Below, piece by piece: positions 1 through 64,000 of a DNA stretch of 64,000 nt. Under the pieces are notes generated by a model, which did not search any database, was not told the DNA's origin, and worked only from the letters and a program-made list of their open reading frames with translations. How positions within the stretch are numbered: position 1 is the stretch's first letter; the number at the start of each line of letters is the position of its first letter. The position numbers were made by a program, and so were the translations under genes. Source of the DNA: an uncultured Prevotellaceae bacterium (GTDB lineage Bacteria > Bacteroidota > Bacteroidia > Bacteroidales > Bacteroidaceae); NCBI GenBank assembly GCA_902771785.1, contig CACXYH010000002.1, forward strand, positions 1 through 64,000, read 5' to 3'.

Positions 1-350
1 TTTTCCATATTTGCATAATCTTTAAAAATGAGTATGCAAAGGTAGAAACTTGTCAGAAGAGCTGCAAGGCGTCAAAGCGGATACGCTTACCACTTTTCCC
101 CCAAAAACATGACCGAATATGACCGAAAATGACAGATAGTTTTGTGGTTATTCCGTTAATACACAGCCATTTATACGCAAAATATGACAGATGACCGAAG
201 AAATCAAATTTCTCAAAATAAAAATAACCTAACATGATGACTTTTGCCTATGAAAAGCAAATGAGCTGTTTAAGCAAAGACATGGCATGCAAGAGTTTTT
301 AACGACAATTCTTTTGCCAAGTCAGCATTTTATGCTACCTTTGCAACTGA
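1..350. other. AT-rich intergenic region at window start
   Basis: No credible gene is seen; the short minus-strand reading frame here has no recognisable features. Near 107-135 and 181-200 the motif ATGACCGAA/ATGACAGAT recurs five times in loose direct repeats, which may be a regulator-binding cluster or chance. The region ends in the promoter of the first gene. Confidence 0.6.
313..343 (+). promoter_or_regulatory. Bacteroidota-type promoter for the SpoIIE phosphatase gene
   Basis: TTTG at 313-316, a 19-nt spacer and TACCTTTG at 336-343 match the major sigma-factor consensus of Bacteroidota. The start codon follows only 7 nt after the -7 box, so the transcript would have almost no 5' leader. 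Confidence 0.75.
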
Positions 351-2414
351 ATGTTGAGACACAGCGTGATTCTGCTTTTGTGCTGCCTGCTCGCCATGGT
401 TCCCCAGGTGCAGGCACAGACTGCGACAACACCCGATATGGGGCAGTTGCAGAAGGAGATGTATAGGCTCTTTCCTACCCGCAATACCGATGAATTCATG
501 AGCGTGACCGAACGGCTGAAAGAGGCTTCGCTGAAGGCGGGCGACGAGAAGCTGTTCTACCGCACATGGGCGAACCAGGCCACCTTTGCCTTCGCGAAAA
601 TCAGCCGCGAGCGGGGCATAGAGATAGCCAAGGCCATGAACGACTATGCCCAGGCGCACGACAGCAAGCGGGGCATCTACTACGCATCGGTGGTAAACGC
701 CTCGCAGGCGGCTACGCTCAGAATGGAGAGCGAGGCCGAGCAGCTGTTTCTGAAAGCCATCGAATACAAACAGAAGTACTTGCCCGACGTCGATGCGTCG
801 GCTGCTTATCTGGGGGCAGCCAAGGTCTACGTCAACATGAAGCGGCGCGACAAGGTGCTGGAGATGACTGACAAGGCGCTGGCTGAGCCCAACATAATTG
901 GCTCGTCGGTGGTGGAGGCATGGGCCTACCGCTGCATGGCGGCCATCATGGGCACTGGCGACCGGCGCGACGAGCTGAACGCAGCCTACAACGAATGGAA
1001 GAAGGCAGAAGAGAAATTCGGCTACACATCGAACCTTAGCAGGCATATCGAAACGTATCATGCGCAGGTGAACGGTGACTACCAGAGAATGCTGGAACTG
1101 GCAAAGGAGGAGAAGTCACCCTTGGAAAGAAACAAGCTGATGGCCCACGCCTACGAATGGCTGGGGCAATGGCAACAGGCGCTGAAATGCTACAAGGAGT
1201 ATAAGCGCACAAGCGACTCCATCAACAATGACCAGGTGCGCAATCTGTCGACGGCACACACACTGCAACTCGACGTGATACGCGCCGAAAGCGAGGCCAA
1301 AGACCTGCGACTGACTAACCAGGCCCTGCAACTGGCACAGGCACAGGAGGAACTGGAACACCGGCGACTGGAAGACGAGGCCACGAGCCTGACGCTGAAG
1401 AACCGCGACATGGAGCTGAGGAACGCTGCCATGCGCATGCAGAACGACAGTCTGGACCGACAGGCACAAATGCTGAAACTGAGCGAATACCGGTCGCGGC
1501 TGGAAGCACAACAGCAGGCCGAGCATGCCCACCACGTGGCCATGGCTGCGGCGGCGGCAGTGGCGCTGCTCGTCATCGGGTTCATGGCCTTCTACCTGCA
1601 TCGCCGGCAGCGGCAGATGAGGACGCTGCGCCAGGCCTACGACCAACTCGAAGAGGTGACGGCCCACAAGGAACGCATGGAGAGCGAACTGCGCATTGCC
1701 CGCGACATTCAGATGTCGATGGTTCCGAGAGTGTTCCCGCAGCTGAACGGCGTCGACCTCTACGCATCGATGACGCCAGCCAAGGCTGTGGGCGGCGACC
1801 TCTACGACTTCATCGTGAAGAGCGACAGCATCACCTTCTGCGTGGGCGACGTCAGCGGCAAGGGCATTCCGGCATCGCTGTTCATGTCGGTGGCCGTCAA
1901 CCTGTTTCGCAACGTGGCCGAGGAGGGGTTCCCACCCTACTACATCGCCACGCGCATGAACGAGACGCTGGCCAAGGACAACGAGAAGGGCATGTTCGTC
2001 ACCATGTTTATTGCGCAGGTCGACCTGCACACGGGCCGCATGGACTTCTGCAACTGCGGCCACAACCCGCCCGTGCTGATCAACAGTCTGGCATCGACGG
2101 GCGCCGAGGCGGCATTCATCGACATGGAGCCCAACGCTCCGCTCGGCCTGTGGCCCGACCTGGAGTTTGAGGGCGAATATATTGAGAACATCAACGGGCT
2201 GACGCTGTTTGCCTATACCGACGGACTGAACGAGGCCGAGAACGCACAGCAGGAGCAGTTTGGCGAAGAACGGCTGGTGGAGCTGCTGCAGCAGCATCCC
2301 GACCTGAGTGCGCAGGCCACCATCGAGAGGGTGAGCCAAGAAGTGACGGCATTCGTAGGCGACGCCGAACAGAGCGACGACCTGACGATGTTCTGTCTGA
2401 GAATTAACACATAA
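351..2414 (+). CDS. Membrane-anchored TPR/SpoIIE-type PP2C serine phosphatase
   Basis: A 687-residue protein with an N-terminal signal peptide (about residues 1-22), an alpha-helical TPR-like sensor region (about 30-290), a long charged coiled coil (about 290-390), one membrane segment (about 395-415) and a C-terminal SpoIIE/PP2C domain (about 440-687). Metal-binding acidic motifs are visible: GGDLYDF, GDVSGKG, DGLNEAE and SDDLTM. Proteins of this layout dephosphorylate serine residues on partner-switch (anti-anti-sigma) proteins in response to an extracytoplasmic signal. The partner is not in this window. The first ATG is needed for the signal peptide. The carbamoyltransferase gene follows after 19 bp and may be co-transcribed, although a functional link is not obvious. 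Confidence 0.85.
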   Translation: MLRHSVILLLCCLLAMVPQVQAQTATTPDMGQLQKEMYRLFPTRNTDEFMSVTERLKEASLKAGDEKLFYRTWANQATFAFAKISRERGIEIAKAMNDYAQAHDSKRGIYYASVVNASQAATLRMESEAEQLFLKAIEYKQKYLPDVDASAAYLGAAKVYVNMKRRDKVLEMTDKALAEPNIIGSSVVEAWAYRCMAAIMGTGDRRDELNAAYNEWKKAEEKFGYTSNLSRHIETYHAQVNGDYQRMLELAKEEKSPLERNKLMAHAYEWLGQWQQALKCYKEYKRTSDSINNDQVRNLSTAHTLQLDVIRAESEAKDLRLTNQALQLAQAQEELEHRRLEDEATSLTLKNRDMELRNAAMRMQNDSLDRQAQMLKLSEYRSRLEAQQQAEHAHHVAMAAAAAVALLVIGFMAFYLHRRQRQMRTLRQAYDQLEEVTAHKERMESELRIARDIQMSMVPRVFPQLNGVDLYASMTPAKAVGGDLYDFIVKSDSITFCVGDVSGKGIPASLFMSVAVNLFRNVAEEGFPPYYIATRMNETLAKDNEKGMFVTMFIAQVDLHTGRMDFCNCGHNPPVLINSLASTGAEAAFIDMEPNAPLGLWPDLEFEGEYIENINGLTLFAYTDGLNEAENAQQEQFGEERLVELLQQHPDLSAQATIERVSQEVTAFVGDAEQSDDLTMFCLRINT

Positions 2415-2433
2415 AACAAAACGAATAGAGAGC

Positions 2434-3396
2434 ATGAAGACTTTTATCAATGTGGAGGACATCGGCGACCTCCGTCAAGCACTCGCCGAAGCACAGGAAC
2501 TGAAACAGGAGCGCTTCAAGTATCAGCATCTGGGAAAGAACAAGACGCTGATGATGATTTTCTTCAACAACTCGCTGCGCACGCGCCTCTCAACGCAGAA
2601 GGCCGCGATGAACCTGGGCATGAACGTGATTGTGCTCGACGTGAATGCCGGTGCCTGGAAACTGGAGACGGAACGCGGCGTGATCATGGACGGCGACAAG
2701 AGCGAACACCTGCTCGAGGCCATTCCCGTCATGGGCTGCTACTGCGACCTGATTGGCGTGCGCTCGTTTGCAGGGCTGACCGACCGCGAATATGACTATG
2801 CCGAAACTGTGCTGAAGCAGTTCATCAAATACAGCGGACGACCCGTCTTCGCCATGGAGACAGCCACCGTGCACCCCCTGCAGGCGTTTGCCGACCTGAT
2901 TACCATCGAGGAGTACAAGCAGTCAAAGCGGCCGAAGGTCGTCCTCACCTGGGCTCCCCACTGCCGTGCGCTGCCGCAGGCCGTGCCTAACTCGTTTGCC
3001 CAATGGATGAATGCGGCCGACGTAGACTTCGTGGTCACGCATCCCGAAGGCTACGAGCTCGACCCGAAGTTTGTGGGCAATGCCCGCGTGGAGTACGACC
3101 AGAGGAAGGCGTTCGAGGGTGCCGACTTCATCTACGCCAAGAACTGGAGCAACCCGGGCGTGACGAACCCCGAGGACTACGGAAAGATTACCTGCCGCGA
3201 CATGTCGTGGACGGTGGACACCGAACACATGGCGTGGACGAACCAGGCTAAGTTCATGCACTGCCTGCCCGTGCGCCGCAACCTGATTGTCACCGACGAC
3301 GTCATCGAGAGCCCCGACTCTATCGTCATTCCCGAGGCCGCCAACCGCGAAATATCCTGCTCCGTAGTCATCAAACGCATGCTCGAAGCCCTATGA
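2434..3396 (+). CDS. argF': N-succinylornithine carbamoyltransferase
   Basis: Transfers a carbamoyl group to N-acylated ornithine in the arginine pathway used by Bacteroidota. The 320-residue protein has the carbamoyl-phosphate-binding motif NNSLRTRLS (about 45-53), a proline at position 98 in the EAIPVMG segment, and HCLPVRRN near the C terminus. In the characterised Bacteroides fragilis enzyme a proline at the equivalent place marks succinyl rather than acetyl specificity; I assign it by local similarity, not by alignment. Length fits the family. Its stop overlaps the start of the next gene by 4 bp, indicating translational coupling. It acts in the cytoplasm. Confidence 0.9.
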   Translation: MKTFINVEDIGDLRQALAEAQELKQERFKYQHLGKNKTLMMIFFNNSLRTRLSTQKAAMNLGMNVIVLDVNAGAWKLETERGVIMDGDKSEHLLEAIPVMGCYCDLIGVRSFAGLTDREYDYAETVLKQFIKYSGRPVFAMETATVHPLQAFADLITIEEYKQSKRPKVVLTWAPHCRALPQAVPNSFAQWMNAADVDFVVTHPEGYELDPKFVGNARVEYDQRKAFEGADFIYAKNWSNPGVTNPEDYGKITCRDMSWTVDTEHMAWTNQAKFMHCLPVRRNLIVTDDVIESPDSIVIPEAANREISCSVVIKRMLEAL

Positions 3397-4418
3397 TCTC
3401 ATTTGAATGCGACTACAACAACGGGGCGCACCCGAAGGTGTTGGAGGCACTTGTCAAAACGAATGGCGAAATAACCGACACGTACGGGTTCGACCGGTAC
3501 AGCCTTTCGGCAAAGGAGAAAATACGCATGGCGTGCGAAGCGCCCGAGGCCGACATCTTCTTCCTGGGCGGTGGCACGCAGACCAACGCCACGGTGATTG
3601 ACGGTATGCTGCGCTCGTTCGAGGCGGTGGTGACGGTAGAGACGGGCCACATCGCCGTACACGAGGCTGGAGCCGTGGAGCACAGCGGACACAAGGTGAT
3701 TACGCTGCCCTCGCACGACGGACGACTGGACGCGACCGAGCTGGACAACTGGATGCAGGTGTTCGATGCCGACGAGAGCCGCGACCACGTGCCGCAGCCG
3801 GGCATGGTCTACATCTCGCTGCCTACGGAACTGGGCACGCTCTACAATTCGCAGGAAATCGACGCTATATATAGAATATGTGAGAAATGGCAACTGAAGC
3901 TCTTCATCGACGGAGCCCGGCTGGGCTACGGCATTGCCGCGTCGGAAGGCGACATCACCCTGCCGTGGCTGGCCCGCCATTGCGATGCTTTCTACATCGG
4001 CGGCACGAAGGTGGGCGCGCTGTGCGGCGAGGCTGTAGTGTTCCCTCAGGGCAATGCGCCGCGCGGTTTCTTCAGCCTTATCAAGCAGCATGGGGCGCTC
4101 TTTGCCAAGGGACGCCTGTGCGGCGTGCAGTTCGACGCGCTCTTCACCGACGGACTCTACCTGAACATTGCGCAGCACGCCATCAGCATGGCACGCAAGC
4201 TAAAGGAGCTTTTCCGGGAGAAAGGGCTGCGCATGTACATCGACTCGCCCACCAACCAGCAGTTCGTCGTGCTGCCCAACGAGCAGATGCACCAGCTGGA
4301 GCAGCAGGTGCAGTTCACGCACTGGGGGCCTTTCGATGCCGACCACTTCATCTGCCGCTTCGTCACCAGCTGGGCTACGAAAGAGGAAGACCTTGCTACG
4401 CTGCGTAGCATTCTATAA
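3393..4418 (+). CDS. ltaE: Low-specificity L-threonine aldolase (PLP enzyme)
   Basis: A 341-residue PLP-dependent fold-type I enzyme of the threonine aldolase/beta-eliminating lyase family, which cleaves threonine or allo-threonine to glycine and acetaldehyde. Visible motifs are FLGGGTQTN near the start, FIDGARLGYG (PLP-contacting Asp and substrate-contacting Arg) and IGGTKVGALCGEA with the Schiff-base lysine. It starts at an ATG overlapping the preceding stop (ATGA). It converges on kbl, which also makes or uses glycine through threonine breakdown, so the two routes lie back to back here. A strong bidirectional terminator separates them. Confidence 0.9.
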   Translation: MISFECDYNNGAHPKVLEALVKTNGEITDTYGFDRYSLSAKEKIRMACEAPEADIFFLGGGTQTNATVIDGMLRSFEAVVTVETGHIAVHEAGAVEHSGHKVITLPSHDGRLDATELDNWMQVFDADESRDHVPQPGMVYISLPTELGTLYNSQEIDAIYRICEKWQLKLFIDGARLGYGIAASEGDITLPWLARHCDAFYIGGTKVGALCGEAVVFPQGNAPRGFFSLIKQHGALFAKGRLCGVQFDALFTDGLYLNIAQHAISMARKLKELFREKGLRMYIDSPTNQQFVVLPNEQMHQLEQQVQFTHWGPFDADHFICRFVTSWATKEEDLATLRSIL

Positions 4419-4431
4419 CAGACGACAACAA

Positions 4432-4480
4432 AAAAACCGCTCGTGCCTTTTCTACTACACAAGGCACGAGCGGTTTTTTC
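4432..4480. terminator. Bidirectional intrinsic terminator between ltaE and kbl
   Basis: A 19-nt arm at 4432-4450 pairs perfectly with 4462-4480 around an 11-nt loop, with A-run on one side and T-run on the other, so it can stop transcription from both converging genes. Confidence 0.9.
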
Positions 4481-4497
4481 TGTTTTTATGTACTACC

Positions 4498-5685
<1,188 letters not shown>

Positions 5686-5716
5686 AGTAAATTAGATTTT
5701 TGTTGTATTTACGATG

Positions 5717-5724
5717 CAAAGATA
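5717..5724 (-). promoter_or_regulatory. Probable -7 element for kbl
   Basis: TATCTTTG on the minus strand, about 31 nt upstream of the kbl start. No good TTTG -33 box is seen at the expected distance. Confidence 0.55.
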
Positions 5725-5796
5725 TATAAAATAATTGGAATAGACGTGTTTTTCTGAAAAAAACGCTAAAATGATGGTTGAATGAAATAAAATGCG

Positions 5797-5804
5797 TAAC
5801 TTTG
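5797..5804 (+). promoter_or_regulatory. -7 element for folP
   Basis: TAACTTTG ends 8 nt before the ATG at 5813. It lies inside the longer reading frame that begins at 5792, so the upstream ATG would fall before the transcript start. The -33 side is weak (TTG at 5778-5780). Confidence 0.6.
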
Positions 5805-5812
5805 CAGCTGAT

Positions 5813-6628
5813 ATGCAATACACGCTGAACATCAAAGGGAGGCTCATGGAGCTGACGGAGCCACAGGTGATGGGTATTCTGAACGTAACACCCGACTCGT
5901 TCTATGCAGCAAGCCGGGCTGAGACGAAGGAAGCCATTGCTGAGCGCGCCCGCCAGATTGCAGGCGAAGGCGGCACCATCATCGATATCGGTGCCTGCTC
6001 CACCCGCCCCGGTTCGCAACCTGCCTCGCAGCAGGAGGAGACCGAACGGCTACGGATGGCATTGCGCGTGGTCAGGCTGACGGTCCCCGATGCAGTCGTA
6101 TCGGTCGACACGTTCCGCCCCGACGTTGCCCGCATGGCGGTCGAAGAGTTCGGCGTAGACATCATCAACGACGTGAGCGAGGGCTCAACAGAGATGTTTC
6201 GCATGGTGGCTCGACTGGGCATTCCCTATGTGCTCATGTCGGTGCAGCCCGACCTGCGACAGACGCTGCTCGCCTTCTCGCAAAAGGTGCAGCAACTGCG
6301 CGACCTGGGGCAGAAAGACATCATCCTCGACCCCGGCTTCGGTTTCGGCAAAACCTTGGAGCAGAACTACGCGCTGCTGAACGAGCTCGACAAGCTGCTG
6401 GTGATGGAGCTGCCCGTGCTGGTAGGCGTTTCGCGCAAGTCCATGATTTACCGCCTGCTGGGCATCAGCCAGGCCGAAGCGCTGAACGGCACCACCATTC
6501 TCAACACCATCGCGCTGACCAAGGGCGCCAGCATCTTGCGAGTGCACGACGTGAAAGAGGCCGTTGAGTGCTGCCGGCTAACCACCCAGACAAGCCTGTC
6601 CGCCTCATCGTCAGATAATAGAAACTAA
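5813..6628 (+). CDS. folP: Dihydropteroate synthase
   Basis: Condenses p-aminobenzoate with 6-hydroxymethyl-dihydropterin diphosphate in folate synthesis. Family motifs are all present: MGILNVTPDSF, DIGACSTRPG, SVDTFRPDVA, INDVS, LDPGFGFGKT and GVSRKSMI. An in-frame ATG lies 21 nt upstream at 5792, but the promoter -7 box sits between the two ATGs, so the downstream ATG (271 residues) is preferred and the mRNA is nearly leaderless. The diadenylate cyclase gene follows after 13 bp, an arrangement suggesting one transcript. Confidence 0.9.
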   Translation: MQYTLNIKGRLMELTEPQVMGILNVTPDSFYAASRAETKEAIAERARQIAGEGGTIIDIGACSTRPGSQPASQQEETERLRMALRVVRLTVPDAVVSVDTFRPDVARMAVEEFGVDIINDVSEGSTEMFRMVARLGIPYVLMSVQPDLRQTLLAFSQKVQQLRDLGQKDIILDPGFGFGKTLEQNYALLNELDKLLVMELPVLVGVSRKSMIYRLLGISQAEALNGTTILNTIALTKGASILRVHDVKEAVECCRLTTQTSLSASSSDNRN

Positions 6629-6641
6629 CCGCCAAATAAAG

Positions 6642-7424
6642 ATGTTCTTCGAATTCGGACTAAAAGACATTATCGACATACTGCTGGTAGCGCTGATGCT
6701 CTACTACATCTATCGTCTGATGCGCGAGTCGCGCTCGCTCAACGTGTTCGTGGGCATTCTCATCTTTATCATCGTCTGGCTTTTCGTATCGCAAATCCTG
6801 GAGATGCGCCTGCTGGGAACCATTCTCGACAAGCTCGTTTCCGTGGGTGTCATAGCGCTCATCGTGCTCTTCCAGGACGACATCCGCAAGTTTCTATATA
6901 ACCTGGGTGCCCACCAACGCATGCGAACCTTCCTCCGTTTCTTCACGTCAAAGCGCACCAGCGAGCGTGAGCAGGCCACGCTGAAGAAGAGCATCATGCC
7001 GATAGTGATGGCATGCATGCAGATGTCGAAGGGAAAGGTGGGAGCACTCATTGTGCTGGAACGCAACATGAGCCTCGACGACATCGAGGTGACGGGCGAG
7101 CCGGTCGATGCTGCCATCAACCAGCGCCTCATCGAAAACATCTTCTTCAAGAACTCTCCCCTTCACGACGGAGCCATGATCATTGCCCACCAGCGAATCA
7201 ATGCCGCCGGCTGCATACTGCCAGTGAGCCACAACCTCGATATTCCCAAGGACTTGGGACTGCGCCATCGCGCCGCTCTGGGCGTGTCGCAGGAAACCGA
7301 TGCCCTGGCCATCGTCGTCAGCGAAGAGACAGGCAGCATCTCGATTGCCCTCAACGGCGAGTTCCGCCTCCGCCTTTCTGCCGAAGAGCTTGAAGGCATC
7401 CTGACAACAGAGATGAACACATAG
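6642..7424 (+). CDS. cdaA: Diadenylate cyclase (c-di-AMP synthase), membrane-bound
   Basis: Makes the second messenger c-di-AMP from two ATP. The 260-residue protein has three N-terminal membrane helices (about residues 10-80) followed by a DisA_N-type catalytic domain containing LHDGAMII (the DGA motif) and RHRAALGVS (the RHR motif), the two hallmark active-site motifs. This is the YbbP/CdaA architecture. The gene sits directly downstream of folP, with pta 43 bp further on. No CdaR-type partner is adjacent. Confidence 0.9.
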   Translation: MFFEFGLKDIIDILLVALMLYYIYRLMRESRSLNVFVGILIFIIVWLFVSQILEMRLLGTILDKLVSVGVIALIVLFQDDIRKFLYNLGAHQRMRTFLRFFTSKRTSEREQATLKKSIMPIVMACMQMSKGKVGALIVLERNMSLDDIEVTGEPVDAAINQRLIENIFFKNSPLHDGAMIIAHQRINAAGCILPVSHNLDIPKDLGLRHRAALGVSQETDALAIVVSEETGSISIALNGEFRLRLSAEELEGILTTEMNT

Positions 7425-7467
7425 AACAAATTTGTTTAACAACTATCATATTTAAAAAGAACAAACT

Positions 7468-8478
7468 ATGGATTTATTAAGTCAAATCGTTGCGCGCGCT
7501 AAGAGCAACAAGCAGCGCATCGTACTCCCCGAAGCTGAGGAGGAGCGCACATTGTGTGCCGCCGACCGTGCCCTGGCCGACGACATCGCCGACATCATTC
7601 TCATTGGCAACCCCGAGAAAGTTCACGCCCTGGCTAAGGAGAAGGGCCTGACCCACATCGACAAAGCCACCCTCATCGACCCCGAAAACTATGGGAAGAG
7701 CGAAGAGCTGGCCGAGAAGCTGGCCGAAATCCGCAAGTCGAAGGGTATGACCATCGAGCAGGCTCGCCAGCTGGTGAAGAATCCGCTCTACCTGGGCTGC
7801 ATGATTATCAAGACCGAAGGAGCCGACGGACAGATTTCAGGTGCCCTCTCAACGACGGGCGACACCCTGCGTCCTGCCCTGCAAATCATCAAGTGCGCTC
7901 CTGGCATCACCTGCGTCAGCGGTGGTCTGCTGCTCATTTCGAAGCAGAAGCAGTATGGCGAGGACGGTGTGCTCGTGGTGGGCGACGTGGCTGTCACGCC
8001 GATGCCCGATGCTGCCCAGCTCTCTCAGATTGCCGTGTGCACAGCTCAGACCGCCAAGTCGGTGGCTGGATTTGCCGATCCTCGCGTAGCTATGCTGAGC
8101 TTCTCGACGAAGGGCAGCGCCAAGCACGAGGTGGTCGACAAGGTGATTGAGGCTACTCGCCTGGCCAAGGAGCTCGACCCGAGCCTGAAGATTGACGGCG
8201 AGCTGCAGGCCGACGCCGCCCTGGTTCCCTCGGTAGGTGCCAAGAAAGCCCCCGGCAGCGACATTGCCGGCAAGGCCAACGTGCTGGTATTCCCCAACCT
8301 CGAGGTGGGCAACATCGGCTATAAGATGGTGCAGCGCCTGGGCGACGCCATTGCTATCGGCCCGATTCTTCAGGGTATTGCCCGTCCCGTGAACGACCTT
8401 TCGCGCGGCTGCTCTGTCGACGACATCTACTACATGATTGCCATCACCGCCTGCCAGGCTATGGATGCCAAGAAGTAA
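7468..8478 (+). CDS. pta: Phosphate acetyltransferase
   Basis: Interconverts acetyl-CoA and acetyl phosphate. The 336-residue protein has the short, catalytic-domain-only length without the N-terminal regulatory region found in enteric Pta. Recognisable segments include the N-terminal IVLPEAEEERTL, GALSTTGDTLRPAL, and NVLVFPNLEVGNIGYK near the C terminus. With ackA it forms the acetate-producing, ATP-yielding branch of fermentation. A 12-bp palindrome (AACAAATTTGTT, 7426-7437) precedes it, but no clear promoter is visible, so read-through from cdaA is possible. Confidence 0.93.
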   Translation: MDLLSQIVARAKSNKQRIVLPEAEEERTLCAADRALADDIADIILIGNPEKVHALAKEKGLTHIDKATLIDPENYGKSEELAEKLAEIRKSKGMTIEQARQLVKNPLYLGCMIIKTEGADGQISGALSTTGDTLRPALQIIKCAPGITCVSGGLLLISKQKQYGEDGVLVVGDVAVTPMPDAAQLSQIAVCTAQTAKSVAGFADPRVAMLSFSTKGSAKHEVVDKVIEATRLAKELDPSLKIDGELQADAALVPSVGAKKAPGSDIAGKANVLVFPNLEVGNIGYKMVQRLGDAIAIGPILQGIARPVNDLSRGCSVDDIYYMIAITACQAMDAKK

Positions 8479-8612
8479 CCCCCTCCCTGACCCTCCCCGA
8501 GGGGAGGGAATATGATACTTAAAAAATAAATAAACCAAATAAAAAAATGCCCCTTTAACCTCCAAGGCAACTACTCCTCCCCCTCGGGGGAGGCCGGGAG
8601 GGGGGTCTCTAT
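8479..8612. repeat. Inverted pair of GC-rich palindromes (REPIN-like) between pta and ackA
   Basis: The first copy (about 8479-8510) holds the hairpin CCCTCCCC-GA-GGGGAGGG at 8491-8508. The second (about 8573-8607) holds CCTCCCCC-TC-GGGGGAGG at 8576-8593. The second read on the minus strand matches the first along about 35 nt, including the CCCCTCCC run outside the hairpin, so the two copies are inverted with respect to one another. The AT-rich space between them holds no gene. Confidence 0.75.
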
Positions 8613-8613
8613 T

Positions 8614-9804
8614 ATGAAAATATTAGTATTAAACTGTGGTTCCTCGTCTATCAAGTACGCGCTGTACAACATGGACGACAAGAGTGTAATGACATCAGGC
8701 GGTGCCGAGCGTGTAGGTCTCGACGGTTCCTTCGTCAAGGTGAAGCTTGCCAATGGTGAGAAGAAGCAGATTATGCACGACATTCCCGAGCACACCGAGG
8801 GCGTGAAGTTCATCTTATCGCTGCTCACCGACCCCGAGATAGGCGTGATTAAAGACCTGAAGGAAATCGACGCCGTGGGCCATCGCATGGTGCATGGTGG
8901 CGAGAAGTTCAACAAGAGCGTGGTGCTCACCGACGAAGTGCTGAAGGCTTTCGAGGAGTGTTCCGACCTGGCTCCGCTTCACAACCCCGCCAACCTGAAG
9001 GGCGTGAACGCCGTGAAGGAGCTGATGCCGGGCCTGCCGCAGGTGGGCGTCTTCGACACCGCCTTCCACCAGACCATGCCTCCCAAGGCCTATATGTATG
9101 CCATTCCCTATGAGCTGTATGAGAAGTACGGCATCCGCCGCTACGGCTTCCACGGCACCAGCCACCGCTATGTGTCGCAGCGCGCCTGCGAGTTCCTGGG
9201 CATTCCCGCCAAGGGCACGAAGATGGTGACCTGCCACGTGGGTAACGGCGGTTCGATTGCTGCCATCGTCGACGGCAAGTGCATCGACACGTCGATGGGT
9301 CTCACCCCCCTCGAGGGCCTCGTCATGGGCACCCGCTCCGGCGATATTGACGGTGGCGCCGTGACCTTCATCGAGAAGAAGCTGGGACTGGACGCCGACG
9401 GTATGTCGAACCTGCTCAACAAGAAGAGCGGCGTGGCCGGTCTGACGGGCGGTTCGAGCGACATGCGCGACGTTGAGAACGCCGCCAAGGAAGGCAATCC
9501 CCGTGCTCAGCTGGCTCAGGACATGTACTTCTACCGCATCAAGAAGTACATCGGTGCCTATGCTGCCGCCATGGGCGGACTCGACGTCATCGTCTTCACC
9601 GCCGGTGTCGGCGAGAACCAGATTGGCATGCGCTCCGAGGTCTGCAAGGACATGGAGTTCCTTGGCGTGAAGTTCGACGAGCAGAAGAATCAGGTGCGCG
9701 GCGAAGAGGCCATCATCTCTGCCGACGACTCGAAGGTGAAGGTTGTCGTCATCCCCACCGACGAGGAGCTGATGATTGCCACCGACACCATGAACCTGCT
9801 GTAA
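8614..9804 (+). CDS. ackA: Acetate kinase
   Basis: Transfers phosphate from acetyl phosphate to ADP, yielding ATP and acetate. The 396-residue protein is full length for the family, with the N-terminal phosphate loop LVLNCGSSSIKYAL, FDTAFHQTMP, the HVGNGGS segment, DTSMGLTPLEGLVMGTRSGD and FTAGVGENQ. It forms a functional pair with pta upstream. The REPIN-like element in the gap may modulate read-through or mRNA stability between the two genes. A start at ATG 8614 directly follows the GC-rich repeat. Confidence 0.95.
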   Translation: MKILVLNCGSSSIKYALYNMDDKSVMTSGGAERVGLDGSFVKVKLANGEKKQIMHDIPEHTEGVKFILSLLTDPEIGVIKDLKEIDAVGHRMVHGGEKFNKSVVLTDEVLKAFEECSDLAPLHNPANLKGVNAVKELMPGLPQVGVFDTAFHQTMPPKAYMYAIPYELYEKYGIRRYGFHGTSHRYVSQRACEFLGIPAKGTKMVTCHVGNGGSIAAIVDGKCIDTSMGLTPLEGLVMGTRSGDIDGGAVTFIEKKLGLDADGMSNLLNKKSGVAGLTGGSSDMRDVENAAKEGNPRAQLAQDMYFYRIKKYIGAYAAAMGGLDVIVFTAGVGENQIGMRSEVCKDMEFLGVKFDEQKNQVRGEEAIISADDSKVKVVVIPTDEELMIATDTMNLL

Positions 9805-9846
9805 GTAAGGAAAACAGCCGAAAAGGCTCATCCATCACTACGTTTA

Positions 9847-9881
9847 GGGAAATCCCGACATACATTTCGGGGTTTCCCTTT
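9847..9881 (+). terminator. Intrinsic terminator downstream of ackA
   Basis: A 12-nt stem (9847-9858 with 9867-9878, one G-T pair) is followed by TTT. The T-run is short, and the element overlaps the -33 box of the next gene. Confidence 0.65.
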
Positions 9882-9910
9882 GTTCATACCAATTATTCTT
9901 CATATCTTTG
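9879..9910 (+). promoter_or_regulatory. Promoter of the small lipoprotein gene
   Basis: TTTG at 9879-9882, a 20-nt spacer and TATCTTTG at 9903-9910. This places the transcript start downstream of an upstream in-frame start at 9880 and supports the ATG at 9952. Confidence 0.75.
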
Positions 9911-9951
9911 CAGCATCAAAACCAAACAAAACGAAAAGAAAGGGTACAATT

Positions 9952-10512
9952 ATGAAGAAGCTCTACACAATGCTGGCCATGATGCTCATGGCACTGGCCT
10001 TCGCCTCGTGCGAGACCGATGAAGATATCGCCTACACCCTCGAAGGTACCTGGAAGGGCAACATGCACATCAACTCTGAGTGGGACGGACGCTACTACAA
10101 CACCACCTACTCGGAAATAACCTTCCTGAAAGATCCCTACAGCTACAGCAGCGGCACGGGCTACTGGGTCGACTACTACTACAGCGACGCACCTTGGGAC
10201 TATGTGGCTAACCACATCAGGTGGACGGTGAAATATGGCGACATCGAAATCTACTTCGTCGAGGAGGGCACCACGATGATTATCCGCAACTACCACCTCT
10301 CAGGCGGACGCTTCACGGGAACCATCTACGACAGTGGCAACGTGGTTAAATTCGATCTCTACCAGACCACGCACCCCGACTACAACAGCTATCGCTGGGG
10401 CTACAGCGCATGGGGCTACGACCCCTACTATTCGCGCAGCATGAACAAGGCCGACGGCAAAGCCACAGCTCCTGCAGCACCACGGCGCTTCGTCAATCCC
10501 GAAGCAAAATAA
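9952..10512 (+). CDS. Small tyrosine-rich lipoprotein of unknown function
   Basis: A 186-residue protein with a lipoprotein signal peptide ending in the lipobox AFASC (Cys20). The mature part is rich in Tyr, Trp and Asp and looks like an all-beta, lipocalin-sized domain (LEGTWKGNM near its start, later GRFTGTIYDSG), but I recognise no specific family. The longer frame from 9880 would bury the signal peptide and begins upstream of the promoter -7 box, so the later start was chosen. It is monocistronic, with its own promoter and a strong terminator. Confidence 0.75.
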   Translation: MKKLYTMLAMMLMALAFASCETDEDIAYTLEGTWKGNMHINSEWDGRYYNTTYSEITFLKDPYSYSSGTGYWVDYYYSDAPWDYVANHIRWTVKYGDIEIYFVEEGTTMIIRNYHLSGGRFTGTIYDSGNVVKFDLYQTTHPDYNSYRWGYSAWGYDPYYSRSMNKADGKATAPAAPRRFVNPEAK

Positions 10513-10520
10513 GAAAAAAA

Positions 10521-10560
10521 AGAACCTCTCCCGGTCAGCTGCTGGGAGAGGTTCTTTTTT
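10521..10560. terminator. Bidirectional intrinsic terminator
   Basis: A perfect 12-nt stem (10521-10532 with 10544-10555) with a T-run to the right and an A-run to the left. It serves the lipoprotein gene and the converging peptidase gene. Confidence 0.9.
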
Positions 10561-13442
10561 TATCTCAACACGTCTTTCTTCTTCCACTCTACCACCTTGC
10601 CGAACTGGGCGAGGCGCTGCAGGTTGGCCTGCTTCTTGGGGCCAATCACAAAGTAGACGCGCGGCTGCTTCTGGATGTTCTTCTTGTAGAAGTCGGTCAT
10701 GTCGCTCGCCGAGAGCGTGGGCACGAGCCGTGCCACCGTGGTGTTCGGGTCGGCCTGATAGCCCAGCATGCGATAGTTCGACACGAAGTTGGGCAGTTGG
10801 CGGAACGAGGGATAGCCATTGTTGACGTCGTTGACAATCTCCTGCTTGGCAGCCTCCACGTTCAGCTCGTTGAGGGGCATCTGCGTCATGAGCGAGTCGA
10901 GCACGCTGAGGGCCTGCAGCGTTTTGTCGGCCTGCGTGCCCAGATAGGCTATGTAGCACGAAGGGTAGTCGGGGTGTCGCACCCTGTTGGGTGTAAGGTC
11001 CTGCCCGCCCGTCGAATAGGCCATGGAGCGGAACTCGCGTATTTCCTGGAACAGCACCGACGACATACCACCGCCCATGTACTGACTCCACAGCTTGAGT
11101 TGGGCCAGCTCCTGATCGGAGAGGTTGCCTTTCAGACTGCCGACGGCGCCCACGTAGGTCTGGCGCGACGACGGCATATCGTAGAACACCACCATCGGCT
11201 CCTGATGCTCCTGCGCGCGCTGGCTGTTGTCGGGCGTTGCATGCTGCGGAGCGGCCAGCGGCAGGTAGCGACGGCAGAGCGACGCCACATCGGCCGACGA
11301 GCGTAGTCCGCTGTAGAGCACGTCGCAGGGATAGCGGCGCAGCTCGTCGAACAGGCCCAGTATTTCGTCGCCCGTCAGGCGGTTCACCTCCTTCACGGTG
11401 GGCATGCGCAGGTATTCCGACTGGTCGCCCACCAGTAGTTTCATCATGACCATCGAGAGCACATCTTGGTTTTCGCGTCCCAGCTGCCGGTGGCTCAGTC
11501 TCCATTCGCTCTTCAGCTCCTTCGCTGCCTTCTCGTCGGCCTTGAGGTGCGTCAGCACATGGCCCAACAGGCGCAGCGAGGGCTCCAGCTGCGAGGCCAG
11601 TCCGTGCAGCGTGAGCATGAAGAAGTTGCTGGAGCTCTGCACGCCGAAGGTGGTGCCCATGTGCTGCCAGGCCTCGCCCAGCTGGTGCTTCGTCAGCGAG
11701 TCGGTGCCCAGCTTGCCGATGTAGCCATCGAGCAACTGCTGCAGCGGCTCATTGCGCTCGCCCTTGTGCCACTTCAGCGAGAGCGTGAAGAGGTCGTTCA
11801 CGGGGTTGTCGGCACGGTAGAGGGTGAAGTTGGGCGTGGTCGTTGTCTCCACGTCGCGGTCGAAGTCGATGAGCCGTGGGGCGCGCGCGGCCACAGGCAG
11901 CTGCTCCAGCTCGCGGGCATATTGCGACTGTTCCTTGGCGTGAGGGGGCACCACGGGCTTATAGTTGGGCTGCGACACCCGCTCCTTGGGATAGGAGCCG
12001 AACTTCTTCACGCCGCGCAGGTATTCGTCGTTCTTCAGATAGCGCTGGGCAACGGCCACGACATCGGCCTTGCTGATGTTCGCGATGCGACCCACCTGCG
12101 CCCGGTAGTCGTCCCACGTGCGACCTTGCGAGAACAGTCCCACCAGCAGCTGGGCCCGTCCTTCGAGCGTCTCCAGCTTGTCGGCCTCGCTGCGCAGCAG
12201 GCTCCGCTTCAGCTCTTCCAGCCGCTGGCTGCTGAAGTCGCCTTGCTTCACGCGCTCTATCTGCTCCCAGCACAGGCGCTCCACCTTCTTTTTCGAGCCG
12301 AAGGGAATCTTGGGAATAGCCAGCAAACCTACGAGGCCTGCCTCGTTGAACGCGAAGCGTCCGCCCTGAGCCTCCATCAGTTTGTGGGCCGTACGCAGCG
12401 AGTCGAGCATGCCCGTCTCGTTGTCGTTCGACAGTAGGCCCGTGGCCAGCTCCAGGGCGTAGCTATCATCGTCGCGGTCAGCGGGTCCACGGAACAGCAG
12501 TCCCACAATCTTCACGAGCGGAATGTCCAGCTTCAGCCTGAACGTCTCGCCGCCGAACGGCTTCAGCGCGGGCAGCTCCTGCCGTGCCACTTCGCCTTGC
12601 GGCAGACGCCCGAAGGTGCGCTCCAGCAGCGGTTCCAGGCCCTCGGCCGTCAGGTCGCCACAGAGCACCAGCCCCATGTTGCCTGCCACATAATACTTAC
12701 GGAAGAAGGCTTCCATGTCGGAGAGTCGCGGGTTCTTCAGGTTCTCCGTGCTGCCAATGATGGGATACTGGTAGGGATGGCCCTCAAACACCTTTTCCAA
12801 CATGTGCTCCATGGCACCCGTCATCATGTCGTCGGCAGCGCGGTTCTTCTCTTCGTAGACGGTCTCGAGCTCACCCTGGAAAAGGCGGAACACGGGGTTC
12901 AGCATGCGCTCGGAGTTGAGCCAGCACCACTGTTCGAGGTACTGGGGCGAGAACACGTTGTGATACTCCGTGACATCGTACGACGTCGAGGCATTGAGCG
13001 CCGACCCGCCGTAGCGCGAAATCAGGCGGCTGAACTCGTTGGGGATGGCATACTCGGCAGCACGCTGGCTGAGCCGGCTGATGTCCTGCTGAATCTGCAG
13101 GCGTGCGCCGGCATCGCTGGTCTGCGACAGCTCGTTGTACTTCGCCGAGATGGAGTCGAGCCACACGCGCTCCTGCCCGTAGTCGGTGGTGCCAATGCGC
13201 TGCGTTCCCTTGAAGAGCACGTGCTCCAGGTAGTGGGCAATGCCCGTATTTGGGCAGTCTTTCGCACCCGCTTTCACCACCAGCGCCCCATACACTTTGG
13301 GCTGCGTATGGTCTTCGTTGAGCCACACCGTCAGTCCGTTCTTCAGTTTCAGCTGTTTCACTTCCGTTGCCTTCGCCTGCTGAGCCTGCCCGTTGAGCAC
13401 GGCCAGCAACAGCAAGGCAACACTTACTATGTACCTTTTCAT
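10560..13442 (-). CDS. Secreted M16 (insulinase/pitrilysin) family zinc peptidase, two-lobe form
   Basis: A 960-residue protein with a signal peptide (MKRYIVSVALLLLAVLNGQA). The first M16 unit carries the inverted zinc motif HYLEH (His70, Glu73, His74) and the distal ETVYEEKN glutamate. A second, catalytically degenerate M16 unit fills the C-terminal half (from about residue 530), the usual clam-shell layout of full-length M16 enzymes. It probably degrades peptides in the periplasm; the substrate cannot be told from the sequence. It stands alone between a terminator and its own promoter. Confidence 0.9.
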   Translation of the reverse strand: MKRYIVSVALLLLAVLNGQAQQAKATEVKQLKLKNGLTVWLNEDHTQPKVYGALVVKAGAKDCPNTGIAHYLEHVLFKGTQRIGTTDYGQERVWLDSISAKYNELSQTSDAGARLQIQQDISRLSQRAAEYAIPNEFSRLISRYGGSALNASTSYDVTEYHNVFSPQYLEQWCWLNSERMLNPVFRLFQGELETVYEEKNRAADDMMTGAMEHMLEKVFEGHPYQYPIIGSTENLKNPRLSDMEAFFRKYYVAGNMGLVLCGDLTAEGLEPLLERTFGRLPQGEVARQELPALKPFGGETFRLKLDIPLVKIVGLLFRGPADRDDDSYALELATGLLSNDNETGMLDSLRTAHKLMEAQGGRFAFNEAGLVGLLAIPKIPFGSKKKVERLCWEQIERVKQGDFSSQRLEELKRSLLRSEADKLETLEGRAQLLVGLFSQGRTWDDYRAQVGRIANISKADVVAVAQRYLKNDEYLRGVKKFGSYPKERVSQPNYKPVVPPHAKEQSQYARELEQLPVAARAPRLIDFDRDVETTTTPNFTLYRADNPVNDLFTLSLKWHKGERNEPLQQLLDGYIGKLGTDSLTKHQLGEAWQHMGTTFGVQSSSNFFMLTLHGLASQLEPSLRLLGHVLTHLKADEKAAKELKSEWRLSHRQLGRENQDVLSMVMMKLLVGDQSEYLRMPTVKEVNRLTGDEILGLFDELRRYPCDVLYSGLRSSADVASLCRRYLPLAAPQHATPDNSQRAQEHQEPMVVFYDMPSSRQTYVGAVGSLKGNLSDQELAQLKLWSQYMGGGMSSVLFQEIREFRSMAYSTGGQDLTPNRVRHPDYPSCYIAYLGTQADKTLQALSVLDSLMTQMPLNELNVEAAKQEIVNDVNNGYPSFRQLPNFVSNYRMLGYQADPNTTVARLVPTLSASDMTDFYKKNIQKQPRVYFVIGPKKQANLQRLAQFGKVVEWKKKDVLR

Positions 13443-13468
13443 TGCGTCTGTTATTGATATACGTGGTG

Positions 13469-13476
13469 CAAAGATA
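13469..13476 (-). promoter_or_regulatory. -7 element for the M16 peptidase gene
   Basis: TATCTTTG on the minus strand about 26 nt before the start codon. No convincing -33 box is seen. Confidence 0.55.
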
Positions 13477-13509
13477 CCCTTTATTTCCTAAACTGCACGC
13501 ATGAAAACA

Positions 13510-13551
13510 GAATTTAAACTATTATTCCTCGAATTTTAGTTAATATTCCAA
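13510..13551. repeat. AT-rich 21-bp palindromic tandem repeat, two units
   Basis: Two adjacent 21-nt units (13510-13530 and 13531-13551) of the form GAATTTtAgnTAAnATTCCnn. The same unit occurs three times at 38426-38488 and once at 35242-35262, each time upstream of a promoter. Confidence 0.65.
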
Positions 13552-13637
13552 GAATAATAAGCCCATCTGATGCTTCCTTATTCGTAACTCTGGCTTCGTC
13601 GAAGTTTCTTCGTATCGGCAAAAAAAGGAAGAATTCT

Positions 13638-13668
13638 TTTGGTATGCTCCCGACTTTTCGTAACTTTG
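13638..13668 (+). promoter_or_regulatory. Distal promoter upstream of the plus-strand GH95 gene
   Basis: TTTG at 13638-13641, exactly 19 nt, then TAACTTTG at 13661-13668. The 339-bp gap 13443-13781 otherwise holds the 21-bp repeats and the proximal promoter. Confidence 0.65.
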
Positions 13669-13724
13669 CCACTCTGTGTGGCGAACTTACTCGACACTCG
13701 GAAGAAAAAAACAAATGTGTTTGT

Positions 13725-13755
13725 TTTGTTCTTCGCTCGTTTATTCGTAATTTTG
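13725..13755 (+). promoter_or_regulatory. Proximal promoter of the plus-strand GH95 gene
   Basis: TTTG at 13725-13728, exactly 19 nt, then TAATTTTG at 13748-13755. It lies inside the longer reading frame starting at 13644, so translation must begin after it, at 13782. Confidence 0.7.
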
Positions 13756-13781
13756 CAGGCAAAACTAAAGACTACGAAACT

Positions 13782-16124
13782 ATGATGAAACGAATTCTTT
13801 TGCTGACGCTGGGCGTACTGACAGCAGGGCTGACGGCTCTGGCCGACGGACAACTGCCTATGCGGCTGTGGTACGAACGGCCTGCTGAGTACTTCGAGGA
13901 GTCGCTGCCCATTGGCAACGGCAAGCTGGGAGCACTCGTCTATGGAGGTACTGACACCTGTCTGGTACAGCTGAACGACATTACGCTGTGGACGGGCAAG
14001 CCCGTCGACCGCAACCTGGACCGCCAGGCACATGAGTGGATACCGCGCATTCGCGAGGCGCTGTTCAACGAGGACTACCGGCTGGCCGACTCGCTGCAGC
14101 TGCACGTGCAGGGCCCCAACTCGCAGTTCTACCAGCCCTTAGGCGAACTGAGGATTATCTCGACGACGAAGACGACAGGCACAAGCAACTACCGGCGCGA
14201 GCTGAACCTCGACTCGGCAATCGTGAGCGACCGCTTCACTTGCGACGGCGGCAGCACGGCGCGCGAGTTCTTTGCCTCGGCTCCCGACAAGGTGATAGCC
14301 ATCCGGCTGCGCGGCCGCATCGACTGCCAGCTGCAGCTGTCGTCGCTGGTACCCCACGAGGTGAAGGCCACGGCCGCCCAGCTCACGATGACGGGCCACG
14401 CTACGGGCCCGGCCACGGAGAGCATCCACTTCTGCACGATGCTGAAGGTGCAGACCGACGGACAGGTGGAGGCCGGCGAGGCGTCGCTCAACATCAGCCA
14501 CGCTACGGAGGCTATCATCTACATCGTCAACGAAACCAGCTTCAACGGCTTCGACCGCCACCCCGTGAGCGAGGGGGCTCCCTACATAGAGCATGCTGCC
14601 AACGACCTATGGCACCTGCAGAACCTGAGCTACGACGAGCTGCGCAGCCGACACGTGGCCGACTACAGGCAGTACTACGACCGCCTGCACCTGACGCTGG
14701 GCAAGCCGACGCAAGCCGAGATGGAACGGCCCACCGCACAGCTGCTGAGAAACTACAAGGGCGACTCGCGCTATCTGGAGACGCTCTACTTCCAGTACGG
14801 ACGCTACCTGCTCATCGCGTCGAGCCGCACGCCAGGCGTACCCGCCAACCTGCAGGGGCTCTGGGCCCCTCACCTCTGGTCGCCCTGGCGCGGCAACTAC
14901 ACGGTGAACATCAACCTGGAGGAGAACTACTGGCCGGCCTTCGTGACCAACCTGGCCGAGATGGCGACACCGCTCGACGACTTCGTGGCCGCGCTGGCTG
15001 AGAACGGACAGCACACGGCACGCAACTACTACGGCATCGGCCGCGGATGGTGCAGCAGCCACAACAGCGACATCTGGGCCATGACCAACCCCGTGGGAGA
15101 GAAGAACGAGAAGCCTGAATGGGCCAACTGGAACCTGGGCGGCGCGTGGCTCGTGCAGACGCTGTGGCAACGCTACCTCTTCACGCAGGATGCCGACTAC
15201 TTGAAGCGGGTCTATCCGCTACTGAAGGGAGCGGCCGACTTCTGCCTCGACTGGCTCGTGGAGCGGAACGGCGAGCTCATCACCGCGCCCAGCACCTCGC
15301 CTGAGAACGAATACGTGACGGACCGCGGCTACCACGGAATGACCTGCTACGGCGGAACGGCCGACCTGGCCATCATTCGCGAACTGCTGCTCAACATGGT
15401 GGAGGCAGGCACCCTGTGCGGCGACGACGTGGCTCCCTACCGCGAAGTTCTCGCCCGCCTGCATCCCTACACCATCGGCAAGGACGGCGACCTGAACGAA
15501 TGGTACTACGACTGGCGCGACTACGACCCGCACCACCGGCACCAGAGCCACCTCATCGGCCTCTATCCGGGCAACCATATCAAGGAGGAGGCGCTGCTGA
15601 AAGCCTGCGAGCAGACGCTCCTACAGAAGGGCGACCAGACCACGGGCTGGAGCACAGGCTGGCGCATCAACCTCTGGGCTCGCCTGAAGAAGGCCGACCA
15701 GGCGTTCCACATCTACGAGAAGCTGCTCACCTACGTCTCGCCCGACAACTACAAAGGCCCCGACCGACGCCACTCGGGCGGCACCTACCCCAACCTGTTC
15801 GACGCTCATCCGCCCTTCCAGATCGACGGCAACTTCGGCGGAACGGCCGGTGTCTGCGAGATGCTCCTGCAGAGCCAATGCAGCGGGCAGCAGCCCCACG
15901 CCACCATCGAGCTGCTGCCCGCCCTGCCCACCGCATGGAGCGAGGGCAGCGTGAGCGGCCTCTGCGCCCGCGGAGGCTTCGAGGTGAGCATGGAGTGGGC
16001 GGCAGGTCAAGTAACGAAAGCGACGGTGCGCGCGAAGAAAAGCGGCACCGTCACCCTCCTATATAATCATAAGGTGAAGACGCTGAAGCTGAAAGCCGGA
16101 CAGACGAAGCAGGTCAAAGGCTAA
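13782..16124 (+). CDS. GH95 family glycoside hydrolase (alpha-L-fucosidase/alpha-L-galactosidase type)
   Basis: A secreted GH95 enzyme of 780 residues that removes terminal alpha-L-fucose or alpha-L-galactose. After a signal peptide (MMKRILLLTLGVLTAGLTALA) comes the N-terminal beta-domain (LPIGNGKLGALVYGG), then the (alpha/alpha)6 barrel with family motifs YTVNINLEENYW, APSTSPENEY, HHRHQSHLIGLYPGN and [12 protein letters not shown]. An upstream frame start at 13644 is rejected because a promoter lies after it and the signal peptide begins at 13782 or 13785. It converges on another GH95 gene with a 23-bp gap. Which sugar is removed cannot be decided here. Confidence 0.88.
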   Translation: MMKRILLLTLGVLTAGLTALADGQLPMRLWYERPAEYFEESLPIGNGKLGALVYGGTDTCLVQLNDITLWTGKPVDRNLDRQAHEWIPRIREALFNEDYRLADSLQLHVQGPNSQFYQPLGELRIISTTKTTGTSNYRRELNLDSAIVSDRFTCDGGSTAREFFASAPDKVIAIRLRGRIDCQLQLSSLVPHEVKATAAQLTMTGHATGPATESIHFCTMLKVQTDGQVEAGEASLNISHATEAIIYIVNETSFNGFDRHPVSEGAPYIEHAANDLWHLQNLSYDELRSRHVADYRQYYDRLHLTLGKPTQAEMERPTAQLLRNYKGDSRYLETLYFQYGRYLLIASSRTPGVPANLQGLWAPHLWSPWRGNYTVNINLEENYWPAFVTNLAEMATPLDDFVAALAENGQHTARNYYGIGRGWCSSHNSDIWAMTNPVGEKNEKPEWANWNLGGAWLVQTLWQRYLFTQDADYLKRVYPLLKGAADFCLDWLVERNGELITAPSTSPENEYVTDRGYHGMTCYGGTADLAIIRELLLNMVEAGTLCGDDVAPYREVLARLHPYTIGKDGDLNEWYYDWRDYDPHHRHQSHLIGLYPGNHIKEEALLKACEQTLLQKGDQTTGWSTGWRINLWARLKKADQAFHIYEKLLTYVSPDNYKGPDRRHSGGTYPNLFDAHPPFQIDGNFGGTAGVCEMLLQSQCSGQQPHATIELLPALPTAWSEGSVSGLCARGGFEVSMEWAAGQVTKATVRAKKSGTVTLLYNHKVKTLKLKAGQTKQVKG

Positions 16125-16147
16125 GGCTGCGTGAGGCTTCGCGCTTC

Positions 16148-18628
16148 TTATTGTATCACGTAGGTCTTCCCTGCCTCGGTCTTCAGGTCGTAGAGGTAGG
16201 TCTTCCTCAGCGCGGGCTGGCCCATTTGGGCCTCGCTGCTGATGACGGGCCGCGGCGTCTGGGCCAGCTGGAAGAGGGGGTTCGGGTTCACGCCCTTGGC
16301 AGCCTTGAGCCCTTTGGCCTTGAGCGGCTTGTAGGAACGCAGGCGCAGGTTGCCGCCCAGCTTCGAGCGGACGACGGTCTTCGTGGGCTGACCACCCTTC
16401 CACTCCATGTCTACCTCGAAGCCTCCGCGGGCCACCAGACCCTTGACGCTACCCTCGCTCCACGCAGCGGGCAGGGCGGGCAGCAGGAATACGAAGCCGT
16501 CGTGGCTCTGCAGGAGCATCTCGGCAATGCCTGCCGTGCAGCCGAAGTTGCCGTCGATCTGGAAAGGCGGATGAGCGTCGAACAGGTTAGGATAGGTGCC
16601 GCCCCGCTGCTTCACCGTTCCAAAGATGAGGAACGTGTCGGCCGTCAAGGTCAGTTGGTCCTTGATGAGCTTCAAGGCGTGCTCGCCGTCGAGGAAGCGA
16701 GCCCATGAACACACTTTCCACCCCATGCTCCATCCTGTCGACACATCGCCACGAGCCGTGAGCGACGTGCGTGCGGCCTGCCACAGCTCCGGCGTGCGGT
16801 AGGGCGATATCTGGTTCGAGGGGTAGAGCCCGTAGAGATGGGAGAAGTGGCGATGGTTGTCTTTGGGGTTGTCGACATCCTCGAGCCACTCCTGCAGCTG
16901 TCCCCAGCGGCCTATCTGCATCGGGGGGAGCGAGGCTATGAGCGACGCGAAGGAAGCGGCGGGCTGAGTGCCGGCGTCGACAGGCTGGCCGAGGGTCTTT
17001 GCTGCCATCTGCACCTCGTTGAAGAGTTCGAAGAGTATCTGGTTGTCCATCGTCACGCCGGCATCGATGCAGGCGCCGCGGCCCTGCGCCGCATTCTCGG
17101 GCGACACGCCTGGGCACACCACGCTATAGCCATACTTGGGATGCTTCACCAGCGTCTGCTCGAAGAAGCGGGCGGCCTCGCGCATGGTGGGGAACACCTG
17201 GCGCAGGAAGTCCTTGTCGCCCGTATAGAGGTAGTGCTCCCACAGGTGGCGGCAGAGCCAGGCGGCTCCCGTCTGCCACATGCCGCTCGAGGCACGGTCG
17301 ACGGGCCCCGTGATGCGCCACTGGTCGGTGTTATGGTGCAGCACCCAGCCGTCGGCGCCATACATGTCGCGTGCGGTCTGGCGTCCCGTCTGGCTCACCT
17401 CGCCGATGAGTCGGAACAGGGGGCCGTTCAGCTCTGTGAGGTTCGTCGCCTCCGAGGGCCAGTAGTTCATCTCGAGGTTGATGTTGGTGGTGTACTTCGA
17501 GTCCCACGAGGGGAAGAGCTTCTCGTTCCAGATGCCCTGCAGGTTGGCAGGGTTCATGTTGTCGGGCTGCGACGAGCTGATGAGCAGGTAGCGTCCGAAC
17601 TGGAAGTAGGTGGCCACGAGATAGTTGTCGGCGGCCGAGGCAAACTGCTCCACGCGTTTGCTGGTGGGCAGCTGCGGATAGCGGTCGCCACCCAGTTGCA
17701 GGCTCACGCGGTCGTAATACTTCCTGTAGGCAGCGATGTGGTCGGCCCGCAGCTGGGCGTAGCCCTTCTGCATGGCTCGCTGCAGGCGTTGTGACGACTG
17801 GCTGACTTCGTCGCCCGTGATGTCGTTGTAGCTGACGACGTTGGTGCCTACTGCCAGATAGAGCGTAGCCTCGTCGGCTCCCTTGACCGATACTTGTCCG
17901 TCGGCTCCGTCCACCTGTCCGCCTTTGGCGTCGACCGCCATTCGTCCCATGAAGCGCACCTTGCCCTTCAGGTTCTCGTGCTTCGAGCTGACGCCGGTCA
18001 GGTAGGCGGTAGCTGGGGCTTCGGTTCCCGTCAGCACGTTCTCGTGGGGCGACGTCATCGAGGCCGTGAACGAGAGCATGCCTGGACGCGAGGCCGAGAG
18101 ATGGAGCACCACCACCTTGTTGCCGTCGAGCGGGGCGAAGACCTCGCGCCGATACTCCACGCCGTCGACCTCGTAGCGCGTCACGGCCAGCGCCTCGCCC
18201 AGCAGCAGCTCGCGCTCGTAGCGACTGTAGCGGGCGTGGCCGGGCATGGCCACGTAGACGTCGCCGAAGGGCTGGTAGGGCATGCCGCAGTTCTTGCCGG
18301 CGCCCACGGGCATCAGCTTCTCGGTGGCCAGGTCCTGCGCCTCCTTGTAGCGTCCTTCGAAGATGAGCTGGCGCACCTTGGGCAGGTATTCCTTGGCTTC
18401 AGGGTTGACGACCTGGTTGGGCTGTCCGGCCCATATCGTCTCCTCGTTCACCTGCAGATGCTCTACGGCCGGTGTGCCGAAGACCATTGCGCCCATGGTG
18501 CCGTTGCCCACGGGCAGCGCCTGGGTCCACGTCTGGGCGGGACGGGTGTAGTGCAGACGATAGTCCTGCGCCCTGGCGGGTAGCAGGGTCAAGGCGAGGA
18601 GCGCCGTGATGAGGGTTGCTTTCTTCAT
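16148..18628 (-). CDS. GH95 family glycoside hydrolase, second copy
   Basis: A secreted 826-residue GH95 enzyme with signal peptide [20 protein letters not shown]. The domain order matches the plus-strand neighbour: beta-domain with [14 protein letters not shown], then the helical barrel with [40 protein letters not shown] and [15 protein letters not shown]. The two paralogues differ throughout, so they are old duplicates or independent acquisitions that probably act on different linkages. It follows the STN-esterase gene after 31 bp and is probably co-transcribed with it. Confidence 0.88.
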
Positions 18629-18659
18629 AGCTTCTGTATTGGGGGTGTGTGGATGGGGG

Positions 18660-19961
18660 CTATAGTTTCGTTCGCAGCTGGTCCTCGGTCTCGAGCGTCA
18701 CCTTGCTTTCGTCGATCATCGAGCGGTCGAGGCCGAACACGTCGGCAAAGAAATCGTAGACGGCCTGTCGCTTCGAGGGGCCGAAGTCGTGGCGCTCGGC
18801 GGGCAGATGCACGTTACGCACCTTGTCGGCGGCGCCGTAGAACGAGAAGATGCGCTTGATGAAGGGGAATTCCAGCTCGGGCGTGGTCGACGTCCAGTCG
18901 CCTCCGTCGCTCACCAGGAGCAGGGGCTGCGGGGCTATGAGCGCTGCCAGCTCGGCCTCGCAGGTGCCGCCGCCAGCCAGCTGTACGGGCATTCCGCTCT
19001 CGCAGGGGCAGCCGCCGTCGAAGTGGGAAGCCACGTGAACGACGGGAGCCGAGCAGGTGATGCGGCGGTCGAGCAGGGCCAGCAGCACGGTGTGGGTTCC
19101 TCCGCCGCTGCCGCCGTTGGCGGCCACGCGGGTGGTGTCAATCTCCTTGGCGCGGTTGGTCAGCATCCAGTCGAGCAGCTTCAGTCCGCAGGCGGCCTGA
19201 TAGATGTGGGCACGGGCCGAGTGATGGTCGCCCACTTCCTCCTTCGACTGCGAGTAGCCGTAGAGGTCGAAGTCTACGCAGATGGCTCCCATGCGGGCCA
19301 GCGTGGCCAGACGCTGCTGCTCGTCGTCGCGATAGCGCGAGGGCCAGTGGCCGTCGGGGCATACGATGAGCGGCTTGTGCCCCTTCTTCAGCGACGTGTA
19401 GATGGTGCCGAAGACGTGCTGGCCGGGCGTAAGCTCCAGGCAGATGTTCTGCGTGGTGTAGCCGTCGTGCTTGCGAACCTTCGAGAGGATGGGCTTCCCG
19501 CCCTTGACGCACGAGTCGAGAAACGAGTCGATCTCCAGCCGCTGGCGCACTTCCCTGCGCAGCACCTCGCGGCGCTGCTCCCACTCGGCCTTGTCCGAGT
19601 ACTTCTTCGCGAGCCAGTCGAGCATCTGGCGACCCTCGTCCTCGTGGCGGCGCGGATATTCGTAGAGCTTAATCTTATAGAGGTTGCCCGTCTGCTTCCA
19701 CCAGTTCCAGTCGAAGTGCTTGCAGATGTTGTCGAGTGTCTGCTCGAGCGAGTAGGGCCTGATGCGGAAGTCGGCATAGGTCAGCTGCACGCCCGCCGTG
19801 TCGACGTTGGCGTCGAACTTGAACCTGACGCCGAAGCGCTGGGCCACATCCTTCATCACTTCGCTCACGGGCCGACTGTACTTCGTGGCGTATGTCTGTG
19901 CCTGAGCGCCCACCGAGGCCAGCAATCCAATGGCGAGCCCCAACAAATAACCTTTCTTCAT
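18660..19961 (-). CDS. STN-domain/alpha-beta hydrolase fusion (putative carbohydrate esterase)
   Basis: A 433-residue secreted protein. Residues 1-22 are a signal peptide. Residues about 30-100 look like an STN (secretin/TonB N-terminal) domain, with [19 protein letters not shown] and [10 protein letters not shown]. Residues about 150-433 form an alpha/beta hydrolase like acetyl-xylan esterases, with nucleophile motif GGSGG (Ser285), an acidic residue in SDGGDW (Asp352 or Asp355) and the histidine in ERHDFG (His391). STN domains normally sit on outer-membrane receptors or secretins, so the fusion is odd. It probably deacetylates the glycan handled by the GH95 enzyme downstream. Function is inferred. 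Confidence 0.72.
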
Positions 19962-20087
19962 TGTTCTGATACCTTATTTATATTAGGACTGCTGAAGCCG
20001 CGAAATGTCGTCATTCCTGCCGAAGCTGCATGCAGGAGGGTGGCCGAAAAGGAGTTGCCGACGCTGGAAAACTTATCGTTGACGGCC

Positions 20088-20165
20088 GTCAACCATATTG
20101 CCGACTGCTGTCAACCATATCGCTGACTCCAGTCAACCATATCGCCGACTGCAGTCAACCATAGC
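20088..20165. repeat. 22-bp tandem repeat array A
   Basis: Units start at 20088, 20110, 20132 and 20154 (the last one partial), each beginning GTCAACCATA. Unit junctions form palindromes: GTTGACGGCCGTCAAC at 20079-20094 is a perfect 16-bp palindrome, and GACTGCAGTC spans the third junction. Confidence 0.85.
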
Positions 20166-20168
20166 ATA

Positions 20169-20345
20169 GGTGCCGCATGAAGGGTGCATAGGCGGCACTT
20201 CAACAACGGAGAAACGGCACCTCTTGTAGGCCGACGAGGCACCTTTAAGACGCAGAAGCGGCACCAACAGGAGCGAGAAGCGGCACCTCAAGAACGCCCG
20301 CACGGCACAAAAGGCCCGTCAAAGCGGCCCACAGGCCCTCAGAAC
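20169..20345. repeat. Degenerate ~22-bp-period repeat array B
   Basis: About seven imperfect units of 20-24 nt, each centred on GCGGCACC or a one- or two-base variant of it. The core AGAAGCGGCACC resembles the GAAGCGGCACTTC unit inside the gene at 48864-51923. Confidence 0.7.
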
Positions 20346-20403
20346 TGACGACAAAACGCGTGGCCATCAGTCTTATAAATAATTAATAAGGTATATATAA
20401 GCA

Positions 20404-21846
20404 ATGAAGAAACTATTGTTTTTGTTGCTCTGCCTGGCAGCCACAGCGTCGGTGCAGGCAGGGAAGCCGTGGGAGAACGGCAAGCTGAAGGTATCAGACA
20501 ATCAGCGGTTTTTAATGCATGAGAACGGACAGCCCTTCTTCTGGCAGGGCGAGACGGGGTGGCTGCTGCCCGAAAGGCTCGACCGCGCCGAGGCCGACTA
20601 CTACCTGCAGCGCTGCCGCGAGGCCGGCTACAACGTGGTGCAGGTGCAGGTCATCGACGGCGTGCCCGCCTACAACATCTACGGACAGCCCTCGCACCCG
20701 CTGCCCACCGCCAAGGCCCAGGGCTACGGCTACTGGGACCACCTGGACTACATCGTCCGCCAGGCCGAGCAGAACGGCATCTACATCGGCATGGTGTGCA
20801 TCTGGGGCGGGCTGGTGAAGGCCGGACTGCTGAGCGTCGACGAGGCGAAGAAGTACGGCACGTTCCTCGCCAACCGCTATAAGGACCGCCCCAACATCAT
20901 CTGGTTCATGGGCGGCGACATTCAGGGCGACGTGAAGCCCGAGGTGTGGAACGCCCTCGCCACCAGCATCAAGGCCATCGACAAGAACCACCTCATGACC
21001 TATCACCCACGCGGACGCTACACCTCGGCTCGCTGGTGGAGCAAGGCCGCGTGGCTCGACTTCCACACCTTCCAGAGCGGACACCGCAAGTACGGACAGC
21101 GCATGGGCAACGCCGACTACCCCATTCCCGACAATACTGAGGAGGACAACTGGATGTACGTCGACTCGACCTGGGCCTACAAGCCCCTGAAGCCCGTGCT
21201 CGACGCCGAGCCCTCGTACGAAGACATTCCCATGGGCCTGCACGACAAGAAGGAGCCCCACTGGCAGGCCTGCGACGTGCGCCGCTATGCCTACTGGAGC
21301 GTGTTCGCCGGCAGCTGCGGCCACACCTACGGCCACAACGCCATCATGCAGATGCTGAAGCCCGGCTACCCCACCAGCTACGGCGACGCCGGCGACGTGA
21401 AGACGTGGTATCAGGCGCTCAACGACCCCGGCTTCAACCAGATGCAGTACCTCAGCCAGCTCATCCTCACGTTCCCCTACTTCGAGCGCGTGCCCGACCA
21501 GAGCATCATCCAGGACAACGGCAAGCAGTATGAGCGCCTCATCGCCACGCGCGGCGCCGACTATCTGCTGGTCTACAACTACACCTCGCGCCCCATGAAG
21601 CTCGACCTGACGAAGATTTCGGGCCAGAAGAAGCGCGTCTGGTGGTTCAACGCCGGCACGGGTGCCCTGCGCTATCTGGGCGAGTACGACAGCAAGGTGC
21701 TCACCTTCCGCATGCACAAGCAGGGCTTCGGCATAGAGGACGGCGTGCTCATTGCCGTCGACGCCACCAAGAACTACCTGCAGCCCGACCAGCTCCAAAT
21801 CGCCGACCGCACCCTCTCCGGCAAGGCCCGCGACCTGAACGAATAG
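20404..21846 (+). CDS. DUF4038/GH140-like glycoside hydrolase (possible apiosidase)
   Basis: A 480-residue secreted (alpha/beta)8 enzyme: signal peptide MKKLLFLLLCLAATASVQA, a DUF4038-type catalytic barrel (about residues 30-370) and a C-terminal beta-domain of the collagen-binding-2 type (about 380-470). Candidate catalytic acids are the Asp in WFMGGDIQGD and the Glu in LDAEPSYED, agreeing with the Asp/Glu pair known for GH140. The founding GH140 enzyme releases apiose-linked chains from rhamnogalacturonan II; related DUF4038 proteins may act on other linkages. First gene of a five-gene plus-strand run with gaps of 3-34 bp. Confidence 0.75.
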   Translation: MKKLLFLLLCLAATASVQAGKPWENGKLKVSDNQRFLMHENGQPFFWQGETGWLLPERLDRAEADYYLQRCREAGYNVVQVQVIDGVPAYNIYGQPSHPLPTAKAQGYGYWDHLDYIVRQAEQNGIYIGMVCIWGGLVKAGLLSVDEAKKYGTFLANRYKDRPNIIWFMGGDIQGDVKPEVWNALATSIKAIDKNHLMTYHPRGRYTSARWWSKAAWLDFHTFQSGHRKYGQRMGNADYPIPDNTEEDNWMYVDSTWAYKPLKPVLDAEPSYEDIPMGLHDKKEPHWQACDVRRYAYWSVFAGSCGHTYGHNAIMQMLKPGYPTSYGDAGDVKTWYQALNDPGFNQMQYLSQLILTFPYFERVPDQSIIQDNGKQYERLIATRGADYLLVYNYTSRPMKLDLTKISGQKKRVWWFNAGTGALRYLGEYDSKVLTFRMHKQGFGIEDGVLIAVDATKNYLQPDQLQIADRTLSGKARDLNE

Positions 21847-21880
21847 CCGCCCAAGCAACCCATAACACAAGAATAAGACG

Positions 21881-24800
21881 ATGAGGAAGACTACACTACT
21901 GATGCTACTGCTGCCCACCTGGGTGATGGCCAAGGTCGGAGTGACCAACCTGGCCGTCGAGGGACTGCGCAGCCCCCTGAGCATCGATACCGACAAGCCA
22001 CGCTTCTCGTGGCAAATCACCAGCGACAAAAACGACGTGCGACAGACCGCCTACCAGCTTGCCGTGAGCAACGAGCAGGGCAGCGAGGTGTGGAACTCTG
22101 GCAAGGTGAGCAGCAGCCAGCAGCTGTGGGTGCCCTACACGGGCAAGCAGCTGACCGGCGGACAGCAGTTCACGTGGCGCGTCAAGGTGTTCACCAACAA
22201 GGGCGAGACCCCCTGGAGCGAACCCCACCACTTCGGCATCGGCCTGCTTAGCGAAGCCAAGTGGAGCGGCTACTGGATAGGACTGGAGCAGCTGCTGCCC
22301 GGCGAGGAGCGAGGCTTCCACACCCGCATGGCCGCCCGCTACCTGCGCAAGGAGTTCCAGCTGAAGGACAAAGCCGTCAGACGGGCAACGGCCTACGTGG
22401 CCGGACTGGGCCTGCACGAGTTCTACGTCAACGGACAGCGCGTGGGCGACGGCGTGCTGCAGCCCGTACCCTCCGACTACCGCAAGACCATCTACTATAA
22501 CACCTACGACGTCACCTCGCTGCTGAAGCCCAACACTTGCCTCGGCATCGTGCTGGGCAACGGCCGCCTCTTCCCCATGCAGCAGCATAAGCCCTACAAG
22601 ATTCACACATTCGGCTTTCCCAAGTGCCGCATCAACATCGACGTGGAGTATGCCGACGGCACCAGGCAGCGCCTGCAGACCGACGACAAGGGCTGGAAGG
22701 TGACCGCCAACGGACCCATCCGCGCCAACAACGAGTACGACGGCGAGGAGTACGACGCCCGCCAGGAGCTGCACGGCTGGAGCTGCGTGGGCTTCGACGA
22801 TGCCGACTGGCTCCAGGCCGAGCGCACAGACATTCCCCAGGCCTACCTGCGGGCGCAGATGACCGAGGGCATGAAGGTGCTCAGCCGCCTCAAGGTGGAG
22901 CATCGCAACGGTATCGTAGACGCAGGCCAGAACATCGCCGGCTGGCTCAACGTGAAGGTGCGCGGGCAGAAGGGCGACACCATACGCATCGTCTACGCCG
23001 AGAAGCTCAACGCCGACGGCACCCTCTATCGCGACAACTTCCGCAACGCCCGCTCTACCGACGTCTACGTGTGCAGCGGCAACGAGGGCGAAGGACGCTG
23101 GTGGCATCCCACCTTCGTCTACCACGGCTTCCGCTACGCCGAGGTGCAGGGGCTGAAGAACGCCACCGCCAGCGACTTCGAGGCCGAGGTGGTGGCCGAC
23201 GCGATGACCACCATCGGCACCTTCGAGTGCGCCGACACCACGCTCAACAAGGTGATGCGCAACGCCTGGTGGGGCATTCTCGACAACTACAAGGGCATGC
23301 CCGTCGACTGTCCGCAGCGCGACGAGCGCCAGCCCTGGCTGGGCGACCGCACGGTGGGAAGCCTGGGCGAGTCGTTCCTCTTCCAGAACGAGCGCCTCTA
23401 CACCAAGTGGATGCGCGACATCTGCGAGGCACAGCGCACCGACGGCTGCATACCCGACGTGGCCCCCGCCTTCTGGAACTACTATAGCGACGACGTGGCG
23501 TGGGCATCGGCCCTGCCCTTCACGTGCGACATGCTGTGGAGGCAGTACGGCAACCGTCAGGCCATCGACCAGTCGTATCCCTACATCAAGCGCTGGGTGC
23601 AGCACATCGTCGACGAGTACGGCCGCGACGGCATCATCTACTGCGGCAAGTATGCCGACTGGTGCGTGCCGCCCGAGAAGCTCGAGCTCATCCATTCGCA
23701 AGACCCCGCCCGCCAGACCGACGTGGCGCTCATCTCTACCGCCTACATCATCCGCACCCTGCAGCTCCTGGAAGCCTGGGGATGCGAGCCCGAGCTGTGG
23801 CGCCCGCTACGCCAGCAGATGACCGAAGCCTTCAACCGCAAGTTCCTCAACGTGCGGCGCGGCACCTCGCCACGGCCCGGCCACGTGCTCTACCCCGACT
23901 CCGTGTTCTACGGCAACAACACGGCCACGGCCAACCTGCTGCCGCTGGCCTTCGGCCTCGTGCCCGACGACTGCAGGCAGGAGGTGGTGAAGAACCTCGT
24001 CACCAACATCATCACTACCGGCGGCGGCCACGTCACCTGCGGCGTGATTGGCATCTCGTGGCTGCTCCGCACGCTCAGCGACAACGGCTTCAGCGACGTG
24101 GCCTACCTGCTGGCCACGCAGAAGAGCTACCCCTCCTGGGGATACATGGCCCTGAACGGAGCCACCACCATCTGGGAACTCTGGAACGGCGACAAGGCTA
24201 ACCCGAAGATGAACAGCGGCAACCACGTCATGCTGCTGGGCGACCTGCTCACCTGGTGCTACCAGTACCTGGGCGGTCTGCGCCAGACCGACGGCCAGGC
24301 CTACGGCCACCTGCTGCTGAAGCCCGCCTTCGACATACAGAACTGCGAGTGGGCAAACGTGAGCTACGACACGCCCTACGGCAAGGTGGTAAGCCGGTGG
24401 AAGAAGACGTTGCAGCACGTCAACTGGCACATCGAGGTGCCCTGCAACACGACCGCCGACGTGTGCCTGCCCGACGGAACGACGAAGACCGTCGGCTCGG
24501 GCAGCTACGACTTCAGCGTCGGGCAGCCCACCGCCTCGCCCGCCATCGTCAAGGACGAGTTCCTCTACGACCGCACCTACTTCCCTGAGGCTCACGCCTC
24601 GACCATTGCCGAGCTGAAGAACGGCGACCTCGTGGCTGCCTACTTCGGCGGAACGCACGAGCGCGACCCTGACGTGTGCATCTGGGTGAACATCAAGAAG
24701 AAGGGACAGCAGGCCTGGAGCGCTCCCATCCTGGCGGCCGACGGCGTGCTCTCGCTCGACGACCCGCGTGCCGCTGAGGCCGGCCTCTCGGGCATGAACG

Positions 24801-25723
24801 CCGAGACCACCCCCGCCGCCAAAGGCCCCATACGCGCTACAAGCTGGCCGCAGACGGCCAACGCCGGCATGGCCGACGAACTGAACTACGACTACCTGCG
24901 CAAGCAGACCCGCCTCGCCGGCGTGCCCGCCACGCTGAAGCGCAAGTCCTGCTGGAACCCCGTGCTCATGGATATGCCCAACGGCGAGCTCTGGCTGTTC
25001 TTCAAGATAGGCTCCAGCGTGGGCGACTGGACGGGATGGCTCTGCAAGTCGACCGACGGCGGACGCACCTGGAGCGACAAGGAGCCGCTGCCCAAGGGCT
25101 TCCTCGGCCCCATCAAGAACAAGCCCGTCATCGTGAACGACCGCCTGCTCTGCGGCTCGTCGACCGAAGGCAACGGCTGGCGCTTCCACATGGAGATACT
25201 CGACCTGAAGACCAACGACTGGAAATACGTAGGCCCCGTCGAGTCGACCGTGGCCACGAAGACCGACGACAACCAGCAGCACCCCATCGACTGCATTCAG
25301 CCCTCCATCCTGAAGCTGAAGGACGGACGCCTGCAGGTGCTCATGCGCACCCACAACGCCCGCCTGGCCACCTCGTTCAGCAGCGACGGCGGCGACACGT
25401 GGACGCCCGTCACGCTCTCGGAGGTGGAGAACAACCAGAGCGGCACCGATGCCCTGACGCTGAAGGACGGCCGCCACGTGCTCATCTACAACAACTTCGA
25501 GACGCTGCCCATGACCAAGAAAGGCCCACGCACGCCCGTCTCGATAGCCCTGAGCAACGACGGCGAGCATTGGCAGCACGTGCTGACGCTCGAAGACTCG
25601 CCCATCGACCAGTACTCCTATCCCGCCATCATCCAGGGCAAGGACGGCAAACTGCATTGCGTCTACACCTGGCGGAGGCAACGCGTGGCCTACAAAGAGA
25701 TTGACTTGAAGAAGATAAAGTAA
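21881..25723 (+). CDS. GH78 alpha-L-rhamnosidase fused to sialidase-like beta-propeller
   Basis: A 1280-residue secreted two-enzyme fusion. Residues 1-17 are a signal peptide. About 20-840 is a complete GH78 rhamnosidase, with fibronectin-like N-terminal domains, the DCPQRDERQPW catalytic-acid region and TTIWELWNGD near the end of the barrel. About 850-1280 is a BNR/sialidase-like propeller beginning EAHASTIAELKNGDLVAAYFGG, with Asp-boxes STDGGRTW and SSDGGDTW. Between blades, about residues 957-1025, there is an extra stretch that interrupts the usual step from ADGV to CWNPVL. The rhamnosidase is clear; the propeller's substrate is unknown and need not be sialic acid. The next gene follows after 14 bp. 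Confidence 0.82.
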   Translation: MRKTTLLMLLLPTWVMAKVGVTNLAVEGLRSPLSIDTDKPRFSWQITSDKNDVRQTAYQLAVSNEQGSEVWNSGKVSSSQQLWVPYTGKQLTGGQQFTWRVKVFTNKGETPWSEPHHFGIGLLSEAKWSGYWIGLEQLLPGEERGFHTRMAARYLRKEFQLKDKAVRRATAYVAGLGLHEFYVNGQRVGDGVLQPVPSDYRKTIYYNTYDVTSLLKPNTCLGIVLGNGRLFPMQQHKPYKIHTFGFPKCRINIDVEYADGTRQRLQTDDKGWKVTANGPIRANNEYDGEEYDARQELHGWSCVGFDDADWLQAERTDIPQAYLRAQMTEGMKVLSRLKVEHRNGIVDAGQNIAGWLNVKVRGQKGDTIRIVYAEKLNADGTLYRDNFRNARSTDVYVCSGNEGEGRWWHPTFVYHGFRYAEVQGLKNATASDFEAEVVADAMTTIGTFECADTTLNKVMRNAWWGILDNYKGMPVDCPQRDERQPWLGDRTVGSLGESFLFQNERLYTKWMRDICEAQRTDGCIPDVAPAFWNYYSDDVAWASALPFTCDMLWRQYGNRQAIDQSYPYIKRWVQHIVDEYGRDGIIYCGKYADWCVPPEKLELIHSQDPARQTDVALISTAYIIRTLQLLEAWGCEPELWRPLRQQMTEAFNRKFLNVRRGTSPRPGHVLYPDSVFYGNNTATANLLPLAFGLVPDDCRQEVVKNLVTNIITTGGGHVTCGVIGISWLLRTLSDNGFSDVAYLLATQKSYPSWGYMALNGATTIWELWNGDKANPKMNSGNHVMLLGDLLTWCYQYLGGLRQTDGQAYGHLLLKPAFDIQNCEWANVSYDTPYGKVVSRWKKTLQHVNWHIEVPCNTTADVCLPDGTTKTVGSGSYDFSVGQPTASPAIVKDEFLYDRTYFPEAHASTIAELKNGDLVAAYFGGTHERDPDVCIWVNIKKKGQQAWSAPILAADGVLSLDDPRAAEAGLSGMNAETTPAAKGPIRATSWPQTANAGMADELNYDYLRKQTRLAGVPATLKRKSCWNPVLMDMPNGELWLFFKIGSSVGDWTGWLCKSTDGGRTWSDKEPLPKGFLGPIKNKPVIVNDRLLCGSSTEGNGWRFHMEILDLKTNDWKYVGPVESTVATKTDDNQQHPIDCIQPSILKLKDGRLQVLMRTHNARLATSFSSDGGDTWTPVTLSEVENNQSGTDALTLKDGRHVLIYNNFETLPMTKKGPRTPVSIALSNDGEHWQHVLTLEDSPIDQYSYPAIIQGKDGKLHCVYTWRRQRVAYKEIDLKKIK

Positions 25724-25737
25724 CAAACGTACGCCCC

Positions 25738-28413
25738 ATGAAACTCGAAAGAACAGTCATGACGTTACTATTGGCAGGCTTCGTCGGGGGCCATGCGTTG
25801 CTGGCGCAGCGCGTAGGCATCGTGACGAGCCGGCAGCCGTCGGTGCGCGAACAATATGCAGCCGAATATTTACAGAAGAAGCTCGCGGCCCTGGGCTACG
25901 ACGCACAGCTGGGCCGGAAGGGCCAGCACCGCATCGTGCTCGCTGAGGGCAGCGACACCGCCCGCACCCGGAAGGAGGGCTACACCCTGACGCCCGCCAA
26001 GCGGCAGACCACCATTGCCGGCAACGACGGCTCAGGGCTCATCTACGGTTGCGTGGAGTATGTCGACCGCGTGGCCCACACAGGCTCGCTGGTGCTCGAC
26101 TCCGTGGTCGAAGAGCGGCCGGAGATGGTGCTGCGCGGCGCCTGCATCGGCTTGCAGAAGACCACCTACCTGCCCGGCCACGGCGTCTATGAGTATCCCT
26201 ACACGCCCGAAAACTTCCCATGGTTCTACGACAAGCAGCAATGGGTGGAGTATCTCGACATGCTGGTAGAGAATAAGATGAACTCGCTCTACCTCTGGAA
26301 CGGCCACCCCTTTGCCTCGCTCGTGAAGCTGAAGGACTATCCCTTCGCCCTGGAGGTCGACGACGAGACGTTCCGCAAGAACGAGGAGGTGTTCTCCTTC
26401 CTCACCGAGGAGGCCAACCGCCGAGGCATCTTCGTCATCCAGATGTTCTACAACATCATCCTCTCCAAGCCCTTCGCCGACCACTACGGACTGAAGACGC
26501 AAGACCGCCATCGCCCCATCACGCCCCTCATCAGCGACTACACCCGCAAGTCGATTGCCGCCTTCATCGAGAAGTATCCCAACGTGGGACTGCTCTGCTG
26601 CCTGGGCGAGGCCATGGCCACGGTCGACGACGACGTGGAGTGGTTCACCAAGACCGTCATCCCCGGCGTGAAAGACGGTCTGCAGGCACTCGGGCGCAGC
26701 GACGAACCGCCCCTGCTGCTGCGGGCCCACGACACCGACTGCAAGCGGGTCATGGAGGCAGCCCTGCCGCTCTACCAGAACCTGTACACCATGCACAAGT
26801 ACAACGGCGAGAGCCTGACCACCTACGAGCCGCGCGGACCCTGGACCAAGATACACCAGGAGCTGGCCGCGCTGGGCTCTACCCACATTGAGAACGTACA
26901 CATCCTGGCCAACCTGGAGCCCTTCCGCTGGGCGTCGCCCGAGTTCGTGCGCCGCACCGTGCTGGCCATGCACGACACCCATCACGCCAACGCCCTGCAC
27001 CTCTATCCCCAAGCCAGCTACTGGGACTGGCCCTACACCGCCGACAAGCTGCCCAACGGCGAGCGCGAACGCCAGCTCTACCGCGACTGGCTGTGGTACA
27101 AGACCTGGGGACGCTACGCCTGGAACAGCCGGCGCGACTTCACCGAGGAGGGCAGCTACTGGGACTACTGGCTCAGCAGCTTCTACGGCATGCACGGCAC
27201 CGCCGCCTCCGACATTCGCCGAGCGCTCGACGAGGCAGGCGAGATAGCCCCCAAGCTGCTGCGGCGCTTCGGCATCACCGAGGGCAACAGGCAGACGCTG
27301 CTGCTCGGCATGACCATGGCCCAGCTCGTCAATCCCTATAAGTTCACTATCTACCCGGGCTTCTACGAGAGCTGCGGGCCCGAGGGCGAAAAGCTCATCG
27401 AGTACGTAGAGCGCGAGCACAAGCATCAGCCCCACGTGGGCGAGCTGCCGCTCGACATCGTGAGACAATGCCAACGGCATGGCGACGCAGCCGTGCGCAA
27501 CATGGAGAGTGCTGCGCGCTGGGTCACGGAAAACCGCGACGAGTTCGAGCGTCTGCTCAACGACATGCGCTGCTACCAGGCCTTTGCCAACTTCTTCGCC
27601 TTCAAGGTGCGCGCCGCCGAGAAGGTGCTGAACTACCGATGGACGAAAGACCTGGCCCAGCTGGAGGCTGCCGTGCCCCTGCTGCAGAGGTCGATAGACC
27701 ATTACCGCCGGCTCACAGACCTCACCAAGGACACCTATCTCTATGCCAACTCCATGCAGACCGCGCAGCGCCGTATCCCCTTCGGCGGCGACGGCGGCAA
27801 GATGAAGACCTGGCAGGAGCTGCTTCCCCGCTACGAGGCCGAACTGGCAGCCCTGCAGAAGAACATCGAAAAGCTGAAGCACCCGGCCGCACAGACCGAC
27901 CTGCTGATAGTGCCTGCCAAGCCTGCAGCCGTGCTGTTCGCTTCACAGCAGCCGTTGGTCACCCTCGAGAAGGGTGCGGTGGTCTTCGAGAAGCGCCCCG
28001 ACACGTCGGTCGACTCGCTGGCTCCCGAGCTGGTGGGCCTGCAGGCGCTGGTGCTCAACCGCGACACCACGCGCATCACGGGCACCACGCTCCGCTTCGA
28101 GACGGCCAAGCCCGTGCGCCTGCTCGTAGGCTTCTTCCAGGACGACGACCCCAAGTGGGCCAAGCCGCCGAAGCTCGAGACCGATGCTACCGGCAACGAA
28201 TACGGCCAGGCAGAGCCGCTGCTCACCAACGCCATCAGCATCGTGCAGATGCCGAAGGTGAACATTCACCAGTATTCGCTGCCCGCCGGCCGCCACGAGC
28301 TGCGGCTGCCCAAGGGCATCATCATGGTGGCGGGCTTCACCCAGAGCGTCATCCAGCCACGCGACTGCGGCCTGAGTGGCCCCTCGAGCGAGGTCGACTG
28401 GCTGTTTAACTAA
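25738..28413 (+). CDS. GH20/GH67-like secreted glycosidase (possible alpha-D-galacturonidase)
   Basis: An 891-residue protein with a signal peptide (MKLERTVMTLLLAGFVGGHALLAQ). It has an N-terminal alpha/beta domain like domain 2 of GH20 and GH67 enzymes (about 25-115, ending GSGLIYGCVEYVDRV), then a TIM barrel opening with RGACIGLQKTTYLPG, and a helical and beta C-terminal part. Related Bacteroidales proteins are, from memory, named alpha-D-galacturonidase; I could not verify that. A role in removing galacturonic acid would suit the surrounding rhamnosidase, GH140 and GH2 genes. Alternative: another uronic-acid exo-glycosidase. Confidence 0.55.
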   Translation: MKLERTVMTLLLAGFVGGHALLAQRVGIVTSRQPSVREQYAAEYLQKKLAALGYDAQLGRKGQHRIVLAEGSDTARTRKEGYTLTPAKRQTTIAGNDGSGLIYGCVEYVDRVAHTGSLVLDSVVEERPEMVLRGACIGLQKTTYLPGHGVYEYPYTPENFPWFYDKQQWVEYLDMLVENKMNSLYLWNGHPFASLVKLKDYPFALEVDDETFRKNEEVFSFLTEEANRRGIFVIQMFYNIILSKPFADHYGLKTQDRHRPITPLISDYTRKSIAAFIEKYPNVGLLCCLGEAMATVDDDVEWFTKTVIPGVKDGLQALGRSDEPPLLLRAHDTDCKRVMEAALPLYQNLYTMHKYNGESLTTYEPRGPWTKIHQELAALGSTHIENVHILANLEPFRWASPEFVRRTVLAMHDTHHANALHLYPQASYWDWPYTADKLPNGERERQLYRDWLWYKTWGRYAWNSRRDFTEEGSYWDYWLSSFYGMHGTAASDIRRALDEAGEIAPKLLRRFGITEGNRQTLLLGMTMAQLVNPYKFTIYPGFYESCGPEGEKLIEYVEREHKHQPHVGELPLDIVRQCQRHGDAAVRNMESAARWVTENRDEFERLLNDMRCYQAFANFFAFKVRAAEKVLNYRWTKDLAQLEAAVPLLQRSIDHYRRLTDLTKDTYLYANSMQTAQRRIPFGGDGGKMKTWQELLPRYEAELAALQKNIEKLKHPAAQTDLLIVPAKPAAVLFASQQPLVTLEKGAVVFEKRPDTSVDSLAPELVGLQALVLNRDTTRITGTTLRFETAKPVRLLVGFFQDDDPKWAKPPKLETDATGNEYGQAEPLLTNAISIVQMPKVNIHQYSLPAGRHELRLPKGIIMVAGFTQSVIQPRDCGLSGPSSEVDWLFN

Positions 28414-28443
28414 AACCACACGCACCACTCATCAGCATTGCCC

Positions 28444-31400
28444 ATGACGAAAAGAACAACCCTTACCGCTCTTCTGCTATGCCTCATGCACGCTGCATGG
28501 GGCATCGAGAAGAGCGTGCTGCAGGCCGTCTACGACGAAGTGAAGACGCCCTTCAAGTATGGCATGGTCGTTGCACCTGCCGACAACCACCACAAGATAG
28601 ACTGCCCCACCGTGTTCCGCGAGGGCAACAAGTGGATGATGACCTACGTCGTCTACAACGGAAAGGACGGCACCGACGGGCGCGGCTACGAGACGTGGCT
28701 CGCCCAGAGCGACGACCTGCTGCACTGGACCACGCTGGGGCGCATCCTGTCGTATAAGGAAGAGGGCTGGGACATGAACCAGCGCGGCGGCTTTCCGGCC
28801 CTCATCGACTGGACGTGGGGCGGCTCCTACGCCATGAACAAGTATAAAGGGCGCCACTGGATGACCTACATCGGCGGCCACGGCACAGGCTACGAGGCCG
28901 TGCGCGAACCGCTCAACATCGGCATGGCGTGGACCGACGGCGACATCAGCAAGGCCCATGAATGGCAGAGCGCTGAGCAGCCGCTGCTCAGCATCGACGA
29001 CAAGGACGTGCAGTGGTGGGAGAAGCTGGTGCAATACAAGAGCACCATCTACGAAGACCCGCAGAAGAAGCTCGGCAAGCGCTTCGTCATGTTCTACAAT
29101 GCCGGCGGCGTCAACCCCGCCAACGACCTGAAGGCCGAGCGCATAGGCATCGCCCTCAGCAACAACCTCAAGAAGTGGAAGCGCTACGGGCAGAACCCCG
29201 TCTACTTCCACGAGGCCCCGGGCATCATCACGGGCGACGCACAGATCGTAAGGATGGACAGCCTCTACGTCATGTTCTACTTCTCGGCCTATAATCCCGC
29301 CCGCCGCTATAATGCCTACAACACCTTTGCCGTGAGCCGCGACCTGCTGCACTGGCACGACTGGGAGGGTCCCGACCTCATCTTCCCCACGAAGCCCTAC
29401 GACGACATGTTTGCCCATAAGAGCTACGTGCTGAAGCACGACGGAGTGGTCTATCACTTCTACTGTGCCGTCAATCAGGCAGGCCAGCGCGGCATTGCGC
29501 TTGCCACGAGCACCCCCATGGGGCGCAGCAGCGTGTCGTTCCCCGCCCCCGAGCCCTCGGGACGCCGCACGCTCACCTCCCTCAACGACGGCTGGAAGGC
29601 GCAGATCGTTCAGCGCTCAGAGCCGGGAGTGCAGCGCCAGGAGAACGTCAGCCTCCCGCATAACTTCGACGACTACTACGGCTACCGCCAGCTGCGCCAC
29701 GGCAACCTGCACGGCTCTGCTATATATAATAAGGTGTTCACGGCCGAAAAGCACGACGGCAAGCGCTACTTCCTGCAGTTCGAGGGCGTCGGCACCTACG
29801 CCACCGTTACGCTCAACGGCAAGCAGTATCCGCGTGAACTGGTGGGCCGCACGGTGTGGACGCTCGACATTACCGATGCGCTGCGCAGCGGCGAGAACCG
29901 ACTGCAGGTGCTCGTCGACCATCCCGCCATGCTGACGGCGTCGCCCTGGGTGTGCGGCGGATGCTCGTCGGAGTGGGGCTTCAGCGAGGGCAGCCAGCCC
30001 TTAGGCATTTTCCGCCCCGTCACGCTCGAAGAGACCGACGAAGTGCGCATAGAGCCTTTCGGCGTTCACGTATGGAACAACGCTGCCTGCGACACGGTGT
30101 TTATCGACACCGAACTGAAGAACTACTCCTCAAGGCAGGTCGAAGTAGAGCTGGTCAATAAGTTCACCCTTGCTTCCGGCAAGCAGGTGTTCCGCTTAGC
30201 TCTGCCGCTGACGCTGCAGCCAGGCGAGACGAAGACCGTCCGCCAGTCGGCGGCAGTCGCCGATGCCCACCGGTGGAACCTGGACGACCCCTACCTCTAT
30301 AATCTCTCGACGATGCTCAAGCGTGCAGGCAAGACCACCGACGAGCTGCGCACGCCCTTCGGCATTCGCAACGTCAAGTGGGGTCGCCAGTTCGTGCTCA
30401 ACGGCAAGCCCGTGTTCATCAACGGCACCTGCGAGTATGAACACCTCCTGGGTGGCAGCCACTCGTTCACGCCCGAGCAGATACGCTCGCGCATCAAGCA
30501 AATCAGCAATGCCGGCTTCAACGCCTTCCGCGAGGCCCACCAGCCCCACAACCTGCTCTATCAGCAGCTGCTCGACGAGCAGGGACTGCTCTTCTGGAGC
30601 CAGTTCTCGGCACACATCTGGTACGACACCCCTGAGTTCCGCTCCAACTTCAAGCGCCTGCTGGTGCGCTGGATCAAGGAACGCCGCAACTCGCCGTCGG
30701 TGGTGCTCTGGGGATTGCAGAACGAGAGCGTGCTGCCCAAGGACTTTGCCGAGGAGTGTTCCGACATCATTCGCAGCCTCGACCCCACCGCTTCGTCCAT
30801 GCGCCTCATCACTACCTGCAACGGTGGCGAGGGAACCGACTGGAACGTCATCCAGAACTGGAGCGGCACCTATGGAGGCTCGCCCGACAACTACGACCGC
30901 GAGCTGAAGCAGACCGACCAGCTGCTGAATGGCGAATATGGTGCATGGCGCACGCTCGACCTGCACGGCAAAGCCAAATACAGCGAGGAGAGCTTCACCG
31001 CCCTCCTGGAGAAGAAAGCCCGCCTTGCCGAGAGCGCCAAGGACAGCGTCTGCGGACACTTCCAATGGCTCTTCGTCAGCCATGAGAACCCAGGACGCGT
31101 GCAGCCCGACGGCGCCCTGCGACGCATCGACAAGATAGGCCCCATCAACTACAAGGGGCTCACCACCATCTGGGAAGAACCCACGCAAGCCTACTATATG
31201 TACCAGCAGCGCTACGGACGCGACGAGGGCGAACCGCTCGCACAGACGGCTGCCGACCGCAACCGCGACCTCATCAAGGGCGCCGAGGGCTATCGCTATG
31301 TGGCCCGCATCAACTGCGGAGGCGACAGCTACACCGACAGCTACGGACAGCTGTGGCAGGCCGACGACTCGCTGCTGAGCCACTCGTGGGCGCAAGACTT

Positions 31401-32220
31401 CGGCCTTCCGGCCTATCAGGCTTCGCAGCGACACCTCACCGAGCCCATCCACGGCACAGCCGACCCCACCCTGTTCCAGTACTTCCGCTTCGGGCGCCAC
31501 CGCCTGTGGTACGACATTGCCGTGCCTGACGGCGACTACCGCGTGGAGCTTTACTTCATGGAGCCCTGGCACGGCAAGACGCAGCGCGTGGGCGGCGACT
31601 ACGAAGGCTTGCGCATCTTCGACGTGGCCATCAACGATTTGCGCGTCGTCGACGACCTTGACCCCTGGGCCGAGGCCGGCTATTGCGGAGCATTGAAGCG
31701 CGTAGTGCAGGCGAAGGCACGCAACGGCAAGCTGCACATCTCCTTCCCCGAGGTGAAGGCCGGACAGGCTGTGCTCTGCGCCATCGCCGTCGGAACGCGC
31801 GACAGCCGCGTTGCCCCCATCCGCATCAGCCCGTCTCAGAAGGCCCACTGGCGCTCACTCGACACCGACACCATTGCCACGCTGCCGAAGGAGCTGCTGC
31901 CCCAGAACACCGAGGCGCGCCCCGCAACGGTCTATCAGCCAGAGGCCGACGGCTCGACGTTCGTCATCAAGCCCGGACTCGGTCAGGAGTATGCCCTCCG
32001 CTTCCGCTACAAGAACGTGACAGGCCAGCCCATCAAGGCCCGCCTGACGCTCGTCGACTCGAAGAAAGCCGTGCTCATTGACCGCCACATCACCTTCCCG
32101 CCGACCCCCAATAAGTTCAAGATGCTCTCCACCACCACCGGCACCCAAATCAATGCGGGCACCTACCGGCTCAGCGTAGAGGGCAAAGACCTGGAGCTGC
32201 AGAACGTAGAAATACAATAA
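28444..32220 (+). CDS. Five-bladed propeller / GH2 / malectin multidomain glycosidase
   Basis: About 1258 residues. A TTG six bases upstream (28438) is possible, but the ATG at 28444 starts a clean signal peptide (TKRTTLTALLLCLMHAAWG). About 20-370 is a GH43/GH117/GH130-like five-bladed propeller (DCPTVFREGNKW, IALSNNLKKWKRYG). About 375-880 is a GH2 enzyme with sandwich, Ig-like and barrel domains; acid/base Glu in LWGLQNES and nucleophile Glu in LLNGEYGAW. About 950-1110 is a malectin-like carbohydrate-binding domain (YRYVARINCGG). Two catalytic modules suggest consecutive cleavages on one branched substrate, which is not identified. The next gene follows after 3 bp. Confidence 0.75.
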   Translation: MTKRTTLTALLLCLMHAAWGIEKSVLQAVYDEVKTPFKYGMVVAPADNHHKIDCPTVFREGNKWMMTYVVYNGKDGTDGRGYETWLAQSDDLLHWTTLGRILSYKEEGWDMNQRGGFPALIDWTWGGSYAMNKYKGRHWMTYIGGHGTGYEAVREPLNIGMAWTDGDISKAHEWQSAEQPLLSIDDKDVQWWEKLVQYKSTIYEDPQKKLGKRFVMFYNAGGVNPANDLKAERIGIALSNNLKKWKRYGQNPVYFHEAPGIITGDAQIVRMDSLYVMFYFSAYNPARRYNAYNTFAVSRDLLHWHDWEGPDLIFPTKPYDDMFAHKSYVLKHDGVVYHFYCAVNQAGQRGIALATSTPMGRSSVSFPAPEPSGRRTLTSLNDGWKAQIVQRSEPGVQRQENVSLPHNFDDYYGYRQLRHGNLHGSAIYNKVFTAEKHDGKRYFLQFEGVGTYATVTLNGKQYPRELVGRTVWTLDITDALRSGENRLQVLVDHPAMLTASPWVCGGCSSEWGFSEGSQPLGIFRPVTLEETDEVRIEPFGVHVWNNAACDTVFIDTELKNYSSRQVEVELVNKFTLASGKQVFRLALPLTLQPGETKTVRQSAAVADAHRWNLDDPYLYNLSTMLKRAGKTTDELRTPFGIRNVKWGRQFVLNGKPVFINGTCEYEHLLGGSHSFTPEQIRSRIKQISNAGFNAFREAHQPHNLLYQQLLDEQGLLFWSQFSAHIWYDTPEFRSNFKRLLVRWIKERRNSPSVVLWGLQNESVLPKDFAEECSDIIRSLDPTASSMRLITTCNGGEGTDWNVIQNWSGTYGGSPDNYDRELKQTDQLLNGEYGAWRTLDLHGKAKYSEESFTALLEKKARLAESAKDSVCGHFQWLFVSHENPGRVQPDGALRRIDKIGPINYKGLTTIWEEPTQAYYMYQQRYGRDEGEPLAQTAADRNRDLIKGAEGYRYVARINCGGDSYTDSYGQLWQADDSLLSHSWAQDFGLPAYQASQRHLTEPIHGTADPTLFQYFRFGRHRLWYDIAVPDGDYRVELYFMEPWHGKTQRVGGDYEGLRIFDVAINDLRVVDDLDPWAEAGYCGALKRVVQAKARNGKLHISFPEVKAGQAVLCAIAVGTRDSRVAPIRISPSQKAHWRSLDTDTIATLPKELLPQNTEARPATVYQPEADGSTFVIKPGLGQEYALRFRYKNVTGQPIKARLTLVDSKKAVLIDRHITFPPTPNKFKMLSTTTGTQINAGTYRLSVEGKDLELQNVEIQ

Positions 32221-35220
<3,000 letters not shown>

Positions 35221-35241
35221 GCGTATTTCTACCATCCTGAA

Positions 35242-35307
35242 GAATAATAGCTAAAATTCTCGGTTTCATGTATGCTGTTCGGAAAATAAGATGTATCTTT
35301 GCAACAT
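35242..35307 (+). promoter_or_regulatory. Promoter region of the BspA-like gene, duplicated at murF
   Basis: One AT-rich 21-bp palindromic unit (35242-35262) is followed by TATCTTTG at 35294-35301. The stretch 35246-35307 matches 38472-38532 upstream of murF at roughly five bases in six, including the box and the GCAACAT after it. Confidence 0.65.
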
Positions 35308-35346
35308 AAAAATCCAGAACAGTTACTATTATAAATTAAAAGGTAT

Positions 35347-37461
35347 ATGAAAAAGTATTGTCTTTTCGTAATCTTCATGCTTCTGTCTCAAATGGCCCAT
35401 GCCGTCAATGTTGAAATAGACAGTATTTGCTATAGCATCAACCTCAAGACTGGTGAAGCAGTTGTCGTTAGTAATTCTAATCACACTTACGTTAACGATA
35501 TTGTTATACCCGAAACAATTACCTATGAAGGTGTGCAGTATCAAGTATCGGCAATTGGTGACAGGGCTTTTTTCTGCTGCGACAGAGTTTCGTCGATAGC
35601 ATTGCCCCAAAGCATCCGATCTATCGGACAAGCCGCCTTTTACCAGTGCCATTTATTAGACTCTGTTTTCATACCCGAGCAGGTCAAAATATTAGAGACC
35701 GATGTGTTTGCAGGCTGTAAGAATCTAAGTCGTGTTGTCATGCCCGACGGAATAACCAGCATAGGCAATTCTGCCTTTAATGCCTGCCAAAGGCTAGACT
35801 CTCTGGTTCTTCCAAAAATGTTAGAGACTATCGAGGACTGGGCTTTTGCAGGATGCAGCCAGCTGAGCTATGTTGTAATCCCACCAAGCCTAAGTTACGT
35901 AGGTCAAGGGGCTTTTGGAAATTGCTATTCATTACAGGATGTGCAAATACCCGACCTTTCTTCATGGTGTAAGATTAAATTCAAGAATAACACAGCCAAC
36001 CCATTGGCTCTTTCTCACAAATTGGTAATCAATGACGAAGAAATTACCGACTTAGTCATCCCCGAGGATGTTACTGCCATCGGGAGCTATGCCTTCTGGG
36101 GATGCAGCAATATAGAATCTGTGACAATAGGCGAACAGGTTAGCAATATTGGGGATTGGGCTTTTGGAGCCTGTACAAAGATTTCATCCGTAACATGCTT
36201 TTCGCGCAAGGTTCCTGGTAGCAGCAACCTGTTCGACAAGAAGACTATCGAGAATGCTGTATTATATGTTGCAGCTTCTGTTTTCACCGACTACTCGAAT
36301 GCAGAGCCATGGAATTTTTTCAAAGAGATTCTCAAGATAGAGTTTCCCAAGCATGTCTTATCATATTACGTCGATGGCGTTTTGTACAAGACCTACACGA
36401 TGGAAGAAGGAGAGTACATTACACCAGAACCAGTTCCAACAAAGGAGGGCTACACCTTCTCAGGATGGAGCGACATTCCGAAAGTAATGCCGAAGCATGA
36501 CGTTTCAATCACTGGTACTTTCACATTGACAAGCATTCAGTTACTGTCTGGAGGTATTCAATACACACTGTGGGTAAAGCCCCAAACAGCCGATGTGTCT
36601 GGAATTGTTTTTGATGATATTAAAGCCTGTTCAGGGTGCTTGAGCATTCCGGCAACCATATCAAACGACGGTATCGAATATGCTGTCACACGAATTGCCG
36701 ATTCTGCCTTTGCAGCATACGACAGTTTGGTTTCTGTCACGATTCCAGAGAGCATTACAAGTATAGGCAAGGAAGCTTTCAATGGATGCATGCTTCAGAA
36801 TGTATCCGTAAGAAATGTGATGGCCGACATCGACGACAGCGCTTTTTCTCCTGCGACCTATAATCATGCCATGCTCTATATTCCTACAGGAAAGTGGATG
36901 GATGCGGTGTATAAAGGCTGCCTGTGGCGCTTTATGAATATTCGGGAAACCGCCACAGAAGCCCGTGAGCTGTCACCCCAAAAAGCATATACCCTAATGA
37001 ATGTGAACAGCTTTGGCTATCTTGTTTATGATGCAGTGAACGATGAAATGAAAACCATCAGCTCATATTATGACGTCGAAGAAACGTCACCTTACAATAG
37101 CTGGCAAATAGTTCACGAGAACGGCGTGTATAGCTTATACAACATTGGCGCCAAGAAATATGCCACGCAGAATTCAAAAGGCGAGTTTGTGCTCACGGAT
37201 AATCCCGCTGCGCTCAGCATGAAAGACGGGCTTAAAGGTATCATCATCGGTGATAATGCCCAGAAGCAGTGGAATTTCGTGCAAAATGATAAAATCAACG
37301 TCGATGAAAGTGTACTGGGTATTGAAACGCTGATGGGTGGTAAGAACGACACGCCTGCCACTTATCATCGACTTGATGGAACAAGAACAAATGGCTCACA
37401 GCAAGGAATCGTCATCATGAAGTTCAAGGATGGGCGCACCGTAAAAAGACTAAACAGATAG
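35347..37461 (+). CDS. BspA-like leucine-rich repeat surface protein with type IX-like C-terminal tail
   Basis: A 704-residue secreted protein: signal peptide MKKYCLFVIFMLLSQMAHA; LRR_5 (BspA-type) repeats at about 40-270 and again 430-500 (for example VTSIGxxAFxxC and SLVSVTIPESITSIGKEAF); an InlB/Flg_new-type beta module at about 340-400 (GYTFSGWSDIP); a lectin-like region at about 550-650; and an ending YHRLDGTRTNGSQQGIVIMKFKDG plus a basic tail, typical of type IX secretion sorting domains. Such proteins usually mediate adhesion. The gene is visibly more AT-rich than its neighbours, and a decayed copy of its 3' end lies downstream, both signs of turnover or transfer. Confidence 0.8.
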   Translation: MKKYCLFVIFMLLSQMAHAVNVEIDSICYSINLKTGEAVVVSNSNHTYVNDIVIPETITYEGVQYQVSAIGDRAFFCCDRVSSIALPQSIRSIGQAAFYQCHLLDSVFIPEQVKILETDVFAGCKNLSRVVMPDGITSIGNSAFNACQRLDSLVLPKMLETIEDWAFAGCSQLSYVVIPPSLSYVGQGAFGNCYSLQDVQIPDLSSWCKIKFKNNTANPLALSHKLVINDEEITDLVIPEDVTAIGSYAFWGCSNIESVTIGEQVSNIGDWAFGACTKISSVTCFSRKVPGSSNLFDKKTIENAVLYVAASVFTDYSNAEPWNFFKEILKIEFPKHVLSYYVDGVLYKTYTMEEGEYITPEPVPTKEGYTFSGWSDIPKVMPKHDVSITGTFTLTSIQLLSGGIQYTLWVKPQTADVSGIVFDDIKACSGCLSIPATISNDGIEYAVTRIADSAFAAYDSLVSVTIPESITSIGKEAFNGCMLQNVSVRNVMADIDDSAFSPATYNHAMLYIPTGKWMDAVYKGCLWRFMNIRETATEARELSPQKAYTLMNVNSFGYLVYDAVNDEMKTISSYYDVEETSPYNSWQIVHENGVYSLYNIGAKKYATQNSKGEFVLTDNPAALSMKDGLKGIIIGDNAQKQWNFVQNDKINVDESVLGIETLMGGKNDTPATYHRLDGTRTNGSQQGIVIMKFKDGRTVKRLNR

Positions 37462-37514
37462 CCTTCGCCGCAAGTAGAACAATCGACGTACTACTACACG
37501 GATAGGTTGTTTTT

Positions 37515-37600
37515 GCATTTTGGCCCAAAACGCCGCGCGTTTTGGGCCAAAATAGTATCCGTTTTGGGCCAATTTGGAATGCGTTTTGGGCCAAAACGCA
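37515..37600. repeat. 22-bp tandem palindromic array C
   Basis: Four copies of a CGTTTTGGGCCAAAACG-like palindrome. The GGCCC/GGGCC centres start at 37522, 37544, 37566 and 37588, exactly 22 bp apart; the first is in the opposite orientation. It lies between the BspA-like gene and the decayed copy of its 3' end. Confidence 0.85.
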
Positions 37601-37630
37601 GCAATGTGTAGTTATTGCGATGTTGCGTTT

Positions 37631-37685
37631 TGACGGAACAAAAACAAATGGCTCGTAGCAAGGAGTCGTCAGCATGAAGTTCAAG
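37631..37685 (+). pseudogene. Decayed copy of the 3' end of the BspA-like gene
   Basis: 55 nt here match 37374-37428 inside the C-terminal sorting-domain code at 49 of 55 positions, without gaps. The copy has lost the remaining coding sequence, so it is a remnant of a duplication or of a second gene of this kind. Confidence 0.75.
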
Positions 37686-37756
37686 AGAAGTTAAGACTAA
37701 CTACACAATAACTCACGGAAATGCGCGTTCTATTAGAAAAAACAATCATAAGAACG

Positions 37757-38407
37757 ATGAAAAGAATACTCTTGATACTGGTCGCCGCATGCTGCGGCCT
37801 GCAGACGTACGCCCAAAACGAAGTGGGCAGGTGGACAATCATCCCGAAGGTGGGACTGAACTGGGCCAAAACGACCGACCCCGAAATCTACATGGCGGGA
37901 ACGGGCGGCAACGACGGCAAAGTGAAGGTGGAAACAAGAACGGGACTGGCGCTGGGCGTCGAGGCCGAATATCAGTGGAAGGGGCAGGTGTCGCTATCGG
38001 CGGGCCTCGTCTACTCGCAGCAGGGCAGCCGCTGGGCCGACGCGGAAAACGTGTGGAAGAACTACGAAACGAAGGTGGACTATCTGAACGTGCCCATCCT
38101 GCTGAACCTCTATCTGATGCCGGGCTTCGCTGTGAAGGCGGGCATACAGCCGGCGCTGCGGGTGCACAACAAGACGACGTTCGACGAAATACTGCCCACG
38201 GGCATCACCCAGCGCACGAGCAGCGGCGATGCCGACTTCAAGACGCTGGAGCTGGGCATCCCCATCGGCGCCTCGTATGCCATGGGCCCCGTGCAACTGG
38301 ACCTGCGCTACAACATCGGACTGACCTATATGCGCAAGCATGGTGAGTACTTTCCCGACAAGAACCGCGTACTTCAGCTGACGGTTGGCTACCGCTTCGA
38401 GCTGTAA
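37757..38407 (+). CDS. Outer-membrane beta-barrel protein (porin family, OMP_b-brl_2 type)
   Basis: A 216-residue protein starting at the ATG of MKRILLILVAACCGLQTYAQ, a signal peptide; an upstream in-frame ATG at 37721 would add a charged stretch before it and is rejected. The mature part alternates polar and hydrophobic residues in about eight strands (for example WTIIPKVGLNWAKT, VSLSAGLVYSQQGSRW) and ends with the aromatic strand VLQLTVGYRFEL, typical of BamA substrates. Its role is unknown. It stands alone between repeat-rich intergenic regions. Confidence 0.8.
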   Translation: MKRILLILVAACCGLQTYAQNEVGRWTIIPKVGLNWAKTTDPEIYMAGTGGNDGKVKVETRTGLALGVEAEYQWKGQVSLSAGLVYSQQGSRWADAENVWKNYETKVDYLNVPILLNLYLMPGFAVKAGIQPALRVHNKTTFDEILPTGITQRTSSGDADFKTLELGIPIGASYAMGPVQLDLRYNIGLTYMRKHGEYFPDKNRVLQLTVGYRFEL

Positions 38408-38425
38408 AGGTCAGACGTTCGAGAA

Positions 38426-38488
38426 AAATTTAAGCTTAAATTCCTGGGATTTTAGCTAAAATTCCGAGAATTTAAGCTAAAATTTTTG
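38426..38488. repeat. AT-rich 21-bp palindromic tandem repeat, three units
   Basis: Units at 38426-38446, 38447-38467 and 38468-38488 share the palindrome ATTTTAGCTAAAAT or near variants; AGCT centres are exactly 21 bp apart. They end 30 bp upstream of the murF -7 box. Confidence 0.8.
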
Positions 38489-38518
38489 TTTCTTGTATGC
38501 TGTTTGGAAAATAAGAAG

Positions 38519-38526
38519 TACCTTTG
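38519..38526 (+). promoter_or_regulatory. -7 element for murF
   Basis: TACCTTTG, 23 nt before the start codon. The nearest TTTG (38503-38506) is only 12 nt upstream; TTG at 38493-38495 gives a 23-nt spacer. Confidence 0.65.
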
Positions 38527-38549
38527 CAACATAGAAAACAATAACTATT

Positions 38550-39884
38550 ATGAACATTAAAGAGCTCTATAGCATCTACAAACAGCATCCCTGCATCACC
38601 ACAGACAGCCGCAACTGCCCCAAAAACAGCATCTTTCTGGCACTGAAAGGCGAGACCTTCGACGGCAACCAGTATGCCGCGCAGGCACTTGAGAAGGGAT
38701 GCGCCTACGCCATCGTCGACAACCCACAGGTGGTCGACGGCAGTCGGTATATCTTCGTGCAGGACTGCCTGCAGACGTTCAAGGACCTGGCTCGCGAGCA
38801 TCGCCGCCAGTTCAGCATTCCCGTCATAGGCATCACGGGCACCAACGGCAAGACCACCACCAAGGAACTCATCGCTGCCGTGCTCGGCGAGAAGTTCAAC
38901 GTGCTCTACACCGAGGGCAACTTCAACAACGACGTGGGCGTGCCGAAGACGCTGTTCCGCCTCACGAAGGAACACGAGATTGCCGTCGTAGAGATGGGAG
39001 CCAGCCATCCGGGCGACATCAAGACGCTGGCCGAGACGGCCGAACCTACGTGCGGACTGATTACCAACGTGGGCCGCGCCCACCTGCAGGGCTTCGGCTC
39101 GTTCGAGGGAGTCATCAAGACAAAGTGCGAGCTCTACGACTTCCTGCGCACACGCGAAGACGCGCTCATCTTCATCAATGCCGACAACGACTACCTGATT
39201 GACCAGATTGGCGACGACGAGGAGATATGGCTCTCGCCCTACTCTACCGACCCCGACAAGCAGTACAGCTGCATCTCGGGCGAAGTCATCGAATGCAACC
39301 CCTTCCTGAAGTTCCGCTGGCGCGAACCGCTCATGACGCTCGAGGAGGAAGGACGCTCGACGAAATGGCACAAAGTGCAGACCCACCTCGTGGGAGCCTA
39401 TAACATTGACAACCTGCTGGCGGCCATCGCCGTAGGCATCAACTTCGGAGTAGACCGCAAGAAGATTTGCCACGCTCTGGAGAACTATGAGCCAACGAAC
39501 AACCGCTCGCAGCTCATGGTGACCGAGCACAACCGCCTCATCGTGGATGCCTACAACGCCAACCCGTCGAGCATGACGGCCGCGCTGCAGAACTTCCGCC
39601 TCATAGAGGCACCCCGCAAGATGGCCATCCTGGGCGACATGCGCGAACTGGGCGACGCATCGGCAGAGGAGCACCGGAAAATGGTGGACCTCATCGGCCA
39701 GTGCGGCATCGACGAGGTGTGGCTCGTGGGCAGCGAGTTCGGCAACACCGACTGCAGCTACCGCAAGTTCAACGACGTGGAGGAGGTGAAAGCCGCCATC
39801 GCCCAGCAACAGCCACGAGGCTACGAGATACTGATCAAAGGCTCCAACAGCACGAAGCTTTATCAGCTCCCGGAACTATTATAA
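38550..39884 (+). CDS. murF: UDP-N-acetylmuramoyl-tripeptide--D-alanyl-D-alanine ligase
   Basis: Adds D-Ala-D-Ala to the peptidoglycan precursor in the cytoplasm. The 444-residue protein has the Mur ligase order: N-terminal domain binding the UDP-precursor (TTDSRNCPKNSIFLALKGETFDG), central ATPase with the P-loop GITGTNGKTTTKE, VEMGASHPGDI and TNVGRAHLQGFGS, and the C-terminal domain with VDAYNANPSSM and LGDMRELG. It lies outside any dcw cluster, followed 10 bp later by a lipoprotein gene. Confidence 0.93.
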   Translation: MNIKELYSIYKQHPCITTDSRNCPKNSIFLALKGETFDGNQYAAQALEKGCAYAIVDNPQVVDGSRYIFVQDCLQTFKDLAREHRRQFSIPVIGITGTNGKTTTKELIAAVLGEKFNVLYTEGNFNNDVGVPKTLFRLTKEHEIAVVEMGASHPGDIKTLAETAEPTCGLITNVGRAHLQGFGSFEGVIKTKCELYDFLRTREDALIFINADNDYLIDQIGDDEEIWLSPYSTDPDKQYSCISGEVIECNPFLKFRWREPLMTLEEEGRSTKWHKVQTHLVGAYNIDNLLAAIAVGINFGVDRKKICHALENYEPTNNRSQLMVTEHNRLIVDAYNANPSSMTAALQNFRLIEAPRKMAILGDMRELGDASAEEHRKMVDLIGQCGIDEVWLVGSEFGNTDCSYRKFNDVEEVKAAIAQQQPRGYEILIKGSNSTKLYQLPELL

Positions 39885-39894
39885 ATATAATAAG

Positions 39895-40770
39895 GTGAAA
39901 GTGATTCGGAAATCAGCACTCCTGTGGACAGTACTGGTGTTGCTGGGATGCACCAGCCACCAGCCATCGCCCTTTGCAGACGAGAATGCCGCCTACTACT
40001 GGCGCACCGACTTCGTGCTCGACTCTGCAGAACAGGCATTCATGAAGCAGTACGACATACGCACACTCTACTGCCGCTACTTCGACGTAGTGCTGGACAA
40101 GGAGCACGGAGCCATCCCCAACGCCACGCTCACGTTCACCTCGGCCGTGCCCGACGGCATCGATTTCGTGCCCACGGTCTTCATCACCGAGGCATGCATG
40201 CACCAGCCCGACGACAGTCTGGCCGTGCGGCTCGTGCGCCGCGTTGTGCAGATGAACGAGACCAACGACGTGAAAGGGGTGAAGGAGCTGCAGATAGACT
40301 GCGACTACACACGCCGCAGCCGCGAAACCTTCTACCACTTCCTGGAGCAAGTGCGCGCGGAAGCACGCCGCCACGGCATGCAACTCTCCACGACCATACG
40401 CCTGCACCAGCTGTCGATGCCCGCGCCGCCTGCCGACTACGGCGTGCTGATGCTCTACAACACCGGCGACCCGCAACGCTTCGACGAGCGCAATCCTATT
40501 CTCGACCTGCGCGACGTGCAGCCCTACCTGCGCCATCTGAACGGCTACGAGCTGCCGCTCTGTGCTGCCTACCCCGTATTCCTGTGGCAGCGCGAGGTGC
40601 ACGGTGTCTACATTGAGCACACGGCAGAAGCCAGCGAGATACTGCGCGTGAAGCAGGCTGTGGAGCAACGCCGCGACGAGCTGCGCCACCGCATCATCAC
40701 TTACCACCTGTCAGAAGAAAACATCAACCGCTATAACACTAAAGACTATGAAGCGTTTTATCATCATTAG
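39895..40770 (+). CDS. Uncharacterised lipoprotein, possible TIM-barrel fold
   Basis: A 291-residue protein starting at GTG (39895; a second GTG two codons on is possible), with lipobox VLLGC (Cys19). Alternating strand/helix segments (IRTLYCRYFDVVL, VKELQIDCDYTRRSRETFYHFLEQVR, LSTTIRLHQLS, YGVLMLYNTGDP) resemble a glycosidase-like TIM barrel, with acidic residues at strand ends. I recognise no named family. Its 3' end overlaps the next gene by 23 bp, so the two products are probably made and used together. It lies 10 bp downstream of murF and may share its transcript. Confidence 0.7.
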   Translation: MKVIRKSALLWTVLVLLGCTSHQPSPFADENAAYYWRTDFVLDSAEQAFMKQYDIRTLYCRYFDVVLDKEHGAIPNATLTFTSAVPDGIDFVPTVFITEACMHQPDDSLAVRLVRRVVQMNETNDVKGVKELQIDCDYTRRSRETFYHFLEQVRAEARRHGMQLSTTIRLHQLSMPAPPADYGVLMLYNTGDPQRFDERNPILDLRDVQPYLRHLNGYELPLCAAYPVFLWQREVHGVYIEHTAEASEILRVKQAVEQRRDELRHRIITYHLSEENINRYNTKDYEAFYHH

Positions 40771-42802
40771 CCTGCTCTGCCTGGGCATGGGCATGAACAA
40801 GGCCTACGGGTGTGCCGGCATGAGCACACACAACTATTATCTGTTCAACGTTACTGGCAGTACGACTTTCCAACAGCGCGTCGACGAAATCAGCCGGAAG
40901 AACTGGATTGCCTATGGCGACGGAGCCATCCAGTACGGCTACAACACCGACGAGTTTATTGAGGTAGCCCGCAAAAAGGGCGACCAGCTCATGGTGAGCT
41001 ATGTGCAGCAGCTAAAGAAATACCTGAAGTGCAGCGACCAAATCAGGTATTCGTGGGACTATCCCACTAAAGAGGAGGTAGCCAAGCGCAACCAGACGCT
41101 CACCGCCGTGCGGGCCTATGCACAGTCGAAGCTGGGAACACGCCTGCGCTCGCAGCACGGTCTGCTGTTCATGCGCTGTAACATGCTGCTGAACCGCCAC
41201 ACCGAGAACATCAAGTTCTGGGAGCAGACAGCCAGCAAATATATTGAGACGGTCTATAAGGAGATGATGCAAAACATCTACGCCGGTGCCCTGCTCAAAG
41301 CAGGACGCAAGGCCGAAGGTGCTGCCATCTTCGCCCAGCAGAACGACAAGGAGAGCCTTTACACCTGCTACTACAAGGGACGCTCGGCTGCTGCCATCCG
41401 TCAGGAATATCAGCGCGACCCCAACTCGCCCGTGCTGCCCTTCCTGCTGCAGGACTTCGTGAACAACACGCAGGAGGCCTACGACACACAGAACAACCTG
41501 GGCGAAGGCGGAAAGCTCTTCATTCGCGACATCTCGAAGGAAGAAGCCATGCAGATGTGCGCGCTTGCGCAGCAGGCCGTCAGCGAGGGAAAGACCGAGA
41601 ACCCCGCCCTCTGGCGCAGCGCCGAAGCCATGTTGCAGTGGTTCTTCGGCAACCGCAACACCGCACTGAAGCTGGCCAACGAGGCCGTAGGCATGAACGG
41701 CACGGAGCGCATCAAGGACAATGCCCGCGTGGTGCGCCTCTTTATACGTTCCGACCGCAGCGCTGCCGACAGCAACCTGGACAACTTCCTGGCCGACGAA
41801 CTGCCGTGGCTGGAAAGCAAAATGAAGGACGACTTCTTCTTTGGGATGGCCTTCGACCGCATCACCACACAGGTACTCGTCAATAAATACACCAAGCGCG
41901 GACCCATAGGAACCGCCCTCCTGGCCGCCTATTGCGACATATCGAGCCAGCCGTGGGAAGGCGAAGCCCCGACAGGTAGCAACCAGGACCACTCGAGCGA
42001 GTTCTTCTGCCACATCGACAGCATCACTCCGCAGCAACTGCTCGACTTTGCCAGCTACGTGAAGGCTCCGCAGACACGGCTCGAAACGTGGATTGCAAAG
42101 CACGTGAAACTCGACAACGACTACGTGAACGACCTGCTGGCCACCAAATACCTGCGTAGGGGCGAATGGCAGAACGCCATCAACAGCCTGAAGAAGGTGC
42201 CCCTGTCATACCTGCAGCAGCAGCTCATCGTGCCCTACATGGCACAACGCTCCTACAAGGCACTGCCCTGGGCCGACCCGAAGGATGTGGAAGAGGGCAA
42301 TCCAGAGAACTATCCCATCAAGAAGAGCCAGAAAATGGAGTTTGCCGAGGAGATGCTTCGACTGGAGAACGGCTACAGTGCCCTTAACGGCGAGCAGCAA
42401 CGGCAGCGGGCCTTCGACCTGGCCGTGCGCTACTACCAGTCGTCGGTCTATGGCCAGGCATGGTATCTGACCCGCTACGCCAAGAGCGTCTACGACGAAC
42501 AGCGCAACGACGAGATAGACCGCATGGCCAAGGCAGCACAGTTGCTGGGCGTTGCCAAGCAGAGCACCAACTTCCTGCTGAAGGAAAAGGCCCTCTACGC
42601 GCTGGCTTACCTGCCAGACCAACCATGGCTGACGGAGGAGTGGAACGAGAATAGTGGCCAGTATGAGAAGCGACTGCACCGCTCGTCGCGCCAGTATCGC
42701 GCACTGAGCGAACTGCTCGCCTTCAAAAAACAAAACGCGACACGCATCAGTCCGTACGTATCGCGCTGCGATGTGCTGAAGCAATTCCAGAAACAGCAAT
42801 AG
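40748..42802 (+). CDS. Large secreted helical-repeat protein of unknown function
   Basis: A 684-residue protein with signal peptide MKRFIIISLLCLGMGMNKAYG, cleaved just before a Cys (AYGC), so it may be lipidated. The rest is nearly all alpha-helical with TPR-like pairs (for example ALLKAGRKAEGAAIFAQQ, YLRRGEWQNAINSLKKVP, AVRYYQSSVYGQAWYLTRYAK). No catalytic motif is recognised. It overlaps the lipoprotein gene upstream by 23 bp, and the pair looks like a conserved two-gene unit, perhaps an envelope complex. It converges on the DUF2752 gene with a 2-bp gap. Confidence 0.7.
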   Translation: MKRFIIISLLCLGMGMNKAYGCAGMSTHNYYLFNVTGSTTFQQRVDEISRKNWIAYGDGAIQYGYNTDEFIEVARKKGDQLMVSYVQQLKKYLKCSDQIRYSWDYPTKEEVAKRNQTLTAVRAYAQSKLGTRLRSQHGLLFMRCNMLLNRHTENIKFWEQTASKYIETVYKEMMQNIYAGALLKAGRKAEGAAIFAQQNDKESLYTCYYKGRSAAAIRQEYQRDPNSPVLPFLLQDFVNNTQEAYDTQNNLGEGGKLFIRDISKEEAMQMCALAQQAVSEGKTENPALWRSAEAMLQWFFGNRNTALKLANEAVGMNGTERIKDNARVVRLFIRSDRSAADSNLDNFLADELPWLESKMKDDFFFGMAFDRITTQVLVNKYTKRGPIGTALLAAYCDISSQPWEGEAPTGSNQDHSSEFFCHIDSITPQQLLDFASYVKAPQTRLETWIAKHVKLDNDYVNDLLATKYLRRGEWQNAINSLKKVPLSYLQQQLIVPYMAQRSYKALPWADPKDVEEGNPENYPIKKSQKMEFAEEMLRLENGYSALNGEQQRQRAFDLAVRYYQSSVYGQAWYLTRYAKSVYDEQRNDEIDRMAKAAQLLGVAKQSTNFLLKEKALYALAYLPDQPWLTEEWNENSGQYEKRLHRSSRQYRALSELLAFKKQNATRISPYVSRCDVLKQFQKQQ

Positions 42803-42804
42803 GG

Positions 42805-43170
42805 CTACCACCCAAAGACATTGCGCAAAGCCCACCAGGCCATCACCACGACCAACAAAGTGATGATGGCCTTTGTGTTGTTGATGCGGCGATAGAATGC
42901 AGGATAGCGGGTGCGCAGGGCCTCGCCCGTCAGCAGCACGGCTAATAACGGCAGCGAGAGCACCAGCAGGGCATTGTAGCGGAACGCCTGAACGAAATCG
43001 AAATGAAGCAGGCTGTGGATGGCACGTTGCGACCCACAGCCTGGACATTTCAAGCCTGTCATCATGAGGAAAGGACACTTGGGAAACACCGCGTGGCGGC
43101 TGGGGTCGAACGAAAAATAGACCACGGCCAGCACAAGCACCACGACCACAACCCAGACGAGCTTCCTCAT
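42805..43170 (-). CDS. DUF2752 family small membrane protein
   Basis: A 121-residue protein with membrane helices at about residues 5-20, 64-84 and 98-116, and the DUF2752 signature between them: CPFLMMTGLKCPGCGSQRAIH. The Cys-rich loop suggests a metal or redox role, but the function is unknown. It is transcribed after the CD225-like gene (9-bp gap), forming a two-gene unit also seen in other Bacteroidales from memory. Confidence 0.85.
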   Translation of the reverse strand: MRKLVWVVVVVLVLAVVYFSFDPSRHAVFPKCPFLMMTGLKCPGCGSQRAIHSLLHFDFVQAFRYNALLVLSLPLLAVLLTGEALRTRYPAFYRRINNTKAIITLLVVVMAWWALRNVFGW

Positions 43171-43179
43171 GCCAGACGA

Positions 43180-43440
43180 TTAATGCATAGAACCTGCCAG
43201 TCCTGCAAACATCGATGCGAAGAACAGGAAATAGAGCACCCACCAGAGCACGCCAACGCCAATGGCAATGAGCGTCCACTTCTTAGCCTGGGCACTGGCA
43301 ATCCGGGCAGCAGCCTCATTCCCGCTCTCGAAATAGGCACTCACCTTAGCAGCATAGACAATACCGACAATGCCGAAAGGAAGGCAGCAGAACAGGGTGG
43401 CAAGGATAGCTTCAACGAGCCAAGTCTTTGGAATTTGCAT
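43180..43440 (-). CDS. CD225/dispanin-like small membrane protein
   Basis: An 86-residue protein with two membrane segments: residues about 8-30 (LVEAILATLFCCLPFGIVGIVYA) and 55-80. The motif CCLPFGIVGIVYAAKV with downstream A-A-x-x-A is the CD225 domain of bacterial dispanins. A longer frame begins far upstream, but it crosses the promoter and even the tRNA gene, so the ATG at 43440 is chosen. Function in bacteria is unknown. Confidence 0.82.
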   Translation of the reverse strand: MQIPKTWLVEAILATLFCCLPFGIVGIVYAAKVSAYFESGNEAAARIASAQAKKWTLIAIGVGVLWWVLYFLFFASMFAGLAGSMH

Positions 43441-43507
43441 ATTACTTTTAGTTTTAAAGTTAGACAATCGGCATCCCACGAAGGAGAAACCTGTTAGAAT
43501 ACTGATG

Positions 43508-43539
43508 CAAAGATATACTTTTTTTGCCATACAGGCAAA
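43508..43539 (-). promoter_or_regulatory. Promoter of the CD225-like/DUF2752 unit
   Basis: On the minus strand TTTG at 43539-43536, a 20-nt spacer and TATCTTTG at 43515-43508. The leader is about 60 nt. Confidence 0.7.
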
Positions 43540-43579
43540 TTTTTCGTCACAAAATTGCTCGTATTTCATTTTTTTGCAG

Positions 43580-43587
43580 TACCTTTG
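43580..43587 (+). promoter_or_regulatory. -7 element for tRNA-Pro
   Basis: TACCTTTG, 18 nt before the mature tRNA 5' end; an upstream TTG at 43555-43557 is a weak -33 candidate with a 22-nt spacer. Confidence 0.6.
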
Positions 43588-43605
43588 CATCCGCTTACGA
43601 GCAAT

Positions 43606-43681
43606 CGGGATGTAGCGCAGTTGGTAGCGCACTACGTTCGGGACGTAGGGGTCGGGCGTTCGAGTCGCCTCATCCCGACCA
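43606..43681 (+). tRNA. tRNA-Pro (anticodon CGG)
   Basis: Full cloverleaf: acceptor CGGGATG/CATCCCG, D-arm GCGC/GCGC, anticodon stem CTACG/CGTAG with loop TTCGGGA (anticodon CGG), T-arm with loop TTCGAGT, discriminator A and a genomically encoded CCA (43679-43681). Confidence 0.95.
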
Positions 43682-43710
43682 AAAGCAACCGAGTCTCTCG
43701 GTTGCTTTTT
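43681..43710 (+). terminator. Intrinsic terminator after tRNA-Pro
   Basis: Stem AAAAGCAACCGAG/CTCGGTTGCTTTT with a 3-nt loop and a T-run, directly adjoining the tRNA end. Confidence 0.9.
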
Positions 43711-43728
43711 CGTTGATATAGGTTCATT

Positions 43729-44943
43729 ATGTACGATATAGAAAAGGTGAGAAAGGACTTCCCCATTCTGGGAAGAACCGTCTACAACAGGCCGCTGGTC
43801 TACCTCGACAACGCGGCCACCACACAGAAACCACTCTGCGTGCTCGACGCTATGCGCGAAGAATACCTGAACGTGAATGCCAACGTGCACCGTGGCGTGC
43901 ACTACCTGAGCCAGCAGGCCACCGACCTGCACGAGGCAGCACGCGAACGCGTACGCTCATTCATCAACGCAAAGAAAACAGAGGAGATTGTCTTTACGCG
44001 CGGAACCACCGAGGCCATCAACCTGGTGGCGCTGTCGTTCTGCGACTCGCAGATGCAGCAGGGCGACGAAGTGCTGGTGACCGACATGGAACACCACTCG
44101 AACATCGTGCCCTGGCAGCTGCAGGCTCAGCGCAAAGGAATCGTCGTGAAGCATCTTCCCATCACAGACAAGGGGGAGCTTTGCTGCGACAACCTCGAAA
44201 ACTACCTCACGGAGAAGACCCGGCTGCTGAGCCTTTGCCACGTGAGCAACGTGCTGGGAACGGTCAATCCCGTAGAGAAAATCATCAAGATGGCCCACGA
44301 AAGGGGCATTCCCGTACTCGTGGATGCGGCTCAGAGCGCACCCCACATGCCGCTCGACGTGCAGCAGATGGACTGCGACTTCATGGCTTTCAGCGGACAC
44401 AAGATGTACGGACCTACGGGCATCGGCGTGCTCTACGGCAAGGAAGCGTGGCTCGAGAAGCTGCCACCCTATCAGGGAGGTGGCGAAATGATTGATAAGG
44501 TGACGTGGGAACGCACCACCTTCGAGCGGCTGCCCTTCAAGTTCGAGGCCGGAACGCCCGACTATGTGGCCACCCACGGACTGGCAACGGCCATCGACTA
44601 CCTCTGCTCGCTAGGTCTCGGCAACATTCAGGCCCACGAACAGGAGCTGACACGCTACTGCATGGAGCAGCTGCGAGGCATCGAAGGCATTCACCTCTAC
44701 GGCGAAGCCGAAGACAAGGATGCCGTGGTAAGCTTCAACGTGGGCGACATCCACCACCTGGACATCGGCACTCTGCTCGACCATCTGGGCATTGCCGTGC
44801 GCACCGGTCACCACTGTGCGCAGCCCCTGATGGTGCGCTTAGGCATCAGCGGCACCGTGCGGGCCTCCTTCGCTCTCTACAATACGTGCGAGGAAATCGA
44901 TGCCCTCGTGGCTGGCATACGGCGCGTCAGCCAAATGTTCTGA
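43729..44943 (+). CDS. sufS: Cysteine desulfurase, SufS type
   Basis: Releases sulfur from cysteine for iron-sulfur cluster assembly. The 404-residue PLP enzyme has YLDNAATTQKP, HRGVHYLSQQATD, MEHHSNIVPWQ, VDAAQSAPHM, the PLP lysine in FSGHKMYGPTG and the persulfide cysteine in RTGHHCAQPLM, a group II (SufS) loop. It stands apart from any sufBCD or sufE gene here, just after a tRNA terminator, so the rest of the Suf system must be elsewhere. A strong terminator follows. Confidence 0.93.
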   Translation: MYDIEKVRKDFPILGRTVYNRPLVYLDNAATTQKPLCVLDAMREEYLNVNANVHRGVHYLSQQATDLHEAARERVRSFINAKKTEEIVFTRGTTEAINLVALSFCDSQMQQGDEVLVTDMEHHSNIVPWQLQAQRKGIVVKHLPITDKGELCCDNLENYLTEKTRLLSLCHVSNVLGTVNPVEKIIKMAHERGIPVLVDAAQSAPHMPLDVQQMDCDFMAFSGHKMYGPTGIGVLYGKEAWLEKLPPYQGGGEMIDKVTWERTTFERLPFKFEAGTPDYVATHGLATAIDYLCSLGLGNIQAHEQELTRYCMEQLRGIEGIHLYGEAEDKDAVVSFNVGDIHHLDIGTLLDHLGIAVRTGHHCAQPLMVRLGISGTVRASFALYNTCEEIDALVAGIRRVSQMF

Positions 44944-44965
44944 TGCAGCTTAGCCCATACAGAAA

Positions 44966-45007
44966 AACAAGACGGCAACCCAAGTAAGCTTGAGTTGCCG
45001 TCTTGTT
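44966..45007. terminator. Bidirectional terminator after sufS
   Basis: A long stem (AACAAGACGGCAAC pairing with GTTGCCGTCTTGTT, continued by a short inner stem) between converging genes, with short A- and T-runs. Confidence 0.85.
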
Positions 45008-45022
45008 GATAGTATATCCCCG

Positions 45023-45298
45023 CTACAGGGCAGCCTTGCACTTGAGCAGCGCGCTGACGAGCCAGGCGCCACAAACGACGCGCAGCGACAGCGCACAGTC
45101 GATGGGGAAGATGGTCATCAGGGCGGCCAGCTGCGCATTGAGCAGCAACAGCGTCTGCCGATTGTCGACGGGACGCTCCAGCACCCTGCTATAATAGCCC
45201 GACAGGCGCGTCAACGGACGGCGCACGACCTTGGCCAACTGCATCATTACCAACTCGAACTTCTGCTCACTCACGTTCATCATCATTTCGTTATTCAT
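45023..45298 (-). CDS. Small hydrophobic protein of unknown function
   Basis: A 91-residue protein with a polar, basic N-terminal half (about 1-45) and a hydrophobic C-terminal half with one or two possible membrane segments (about 49-65 and 70-86, including LLLLNAQLAALMTIF). An AAGAAG ribosome-binding site precedes the ATG. No family is recognised. It ends at a terminator shared with sufS, which supports it being a real gene; a TTATTTTG-like -7 box upstream is imperfect. Confidence 0.55.
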   Translation of the reverse strand: MNNEMMMNVSEQKFELVMMQLAKVVRRPLTRLSGYYSRVLERPVDNRQTLLLLNAQLAALMTIFPIDCALSLRVVCGAWLVSALLKCKAAL

Positions 45299-45473
45299 AT
45301 CTTCTTTGTTTTATTAGTTATTTGATTCTGGGTGCAAAATAACGAGTTTAGAGTGCACAATAGGTTCACAAACGAAACTTTTTGTGTTAAAAAACGCCGT
45401 TTTTGACAATCTTTAACGCATTTAAGCCCGTCAAGAGCCCTGCAACCCAACAGCACCTCACGCAAGTCAACGA

Positions 45474-45517
45474 GCGTTTTATGGCAAAACGGAGGGCGTT
45501 TTGTGGCAAAACGCAAA
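45474..45517. repeat. 22-bp tandem palindromic repeat D, two units
   Basis: GCGTTTTATGGCAAAACGGAGG followed by a second unit GCGTTTTGTGGCAAAACGC plus AAA. Units start at 45474 and 45496, exactly 22 bp apart, each with a GTTTT/AAAAC palindrome like array C. Confidence 0.7.
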
Positions 45518-45566
45518 ACAAAGAAAACGGTATTCTACTGAAAAAAGAGCCTATCTGCCGAAAATT

Positions 45567-45598
45567 TTTGCAGGTTTCGCAAAGATTTCGTACCTTTG
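45567..45598 (+). promoter_or_regulatory. Promoter of rnhB
   Basis: TTTG at 45567-45570, a 20-nt spacer and TACCTTTG at 45591-45598. Confidence 0.75.
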
Positions 45599-45622
45599 CT
45601 GCGTATTAATAACCACGTAACG

Positions 45623-46231
45623 ATGCTGAAAAGTCACTACTACGAGGGTCTCGTGGAGGCCGGATGCGACGAGGCAGGGCGCGGATGCCTGGCCGGAGCA
45701 GTCTATGCTGCCGCCGTGATTCTGCCGCCCGACTACCAGAACGAGCTGCTGAACGACTCGAAACAGCTCAGCGAACGGCAGCGCTACCAGCTGCGCGACA
45801 TCGTTGAGCGCGACGCCATCAGCTGGGCTGTGGGCATCGTCGGGCCCGAAGAAATAGACAAAATCAACATTCTGAACGCCTCGATTCTGGCCATGCACCG
45901 CGCGCTCGACGGCCTGCAGGTGAGGCCCGAGGCGGTGATCGTAGACGGCAACCGCTTCAAGAAGTACGGCCAACTGCCCCACACCACCATCGTGAAGGGC
46001 GACGGAAAGTACCTCTCGATAGCCGCCGCAAGCATCCTGGCCAAGACCTATCGCGACGACTACATGAACAAGCTGGCCGAGGAATACCCACAATACGACT
46101 GGCAACAGAACAAGGGATACCCCACCCGCAAGCACCGCGAGGCCATCCGGCAGTATGGCACCACGCCCTACCACCGCATGAGCTACAACCTGCTGGGCAC
46201 GGGAGAACTGAGCCTGGACTTCAAAGAATAA
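45623..46231 (+). CDS. rnhB: Ribonuclease HII
   Basis: Removes RNA from RNA-DNA hybrids and misincorporated ribonucleotides. The 202-residue protein has the family signature [15 protein letters not shown] with the first catalytic Asp-Glu pair, then [10 protein letters not shown] and [20 protein letters not shown] longer frame opens with a TTG that overlaps the promoter -7 box, so the ATG at 45623 is the real start. The WYL regulator gene follows after 8 bp and is probably co-transcribed. Confidence 0.93.
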
Positions 46232-46239
46232 CGACATAC

Positions 46240-47163
46240 ATGCGACACGACAAACTGGAACGCGAGCTGAACCTGCTGCTTCTGCTCACCGAGAACCACA
46301 ACTTTACGGTCAAGGACATCTGCGACCGCATGGGCATTTCGCGTCGCAACCTGTACTACTACCTGGAGTTCTTCCGGCTGGCGGGCTTCAAGGTAGAGAA
46401 CAACAAACCCTTCTACCGCATTCGCAAGGACTCGCCCTTCTTCCGCAAGCTCGACGAAACGGTGCACTTCACCGAGGACGAGGCCATCACCCTGCGCCGC
46501 ATTCTCGACAAGACCGGCGACGACAGCGCACAGGTGCAGCGACTCAAGCACAAGCTCGACAAGCTCTACGACCTGGACATACTGGACAATGTGGAGCTGA
46601 AAGAGCAGCAGGCCCACATCACCCGCCAACTCTACGACGCCATCAAGGGCCGACAGACGGTGATGCTCGTGGGCTACTCGTCGCCCCACAGCAACACCGT
46701 GAGCGACCGCATGGTGGAACCGTTTCTCTTCATGAACGGCAACCGCGAGATAAGATGCTACGAGGTGAAGTCGAAGATGAACAAGACATTCAAGCTATCG
46801 CGCATGCAAGACGTGCAGCTGCTCGACCTGCTGTGGAGCCACGAGCGCGAACACCGGCAGATGTTCACCGACGTGTTCATGTTCTCGGGCGAGCAGTGGC
46901 TGCCCATCGTGCTGCGCATGGGACGCCTCTCGGCCTCGGTGCTGCGCGAGGAATATCCGCAGACCGAACGCTACATGGAGCCCGACGGCGACAACCACTG
47001 GCTGCTGCACATGAACGTATGCTCGTATGTGGGCATCGGACGCTTCGTGCTGGGGCTGTATGACGACATCGAGGTGCTGGAGAGCAACGACTTCCGCGAC
47101 TACCTGCGGCAGAAAGTGGAGAACATGAGCAAGGACAGACAACAACAATTAATAACCCACTAA
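46240..47163 (+). CDS. WYL-domain transcriptional regulator
   Basis: A 307-residue protein with an N-terminal winged helix-turn-helix (about 10-65, including FTVKDICDRMGISRRNLYYYLEF) and a WYL ligand-binding domain (about 125-225), followed by a C-terminal WCX-like extension (about 230-300). WYL proteins sense nucleic-acid or nucleotide ligands and often control DNA-damage or defence genes. The target is unknown; nearest genes are rnhB upstream and a DUF4923 lipoprotein 13 bp downstream. Confidence 0.85.
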   Translation: MRHDKLERELNLLLLLTENHNFTVKDICDRMGISRRNLYYYLEFFRLAGFKVENNKPFYRIRKDSPFFRKLDETVHFTEDEAITLRRILDKTGDDSAQVQRLKHKLDKLYDLDILDNVELKEQQAHITRQLYDAIKGRQTVMLVGYSSPHSNTVSDRMVEPFLFMNGNREIRCYEVKSKMNKTFKLSRMQDVQLLDLLWSHEREHRQMFTDVFMFSGEQWLPIVLRMGRLSASVLREEYPQTERYMEPDGDNHWLLHMNVCSYVGIGRFVLGLYDDIEVLESNDFRDYLRQKVENMSKDRQQQLITH

Positions 47164-47176
47164 AACAACAACAACG

Positions 47177-47860
47177 ATGAAAACAAAGAAATTAGCAATC
47201 GTAGCAGCTGCTTCACTCATGCTGATGAGCTGCGGAACTGACTCACTCTCGATGCTGGGCGGCGTACTGGGCGCACAGCCGGGTAACCAAACCAGCACAC
47301 AGAACAGCGCCACGGGCAGCATTCTGGGCGACATCTTCTCGGCTGCCACCAGCGGACAGACCGTGGGCAACGTGCTGACGAGCGTACTGGGACTCGACAA
47401 AATGACGCAGAAAGACCTGATTGGCACGTGGAAATACAGCTCGCCGGGCTGTGCATTCACCAGCCAGCAGCTGCTGGCCCAAGCCGGCGGCGAGGTGGTA
47501 GCAACGCAAATCAAGACGAAGCTGCAGCCTACCTTCAACACCGTGGGCATCAATAGCTCGAACACCTACGTCACCTTCAATCAGGACGGAACCTTCACGG
47601 CCAGCATCGCCGGCAAGCAATGGAGCGGCAAATACACCTACGACGCTGCCACCAGCAAGGTGACGATGCAGGGACTGCTGCTCAACGTGAACTGCTATGC
47701 CAAGAAGAATGCCAGCGGAATAGGCCTGCTGTTCGAGGCATCGAAGCTGCTGACGGTGCTGAAAACAATGTCGGCTCTGAGCGGAAACACATCGCTTCAG
47801 ACCATTGGCGACCTGGCCGGCAACTACGACGGCGTGCGCATTGGCTTCGACATGAAGTAA
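47177..47860 (+). CDS. DUF4923 family lipoprotein
   Basis: A 227-residue protein with lipobox SLMLMSC (Cys19), a Gly/Ser/Thr-rich linker (about 20-75) and a beta-rich domain beginning DLIGTWKYSSPGCAF, consistent with DUF4923, a lipocalin-like family of Bacteroidales with unknown function. It follows the WYL regulator after 13 bp, so it may be part of the rnhB transcript. Confidence 0.8.
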   Translation: MKTKKLAIVAAASLMLMSCGTDSLSMLGGVLGAQPGNQTSTQNSATGSILGDIFSAATSGQTVGNVLTSVLGLDKMTQKDLIGTWKYSSPGCAFTSQQLLAQAGGEVVATQIKTKLQPTFNTVGINSSNTYVTFNQDGTFTASIAGKQWSGKYTYDAATSKVTMQGLLLNVNCYAKKNASGIGLLFEASKLLTVLKTMSALSGNTSLQTIGDLAGNYDGVRIGFDMK

Positions 47861-47869
47861 GCGGAAAGG

Positions 47870-48121
47870 CTAAACAGAAATTCTCAGTGAACGGGTGATG
47901 CGGCGCTTCAGTTGCATCACCTGTTCTTTTGTGAGCGAGGAGCACTCGTCGAGATGCAGCAGAATGTCGGTGGCCTTCAGGAAGGCATCGCGAATGGCAG
48001 GCGACGCATTCAGATACTGCGCCCAGCGACCGCCCTGGTCGGGCTCGCAGTCGAGCGTATAGCGAATGAAATCGTCGTTACACAGAAAGTCGTCAACGGT
48101 CATCAGTACCTGCATCTTCAA
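47870..48121 (-). CDS. Stand-alone FecR-like anti-sigma N-terminal domain (putative)
   Basis: An 83-residue soluble protein. The pattern DDFLCNDDFIRYTL, a W-x-x-Y/F-L stretch, a helix near A-F-L-K-A-T-D-I-L-L and the final EQVMQLKRRITRSL resembles the cytoplasmic sigma-binding domain at the start of FecR-type anti-sigma factors. There is no membrane segment or periplasmic domain, and the reading frame simply ends. It lies 62 bp downstream of an ECF sigma gene on the same strand, the place where an anti-sigma gene is normally found. The family call is by pattern only. Confidence 0.55.
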   Translation of the reverse strand: MKMQVLMTVDDFLCNDDFIRYTLDCEPDQGGRWAQYLNASPAIRDAFLKATDILLHLDECSSLTKEQVMQLKRRITRSLRISV

Positions 48122-48183
48122 GTGCTTTAAGTCAAACTTTACACTATAAAGACGCAGGAAGGGCGTGGCTGTAATCAGAAAGT

Positions 48184-48747
48184 TCAGATGATTTGTGCCG
48201 TCTCGCGCAGTTTCAGCATACCGCGATGCACGAGATTGCGCACGGAGTGATAGTTCATGTGCATGATTTGGCAGATGTCTTCGTATTTGCGCTGCTCCAG
48301 ATAGTAGAGCGTGATGGCCTGCCGTTGCCTGCGGGTGAGGCTCTTCATGAGGAAAGCCACCTGCTGTTGCTGCATGCTGGCATGCTCGCTGACGATGTAG
48401 TCGCGCTCAGTGTCGTCGGTAGAGCGGCGCGAGCTGTACTGCTCAATGGGGGTTTCAGAGGTGAACGTCTGCTTGCGGAACTCGTCGAGCAGCTTGTTCT
48501 TCAGGGAGATGACCAGATAAGAGCCCAGATTGCGGATGGCGTTCTGGTCGTTGCGCTTGGAGTAGACCTTGACGAAAACGTCGTGAATACAGTCTTTTAG
48601 CAGCTCGTAGTCGGCCGTCAGCCGGCTTCCGTAGTTGAAGAGAATGTGCACATACATATCGTACAACTGCGCGAAAGCCTGGTCGTCGCCAGCACAAAAA
48701 GCGGCCACTAATTGGGATGTCCGTTCCTTAAGACTTGTTTTCACCAT
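48184..48747 (-). CDS. ECF-type RNA polymerase sigma factor
   Basis: An extracytoplasmic-function sigma factor of 187 residues. Region 2 (AQLYDMYVHILFNYGSRLTADYELLKDCIHDVF has its conserved core DCIHDVFVKVY) and region 4 (LTRRQRQAITLYYLEQRKYEDI, then a helix-turn-helix) are both present. A longer frame starts at 48825, but it crosses the promoter and an upstream terminator; the ATG at 48747 follows the -7 box by 26 nt. Bacteroidales sigma factors of this kind pair with FecR-type anti-sigma factors to control SusC/D loci. It lies directly beyond the pectin locus. Confidence 0.88.
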   Translation of the reverse strand: MVKTSLKERTSQLVAAFCAGDDQAFAQLYDMYVHILFNYGSRLTADYELLKDCIHDVFVKVYSKRNDQNAIRNLGSYLVISLKNKLLDEFRKQTFTSETPIEQYSSRRSTDDTERDYIVSEHASMQQQQVAFLMKSLTRRQRQAITLYYLEQRKYEDICQIMHMNYHSVRNLVHRGMLKLRETAQII

Positions 48748-48773
48748 TTTTAGTAGTAAGTAGTTTCTGCTTG

Positions 48774-48804
48774 CAAAGTTAAATAAAATTCCGACAACAC
48801 CAAA
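48774..48804 (-). promoter_or_regulatory. Promoter of the ECF sigma gene
   Basis: On the minus strand TTTG at 48804-48801, exactly 19 nt, and TAACTTTG at 48781-48774. Confidence 0.8.
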
Positions 48805-48805
48805 C

Positions 48806-48852
48806 AAAAAGGCGAGGAAAATCACGAAATCGTTTGAGTTCCCTCGCCTTTT
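48806..48852 (-). terminator. Terminator at the end of the pectin locus
   Basis: On the minus strand AAAAGGCGAGG pairs with CCTCGCCTTTT around a 24-nt loop that holds a small inner hairpin, followed by a T-run. It separates the locus from the sigma promoter. Confidence 0.8.
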
Positions 48853-48863
48853 AGCACTAATTG

Positions 48864-51800
48864 TTATTTTTTCTTCAGCCAGAAGGCCCCTCGGCCCTCG
48901 ATGGTGGTCTGTCCTTTCACCTCGCGAAGCTTGACCGGACTGCTGTCTACCTTATATAATATATAGGTGCTTTGGTCGGGCAGACTCAGGCTGAGCGGCC
49001 CGGCGGTATCCTTATACCACAGCTGGGCGTCGGCACTGGTCATGGAGTAGCAGCCCTCGGTGGCGCTTTTCTGCGGCTGCATGGCTGCCACGCTGCGCAG
49101 GAAAGCAGCGTCGGTCACCTGCAGACTGGGGCACGAGCCGCCGGCCATGAGCACGGCCCAGGCCATTTCGGGATACTTCTGGGCGTAGTAGACCACGGCC
49201 TTGTCGGGGTACTGCCGCCGGTATTCCGACACGCCCCGATAGACATCGGCAAAGCGAGCCGAGCCTGTGCGGATTTTTCGCTGGTACTGTCGCGGCGCCA
49301 TGTTCACGCCTCCTTCAGGGGCATAGAGCCCTTTGTTGTGGTAGAACCACTGCTCAATGTCGATGATGTCGACGACTTTCGAGCGCTCAGGGTCTTGCAG
49401 AACGGCGTCCTGCACGTCCTTATTGACGCCGAGCGACACGAGCACGCGCTGGCCGTTGCGCTGCTCCCACTCGGCGATGCAGTCGAGCCAGAAGCGTACG
49501 AAGTGGAGCGGACCCGTGAACTCCTCGCCAATGGAGTGGATCACGTTGGGATGGTGCTTCAGCGCGTCGAGCGATTGCAGTATGTACTGGCGGTGAAGCT
49601 CGCGCAGCTTCGCGTTGCTGACGTCGTAGAACTGCTCGGCGGTGAAGATGCGCTTGTCGCCTGTAAAGGGCACAGGCTCCAGAAACTCCTCGTGGTTGAT
49701 GTTGTTGGCCGTGCGCCAAGGGCAGTCTACCCAGTGGGCACCGGCCTCCAGGATGTTGTGCTGGAAGTAGTGCTGGTTCATGAGCAGCAGCCCCTGACCG
49801 GCTCCCTTCGCGGCAAACTCGTTCAGACGGGCGAAGTACCAGCTGTTCAGTCGGGTGAGGTCGTAGCGCGAAAGGCCGTCCCAGGCATGGCCCTGGCCGC
49901 TGCGGGCGAAGGGTTGCTCATAGAAAGGTCCCCACACATCGCCGTTCTTGCGGCGCACGCGCTCGTGGTCGTCGCGGCGCCGGTCGTACCAAAGACCGTA
50001 GTTCTGGGCGTAGAGCAGGGTGTGGCTGGCAGCCATCTCGCTCACCACGGAGTCGATTCTGTCGGTCAGACCGCGCCCTTCGGCACCGGGAACGAAACGG
50101 GTCAGGGCATAGGTAGCCTTGCGGACAGCCGAGCTACTGAGGCGTCCGTTCCACCAAGGCGAGTTGTGTCGGCCACCCACCAGCAGGGTATTAGAGGCGG
50201 CATCAACGAGGCGGCCATCCTTGACGGCAGCCTCCATTGGAGCCGAAGCGGCACTTTGGCCATGCTGAAGCGGCACTTCGGCTGTGTCGAAGGGGCACTT
50301 CGACGATGCCGAAGCGGCACTTCGCCTATGCCGAAGGGGCACTTTGACCACGTCGAAGTTCCCCTTCGTCGAAGTCAATGCAGCATCCAGCCGGGCGCTG
50401 TCAATCCACTGCTCCATCGTGAGGCGCGGTTGCCAGGCCTCCTTGGCCAACTGCAGCGCCTCTTCGATGGTGGGACTGCTCGTGGCTCCGGTCTTGCGTT
50501 CGAGCACACGACACTGCTCCGCGACGTCGCGACCAAGGCGGTCGGACAGCTGCTTTTGGTAGATGCTCCAGGGATTCACGTGCTCGTTGGCCTGCTCGAT
50601 GATGCCATTGCCCTGGAACTGCGCCCAGCATCCGTAAGCCACGCAGACGGCATCGGAGTCGGGCGAATAGCACTCAATGCCCGAGGCGGTGCTCTGCCAG
50701 AGGGTGCTGTTGGCGGTGTTCCAGCCGGCGCCATACTTCTCTAACTCCAGATTACAGAAGCGAAGGTCGTTGCCATCGATGTTGACGCCATCGAAGAGCA
50801 GGCCGCTGGCCCACTGGCCAGTGCTGCCACTGAAGCCCAGAGACTCCTTGGTGTCGCAGCCCACAAAGGCATTCGGACCAGGCGCACAAGGGCCGGCCAC
50901 GAAGTCGTTGATGCCATACTCGGAGTAGCAGCGCTGGAAAAGGGTCTGCCCGCCCATGGTATAGAACGTGCGGCGACGCATGCCGCCCAGCTCTGAGACG
51001 GGCTCTTTCGAGATACAATCCTCAACGGTGATGCGCGAACCCGTAGGCTGAACGACGACGGCTGAGCCTGCGAAGTGGCGGAAGTTGACCATGCGCACCC
51101 AGCAGTCGCGGGCCGAAGCCACGTAGATGCCGTTCCAGCAGTGGTCTTCGTCCATGGGCAGACTGCGATTATAGTCGCTCTCGAGCGTCAGATTCTCCAC
51201 TCCCGAGTCGCTGATGCGGCCCGGCCACACATAGCGCAGCACCTTGGCTCCGCCCCAACGGGCGTCGAGGGCAGTAGTGATGGGGGCATTCAGGCTTCCA
51301 TCGGCCATGACAGTACGGTCCCAACGGATGTCGACGTCGCCGGCATGCCACGCCCAGTAGCCCAGGCGCGAGCCTCCGCCCCAGGTGTCGCAGCCCAGAT
51401 GCTTGACCCACGCAGCAGGCGACGGACGCCAGACGAGCACCTCGTCGCCGGCCTTCAGGGCCGCACTGACCTTCAAGGCGCCCACCTTCACATAGTCGTC
51501 GGCAATGCTGAGGGTGTCGGTGATACGGCGGTCGTTGCGTCCTTCGAGGTAGAGCAGTGCGCCACGGTCGGTGCCCAGCTTGCGAAGAACGGTCTGCTGC
51601 TTGCTGGTTCCACGCAGCACCACGCCCGAAGCACTGATGCGCAGGGGCTGAGAAAGCGTGAAGACGCCCTCGCCCAGCAGCACAGCACCGCGCAGGCCCG
51701 TCTGCTTGTCGGGCTTCAACGAGGCCACATAGTCGATAGCCTGCTGTATGCGCTCGCTATTGTCGCCATCCTTCCACTCGATATAGACCACGCTCATGAC

Positions 51801-51923
51801 CGACGGAATGGGCACCTCCGACTGGCGATAGCCACAGTAGCTGTAATCTAACGGCAGTGGCTGCGCCAGTGAAGACGCAACCACCATCGAAAAGAGTACC
51901 GATGAAATCAGTGTCTTTTTCAT
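48864..51923 (-). CDS. Secreted beta-helix protein with DUF4955/DUF6298-type C-terminal half
   Basis: A 1019-residue protein with signal peptide MKKTLISSVLFSMVVASSLA. About 40-450 looks like a right-handed parallel beta-helix of the pectate-lyase superfamily (GVVLRGTSKQQTVLRKLG, SGVENLTLESDYNRS, repeated short strands). About 580-1019 looks like the DUF4955/DUF6298 part, possibly barrel-like (QYILQSLDALKHHPNVIHSIGEEF). The linker at residues about 518-560 is encoded by 22-bp repeats and is not conserved-looking. Similar proteins occur in pectin loci, so it probably acts on a pectic chain; no activity is assigned. Its start abuts the DUF3826 stop. Confidence 0.72.
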   Translation of the reverse strand: MKKTLISSVLFSMVVASSLAQPLPLDYSYCGYRQSEVPIPSVMSVVYIEWKDGDNSERIQQAIDYVASLKPDKQTGLRGAVLLGEGVFTLSQPLRISASGVVLRGTSKQQTVLRKLGTDRGALLYLEGRNDRRITDTLSIADDYVKVGALKVSAALKAGDEVLVWRPSPAAWVKHLGCDTWGGGSRLGYWAWHAGDVDIRWDRTVMADGSLNAPITTALDARWGGAKVLRYVWPGRISDSGVENLTLESDYNRSLPMDEDHCWNGIYVASARDCWVRMVNFRHFAGSAVVVQPTGSRITVEDCISKEPVSELGGMRRRTFYTMGGQTLFQRCYSEYGINDFVAGPCAPGPNAFVGCDTKESLGFSGSTGQWASGLLFDGVNIDGNDLRFCNLELEKYGAGWNTANSTLWQSTASGIECYSPDSDAVCVAYGCWAQFQGNGIIEQANEHVNPWSIYQKQLSDRLGRDVAEQCRVLERKTGATSSPTIEEALQLAKEAWQPRLTMEQWIDSARLDAALTSTKGNFDVVKVPLRHRRSAASASSKCPFDTAEVPLQHGQSAASAPMEAAVKDGRLVDAASNTLLVGGRHNSPWWNGRLSSSAVRKATYALTRFVPGAEGRGLTDRIDSVVSEMAASHTLLYAQNYGLWYDRRRDDHERVRRKNGDVWGPFYEQPFARSGQGHAWDGLSRYDLTRLNSWYFARLNEFAAKGAGQGLLLMNQHYFQHNILEAGAHWVDCPWRTANNINHEEFLEPVPFTGDKRIFTAEQFYDVSNAKLRELHRQYILQSLDALKHHPNVIHSIGEEFTGPLHFVRFWLDCIAEWEQRNGQRVLVSLGVNKDVQDAVLQDPERSKVVDIIDIEQWFYHNKGLYAPEGGVNMAPRQYQRKIRTGSARFADVYRGVSEYRRQYPDKAVVYYAQKYPEMAWAVLMAGGSCPSLQVTDAAFLRSVAAMQPQKSATEGCYSMTSADAQLWYKDTAGPLSLSLPDQSTYILYKVDSSPVKLREVKGQTTIEGRGAFWLKKK
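50245..50370. repeat. 22-bp tandem repeat array E inside a coding region
   Basis: Five units start at 50245, 50267, 50289, 50311 and 50333, plus a 16-nt partial unit, each opening GAAGCGGCACTT or a close variant. Because 22 is not a multiple of three, successive units are read in different frames, giving a 22-residue protein period. No stop occurs in the gene's frame. Confidence 0.9.
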
Positions 51924-52595
51924 TTATTTTGCTTGAGATTTCTGTTTTTCCGTACGTTTCTGCCACGCCTCGCGCTCCTTCTTCAGGTCGTAGCCACGAG
52001 CCGAAAGCCAGTTGTTGGTGCGGCCGCGATACTTGTCGAACCAGGCGTGCTTCTGCTTTGAGTCGCCGCCATCCATTGCGAACTCGCGTGCTTCCTTGAG
52101 CCATTGCAGCACCTGGGCACGCTCTTCGGCGGTGAGCGAGGGTATCATGTCGCACTGAGCCTTGTAGTCGCGCTGCAAGCGCCCATAGGTCATGCCGTCT
52201 TTCACGGCCTCAACACCTGCGGCATCGACGTATTGCAGCAGAGCAGTCTCCAGTTCAAAGTGATGCTTGTAGAGCTCGGCATCACGACGGGCGGCTGCCA
52301 TCTCGCGGGCTTGGTCGCGCTGCTTGCCCTGCAAAGAGTCCTTGGCAAACTGCATGGCCTTGTCGTACTGCGAATGAATATCGTTCAAGAGGAAGTAGCG
52401 GTTGGCAATAATGTTGCGCACAGCTTCGGCTTTCCGTGCGTCGCTGATGCCCATACCGTCGACAATCTTCTGTGCCCTACCCTTGATAGTCTCGACATAG
52501 GCAGGGTCCTGCCCGTCGGTCTTCAGCGCCACTTGTGCCTTTACGCTCATGGAGAGCAGCGACAACAGCGCTACACATAGAACTTTCTTCACCAT
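51924..52595 (-). CDS. DUF3826 family secreted protein
   Basis: A 223-residue protein with signal peptide MVKKVLCVALLSLLSMSVKA followed by an almost wholly helical domain rich in charged residues (for example RAQKIVDGMGISDARKAEAVRNIIANRYFL in part). It fits DUF3826, a family found beside pectate lyases in Bacteroidales loci; the function is unknown. It sits between the PL1 gene (4-bp gap) and the beta-helix gene (no gap), which points to a shared transcript. Confidence 0.82.
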   Translation of the reverse strand: MVKKVLCVALLSLLSMSVKAQVALKTDGQDPAYVETIKGRAQKIVDGMGISDARKAEAVRNIIANRYFLLNDIHSQYDKAMQFAKDSLQGKQRDQAREMAAARRDAELYKHHFELETALLQYVDAAGVEAVKDGMTYGRLQRDYKAQCDMIPSLTAEERAQVLQWLKEAREFAMDGGDSKQKHAWFDKYRGRTNNWLSARGYDLKKEREAWQKRTEKQKSQAK

Positions 52596-52599
52596 AACC

Positions 52600-54369
52600 T
52601 TACATGAGCTTGCCCTTAGCGGCCAGCGTGTCGTAGTTGTTGTTCATGTTGCGCCAGTCTACTTTACCCTGTGTAGGAATGGCGTTGATGTACTTCTCGA
52701 TGTTGGTATAGCCGTCGCCATTGCAGTCTTTCACAGCGTCGCTGGCATCGTTGGGATTCAGTCCGTTGGCCAACTCCCACTCATCGGGCATGCCATCCAT
52801 GTCGCTGTCCTTGTAGGGCTGCCAGTCGCGATACACGGGATAGCCGCCCATCTGGCGCGGATCGGTGATGATGCCCTGCTTATAAGAATCGAGCGGCAGT
52901 CGACGATACTTGAAGTAGCCCTGCTCGTCCTGCGACTTGGGGCTCAGTCCCCACATGTCGCCATAGGGATTCTGCTTGACACCGGTCTTCTTCTCAAGCT
53001 TGGCCAACTCCTTCTCGTAGTCGGGAACAAAATAAGGCTTGCCCGTGCGCACTTCCTCGCAGATGCGCTGGTCGACGATGTCGCGGCAGGGAACCGTGGC
53101 ACCGGCGTTCTGCAACACCCAGTCGAAGGCCTTGTCGGCACCCATGATGCTGACGAAAGGCATTTCGAAAGGCTCATTGCTACGCATCAAAGCCAGCTCG
53201 GTAGCGTCCATCTCGCCGTCCTTGTCGGCAGTCTGAATGCCGCCTTTCCAGTTGTCCTTCGTGATTTCGGGATAGCCTTCCATGACGTTGCCCACGGCAT
53301 AGATACGGCCAAACTGCTTGAAGGGGAACAGTCCCTGCGAGCGGCTCTCGCTCTTGATGATGCGATGACCCACGGGAGTATCCTTCGGAGTGAGCGGACC
53401 GGGCTTGTAGTAGTTGTTGATGAAGTTCGACATGGTGGAGTATTCACCGCCATCAGCCGTACGATGCACCCAGTTATAGACCACATTATTAATATAGTTG
53501 AACACGCCGCCCCAGCCAATTGACGGGTTGCGGCCGGTGTTGTCGGCCCACAGATTGCGCATGAAGGTGGTGTTCTCGCCACCGATAGTCGAGCCGAAAG
53601 CATGGTTCCACGTGTCGAGCGCCTTGGCCGAGATGGTGTTCTGAATGGTAACATTGACCGTAGGCGACTTGCGTTTGTCCTTGCCATCATGCAAATCGAA
53701 CATGTGTCGATAGAACGAAATGTTCTCGTCAAGGCCCCATTCACACGAGCAGTGGTCAATCATAATGTTGCCCACAGGGTTTCCACCGAACGAATCCTCA
53801 CGGTTCATCACGTTCGTTTCGCCGCGACGGAAGCGCATGTGGCGAACGATTACGTCGTGAGTATCGACCTGGAACGATTCTCCTGCAATAATCACACCGT
53901 CGCCAGGAGCCGTCTGACCGGCAATGGTAATGTAGGGAGCACGCACATAGATAGGCGATTTGAGGCGGATGATGCCGCTCACGTTGAACACTACAATGCG
54001 GGCACCGCCCTGTTCACAAGCCCAACGGAACGAGCCGGGGCCGTCATCGTTGAGGTTTGTCACCGTAAGCACCTTGCCGCCACGGCCTCCAAAGGTGAAC
54101 ATGCCACCACCCTCGGCACCGGGGAAGGCGGGAATTTTGGCCTGACGAAGGTCGTAGGGACGCGATGCCCAGGGCACGTAAGGACGACCTTCCTTGGCTT
54201 CTTTCACCACTATGGGGAAGGCTGCCTGCCATGCAGAGTCGGCATGAGCCTCCCAGCTCTTTTTCATTGAAGCGATTTTCTCGGCAGCTTCACTCGTCAG
54301 CTGCGGATACTGAGCACTGGCCGACATCGTTGTCAGCACCATCACAGCAAGAATAGTAAGTCTCTTCAT
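52600..54369 (-). CDS. Pectate lyase, PL1 family
   Basis: Cleaves alpha-1,4-galacturonan by beta-elimination. The 589-residue secreted protein has a signal peptide (MKRLTILAVMVLTTMSASA), a helical N-terminal stretch, then a right-handed beta-helix starting FPGAEGGGMFTFGGRGG (about 95-420) with ITIAGQTAPGDGV, VIVRHMRFRRGE and IMIDHCSCEWGLDENIS. The C-terminal DSDMDGMPDEWELANGLNP and CNGDGYTNIEKYI are calcium-binding Asp-rich repeats common in this subfamily. First gene of the PL1-DUF3826-beta-helix segment, preceded by a terminator and an inverted repeat. Confidence 0.88.
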   Translation of the reverse strand: MKRLTILAVMVLTTMSASAQYPQLTSEAAEKIASMKKSWEAHADSAWQAAFPIVVKEAKEGRPYVPWASRPYDLRQAKIPAFPGAEGGGMFTFGGRGGKVLTVTNLNDDGPGSFRWACEQGGARIVVFNVSGIIRLKSPIYVRAPYITIAGQTAPGDGVIIAGESFQVDTHDVIVRHMRFRRGETNVMNREDSFGGNPVGNIMIDHCSCEWGLDENISFYRHMFDLHDGKDKRKSPTVNVTIQNTISAKALDTWNHAFGSTIGGENTTFMRNLWADNTGRNPSIGWGGVFNYINNVVYNWVHRTADGGEYSTMSNFINNYYKPGPLTPKDTPVGHRIIKSESRSQGLFPFKQFGRIYAVGNVMEGYPEITKDNWKGGIQTADKDGEMDATELALMRSNEPFEMPFVSIMGADKAFDWVLQNAGATVPCRDIVDQRICEEVRTGKPYFVPDYEKELAKLEKKTGVKQNPYGDMWGLSPKSQDEQGYFKYRRLPLDSYKQGIITDPRQMGGYPVYRDWQPYKDSDMDGMPDEWELANGLNPNDASDAVKDCNGDGYTNIEKYINAIPTQGKVDWRNMNNNYDTLAAKGKLM

Positions 54370-54399
54370 ATACTGCTTAATGTTGGTTTGTTTTAGTTA

Positions 54400-54434
54400 C
54401 TATTTGACTGATAATAGGACGAATCGTCAAATAG
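54400..54434. promoter_or_regulatory. Inverted repeat upstream of the pectate lyase gene
   Basis: Perfect 9-bp arms CTATTTGAC (54400-54408) and GTCAAATAG (54426-54434) separated by 17 nt, about 31-65 nt before the start codon. Possible operator. No standard TAnnTTTG box is seen between it and the gene. Confidence 0.45.
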
Positions 54435-54482
54435 CATGTACTCATAAGCAACATTTTTTAAGTTTCACTCCCACGCAGGTAC

Positions 54483-54520
54483 GAAAAAAAAGGCAGATGT
54501 CCCAAAGGACACCTGCCTTT
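54483..54520 (-). terminator. Terminator after the DUF5123-type lipoprotein gene
   Basis: On the minus strand AAAGGCAGGTGTCC pairs with GGACATCTGCCTTT (one mismatch), followed by a run of T. Confidence 0.88.
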
Positions 54521-54544
54521 AATCCATATGCTATTCAGCGGAGA

Positions 54545-55603
54545 TTACTTCAGCCAACGGGGGTCACCGGCCATCGTGCTGCTCTGCTTGAAGCCATCAG
54601 TCAGGAAGTCACCGAACTCAACAACACCCTGGAAGCTGTTGACAACGGGCTCGTTGGCATCGCCAGTGCTCTCAGCATCTGAGCTGTCAACCAGCTCGTC
54701 GTTCTCCATGAACTGGAATGCATTGCCTTCAACAGTCCAAGTGGGATTAGTACCAGCCTGGCCACCGTTAATACCTCTGACGGTCTGACCCTTCTTACCG
54801 CAGTCAACGAAGATACAGTTCTTCAGCGTGTAGGCCAGCCACTTCTGGTTGCTCTGACGATGAGAGAAGAAGTTCTTGTTCATAGCGAAATCAACGATGG
54901 TGCTGCTGAGGAAGTTGAAGCTCTGAGTTGCATTCTCATCAAGCTCAGTAATCTTCTGACCTCCCTGGCTGCTGTACATCGCCTTAGAAGTAGCAGGAAT
55001 AGCGAAGAGCGTTGAATTAGAAACTGTCAGGTTCTGAGCAGCGCTACCCTTCGTGAAGTCGAATACGGTAATATCTTCAGTAACGTTGATGACAGAGTTG
55101 TTGATGGTGAAATTCTTAATCAGATAGTGCTTACCGGCGCTGTAGAAGAGAGCCTTGTCAAGTGAAGAAACCTGAACATTATCGAAAGTAATGTCCTTGA
55201 TGTAAACAGCGGTCTGACCCTCAGCGAGCTCAGCAGCAGCAAGCTGTACGAGCGGGTTGTTCAGGCCATCCTCAACCATGAAGTTTACATTCTCTGCAAC
55301 GAAGTCGGAAGAAATAACGAAACCGGCCTCTTCACCCAGAACGATAGTGGCGGGAGCCTCTGCATTACCCACAAGCTTCAGGCTGCCAGGGACATTAACC
55401 AACTGGTTCAGTTCGATAGAAGCGCCGTAGCCAAGCTCAACAGTGCCACCCTTTTCGATAGCTGCAGTCAGGGCCTCAGGAGTATAAACACCCTCGTCGA
55501 CTACACGGGGAATGGCATTGTCCTCGCTGAATTCGCACGATGTAAAAGAAAGAGCGAGTGCCATAGCGGCAGCACAACTCATCAAGAAATTAATCTTTTT
55601 CAT
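54545..55603 (-). CDS. DUF5123-type surface glycan-binding lipoprotein
   Basis: A 352-residue lipoprotein (lipobox LSFTSC, Cys23). After a short linker the rest is made of short repeated beta-strands resembling a right-handed helix (YLIKNFTINNSVINVT, NLTVSNSTLFAIP, YTLKNCIFVDCG), ending in DPRWL, as does the lipoprotein encoded by the gene at 61423-62853. This matches DUF4957/DUF5123 proteins that sit beside SusC/D in pectin loci and are thought to bind pectic glycans at the cell surface. It has its own promoter and terminator although the locus runs through it. Confidence 0.78.
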   Translation of the reverse strand: MKKINFLMSCAAAMALALSFTSCEFSEDNAIPRVVDEGVYTPEALTAAIEKGGTVELGYGASIELNQLVNVPGSLKLVGNAEAPATIVLGEEAGFVISSDFVAENVNFMVEDGLNNPLVQLAAAELAEGQTAVYIKDITFDNVQVSSLDKALFYSAGKHYLIKNFTINNSVINVTEDITVFDFTKGSAAQNLTVSNSTLFAIPATSKAMYSSQGGQKITELDENATQSFNFLSSTIVDFAMNKNFFSHRQSNQKWLAYTLKNCIFVDCGKKGQTVRGINGGQAGTNPTWTVEGNAFQFMENDELVDSSDAESTGDANEPVVNSFQGVVEFGDFLTDGFKQSSTMAGDPRWLK

Positions 55604-55661
55604 AATTCTTTTGCTTTAGTTGTTATTAGTATTTTAGAAAATTATATTCATATAGCGACTG

Positions 55662-55693
55662 CAAAGATAACAATCTTTTGCAAAAAGACCAAA
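55662..55693 (-). promoter_or_regulatory. Promoter of the DUF5123-type lipoprotein gene
   Basis: On the minus strand TTTG at 55693-55690, a 20-nt spacer and TATCTTTG at 55669-55662, about 59 nt before the start codon. Confidence 0.72.
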
Positions 55694-55750
55694 CTTTTCT
55701 CGCGTTTTTTGTCTTTTTTGTCTAAATCTTTCCTTATTTGATATCATTAC

Positions 55751-55785
55751 AAACAAAAAAGTGGGCAGGGCACTGCCCTACCCAC
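55751..55785 (-). terminator. Terminator after the SusD-like gene
   Basis: On the minus strand GTGGGTAGGGCA pairs with TGCCCTGCCCAC (one mismatch, 2-base loop region), followed by TTTTTT. Confidence 0.85.
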
Positions 55786-55805
55786 GTTATGATGAATGAC
55801 GGAAA

Positions 55806-58022
55806 CTACTCTACAGCCAAGGGGTCGAAAGTTCCGTTATCGCCATTGTTCTCGTAGTCTTCCCATCCGATAGTCTGCTCCAAAGTCTTGTTGCTGCTCT
55901 GAATGCCAGAAGAGAAGCCGATGAAATAGTAGCGAGGCAGGAAGTTCATGTAAAGGGCCATGTGATTCGAATCATAGCTATCGCCCTTCTGAGTGCGACG
56001 CACAAGATGGGTATCGTACCAATCCTTCAGCACAGCCGTCTGCTCAGACAGGTTGTTTGTACGATAGTCGAGTGGTGCGCAACGCGTTTCGTTCTTCAAG
56101 GGGTCGCTGTCGAGTGTAGTGCTTCCTACGTCAAAGGCATCGGCAGTACGCCAAATCACGTTCTCGCGACGCTGGCCGTTCAGCGGGGTGAAGCCTAACC
56201 ACGTGCAGGTGTTACCACCCCATCCGGTGAGTTTCCACGAAGCAGGAGCACCCGTTATCTTGTCGAAATTAGCACCGCCATCATAGAGCAACCAGCGACG
56301 GCAGTCGTCGAAGCGCTTGCCCTCATAGGCCAGCTCTATCTGACGCTCGTAGAGAATGGCCGACATACAAGCAGCCTGGTCTGAGGTCAGATTGGCCTGC
56401 AAGCCATAGTTATTGTCGGCGGTATAGCCCACGCGAGCACGAATCTTCTGCAACTGCTCTACTGCCTCATCAAGGTGACCGGCACCGCAAGCGGCCTCAG
56501 CAAAGTTGAGCAGCACCTCGGCATAGCGCAGTTCAATATAAGGAGCGGCCGACATGACAAATCCACCATTTTTCGACTCGCTGCTCCAGGCATAGAGCGG
56601 ACTGCGGTTCACGTCGTAGTCATCAGACTTCTTGCGCACATAAAGGCCTGTATTATTCTTCAGCAGATTGTCGGCAGCATAGCTCTCGCTGCTCTCCACA
56701 TTGCCCTGGTCATCGGTACTGGTGAACCACACATAGTTCCAGAGTGCATAGTTGGTGCCCTTGTCGTAGCTGGGGTTGTCGGGGTCAGAAACAGTGGGGT
56801 CTCCACTATAAGCCCAACGGCAGCCAGGGAAGGCAAACGTGCGATAGAAGCGCGGGTCGCGAGCCACAAAGGGATGCTCGGCATCATAGATAGAATCACT
56901 ATCTACCAACTTCGTATAAGTGTTGGCAGTAGCAGGAATCTTACCATCAGCCATGGGGAACATATCCATGAGCATGGCTGAAGCACGCTTACCAGAGCCA
57001 GTTGTGTTCTTAGGACGTATGCCACGCTCCCAACCATTGTTCTTCGAAATATCGGTACCCTCAGCATGAGTGTTGAACAGCGTCACGAAAACTGCCTCAG
57101 GATTGCGGCCAGACTGCAAGAACTGCAAGGCGAAGTCGCTGCCATTGACATTGCTATTGGTGCTGAAGAGACCATAACCGCAAGCGTTAATCGAGTCGAG
57201 CTCTGCTTTCATCTGCGTATAAGCTTTGTTCCAACGCTCTGCATCATTACCGCGATTGCAGATAGGAGAAGCCCAGAACAGCAGGACACGGCCTTTCAGG
57301 GCAAGGGCTGTTCCCGTTGTGACGCGGCCCCAATTATCACTTTGAGCCCAACCGCCATTCGTCGTGAAGGGTGCAAGCTTGGTGGCAGCCTTGTCAAGGT
57401 CGCTCAAAATGAATTCAATACACTTCTGAGTGGTAGAGCGAGGCACTACGGCTCCCTCCACAGGCTCTTGCGGTTCGGTGATGATGGGCACGCCACCATA
57501 CCACTTCACCATATTGAAAAAGCACCATGCCCGCAGGAAGTATGCCTGTCCGGCCAGTTCATCCTTTTCTTCTTGCGGCAGCGAACTGTTCTCGATGCCA
57601 TTGATAACGTCGTTAATGTTGCGAATGCGACCCCAGTTAGATTCCTGGATGTTGTTGGTCTGTCCCTGGAAGAAATCGGGAATACCATTGCCACCGCTCA
57701 TGACGGTCATCTCAGCCTGCGGATCGGTGAAAGAAGTGAAGCCGGTATATTCCTCGGTGTTCTGCGACTGGCTATCGGCAGAACCCGTCGACACAGCTTT
57801 CCAAGGCCCAGAAGGATTGTCAGGGCTTGTGTTAGGATTAGGCATAGCCCAACTGTAGATGTCGCTCAGACGAGCCCGAGAGCCTTCGTAATAGTTGTAG
57901 GTATCAGTATTCACGTTGTCGTAGTTCTTCTTTTCTTCAAGGAAAGTATCGCTACAGGCTGTGAACATCATGGCAGCAACAAGCCCCATACCCATATATT
58001 TAATCGATGTTTTCATAATCAT
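55806..58022 (-). CDS. SusD/RagB-like glycan-binding lipoprotein
   Basis: A 738-residue outer-membrane lipoprotein (lipobox MFTAC; Cys23, or Cys21 if the second Met, two codons on, is the start). It has the SusD helical framework with TPR-like pairs, the RagB segment AYFLRAWCFFNMVKWYGGVPIIT and the late ELRYAEVLLNFAEAACG and YERQIELAYEGKRFDDCRRW motifs. Forms the lid of the SusC transporter and captures oligosaccharide, here probably a pectic fragment. It follows SusC by 37 bp and is ended by a terminator. Longer than the usual 500-650 residues, as in many pectin-locus SusD proteins. Confidence 0.92.
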   Translation of the reverse strand: MIMKTSIKYMGMGLVAAMMFTACSDTFLEEKKNYDNVNTDTYNYYEGSRARLSDIYSWAMPNPNTSPDNPSGPWKAVSTGSADSQSQNTEEYTGFTSFTDPQAEMTVMSGGNGIPDFFQGQTNNIQESNWGRIRNINDVINGIENSSLPQEEKDELAGQAYFLRAWCFFNMVKWYGGVPIITEPQEPVEGAVVPRSTTQKCIEFILSDLDKAATKLAPFTTNGGWAQSDNWGRVTTGTALALKGRVLLFWASPICNRGNDAERWNKAYTQMKAELDSINACGYGLFSTNSNVNGSDFALQFLQSGRNPEAVFVTLFNTHAEGTDISKNNGWERGIRPKNTTGSGKRASAMLMDMFPMADGKIPATANTYTKLVDSDSIYDAEHPFVARDPRFYRTFAFPGCRWAYSGDPTVSDPDNPSYDKGTNYALWNYVWFTSTDDQGNVESSESYAADNLLKNNTGLYVRKKSDDYDVNRSPLYAWSSESKNGGFVMSAAPYIELRYAEVLLNFAEAACGAGHLDEAVEQLQKIRARVGYTADNNYGLQANLTSDQAACMSAILYERQIELAYEGKRFDDCRRWLLYDGGANFDKITGAPASWKLTGWGGNTCTWLGFTPLNGQRRENVIWRTADAFDVGSTTLDSDPLKNETRCAPLDYRTNNLSEQTAVLKDWYDTHLVRRTQKGDSYDSNHMALYMNFLPRYYFIGFSSGIQSSNKTLEQTIGWEDYENNGDNGTFDPLAVE

Positions 58023-58059
58023 AAGTCTTTTATCCGTTGATGATTGTCGTGTGATGTGT

Positions 58060-61000
58060 TTAGAATGAGAGGTTCAAGCCCACCGTCCACTTGCGCAGGG
58101 CGGGATAGCTTCCGTAACCGCTCCATGTAGCCATGAAGTTGTCGGGATAGGGATTGTAGAAGTCAATCAGGTTCTGTCCCGTAATGTTGATGCGTGCACT
58201 CTGTACACCCAGCTTCTTGGTAATCTCGCTGGGAATGCGATAGGCAAGCGTCAGACGATTCAGACGCACACGGGCTGCACTGACTCTCCAGAAGGTCGAT
58301 GCAATAGCATTGACGCTGCTGTAAGCCAGGTTAGGATATTTGGCCTCCTGATTCTTTGATACGACAACGTTGCCGGCACCATCGCGAATATCTTCGTAGA
58401 CATACATATCGTCGGGGTTCCAGAAAGCAGGCATGTTGGTAAACTCAATGCCACTGCCCGGCTTCAGGGCCGATGTAGGCAGAACGGTATAGCCGCCCCA
58501 GCTACCACTAATCTGTCCCTGCAGCGACAAGCCCTTCCACTCAATGCCAAAGTTGGTAGTCACACCGTAGCGATTGCTATGGTCGGAGATGCGCACCTGG
58601 TCATCGTCTTCGTTGACAATGCCGTCAGGACCTTCATAGGTACCGTCGGTAAGCTGTTTGCCACGCACATCTTTATAGATAAGCATACCCGGACGAACCT
58701 GGTCTTTCGACTTACCCAGATAAGAAGTGATGTTATACTGGTCAAAGTATTCTTCGATGTCCTGGAACGAACGGAACATGCCGATGCACTGGAGTGCCCA
58801 CGTTCCGTTGTCGGAACTTCCGTTAGGCTTCACAGCACGATAGATGAACTGGTTGGGCCAGTCGCGCTCTATAATCTTGTCGTCGCTCCATCCGGTGTTG
58901 ATGCCAATGTGGTACTTGATGTCCTCACCAATACGGTCGCGCCAAGTGAGGCCCAGCTCAAAGCCGTAGCTATCCATCTCACCCTTGTTGAGCGCTGCCG
59001 ACTGTGTACCGACAGTGGCAGGAATAGACTGGTTATAGTTAATCAGCATCTCGCGGTCGAAGTTACGATACAGGTCGAGGTTTGCATTGAGTCGCTTGTT
59101 GAAGAAGCTCATATCGAAACCGATGTTGGTTTTGTACGACTTGTCCCAGTGCACTTCGCGATTGACGGCCGAATTATTCTTATTAATGGTGATGCGGTTG
59201 CCAGAGTTCTGGTTGGTACCTTCGCCGAAGACCATACCGCGGTTGGCGTCCTGAGCATAGACCTGCATCCACTGCCATGCAGCAGTATTATCGCGGCCCG
59301 TGAGACCGAACGATGCACGGATCTTAAAGAAGTCGACCCAGGGGAATGCTTTCTGGAACCAGTCTTCCTCAGACATTGCCCAACCAGCACTCACCGAGGG
59401 GAAGTAGCCCCACATGTTCTCGGGTGCGAACTTCGTAGAAGCATCAGCACGAAGCAGGAACTCGAACAGGTACTTATTAGCATAGGCGTAGTTGATACGT
59501 CCGATATAGGAGAGTGAACCGGCCTCACTGCGTGTGAATGTCGTGGTCTTTGAGTCACCGACTGCCGAGTTCGACTGATGGGTTGTGAAAGCATAGGGCT
59601 GGTCGACATAGCCATAGAGATACTCCATCTCGGTTTCAGATTTCTCGATTGAGAAGAGTCCGTTCAGATGGTGCATACCGAAGTCGCGGCTATAGTTGAC
59701 GGTGAAGTTTATCTGATAGTTGTCGGTGCGAGGCATGTTACGCGACAAGTAGCTGAGCGAGCCATTGGCACGTGTCAAGGCACGGAAGTTGCTATCGTCG
59801 AGCAGTGCGTCGTAGTCGGTTCCTGCCACAGGTGTGTAGAGGTGGCTGCCACTACCTGAACGGTTCACCATGCGGTAGATTGTATAGTCAGATGCATACT
59901 CGTTGGACTTTTGAGTGTTAATGCTCTTGGCATAGATGAATTTCAGTTTCAGTCCTTTCAAGGCTTTACTCCATCCGAAGTCGTATTCCAAGCTACCGTT
60001 GATGGTCATGTTGGCAGTCATCGTCTTCCTGTAGTCGCCATTGTTCTGCAACACACTGAAGGGATACTCCTGACTGTCGTCGGTCTTGGTGCCGCTAATA
60101 CCATAGTAAGCAATGTCGTAGCCACCTACCTGTTCGGGCAAATAGCGCGGACGGGTGAGCAATGTGCGATAGTCATTCTCATCGTTTGAACCGCCAACCT
60201 TGACATTCGGTTTCTCCTGTGAACCGTAGTCACCACTTACGTTCAAGTTGGCACTCAGGAAGTTGGTCACCTTCACATCGATGCCGGCACGATAGTTCCA
60301 ACGATCGTAGTCGAGTCTACCCAGGTTTCCGTCCTGCGTGAAATAGCTGATGCCAGCAAAATAGCTCACCTTGTCAGTAGCACCGCTCACGTTGACGCCA
60401 TGCTTCTGGGTGATGGCGGTCTCCCAGTACTTGTCGAGCAGGTCGTAGTTCAAGCTCTTCATAGCTTCAAGCTCGTCGAGCTGATAGAGTCCGGTGGTGT
60501 GGTTGAGAGAGGTGTTGCGGGGGTCGGCAGCAGCGACAGCATTGTAAAGGCGGCCATAGTCGTAGGCCGAGAGCATGTCGGGACGTGTGGCCTCATCGGC
60601 AAAACCGAACGTACCGCTGTAAGAGATACGGGGCTGTCCGAGCTTACCTTTCTTCGTTGTGACGAGGATTACACCGTTAGCAGCACGTGCGCCGTAGACA
60701 GCTGCAGCAGCATCCTTCAGTACTGAAATGCTCTCAATTTCGTTGGGATCCAAGTTGTTGAAAGCCTCAGCACCCAGGTTTTGCTGTCCGTTGCCCACCT
60801 TAATGTCATTAGGATAGATGTAGCCGTCGATGACGAAGAGAGGCTCTTGAGCCGTACTACCTACTGCCGAGACACCGCTGGCATCGCGAATGTAGAGAGA
60901 AGCACGGGTACCGGGTCGTGCCTGTCCGCCCGATACGCTCAGACCGGGGACAAGACCACGCAGTGTGCTAGCCAGGTCGCCGCTCGAGATGTCAAGCACA

Positions 61001-61377
61001 TCGTCCATGGGAACGGTAGCAACAGAACCCGTCAGATGTGACTTCTTCTGCGTGCCGTAACCAACGACAACCACTTCGTCCAGTTTAGCATTGTCCTCGC
61101 GCAACACGAGTTTACCGCCAGGAGTGACCGTCTGGCTCACATAGCCAATGTAGGTCACCGTAATTTTCTGTCCTTTTGCAACGGTCAACTTATAGTTACC
61201 GTCTAAGTCGGTTATGACTCCGTTCTTCGTGCCTTCCACGATGACCGAGGCACCGATGATGGGTTCTCCGCTCTCATCAACCACAGAGCCCGTCACTTGC
61301 TGTTCCTGAGCCAGGGCCGGCATGGCAAAAAGCGCCATGACAAGGCTCATACAGAAACTGATGATATGTTTTTTCAT
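58060..61377 (-). CDS. SusC/RagA-like TonB-dependent oligosaccharide transporter
   Basis: A 1105-residue outer-membrane protein: signal peptide MKKHIISFCMSLVMALFAMPALA, a carboxypeptidase-D regulatory-like domain (about 25-105, VTGSVVDESGEPIIGASV), a TonB box region near LDEVVVVGYGTQKK, a plug domain (about 115-235, with SISVLKDAAAAVYGARAANGVILVTTKKG) and the 22-strand barrel ending in LRKWTVGLNLSF. There is no STN signalling domain, so an anti-sigma partner is not expected to contact it directly. It imports glycan fragments with the SusD-like lipoprotein. It lies 45 bp downstream of the glycan-binding lipoprotein gene. Confidence 0.94.
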   Translation of the reverse strand: MKKHIISFCMSLVMALFAMPALAQEQQVTGSVVDESGEPIIGASVIVEGTKNGVITDLDGNYKLTVAKGQKITVTYIGYVSQTVTPGGKLVLREDNAKLDEVVVVGYGTQKKSHLTGSVATVPMDDVLDISSGDLASTLRGLVPGLSVSGGQARPGTRASLYIRDASGVSAVGSTAQEPLFVIDGYIYPNDIKVGNGQQNLGAEAFNNLDPNEIESISVLKDAAAAVYGARAANGVILVTTKKGKLGQPRISYSGTFGFADEATRPDMLSAYDYGRLYNAVAAADPRNTSLNHTTGLYQLDELEAMKSLNYDLLDKYWETAITQKHGVNVSGATDKVSYFAGISYFTQDGNLGRLDYDRWNYRAGIDVKVTNFLSANLNVSGDYGSQEKPNVKVGGSNDENDYRTLLTRPRYLPEQVGGYDIAYYGISGTKTDDSQEYPFSVLQNNGDYRKTMTANMTINGSLEYDFGWSKALKGLKLKFIYAKSINTQKSNEYASDYTIYRMVNRSGSGSHLYTPVAGTDYDALLDDSNFRALTRANGSLSYLSRNMPRTDNYQINFTVNYSRDFGMHHLNGLFSIEKSETEMEYLYGYVDQPYAFTTHQSNSAVGDSKTTTFTRSEAGSLSYIGRINYAYANKYLFEFLLRADASTKFAPENMWGYFPSVSAGWAMSEEDWFQKAFPWVDFFKIRASFGLTGRDNTAAWQWMQVYAQDANRGMVFGEGTNQNSGNRITINKNNSAVNREVHWDKSYKTNIGFDMSFFNKRLNANLDLYRNFDREMLINYNQSIPATVGTQSAALNKGEMDSYGFELGLTWRDRIGEDIKYHIGINTGWSDDKIIERDWPNQFIYRAVKPNGSSDNGTWALQCIGMFRSFQDIEEYFDQYNITSYLGKSKDQVRPGMLIYKDVRGKQLTDGTYEGPDGIVNEDDDQVRISDHSNRYGVTTNFGIEWKGLSLQGQISGSWGGYTVLPTSALKPGSGIEFTNMPAFWNPDDMYVYEDIRDGAGNVVVSKNQEAKYPNLAYSSVNAIASTFWRVSAARVRLNRLTLAYRIPSEITKKLGVQSARINITGQNLIDFYNPYPDNFMATWSGYGSYPALRKWTVGLNLSF

Positions 61378-61422
61378 ACGTCTATTCGCTTTTATTAATT
61401 ATTAATAAGGTCTACCATGATT

Positions 61423-62853
61423 TTACTCATACCAACGAGGATCGCCCTGACCGGCGGCTATCTGTGCTGCCGATGGGGTGAAGCTATGGTTTTCAGGGTC
61501 AATGCCAGGATCTTCGGTGAGGAATTCGCCAATTGAGGGCACACCAGTCTGGCTGGCACTCACGTCGGCACCATCACGCCAATAAGTATTGTTGTTGATG
61601 TTCCACTTGGGATTGTTGCTGGACTGTCCCTTGTTCAGACCCGTCACGAAATTAATCTTACCGCAGTTTACAATGATGCTATTGAGCAGCGTGTAGTTGT
61701 ACGTTGTCTGTCCGTTGTGATAGTCACAGAAGTTCTTGTTCCAGGCTATGTTGGCCAGTGTACTGTTGGTGATGGTTGTGTAGCGCAACTCGGTTTCGGC
61801 AACATCCTTGGGACGTCCGCCATGATGCACGAAGAATTTCTCGCTCTTGGTAGGCGAAGAGAGCGTAGAGTTCTTGAAAGTGAAGTCGGTGACATAGCCT
61901 GCCTTGATATAGACGAATGCTGAGGAATTGACAGCATTGCCGCCAAGCTCTATGAAGCAGTTATTGATGGTTAGCGTGCGCAGGTTGTACTTGGTGCTAT
62001 TCGTTGAAATGAGGCTGGTACCCAGGTTTTGGATGTTGCAGTTCTGGAATACGATGGGCTCCATAACGAAATAGTAGTTGTTGGTACCTATCAGGTTCTT
62101 GATAGAATCGTCGGGCTCCTCACTCATGGTCAGAATGCTATGGTTCAAGTCGCTGGCCTCAATGTTTATATACTTCATGCCGAACGCTGCAAACGTGGTG
62201 AACGTTGAGCCTTGCTGCATGGTGATATTGGCATAGTTCGTCTTCGACGTAGAGCGCAGCGTTACACGCTTACCTCCAAAGTCAACGGTTTTGCTGACGG
62301 TGTAGTTGCCGCCAGGAGCCAGGTCGAAGCAGAGCTCTTCACCCGAGGGATCTTCGGGCAGTGGGTTCTCTTGGAAATACTGATAGAGGTCTGAACCGTC
62401 GGGCACCACGCGGAAGGTGGGGCTGAAGCTGTTGAAGAACTTCTCTGTAGTAGTCTCGGCGTCTTTGTTGCCGTTGGACGTGTTGGCCAGTGTGCGGATG
62501 CTGAGTCTGTAGTTACAGTCTTCAGCACGCTTTGTGGTCACAGAGCAGCCGTCAATAATACTGTCGACGAGCACTACCGGTGTTTCTGAAGTAATGTCGT
62601 AGATCTTCACGTCGTAGCCTCTGGCACCCATGACTGCAGGCCATGTAATGGTTGTCTGCGAACCATCGCTGCTGCCCTGCACCAGAATAGAGTCGGCCAA
62701 AGGCGATAAAAGCTGCTGGTTCTTAACCGTTGAGACGAAAGTCTCCTCGTCGTAGCTGTCGGTCGCACACGAACTGAGCATGACGGCGCCTGCCATCATC
62801 GTCAGCAGACCCAGCTGCAAATACGTTTTTTTCCGAATTTGTTTCATAAGCAT
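61423..62853 (-). CDS. DUF4992/DUF5123-type surface glycan-binding lipoprotein
   Basis: A 476-residue lipoprotein (lipobox MLSSC, Cys29; a second ATG two codons in is an equally good start). It has an N-terminal fibronectin-like domain (about 45-135, TTITWPAVMGARGYDVKIYD) and a C-terminal beta-helix-like domain of the DUF5123 kind (about 180-476), ending in GDPRW as in the gene at 54545-55603. In pectin loci such proteins bind galacturonan-type chains. It precedes SusC in the same transcript; gaps are 45 bp on either side. Confidence 0.8.
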   Translation of the reverse strand: MLMKQIRKKTYLQLGLLTMMAGAVMLSSCATDSYDEETFVSTVKNQQLLSPLADSILVQGSSDGSQTTITWPAVMGARGYDVKIYDITSETPVVLVDSIIDGCSVTTKRAEDCNYRLSIRTLANTSNGNKDAETTTEKFFNSFSPTFRVVPDGSDLYQYFQENPLPEDPSGEELCFDLAPGGNYTVSKTVDFGGKRVTLRSTSKTNYANITMQQGSTFTTFAAFGMKYINIEASDLNHSILTMSEEPDDSIKNLIGTNNYYFVMEPIVFQNCNIQNLGTSLISTNSTKYNLRTLTINNCFIELGGNAVNSSAFVYIKAGYVTDFTFKNSTLSSPTKSEKFFVHHGGRPKDVAETELRYTTITNSTLANIAWNKNFCDYHNGQTTYNYTLLNSIIVNCGKINFVTGLNKGQSSNNPKWNINNNTYWRDGADVSASQTGVPSIGEFLTEDPGIDPENHSFTPSAAQIAAGQGDPRWYE

Positions 62854-62898
62854 TTATTTATTAGTTTGTTTTTATAGGCTTTTAATAGTATGGTAGAA

Positions 62899-63798
62899 CT
62901 ACTTTCCTTCCTGGAAGATTTTTTTCAGATAACGCACGTTAGTACCGTAGTTGCCGCGTACGTCGCGGGTATTGCTGGCATTGCGCGAGCGCTCTACAAC
63001 GAGCCAGCCCGACCATTGCATTTCGTCGAGCGTGCGCTTCACCTCGCGCAGGTCTATGCGCGGATCGCGGTCCAAGGTGACACTATCGGTGAGCGAGGCA
63101 TGGATTTGGCAGATATTCTGCTTGCCCAACTTCTTCAATTCTGTCGACACGTCGCGATGTCGGTCGACCGCATCCTGCATGTTGAAGTAGATTTTAATGC
63201 CTTGGCTATTGATTTCCTTGAGGAAGGCTACGTCATAGTCGGCACTCATAGCCGTGCGTATGCCGATGGTGATGCCGGCCTGGCGGGCACGTTCGCCCAT
63301 CTCGTGCAGGCGTTTCACCATTTCACGATGCTCCTTCGTTAGCGTGGGTTCCCACATGTGGTCGCTGCCACCTAAGGGCAGGAACACAATCTTCGAACCC
63401 ATCACGCGCATAGAACTGATGCAGTCCTCGAGCAGTTCCATATAGTTATCGCGCTTCAGCAGGTTCTGTGCAAAGAAACCCGACATAGCCATCGAGTGGA
63501 CCTTCACGCCGAGCGAGTCGGCCGTACGGCGGAATAATTTCTGCTGCTGGGGGTCGCGCAGCTTGTTGTCGAAGAGCACGCGCTGGCCGAGCGGTCCCAT
63601 GTCGAGCTCCACGCCGTCGGCACCAATATCCTTAGCCAACTGAAATTCTCCCAGTCTCTGCCGTTTCAGCATCATCCAGTCGCAGGCAGCCACCTGATAG
63701 CGTTGCTGTTTTGGCTTTTGTGCAAAGGAGTCAGTTGGCATCAATATAAGTGCGCACGATGCCGCAACGACCACGTTTCTAAATTGTCGTAAGTCCAT
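62899..63798 (-). CDS. Secreted xylose-isomerase-like TIM-barrel protein
   Basis: A 299-residue protein with a signal peptide (about 1-26, ending DSFAQ) and an AP-endonuclease-2/sugar phosphate isomerase-epimerase fold (KDIGADGVELDMG, IGIRTAMSAD, QIHASLTDS, GWLVVERSR). Family members use Glu/Asp/His/Glu to bind a metal; here the usual Glu of the xxIEN strand is replaced (IGIRT) and the Asp of the next strand is not obvious (YFNMQDAV), so catalysis is doubtful or altered. First gene of the locus, 45 bp before the glycan-binding lipoprotein gene. Confidence 0.75.
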   Translation of the reverse strand: MDLRQFRNVVVAASCALILMPTDSFAQKPKQQRYQVAACDWMMLKRQRLGEFQLAKDIGADGVELDMGPLGQRVLFDNKLRDPQQQKLFRRTADSLGVKVHSMAMSGFFAQNLLKRDNYMELLEDCISSMRVMGSKIVFLPLGGSDHMWEPTLTKEHREMVKRLHEMGERARQAGITIGIRTAMSADYDVAFLKEINSQGIKIYFNMQDAVDRHRDVSTELKKLGKQNICQIHASLTDSVTLDRDPRIDLREVKRTLDEMQWSGWLVVERSRNASNTRDVRGNYGTNVRYLKKIFQEGK

Positions 63799-63810
63799 TT
63801 TTAGTAATAT

Positions 63811-63822
63811 TAAAGCGCTTTA
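63811..63822. promoter_or_regulatory. 12-bp palindrome upstream of the pectin locus
   Basis: TAAAGCGCTTTA, a perfect palindrome 13 nt before the first gene of the locus. Possible operator; no TAnnTTTG promoter is recognised in the 109-bp gap. Confidence 0.35.
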
Positions 63823-63907
63823 TATTTAGTTATAACTTAATAGAAAGACGAACAATCGTTTTCCTTGTCATCATTACGACCTAAAAAGATATTCCACTCA
63901 AAAAAAG

Positions 63908-64000
63908 TCACTTTTGAATGCCAAAGTCGGCCTGTTGCTGCTCTACCTCGTGCAACATGCGGGCTCGTTCTTCGTCGCTCAAGGTGGGTTGCGCAGTGTG
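63908..64000 (-). CDS. C-terminal end of an unidentified protein, cut by the window edge
   Basis: The last 30 codons and TGA stop of a minus-strand gene that begins outside the window. The visible end is a charged helix (LSDEERARMLHEVEQQQADF, then GIQK). Too little is present to name it. It lies 109 bp upstream of the pectin locus on the same strand and may belong to it. Confidence 0.55.
   Translation of the reverse strand, partial: HTAQPTLSDEERARMLHEVEQQQADFGIQK

Follow-up and report, generated by a model that had tools for sequence, protein, structure and literature searches.

Intergenic tandem arrays with a near-constant 22-bp step and varying sequence in a Prevotella-like genome, alongside a separate, promoter-linked class of AT-rich 21-bp palindromes

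Our impression is that bacterial minisatellites have mostly been described sequence by sequence. The REP/BIME elements of enterobacteria are palindromic intergenic units that undergo local amplification, alternate in orientation and are linked to RAYT. Plasmid iterons are direct repeats about 22 bp (two helical turns) apart that are read by a protein at a single replication origin. The closest known system to the arrays reported here is the BrickBuilt minisatellite with its 23-nt unit. As far as the portions of the source cited here describe it, BrickBuilt of Porphyromonas gingivalis consists of tandem 23-nt units of one sequence family with a leader, a tail and IS5-like terminal repeats; the units are imperfect, spacer-less and intergenic, vary in copy number between strains and are predicted to form stem-loops, and 22-nt tandem repeats are mentioned in strain W83 (PMC4596501). 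PINSR of Prevotella intermedia and Prevotella nigrescens is, in the corresponding part of its description, a 188-bp dispersed unit (PMC4755523). Among the best-ranked matches in the open-access literature searched, none describes a class of palindromic 22-bp arrays in Prevotella or Bacteroides.

The DNA analysed here (the window) comprises the opening 64 kb of contig C2, from a Prevotella-like genome (3.29 Mb in 123 contigs, 97.8% complete), for which genes were called with a custom script. The original prediction had named a series of tandem arrays with a 21- or 22-bp period, all of which are present as judged by direct reading and TRF, and the class extends well beyond the window. The features concerned are as follows.

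13509..13555, minus strand: two AT-rich 21-bp palindromic units and a partial one, upstream of a minus-strand M16 peptidase gene (TRF, direct reading)
20055..20163, no strand: 22-bp array of family A with a GACnnnnGTC core, between divergent genes (TRF)
20194..20308, no strand: six GGCAC sites with a 22-bp step and no clear palindrome (direct reading)
35242..35259, plus strand: lone AT-rich 21-bp palindromic unit, upstream of a BspA-type LRR gene at 35347
37518..37600, no strand: 22-bp array of family D, four units with a TTTTGnnnCAAAA core (TRF and direct reading)
38426..38485, plus strand: three AT-rich 21-bp palindromic units, upstream of a Mur ligase gene at 38550 (TRF)
45474..45517, no strand: two family D-like units 22 bp apart (by eye; absent from the TRF list at score 30)
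48864..51923, minus strand: DUF6298 gene (1019 aa); the family B array falls in a variable linker of its product, at about residues 517-560
50242..50370, no strand: six 22-bp family B units of the GAAGnnnnnCTTC type, in frame in the coding gene (TRF)

These loci had been considered unrelated, which holds only in part: 13510, 35242 and 38426 form one family, and 37515 and 45474 another. Palindromic units were found at most of the named loci, the exception being 20169-20345, where GGCAC sites lie 22 bp apart without an ordinary palindromic array. The sites, at 20194, 20216, 20238, 20260, 20282 and 20304, are separated by steps of exactly 22 bp and by strongly diverged sequence. GGCCC at 20326 keeps the step, off-step GGCCC is present at 20313 and 20334 too, and TRF listed only 20238-20293 from this region, with 75% matches. 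Arrays related to the family A array at 20055..20163 were found on other contigs. The family B units within the DUF6298 gene read GAAG, a centre of [CG]GG[AC]A or its reverse complement, and then CTTC. In the DUF6298 orthologues compared (L030-L034, L039 and L040) the linker region is shorter and diverged, and the peptide encoded by the array has matches at 16 other places in the genome among the matches scored. One orthologue (L030, from G007) has a low-complexity stretch of its own, RDSKDSRGSRDSRE, at the linker position of the array. The Mur ligase at 38550, presumably MurF-like, shares up to 81% identity with proteins of uncultured Prevotella, many of them ruminant-derived. Elsewhere in the window, at 13644-18628, two adjoining GH95 genes, both encoding 826 aa, point in opposite directions.

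To place the window in its genome, we used a sample of 860 kb that was partly selected by hits (contigs C1, C7, C24, C42, C48, C61 and several others). Within it, 17 stretches (340 kb) were repeat-blind, and all else was partly picked via earlier hits. Because part of the 860 kb was chosen where earlier searches matched, the figures from the 340 kb are the fair ones. Here, 21 of 35 intergenic tandem arrays had a period of 22, three had 21 and none had 23 (TRF, score 50), compared with six arrays of all periods together, one of them of 22 bp, in three pooled shuffles of the same sample. The window together with 20 stretches (464 kb) contained 31 non-overlapping 22-bp arrays, nine of 21, one of 23 and one of 20 bp, out of 107 TRF arrays with a period of up to 30; counting by lag yielded 31 runs at 22, seven at 21 and none at 23, and one order-2 shuffled copy had no lag-22 run. 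In the 860 kb, intergenic arrays numbered 59 at period 22, eight at 21, one at 23, two at 20 and one at 24. With coding arrays included there were 60 at 22 bp, 15 at 21 and one at 23, the single non-intergenic period-22 array being the one in frame within the DUF6298 gene. Seven coding period-21 arrays, which are in-frame protein repeats, were left out before families were counted. Arrays of 21-23 bp are present in 51 of the 211 intergenic gaps of at least 100 bp. The period distribution across the sampled part of the genome thus has a sharp peak at 22 bp relative to shuffles, as anticipated, and we reject chance or artefact as the origin on the basis of the shuffles and the repeat-blind sample. 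That the 22-letter step is near-constant while the letters vary by family suggests that something makes or reads DNA at such spacing.

The 69 arrays of the 860 kb sample fell into 21 consensus clusters, and for 51 of them a partner was found that was better than any for shuffled units. A shared period without a shared sequence had been proposed; the period is indeed shared, and so are sequences, since the arrays form recurring families within the genome. The arms of the main families are GAAG-n5-CTTC (family B), GATT-n9-AATC (C), GAC-n4-GTC (A) and TTTTG-n3-CAAAA (D). Dyad symmetry is a property of the 21-23 bp units as a group: the self reverse-complement match of their consensuses was 0.590 in this genome versus 0.510 after shuffling (41 units) and 0.579 versus 0.502 in relatives (86 units), scores reached by none of 300 shuffles in either set. 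A smaller dyad excess was seen in 14 units of 15-20 bp from this genome (p 0.003), and its three units of 11-14 bp gave p 0.02. No excess over shuffles was detected in the 51 units of 15-20 bp from relatives, or in units of 24-40 bp (18 units only, three from this genome and 15 from relatives). Conservation is concentrated in the arms of family C (1.3-1.8 bits, versus 0-0.5 in the spacer between units) and, with weaker contrast, in those of family B (0.9-1.8 bits versus 0.2-1.4 elsewhere), where several flanking positions are conserved too. Compensatory change at mirrored positions showed little beyond independence, with a small excess at a few central pairs of families A, C, D and F. It was dropped as proof of pairing, as most arm pairs show none beyond independence.

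How firmly the step is held was assessed from neighbouring units. In six families, 166 neighbouring pairs differed by 834 substitutions and had no spacing other than 22. This set was drawn from TRF arrays by a gapless 22-column model, a procedure biased towards exact spacing. Because that model had shaped the set, the sequences were rescanned with the arm motifs only. In four families, 133 of 137 spacings were exactly 22 and the other four lay within 17-27, with 310 substitutions between neighbouring spacers. For comparison, intergenic DNA outside repeats at sister loci had 646 substitutions and 113 indels, a ratio of 0.175 that comes from 11 sister-locus pairs with some loci reused; it predicts about 146 indels for the 166-pair set and about 54 for the motif-only set. 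Length differences were observed as whole units: the sister-species loci L134 and L135 differ at one locus by one unit of 22 bp, and L073 has one 21-bp unit more than L060, L065 and L070. At L082 and L084, GACTTAAGTC-cored arrays lie upstream of the Mur ligase gene in both, with different spacers. Together these data show that the 22-bp arrays change by whole units and that the step is fixed at 22 while the letters drift. Of the common mechanism or reading protein that had been put forward, the spacing constraint is well supported by the locked step; no such protein was found.

The main rival to a reading protein is a minisatellite born of replication and without any reader, in which hairpins and one-unit slippage or template switching would copy units and flip their centres, and the 22-bp length would be inherited or set by the mechanism. 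We regard this as possible, if somewhat doubtful. Consistent with it, four of the five families examined (B, C, G8 and D, but not F) have units that are less alike the farther apart they lie in an array, family B scoring 0.75 at lag 1 and 0.65 at lag 4, and sister species differ by whole units. With few exceptions the centres of family B read [CG]GG[AC]A in one orientation or the other, and 9 of 11 arrays contain both (a twelfth, L014, yielded no unit under the family model); in L017 the unit next after a family C unit is its exact inverse. However, the rarity of 1-bp indels amid drifting spacers is not readily explained in this way, and neither is the exact step of the six GGCAC sites at 20194-20308 despite their diverged letters.

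The AT-rich 21-bp palindromes behave differently from the 22-bp arrays. The palindrome was found at 29 places with up to three mismatches, versus two for the reversed control. A TAnnTTTG box, which we take to be the Bacteroidetes -7 element, lies within 51 bp of 13 of 20 AT-rich loci, compared with a random rate of 0.176-0.189, and the remaining 7 have no such box nearby; this count leaves out the duplicates L239 (the same as L149) and L148 (the same as L240). With the three window loci that had given the idea removed, a box was near 10 of 17 (p 0.0002-0.0003). In the window, TATCTTTG at 13476-13469 on the minus strand lies 42 bp from the nearest dyad of the 13509..13555 array, TATCTTTG at 35294-35301 lies 43 bp from the dyad of the lone unit, and TACCTTTG at 38519-38526 lies 42 bp from the last dyad of the array before the Mur ligase gene. 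Dyad-to-box distances, taking the first box, were 11, 11, 16, 22, 22, 22, 28, 30, 30, 33, 42, 42, 43, 43, 55 and 56 bp; many are near 11, 22, 30-33 or 42-43, and 16, 28, 55 and 56 fit poorly. A test for a helical period in these distances is weak and suggestive only (p 0.034). In contrast, only 2 of 59 22-bp arrays lie near a -7 box where 9.4 were expected, and none of 300 random placements gave so low a number. The single array family of the original prediction is thereby replaced by two classes, AT-rich 21-bp units linked to promoters and 22-bp arrays that avoid -7 boxes. The AT-rich units are most likely operators. A dimeric DNA-binding protein is the candidate occupant of the units upstream of the -7 box, at a set of promoters. 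This class would represent a regulon without a name, with operators possibly placed helically, in poorly studied gut bacteria.

The 22-bp arrays show no clear preference for gene orientation (69 arrays, 860 kb), and together with their avoidance of promoters this fits neutral insertion of a minisatellite that nothing reads. The same context bears on whether the arrays work at the RNA level as tandem hairpins, that is, as terminators or 3' stabilisers, which we judge very unlikely. The units are self-complementary, and the arrays lie nearer to a stop codon (median 74 bp) than to a start (median 212 bp), as such a role would have it. But 26 of the 69 arrays sit between divergent genes, in tandem gene contexts the family strand runs with the gene direction in 10 cases and against it in 7 (a small sample, counted by hand with families pooled), and some palindromes have no loop (TTGACGGCCGTCAA). 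A search of four sources returned no Rfam match for the arrays, the sole match being a tRNA. A hairpin or terminator role is disfavoured, given no clear orientation bias in this small sample and no Rfam match for the arrays in those four sources.

Two kinds of mobilisation were considered. Many-copy, short, palindromic intergenic units resemble the REP/BIME type, which would be moved by RAYT, a Y1 transposase. This is scarcely plausible here: the Y1_Tnp profile (PF01797, E 0.001) matched nothing in this genome (G000, 97.8% complete), while it was found in 40 of 61 genomes of the phylum, this one included in the 61. As far as the assembly goes, RAYT mobilisation was rejected. Alternatively, the 22-bp arrays might be cargo of miniature mobile elements of a BrickBuilt-like kind and spread with them, which we consider improbable. 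At 8 loci of the sample, a family B-type array has a foldback element no more than 300 bp away (clusters 6, 7 and 8), and contig C12 contains two copies of a composite made of two arrays. Against this, the foldback is absent within 300 bp of 6 of the 12 cluster 7 (family B) arrays, among the A, C and D arrays it accompanies a single D array, in L162, which has a B array beside it, and the flank matches listed contain no common ends around A, C or D arrays.

The foldback element is about 80 bp long, with a conserved left end of GCCCGCGAAnAGATTTTTTTGT or similar, a right end of TTCGCC or similar, and 19-27 bp complementary arms flanking a TATATA loop; it matched 20 times in the genome, at 14 distinct places. 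Its arms differ among copies yet stay complementary (mean identity 0.37 over 105 pairs, in a set that takes in three unrelated hairpins). Copies in this genome are as follows.

L171:1330-1420: foldback element copy
L019:10540-10625: foldback element copy
L159:7190-7340: foldback element copy
L160, L162, L164, L165 and L166: further foldback element copies

The composite on contig C12, at L020:148-314 and L020:14343-14496, consists of a family C array and then a 21-bp AGCGCC array, with a near-identical junction in both copies. Separately, the contig starts L018:1-95 and L020:1-95 are nearly identical over about 90 bp; this common start probably marks the border of a longer repeat at which the assembly was interrupted.

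We further examined relatives. Across 80 Mur ligase loci (1.31 Mb) there were 71 intergenic arrays of 21-23 bp. Arrays of the 22-bp class with other sequences are patchily distributed in Prevotella-like, Bacteroidaceae and Parabacteroides genomes; none was found in 142 kb from other Bacteroidales families, two in 180 kb from other orders of the class, and none in 240 kb from other classes. Densities per 100 kb within the genus were as follows.

G017: 15.0 (15 of 15 intergenic arrays at 22)
G003: 8.6
G009: 5.0 (two in 40 kb)
G007: 5.0 (one in 20 kb, a heptamer multiple)
G006: 3.0
G016: 2.5
G020: 2.0
G004: 1.2
G010: 0 (20 kb)
G018: 0 (96 kb)

In the sparse genomes of the genus, some arrays lack the palindromic look. 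Relatives thus carry such arrays with whole units gained or lost, which does not refute the original prediction, although for some congeners the sampled stretches contained no array. Because congeners range from 15 per 100 kb (G017) to zero in 96 kb (G018), an essential role is unlikely. A second class of repeats, with a period of 7 or 14, is also common in several relatives (in 0.94 Mb, 42 intergenic arrays have the 7-bp period and 19 the 14-bp one), seen in the Mur ligase loci L058-L115 of Prevotella-like genomes and in stretches L056-L057 of G009.

Our preferred account, held tentatively and at a little under even confidence, distinguishes two kinds of phased palindromes: the 21-bp predicted operators, and 22-bp minisatellites whose spacing may be selected by a dyad-symmetric reader. 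The 22-bp arrays would be a lineage-specific class of intergenic minisatellite that grows and shrinks by whole units. One dyad per 22-bp period implies a second dyad 11 bp away, so that dyads recur about once per helical turn, and by geometry dyads every 11 bp line up successive half-sites along one helical face. Such arrays may be bound cooperatively by a dyad-symmetric protein or oligomer, and cooperative occupancy could then select for spacing and half-sites. Because the half-sites differ, a single sequence-specific protein cannot read all families. HU-HIG proteins (PF18291) were considered as readers and are unsupported: neither correlation of their count with array density was significant (Spearman -0.26, p 0.06, n 50; +0.20, p 0.56, n 11), in counts that take in ordinary HU proteins and of which some low ones reflect incomplete genomes. 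The first 22 genomes had been encouraging; G018 then gave 30 matches and no array in 96 kb. The number of PF18291 matches differs widely, from 2 to 30, among related genomes (G018, G003, G111 and G114).

A broader proposal, which we think unlikely, is that Bacteroidaceae and their relatives carry chromosome-wide, satellite-like arrays of conserved geometry in which the letters turn over, and that a candidate protein or oligomer reads this geometry and organises intergenic DNA. What is constant across many families and several genomes is the length of the step, with substitutions tolerated freely and length change hardly. This offers a setting in which selection on DNA spacing instead of sequence, or a ruler-like process at that level, can be tested.

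Compared with known systems, the arrays share with plasmid iterons a step of about 22 bp, or two helical turns, but where iterons sit at one origin, these arrays occur across the chromosome and belong to different families. They resemble REP/BIME in being short palindromic intergenic repeats, with dyad symmetry measured here, and differ from those longer, RAYT-linked units in that no RAYT was found in the genome. Going by the cited part of its description, PINSR is likewise present in many copies, intergenic, restricted to a lineage and without terminal inverted repeats, and is set apart as a dispersed 188-bp unit for which that part mentions no tandem 22-bp structure (PMC4755523). BrickBuilt, as far as it is described in the portions cited above, also consists of short, imperfect, spacer-less tandem units; these lie in intergenic DNA, as do 59 of the 60 period-22 arrays here, and its host is a related oral bacterium. 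At the flanks, where BrickBuilt has its leader and tail, a shared foldback element was seen here at 8 family B-type loci only. Finally, in contrast to the 23-nt unit given for BrickBuilt in those portions, this one genome has 21 clusters of units, nearly all with a 22- or 21-bp step, and 60 arrays at 22 bp against one at 23 (860 kb).
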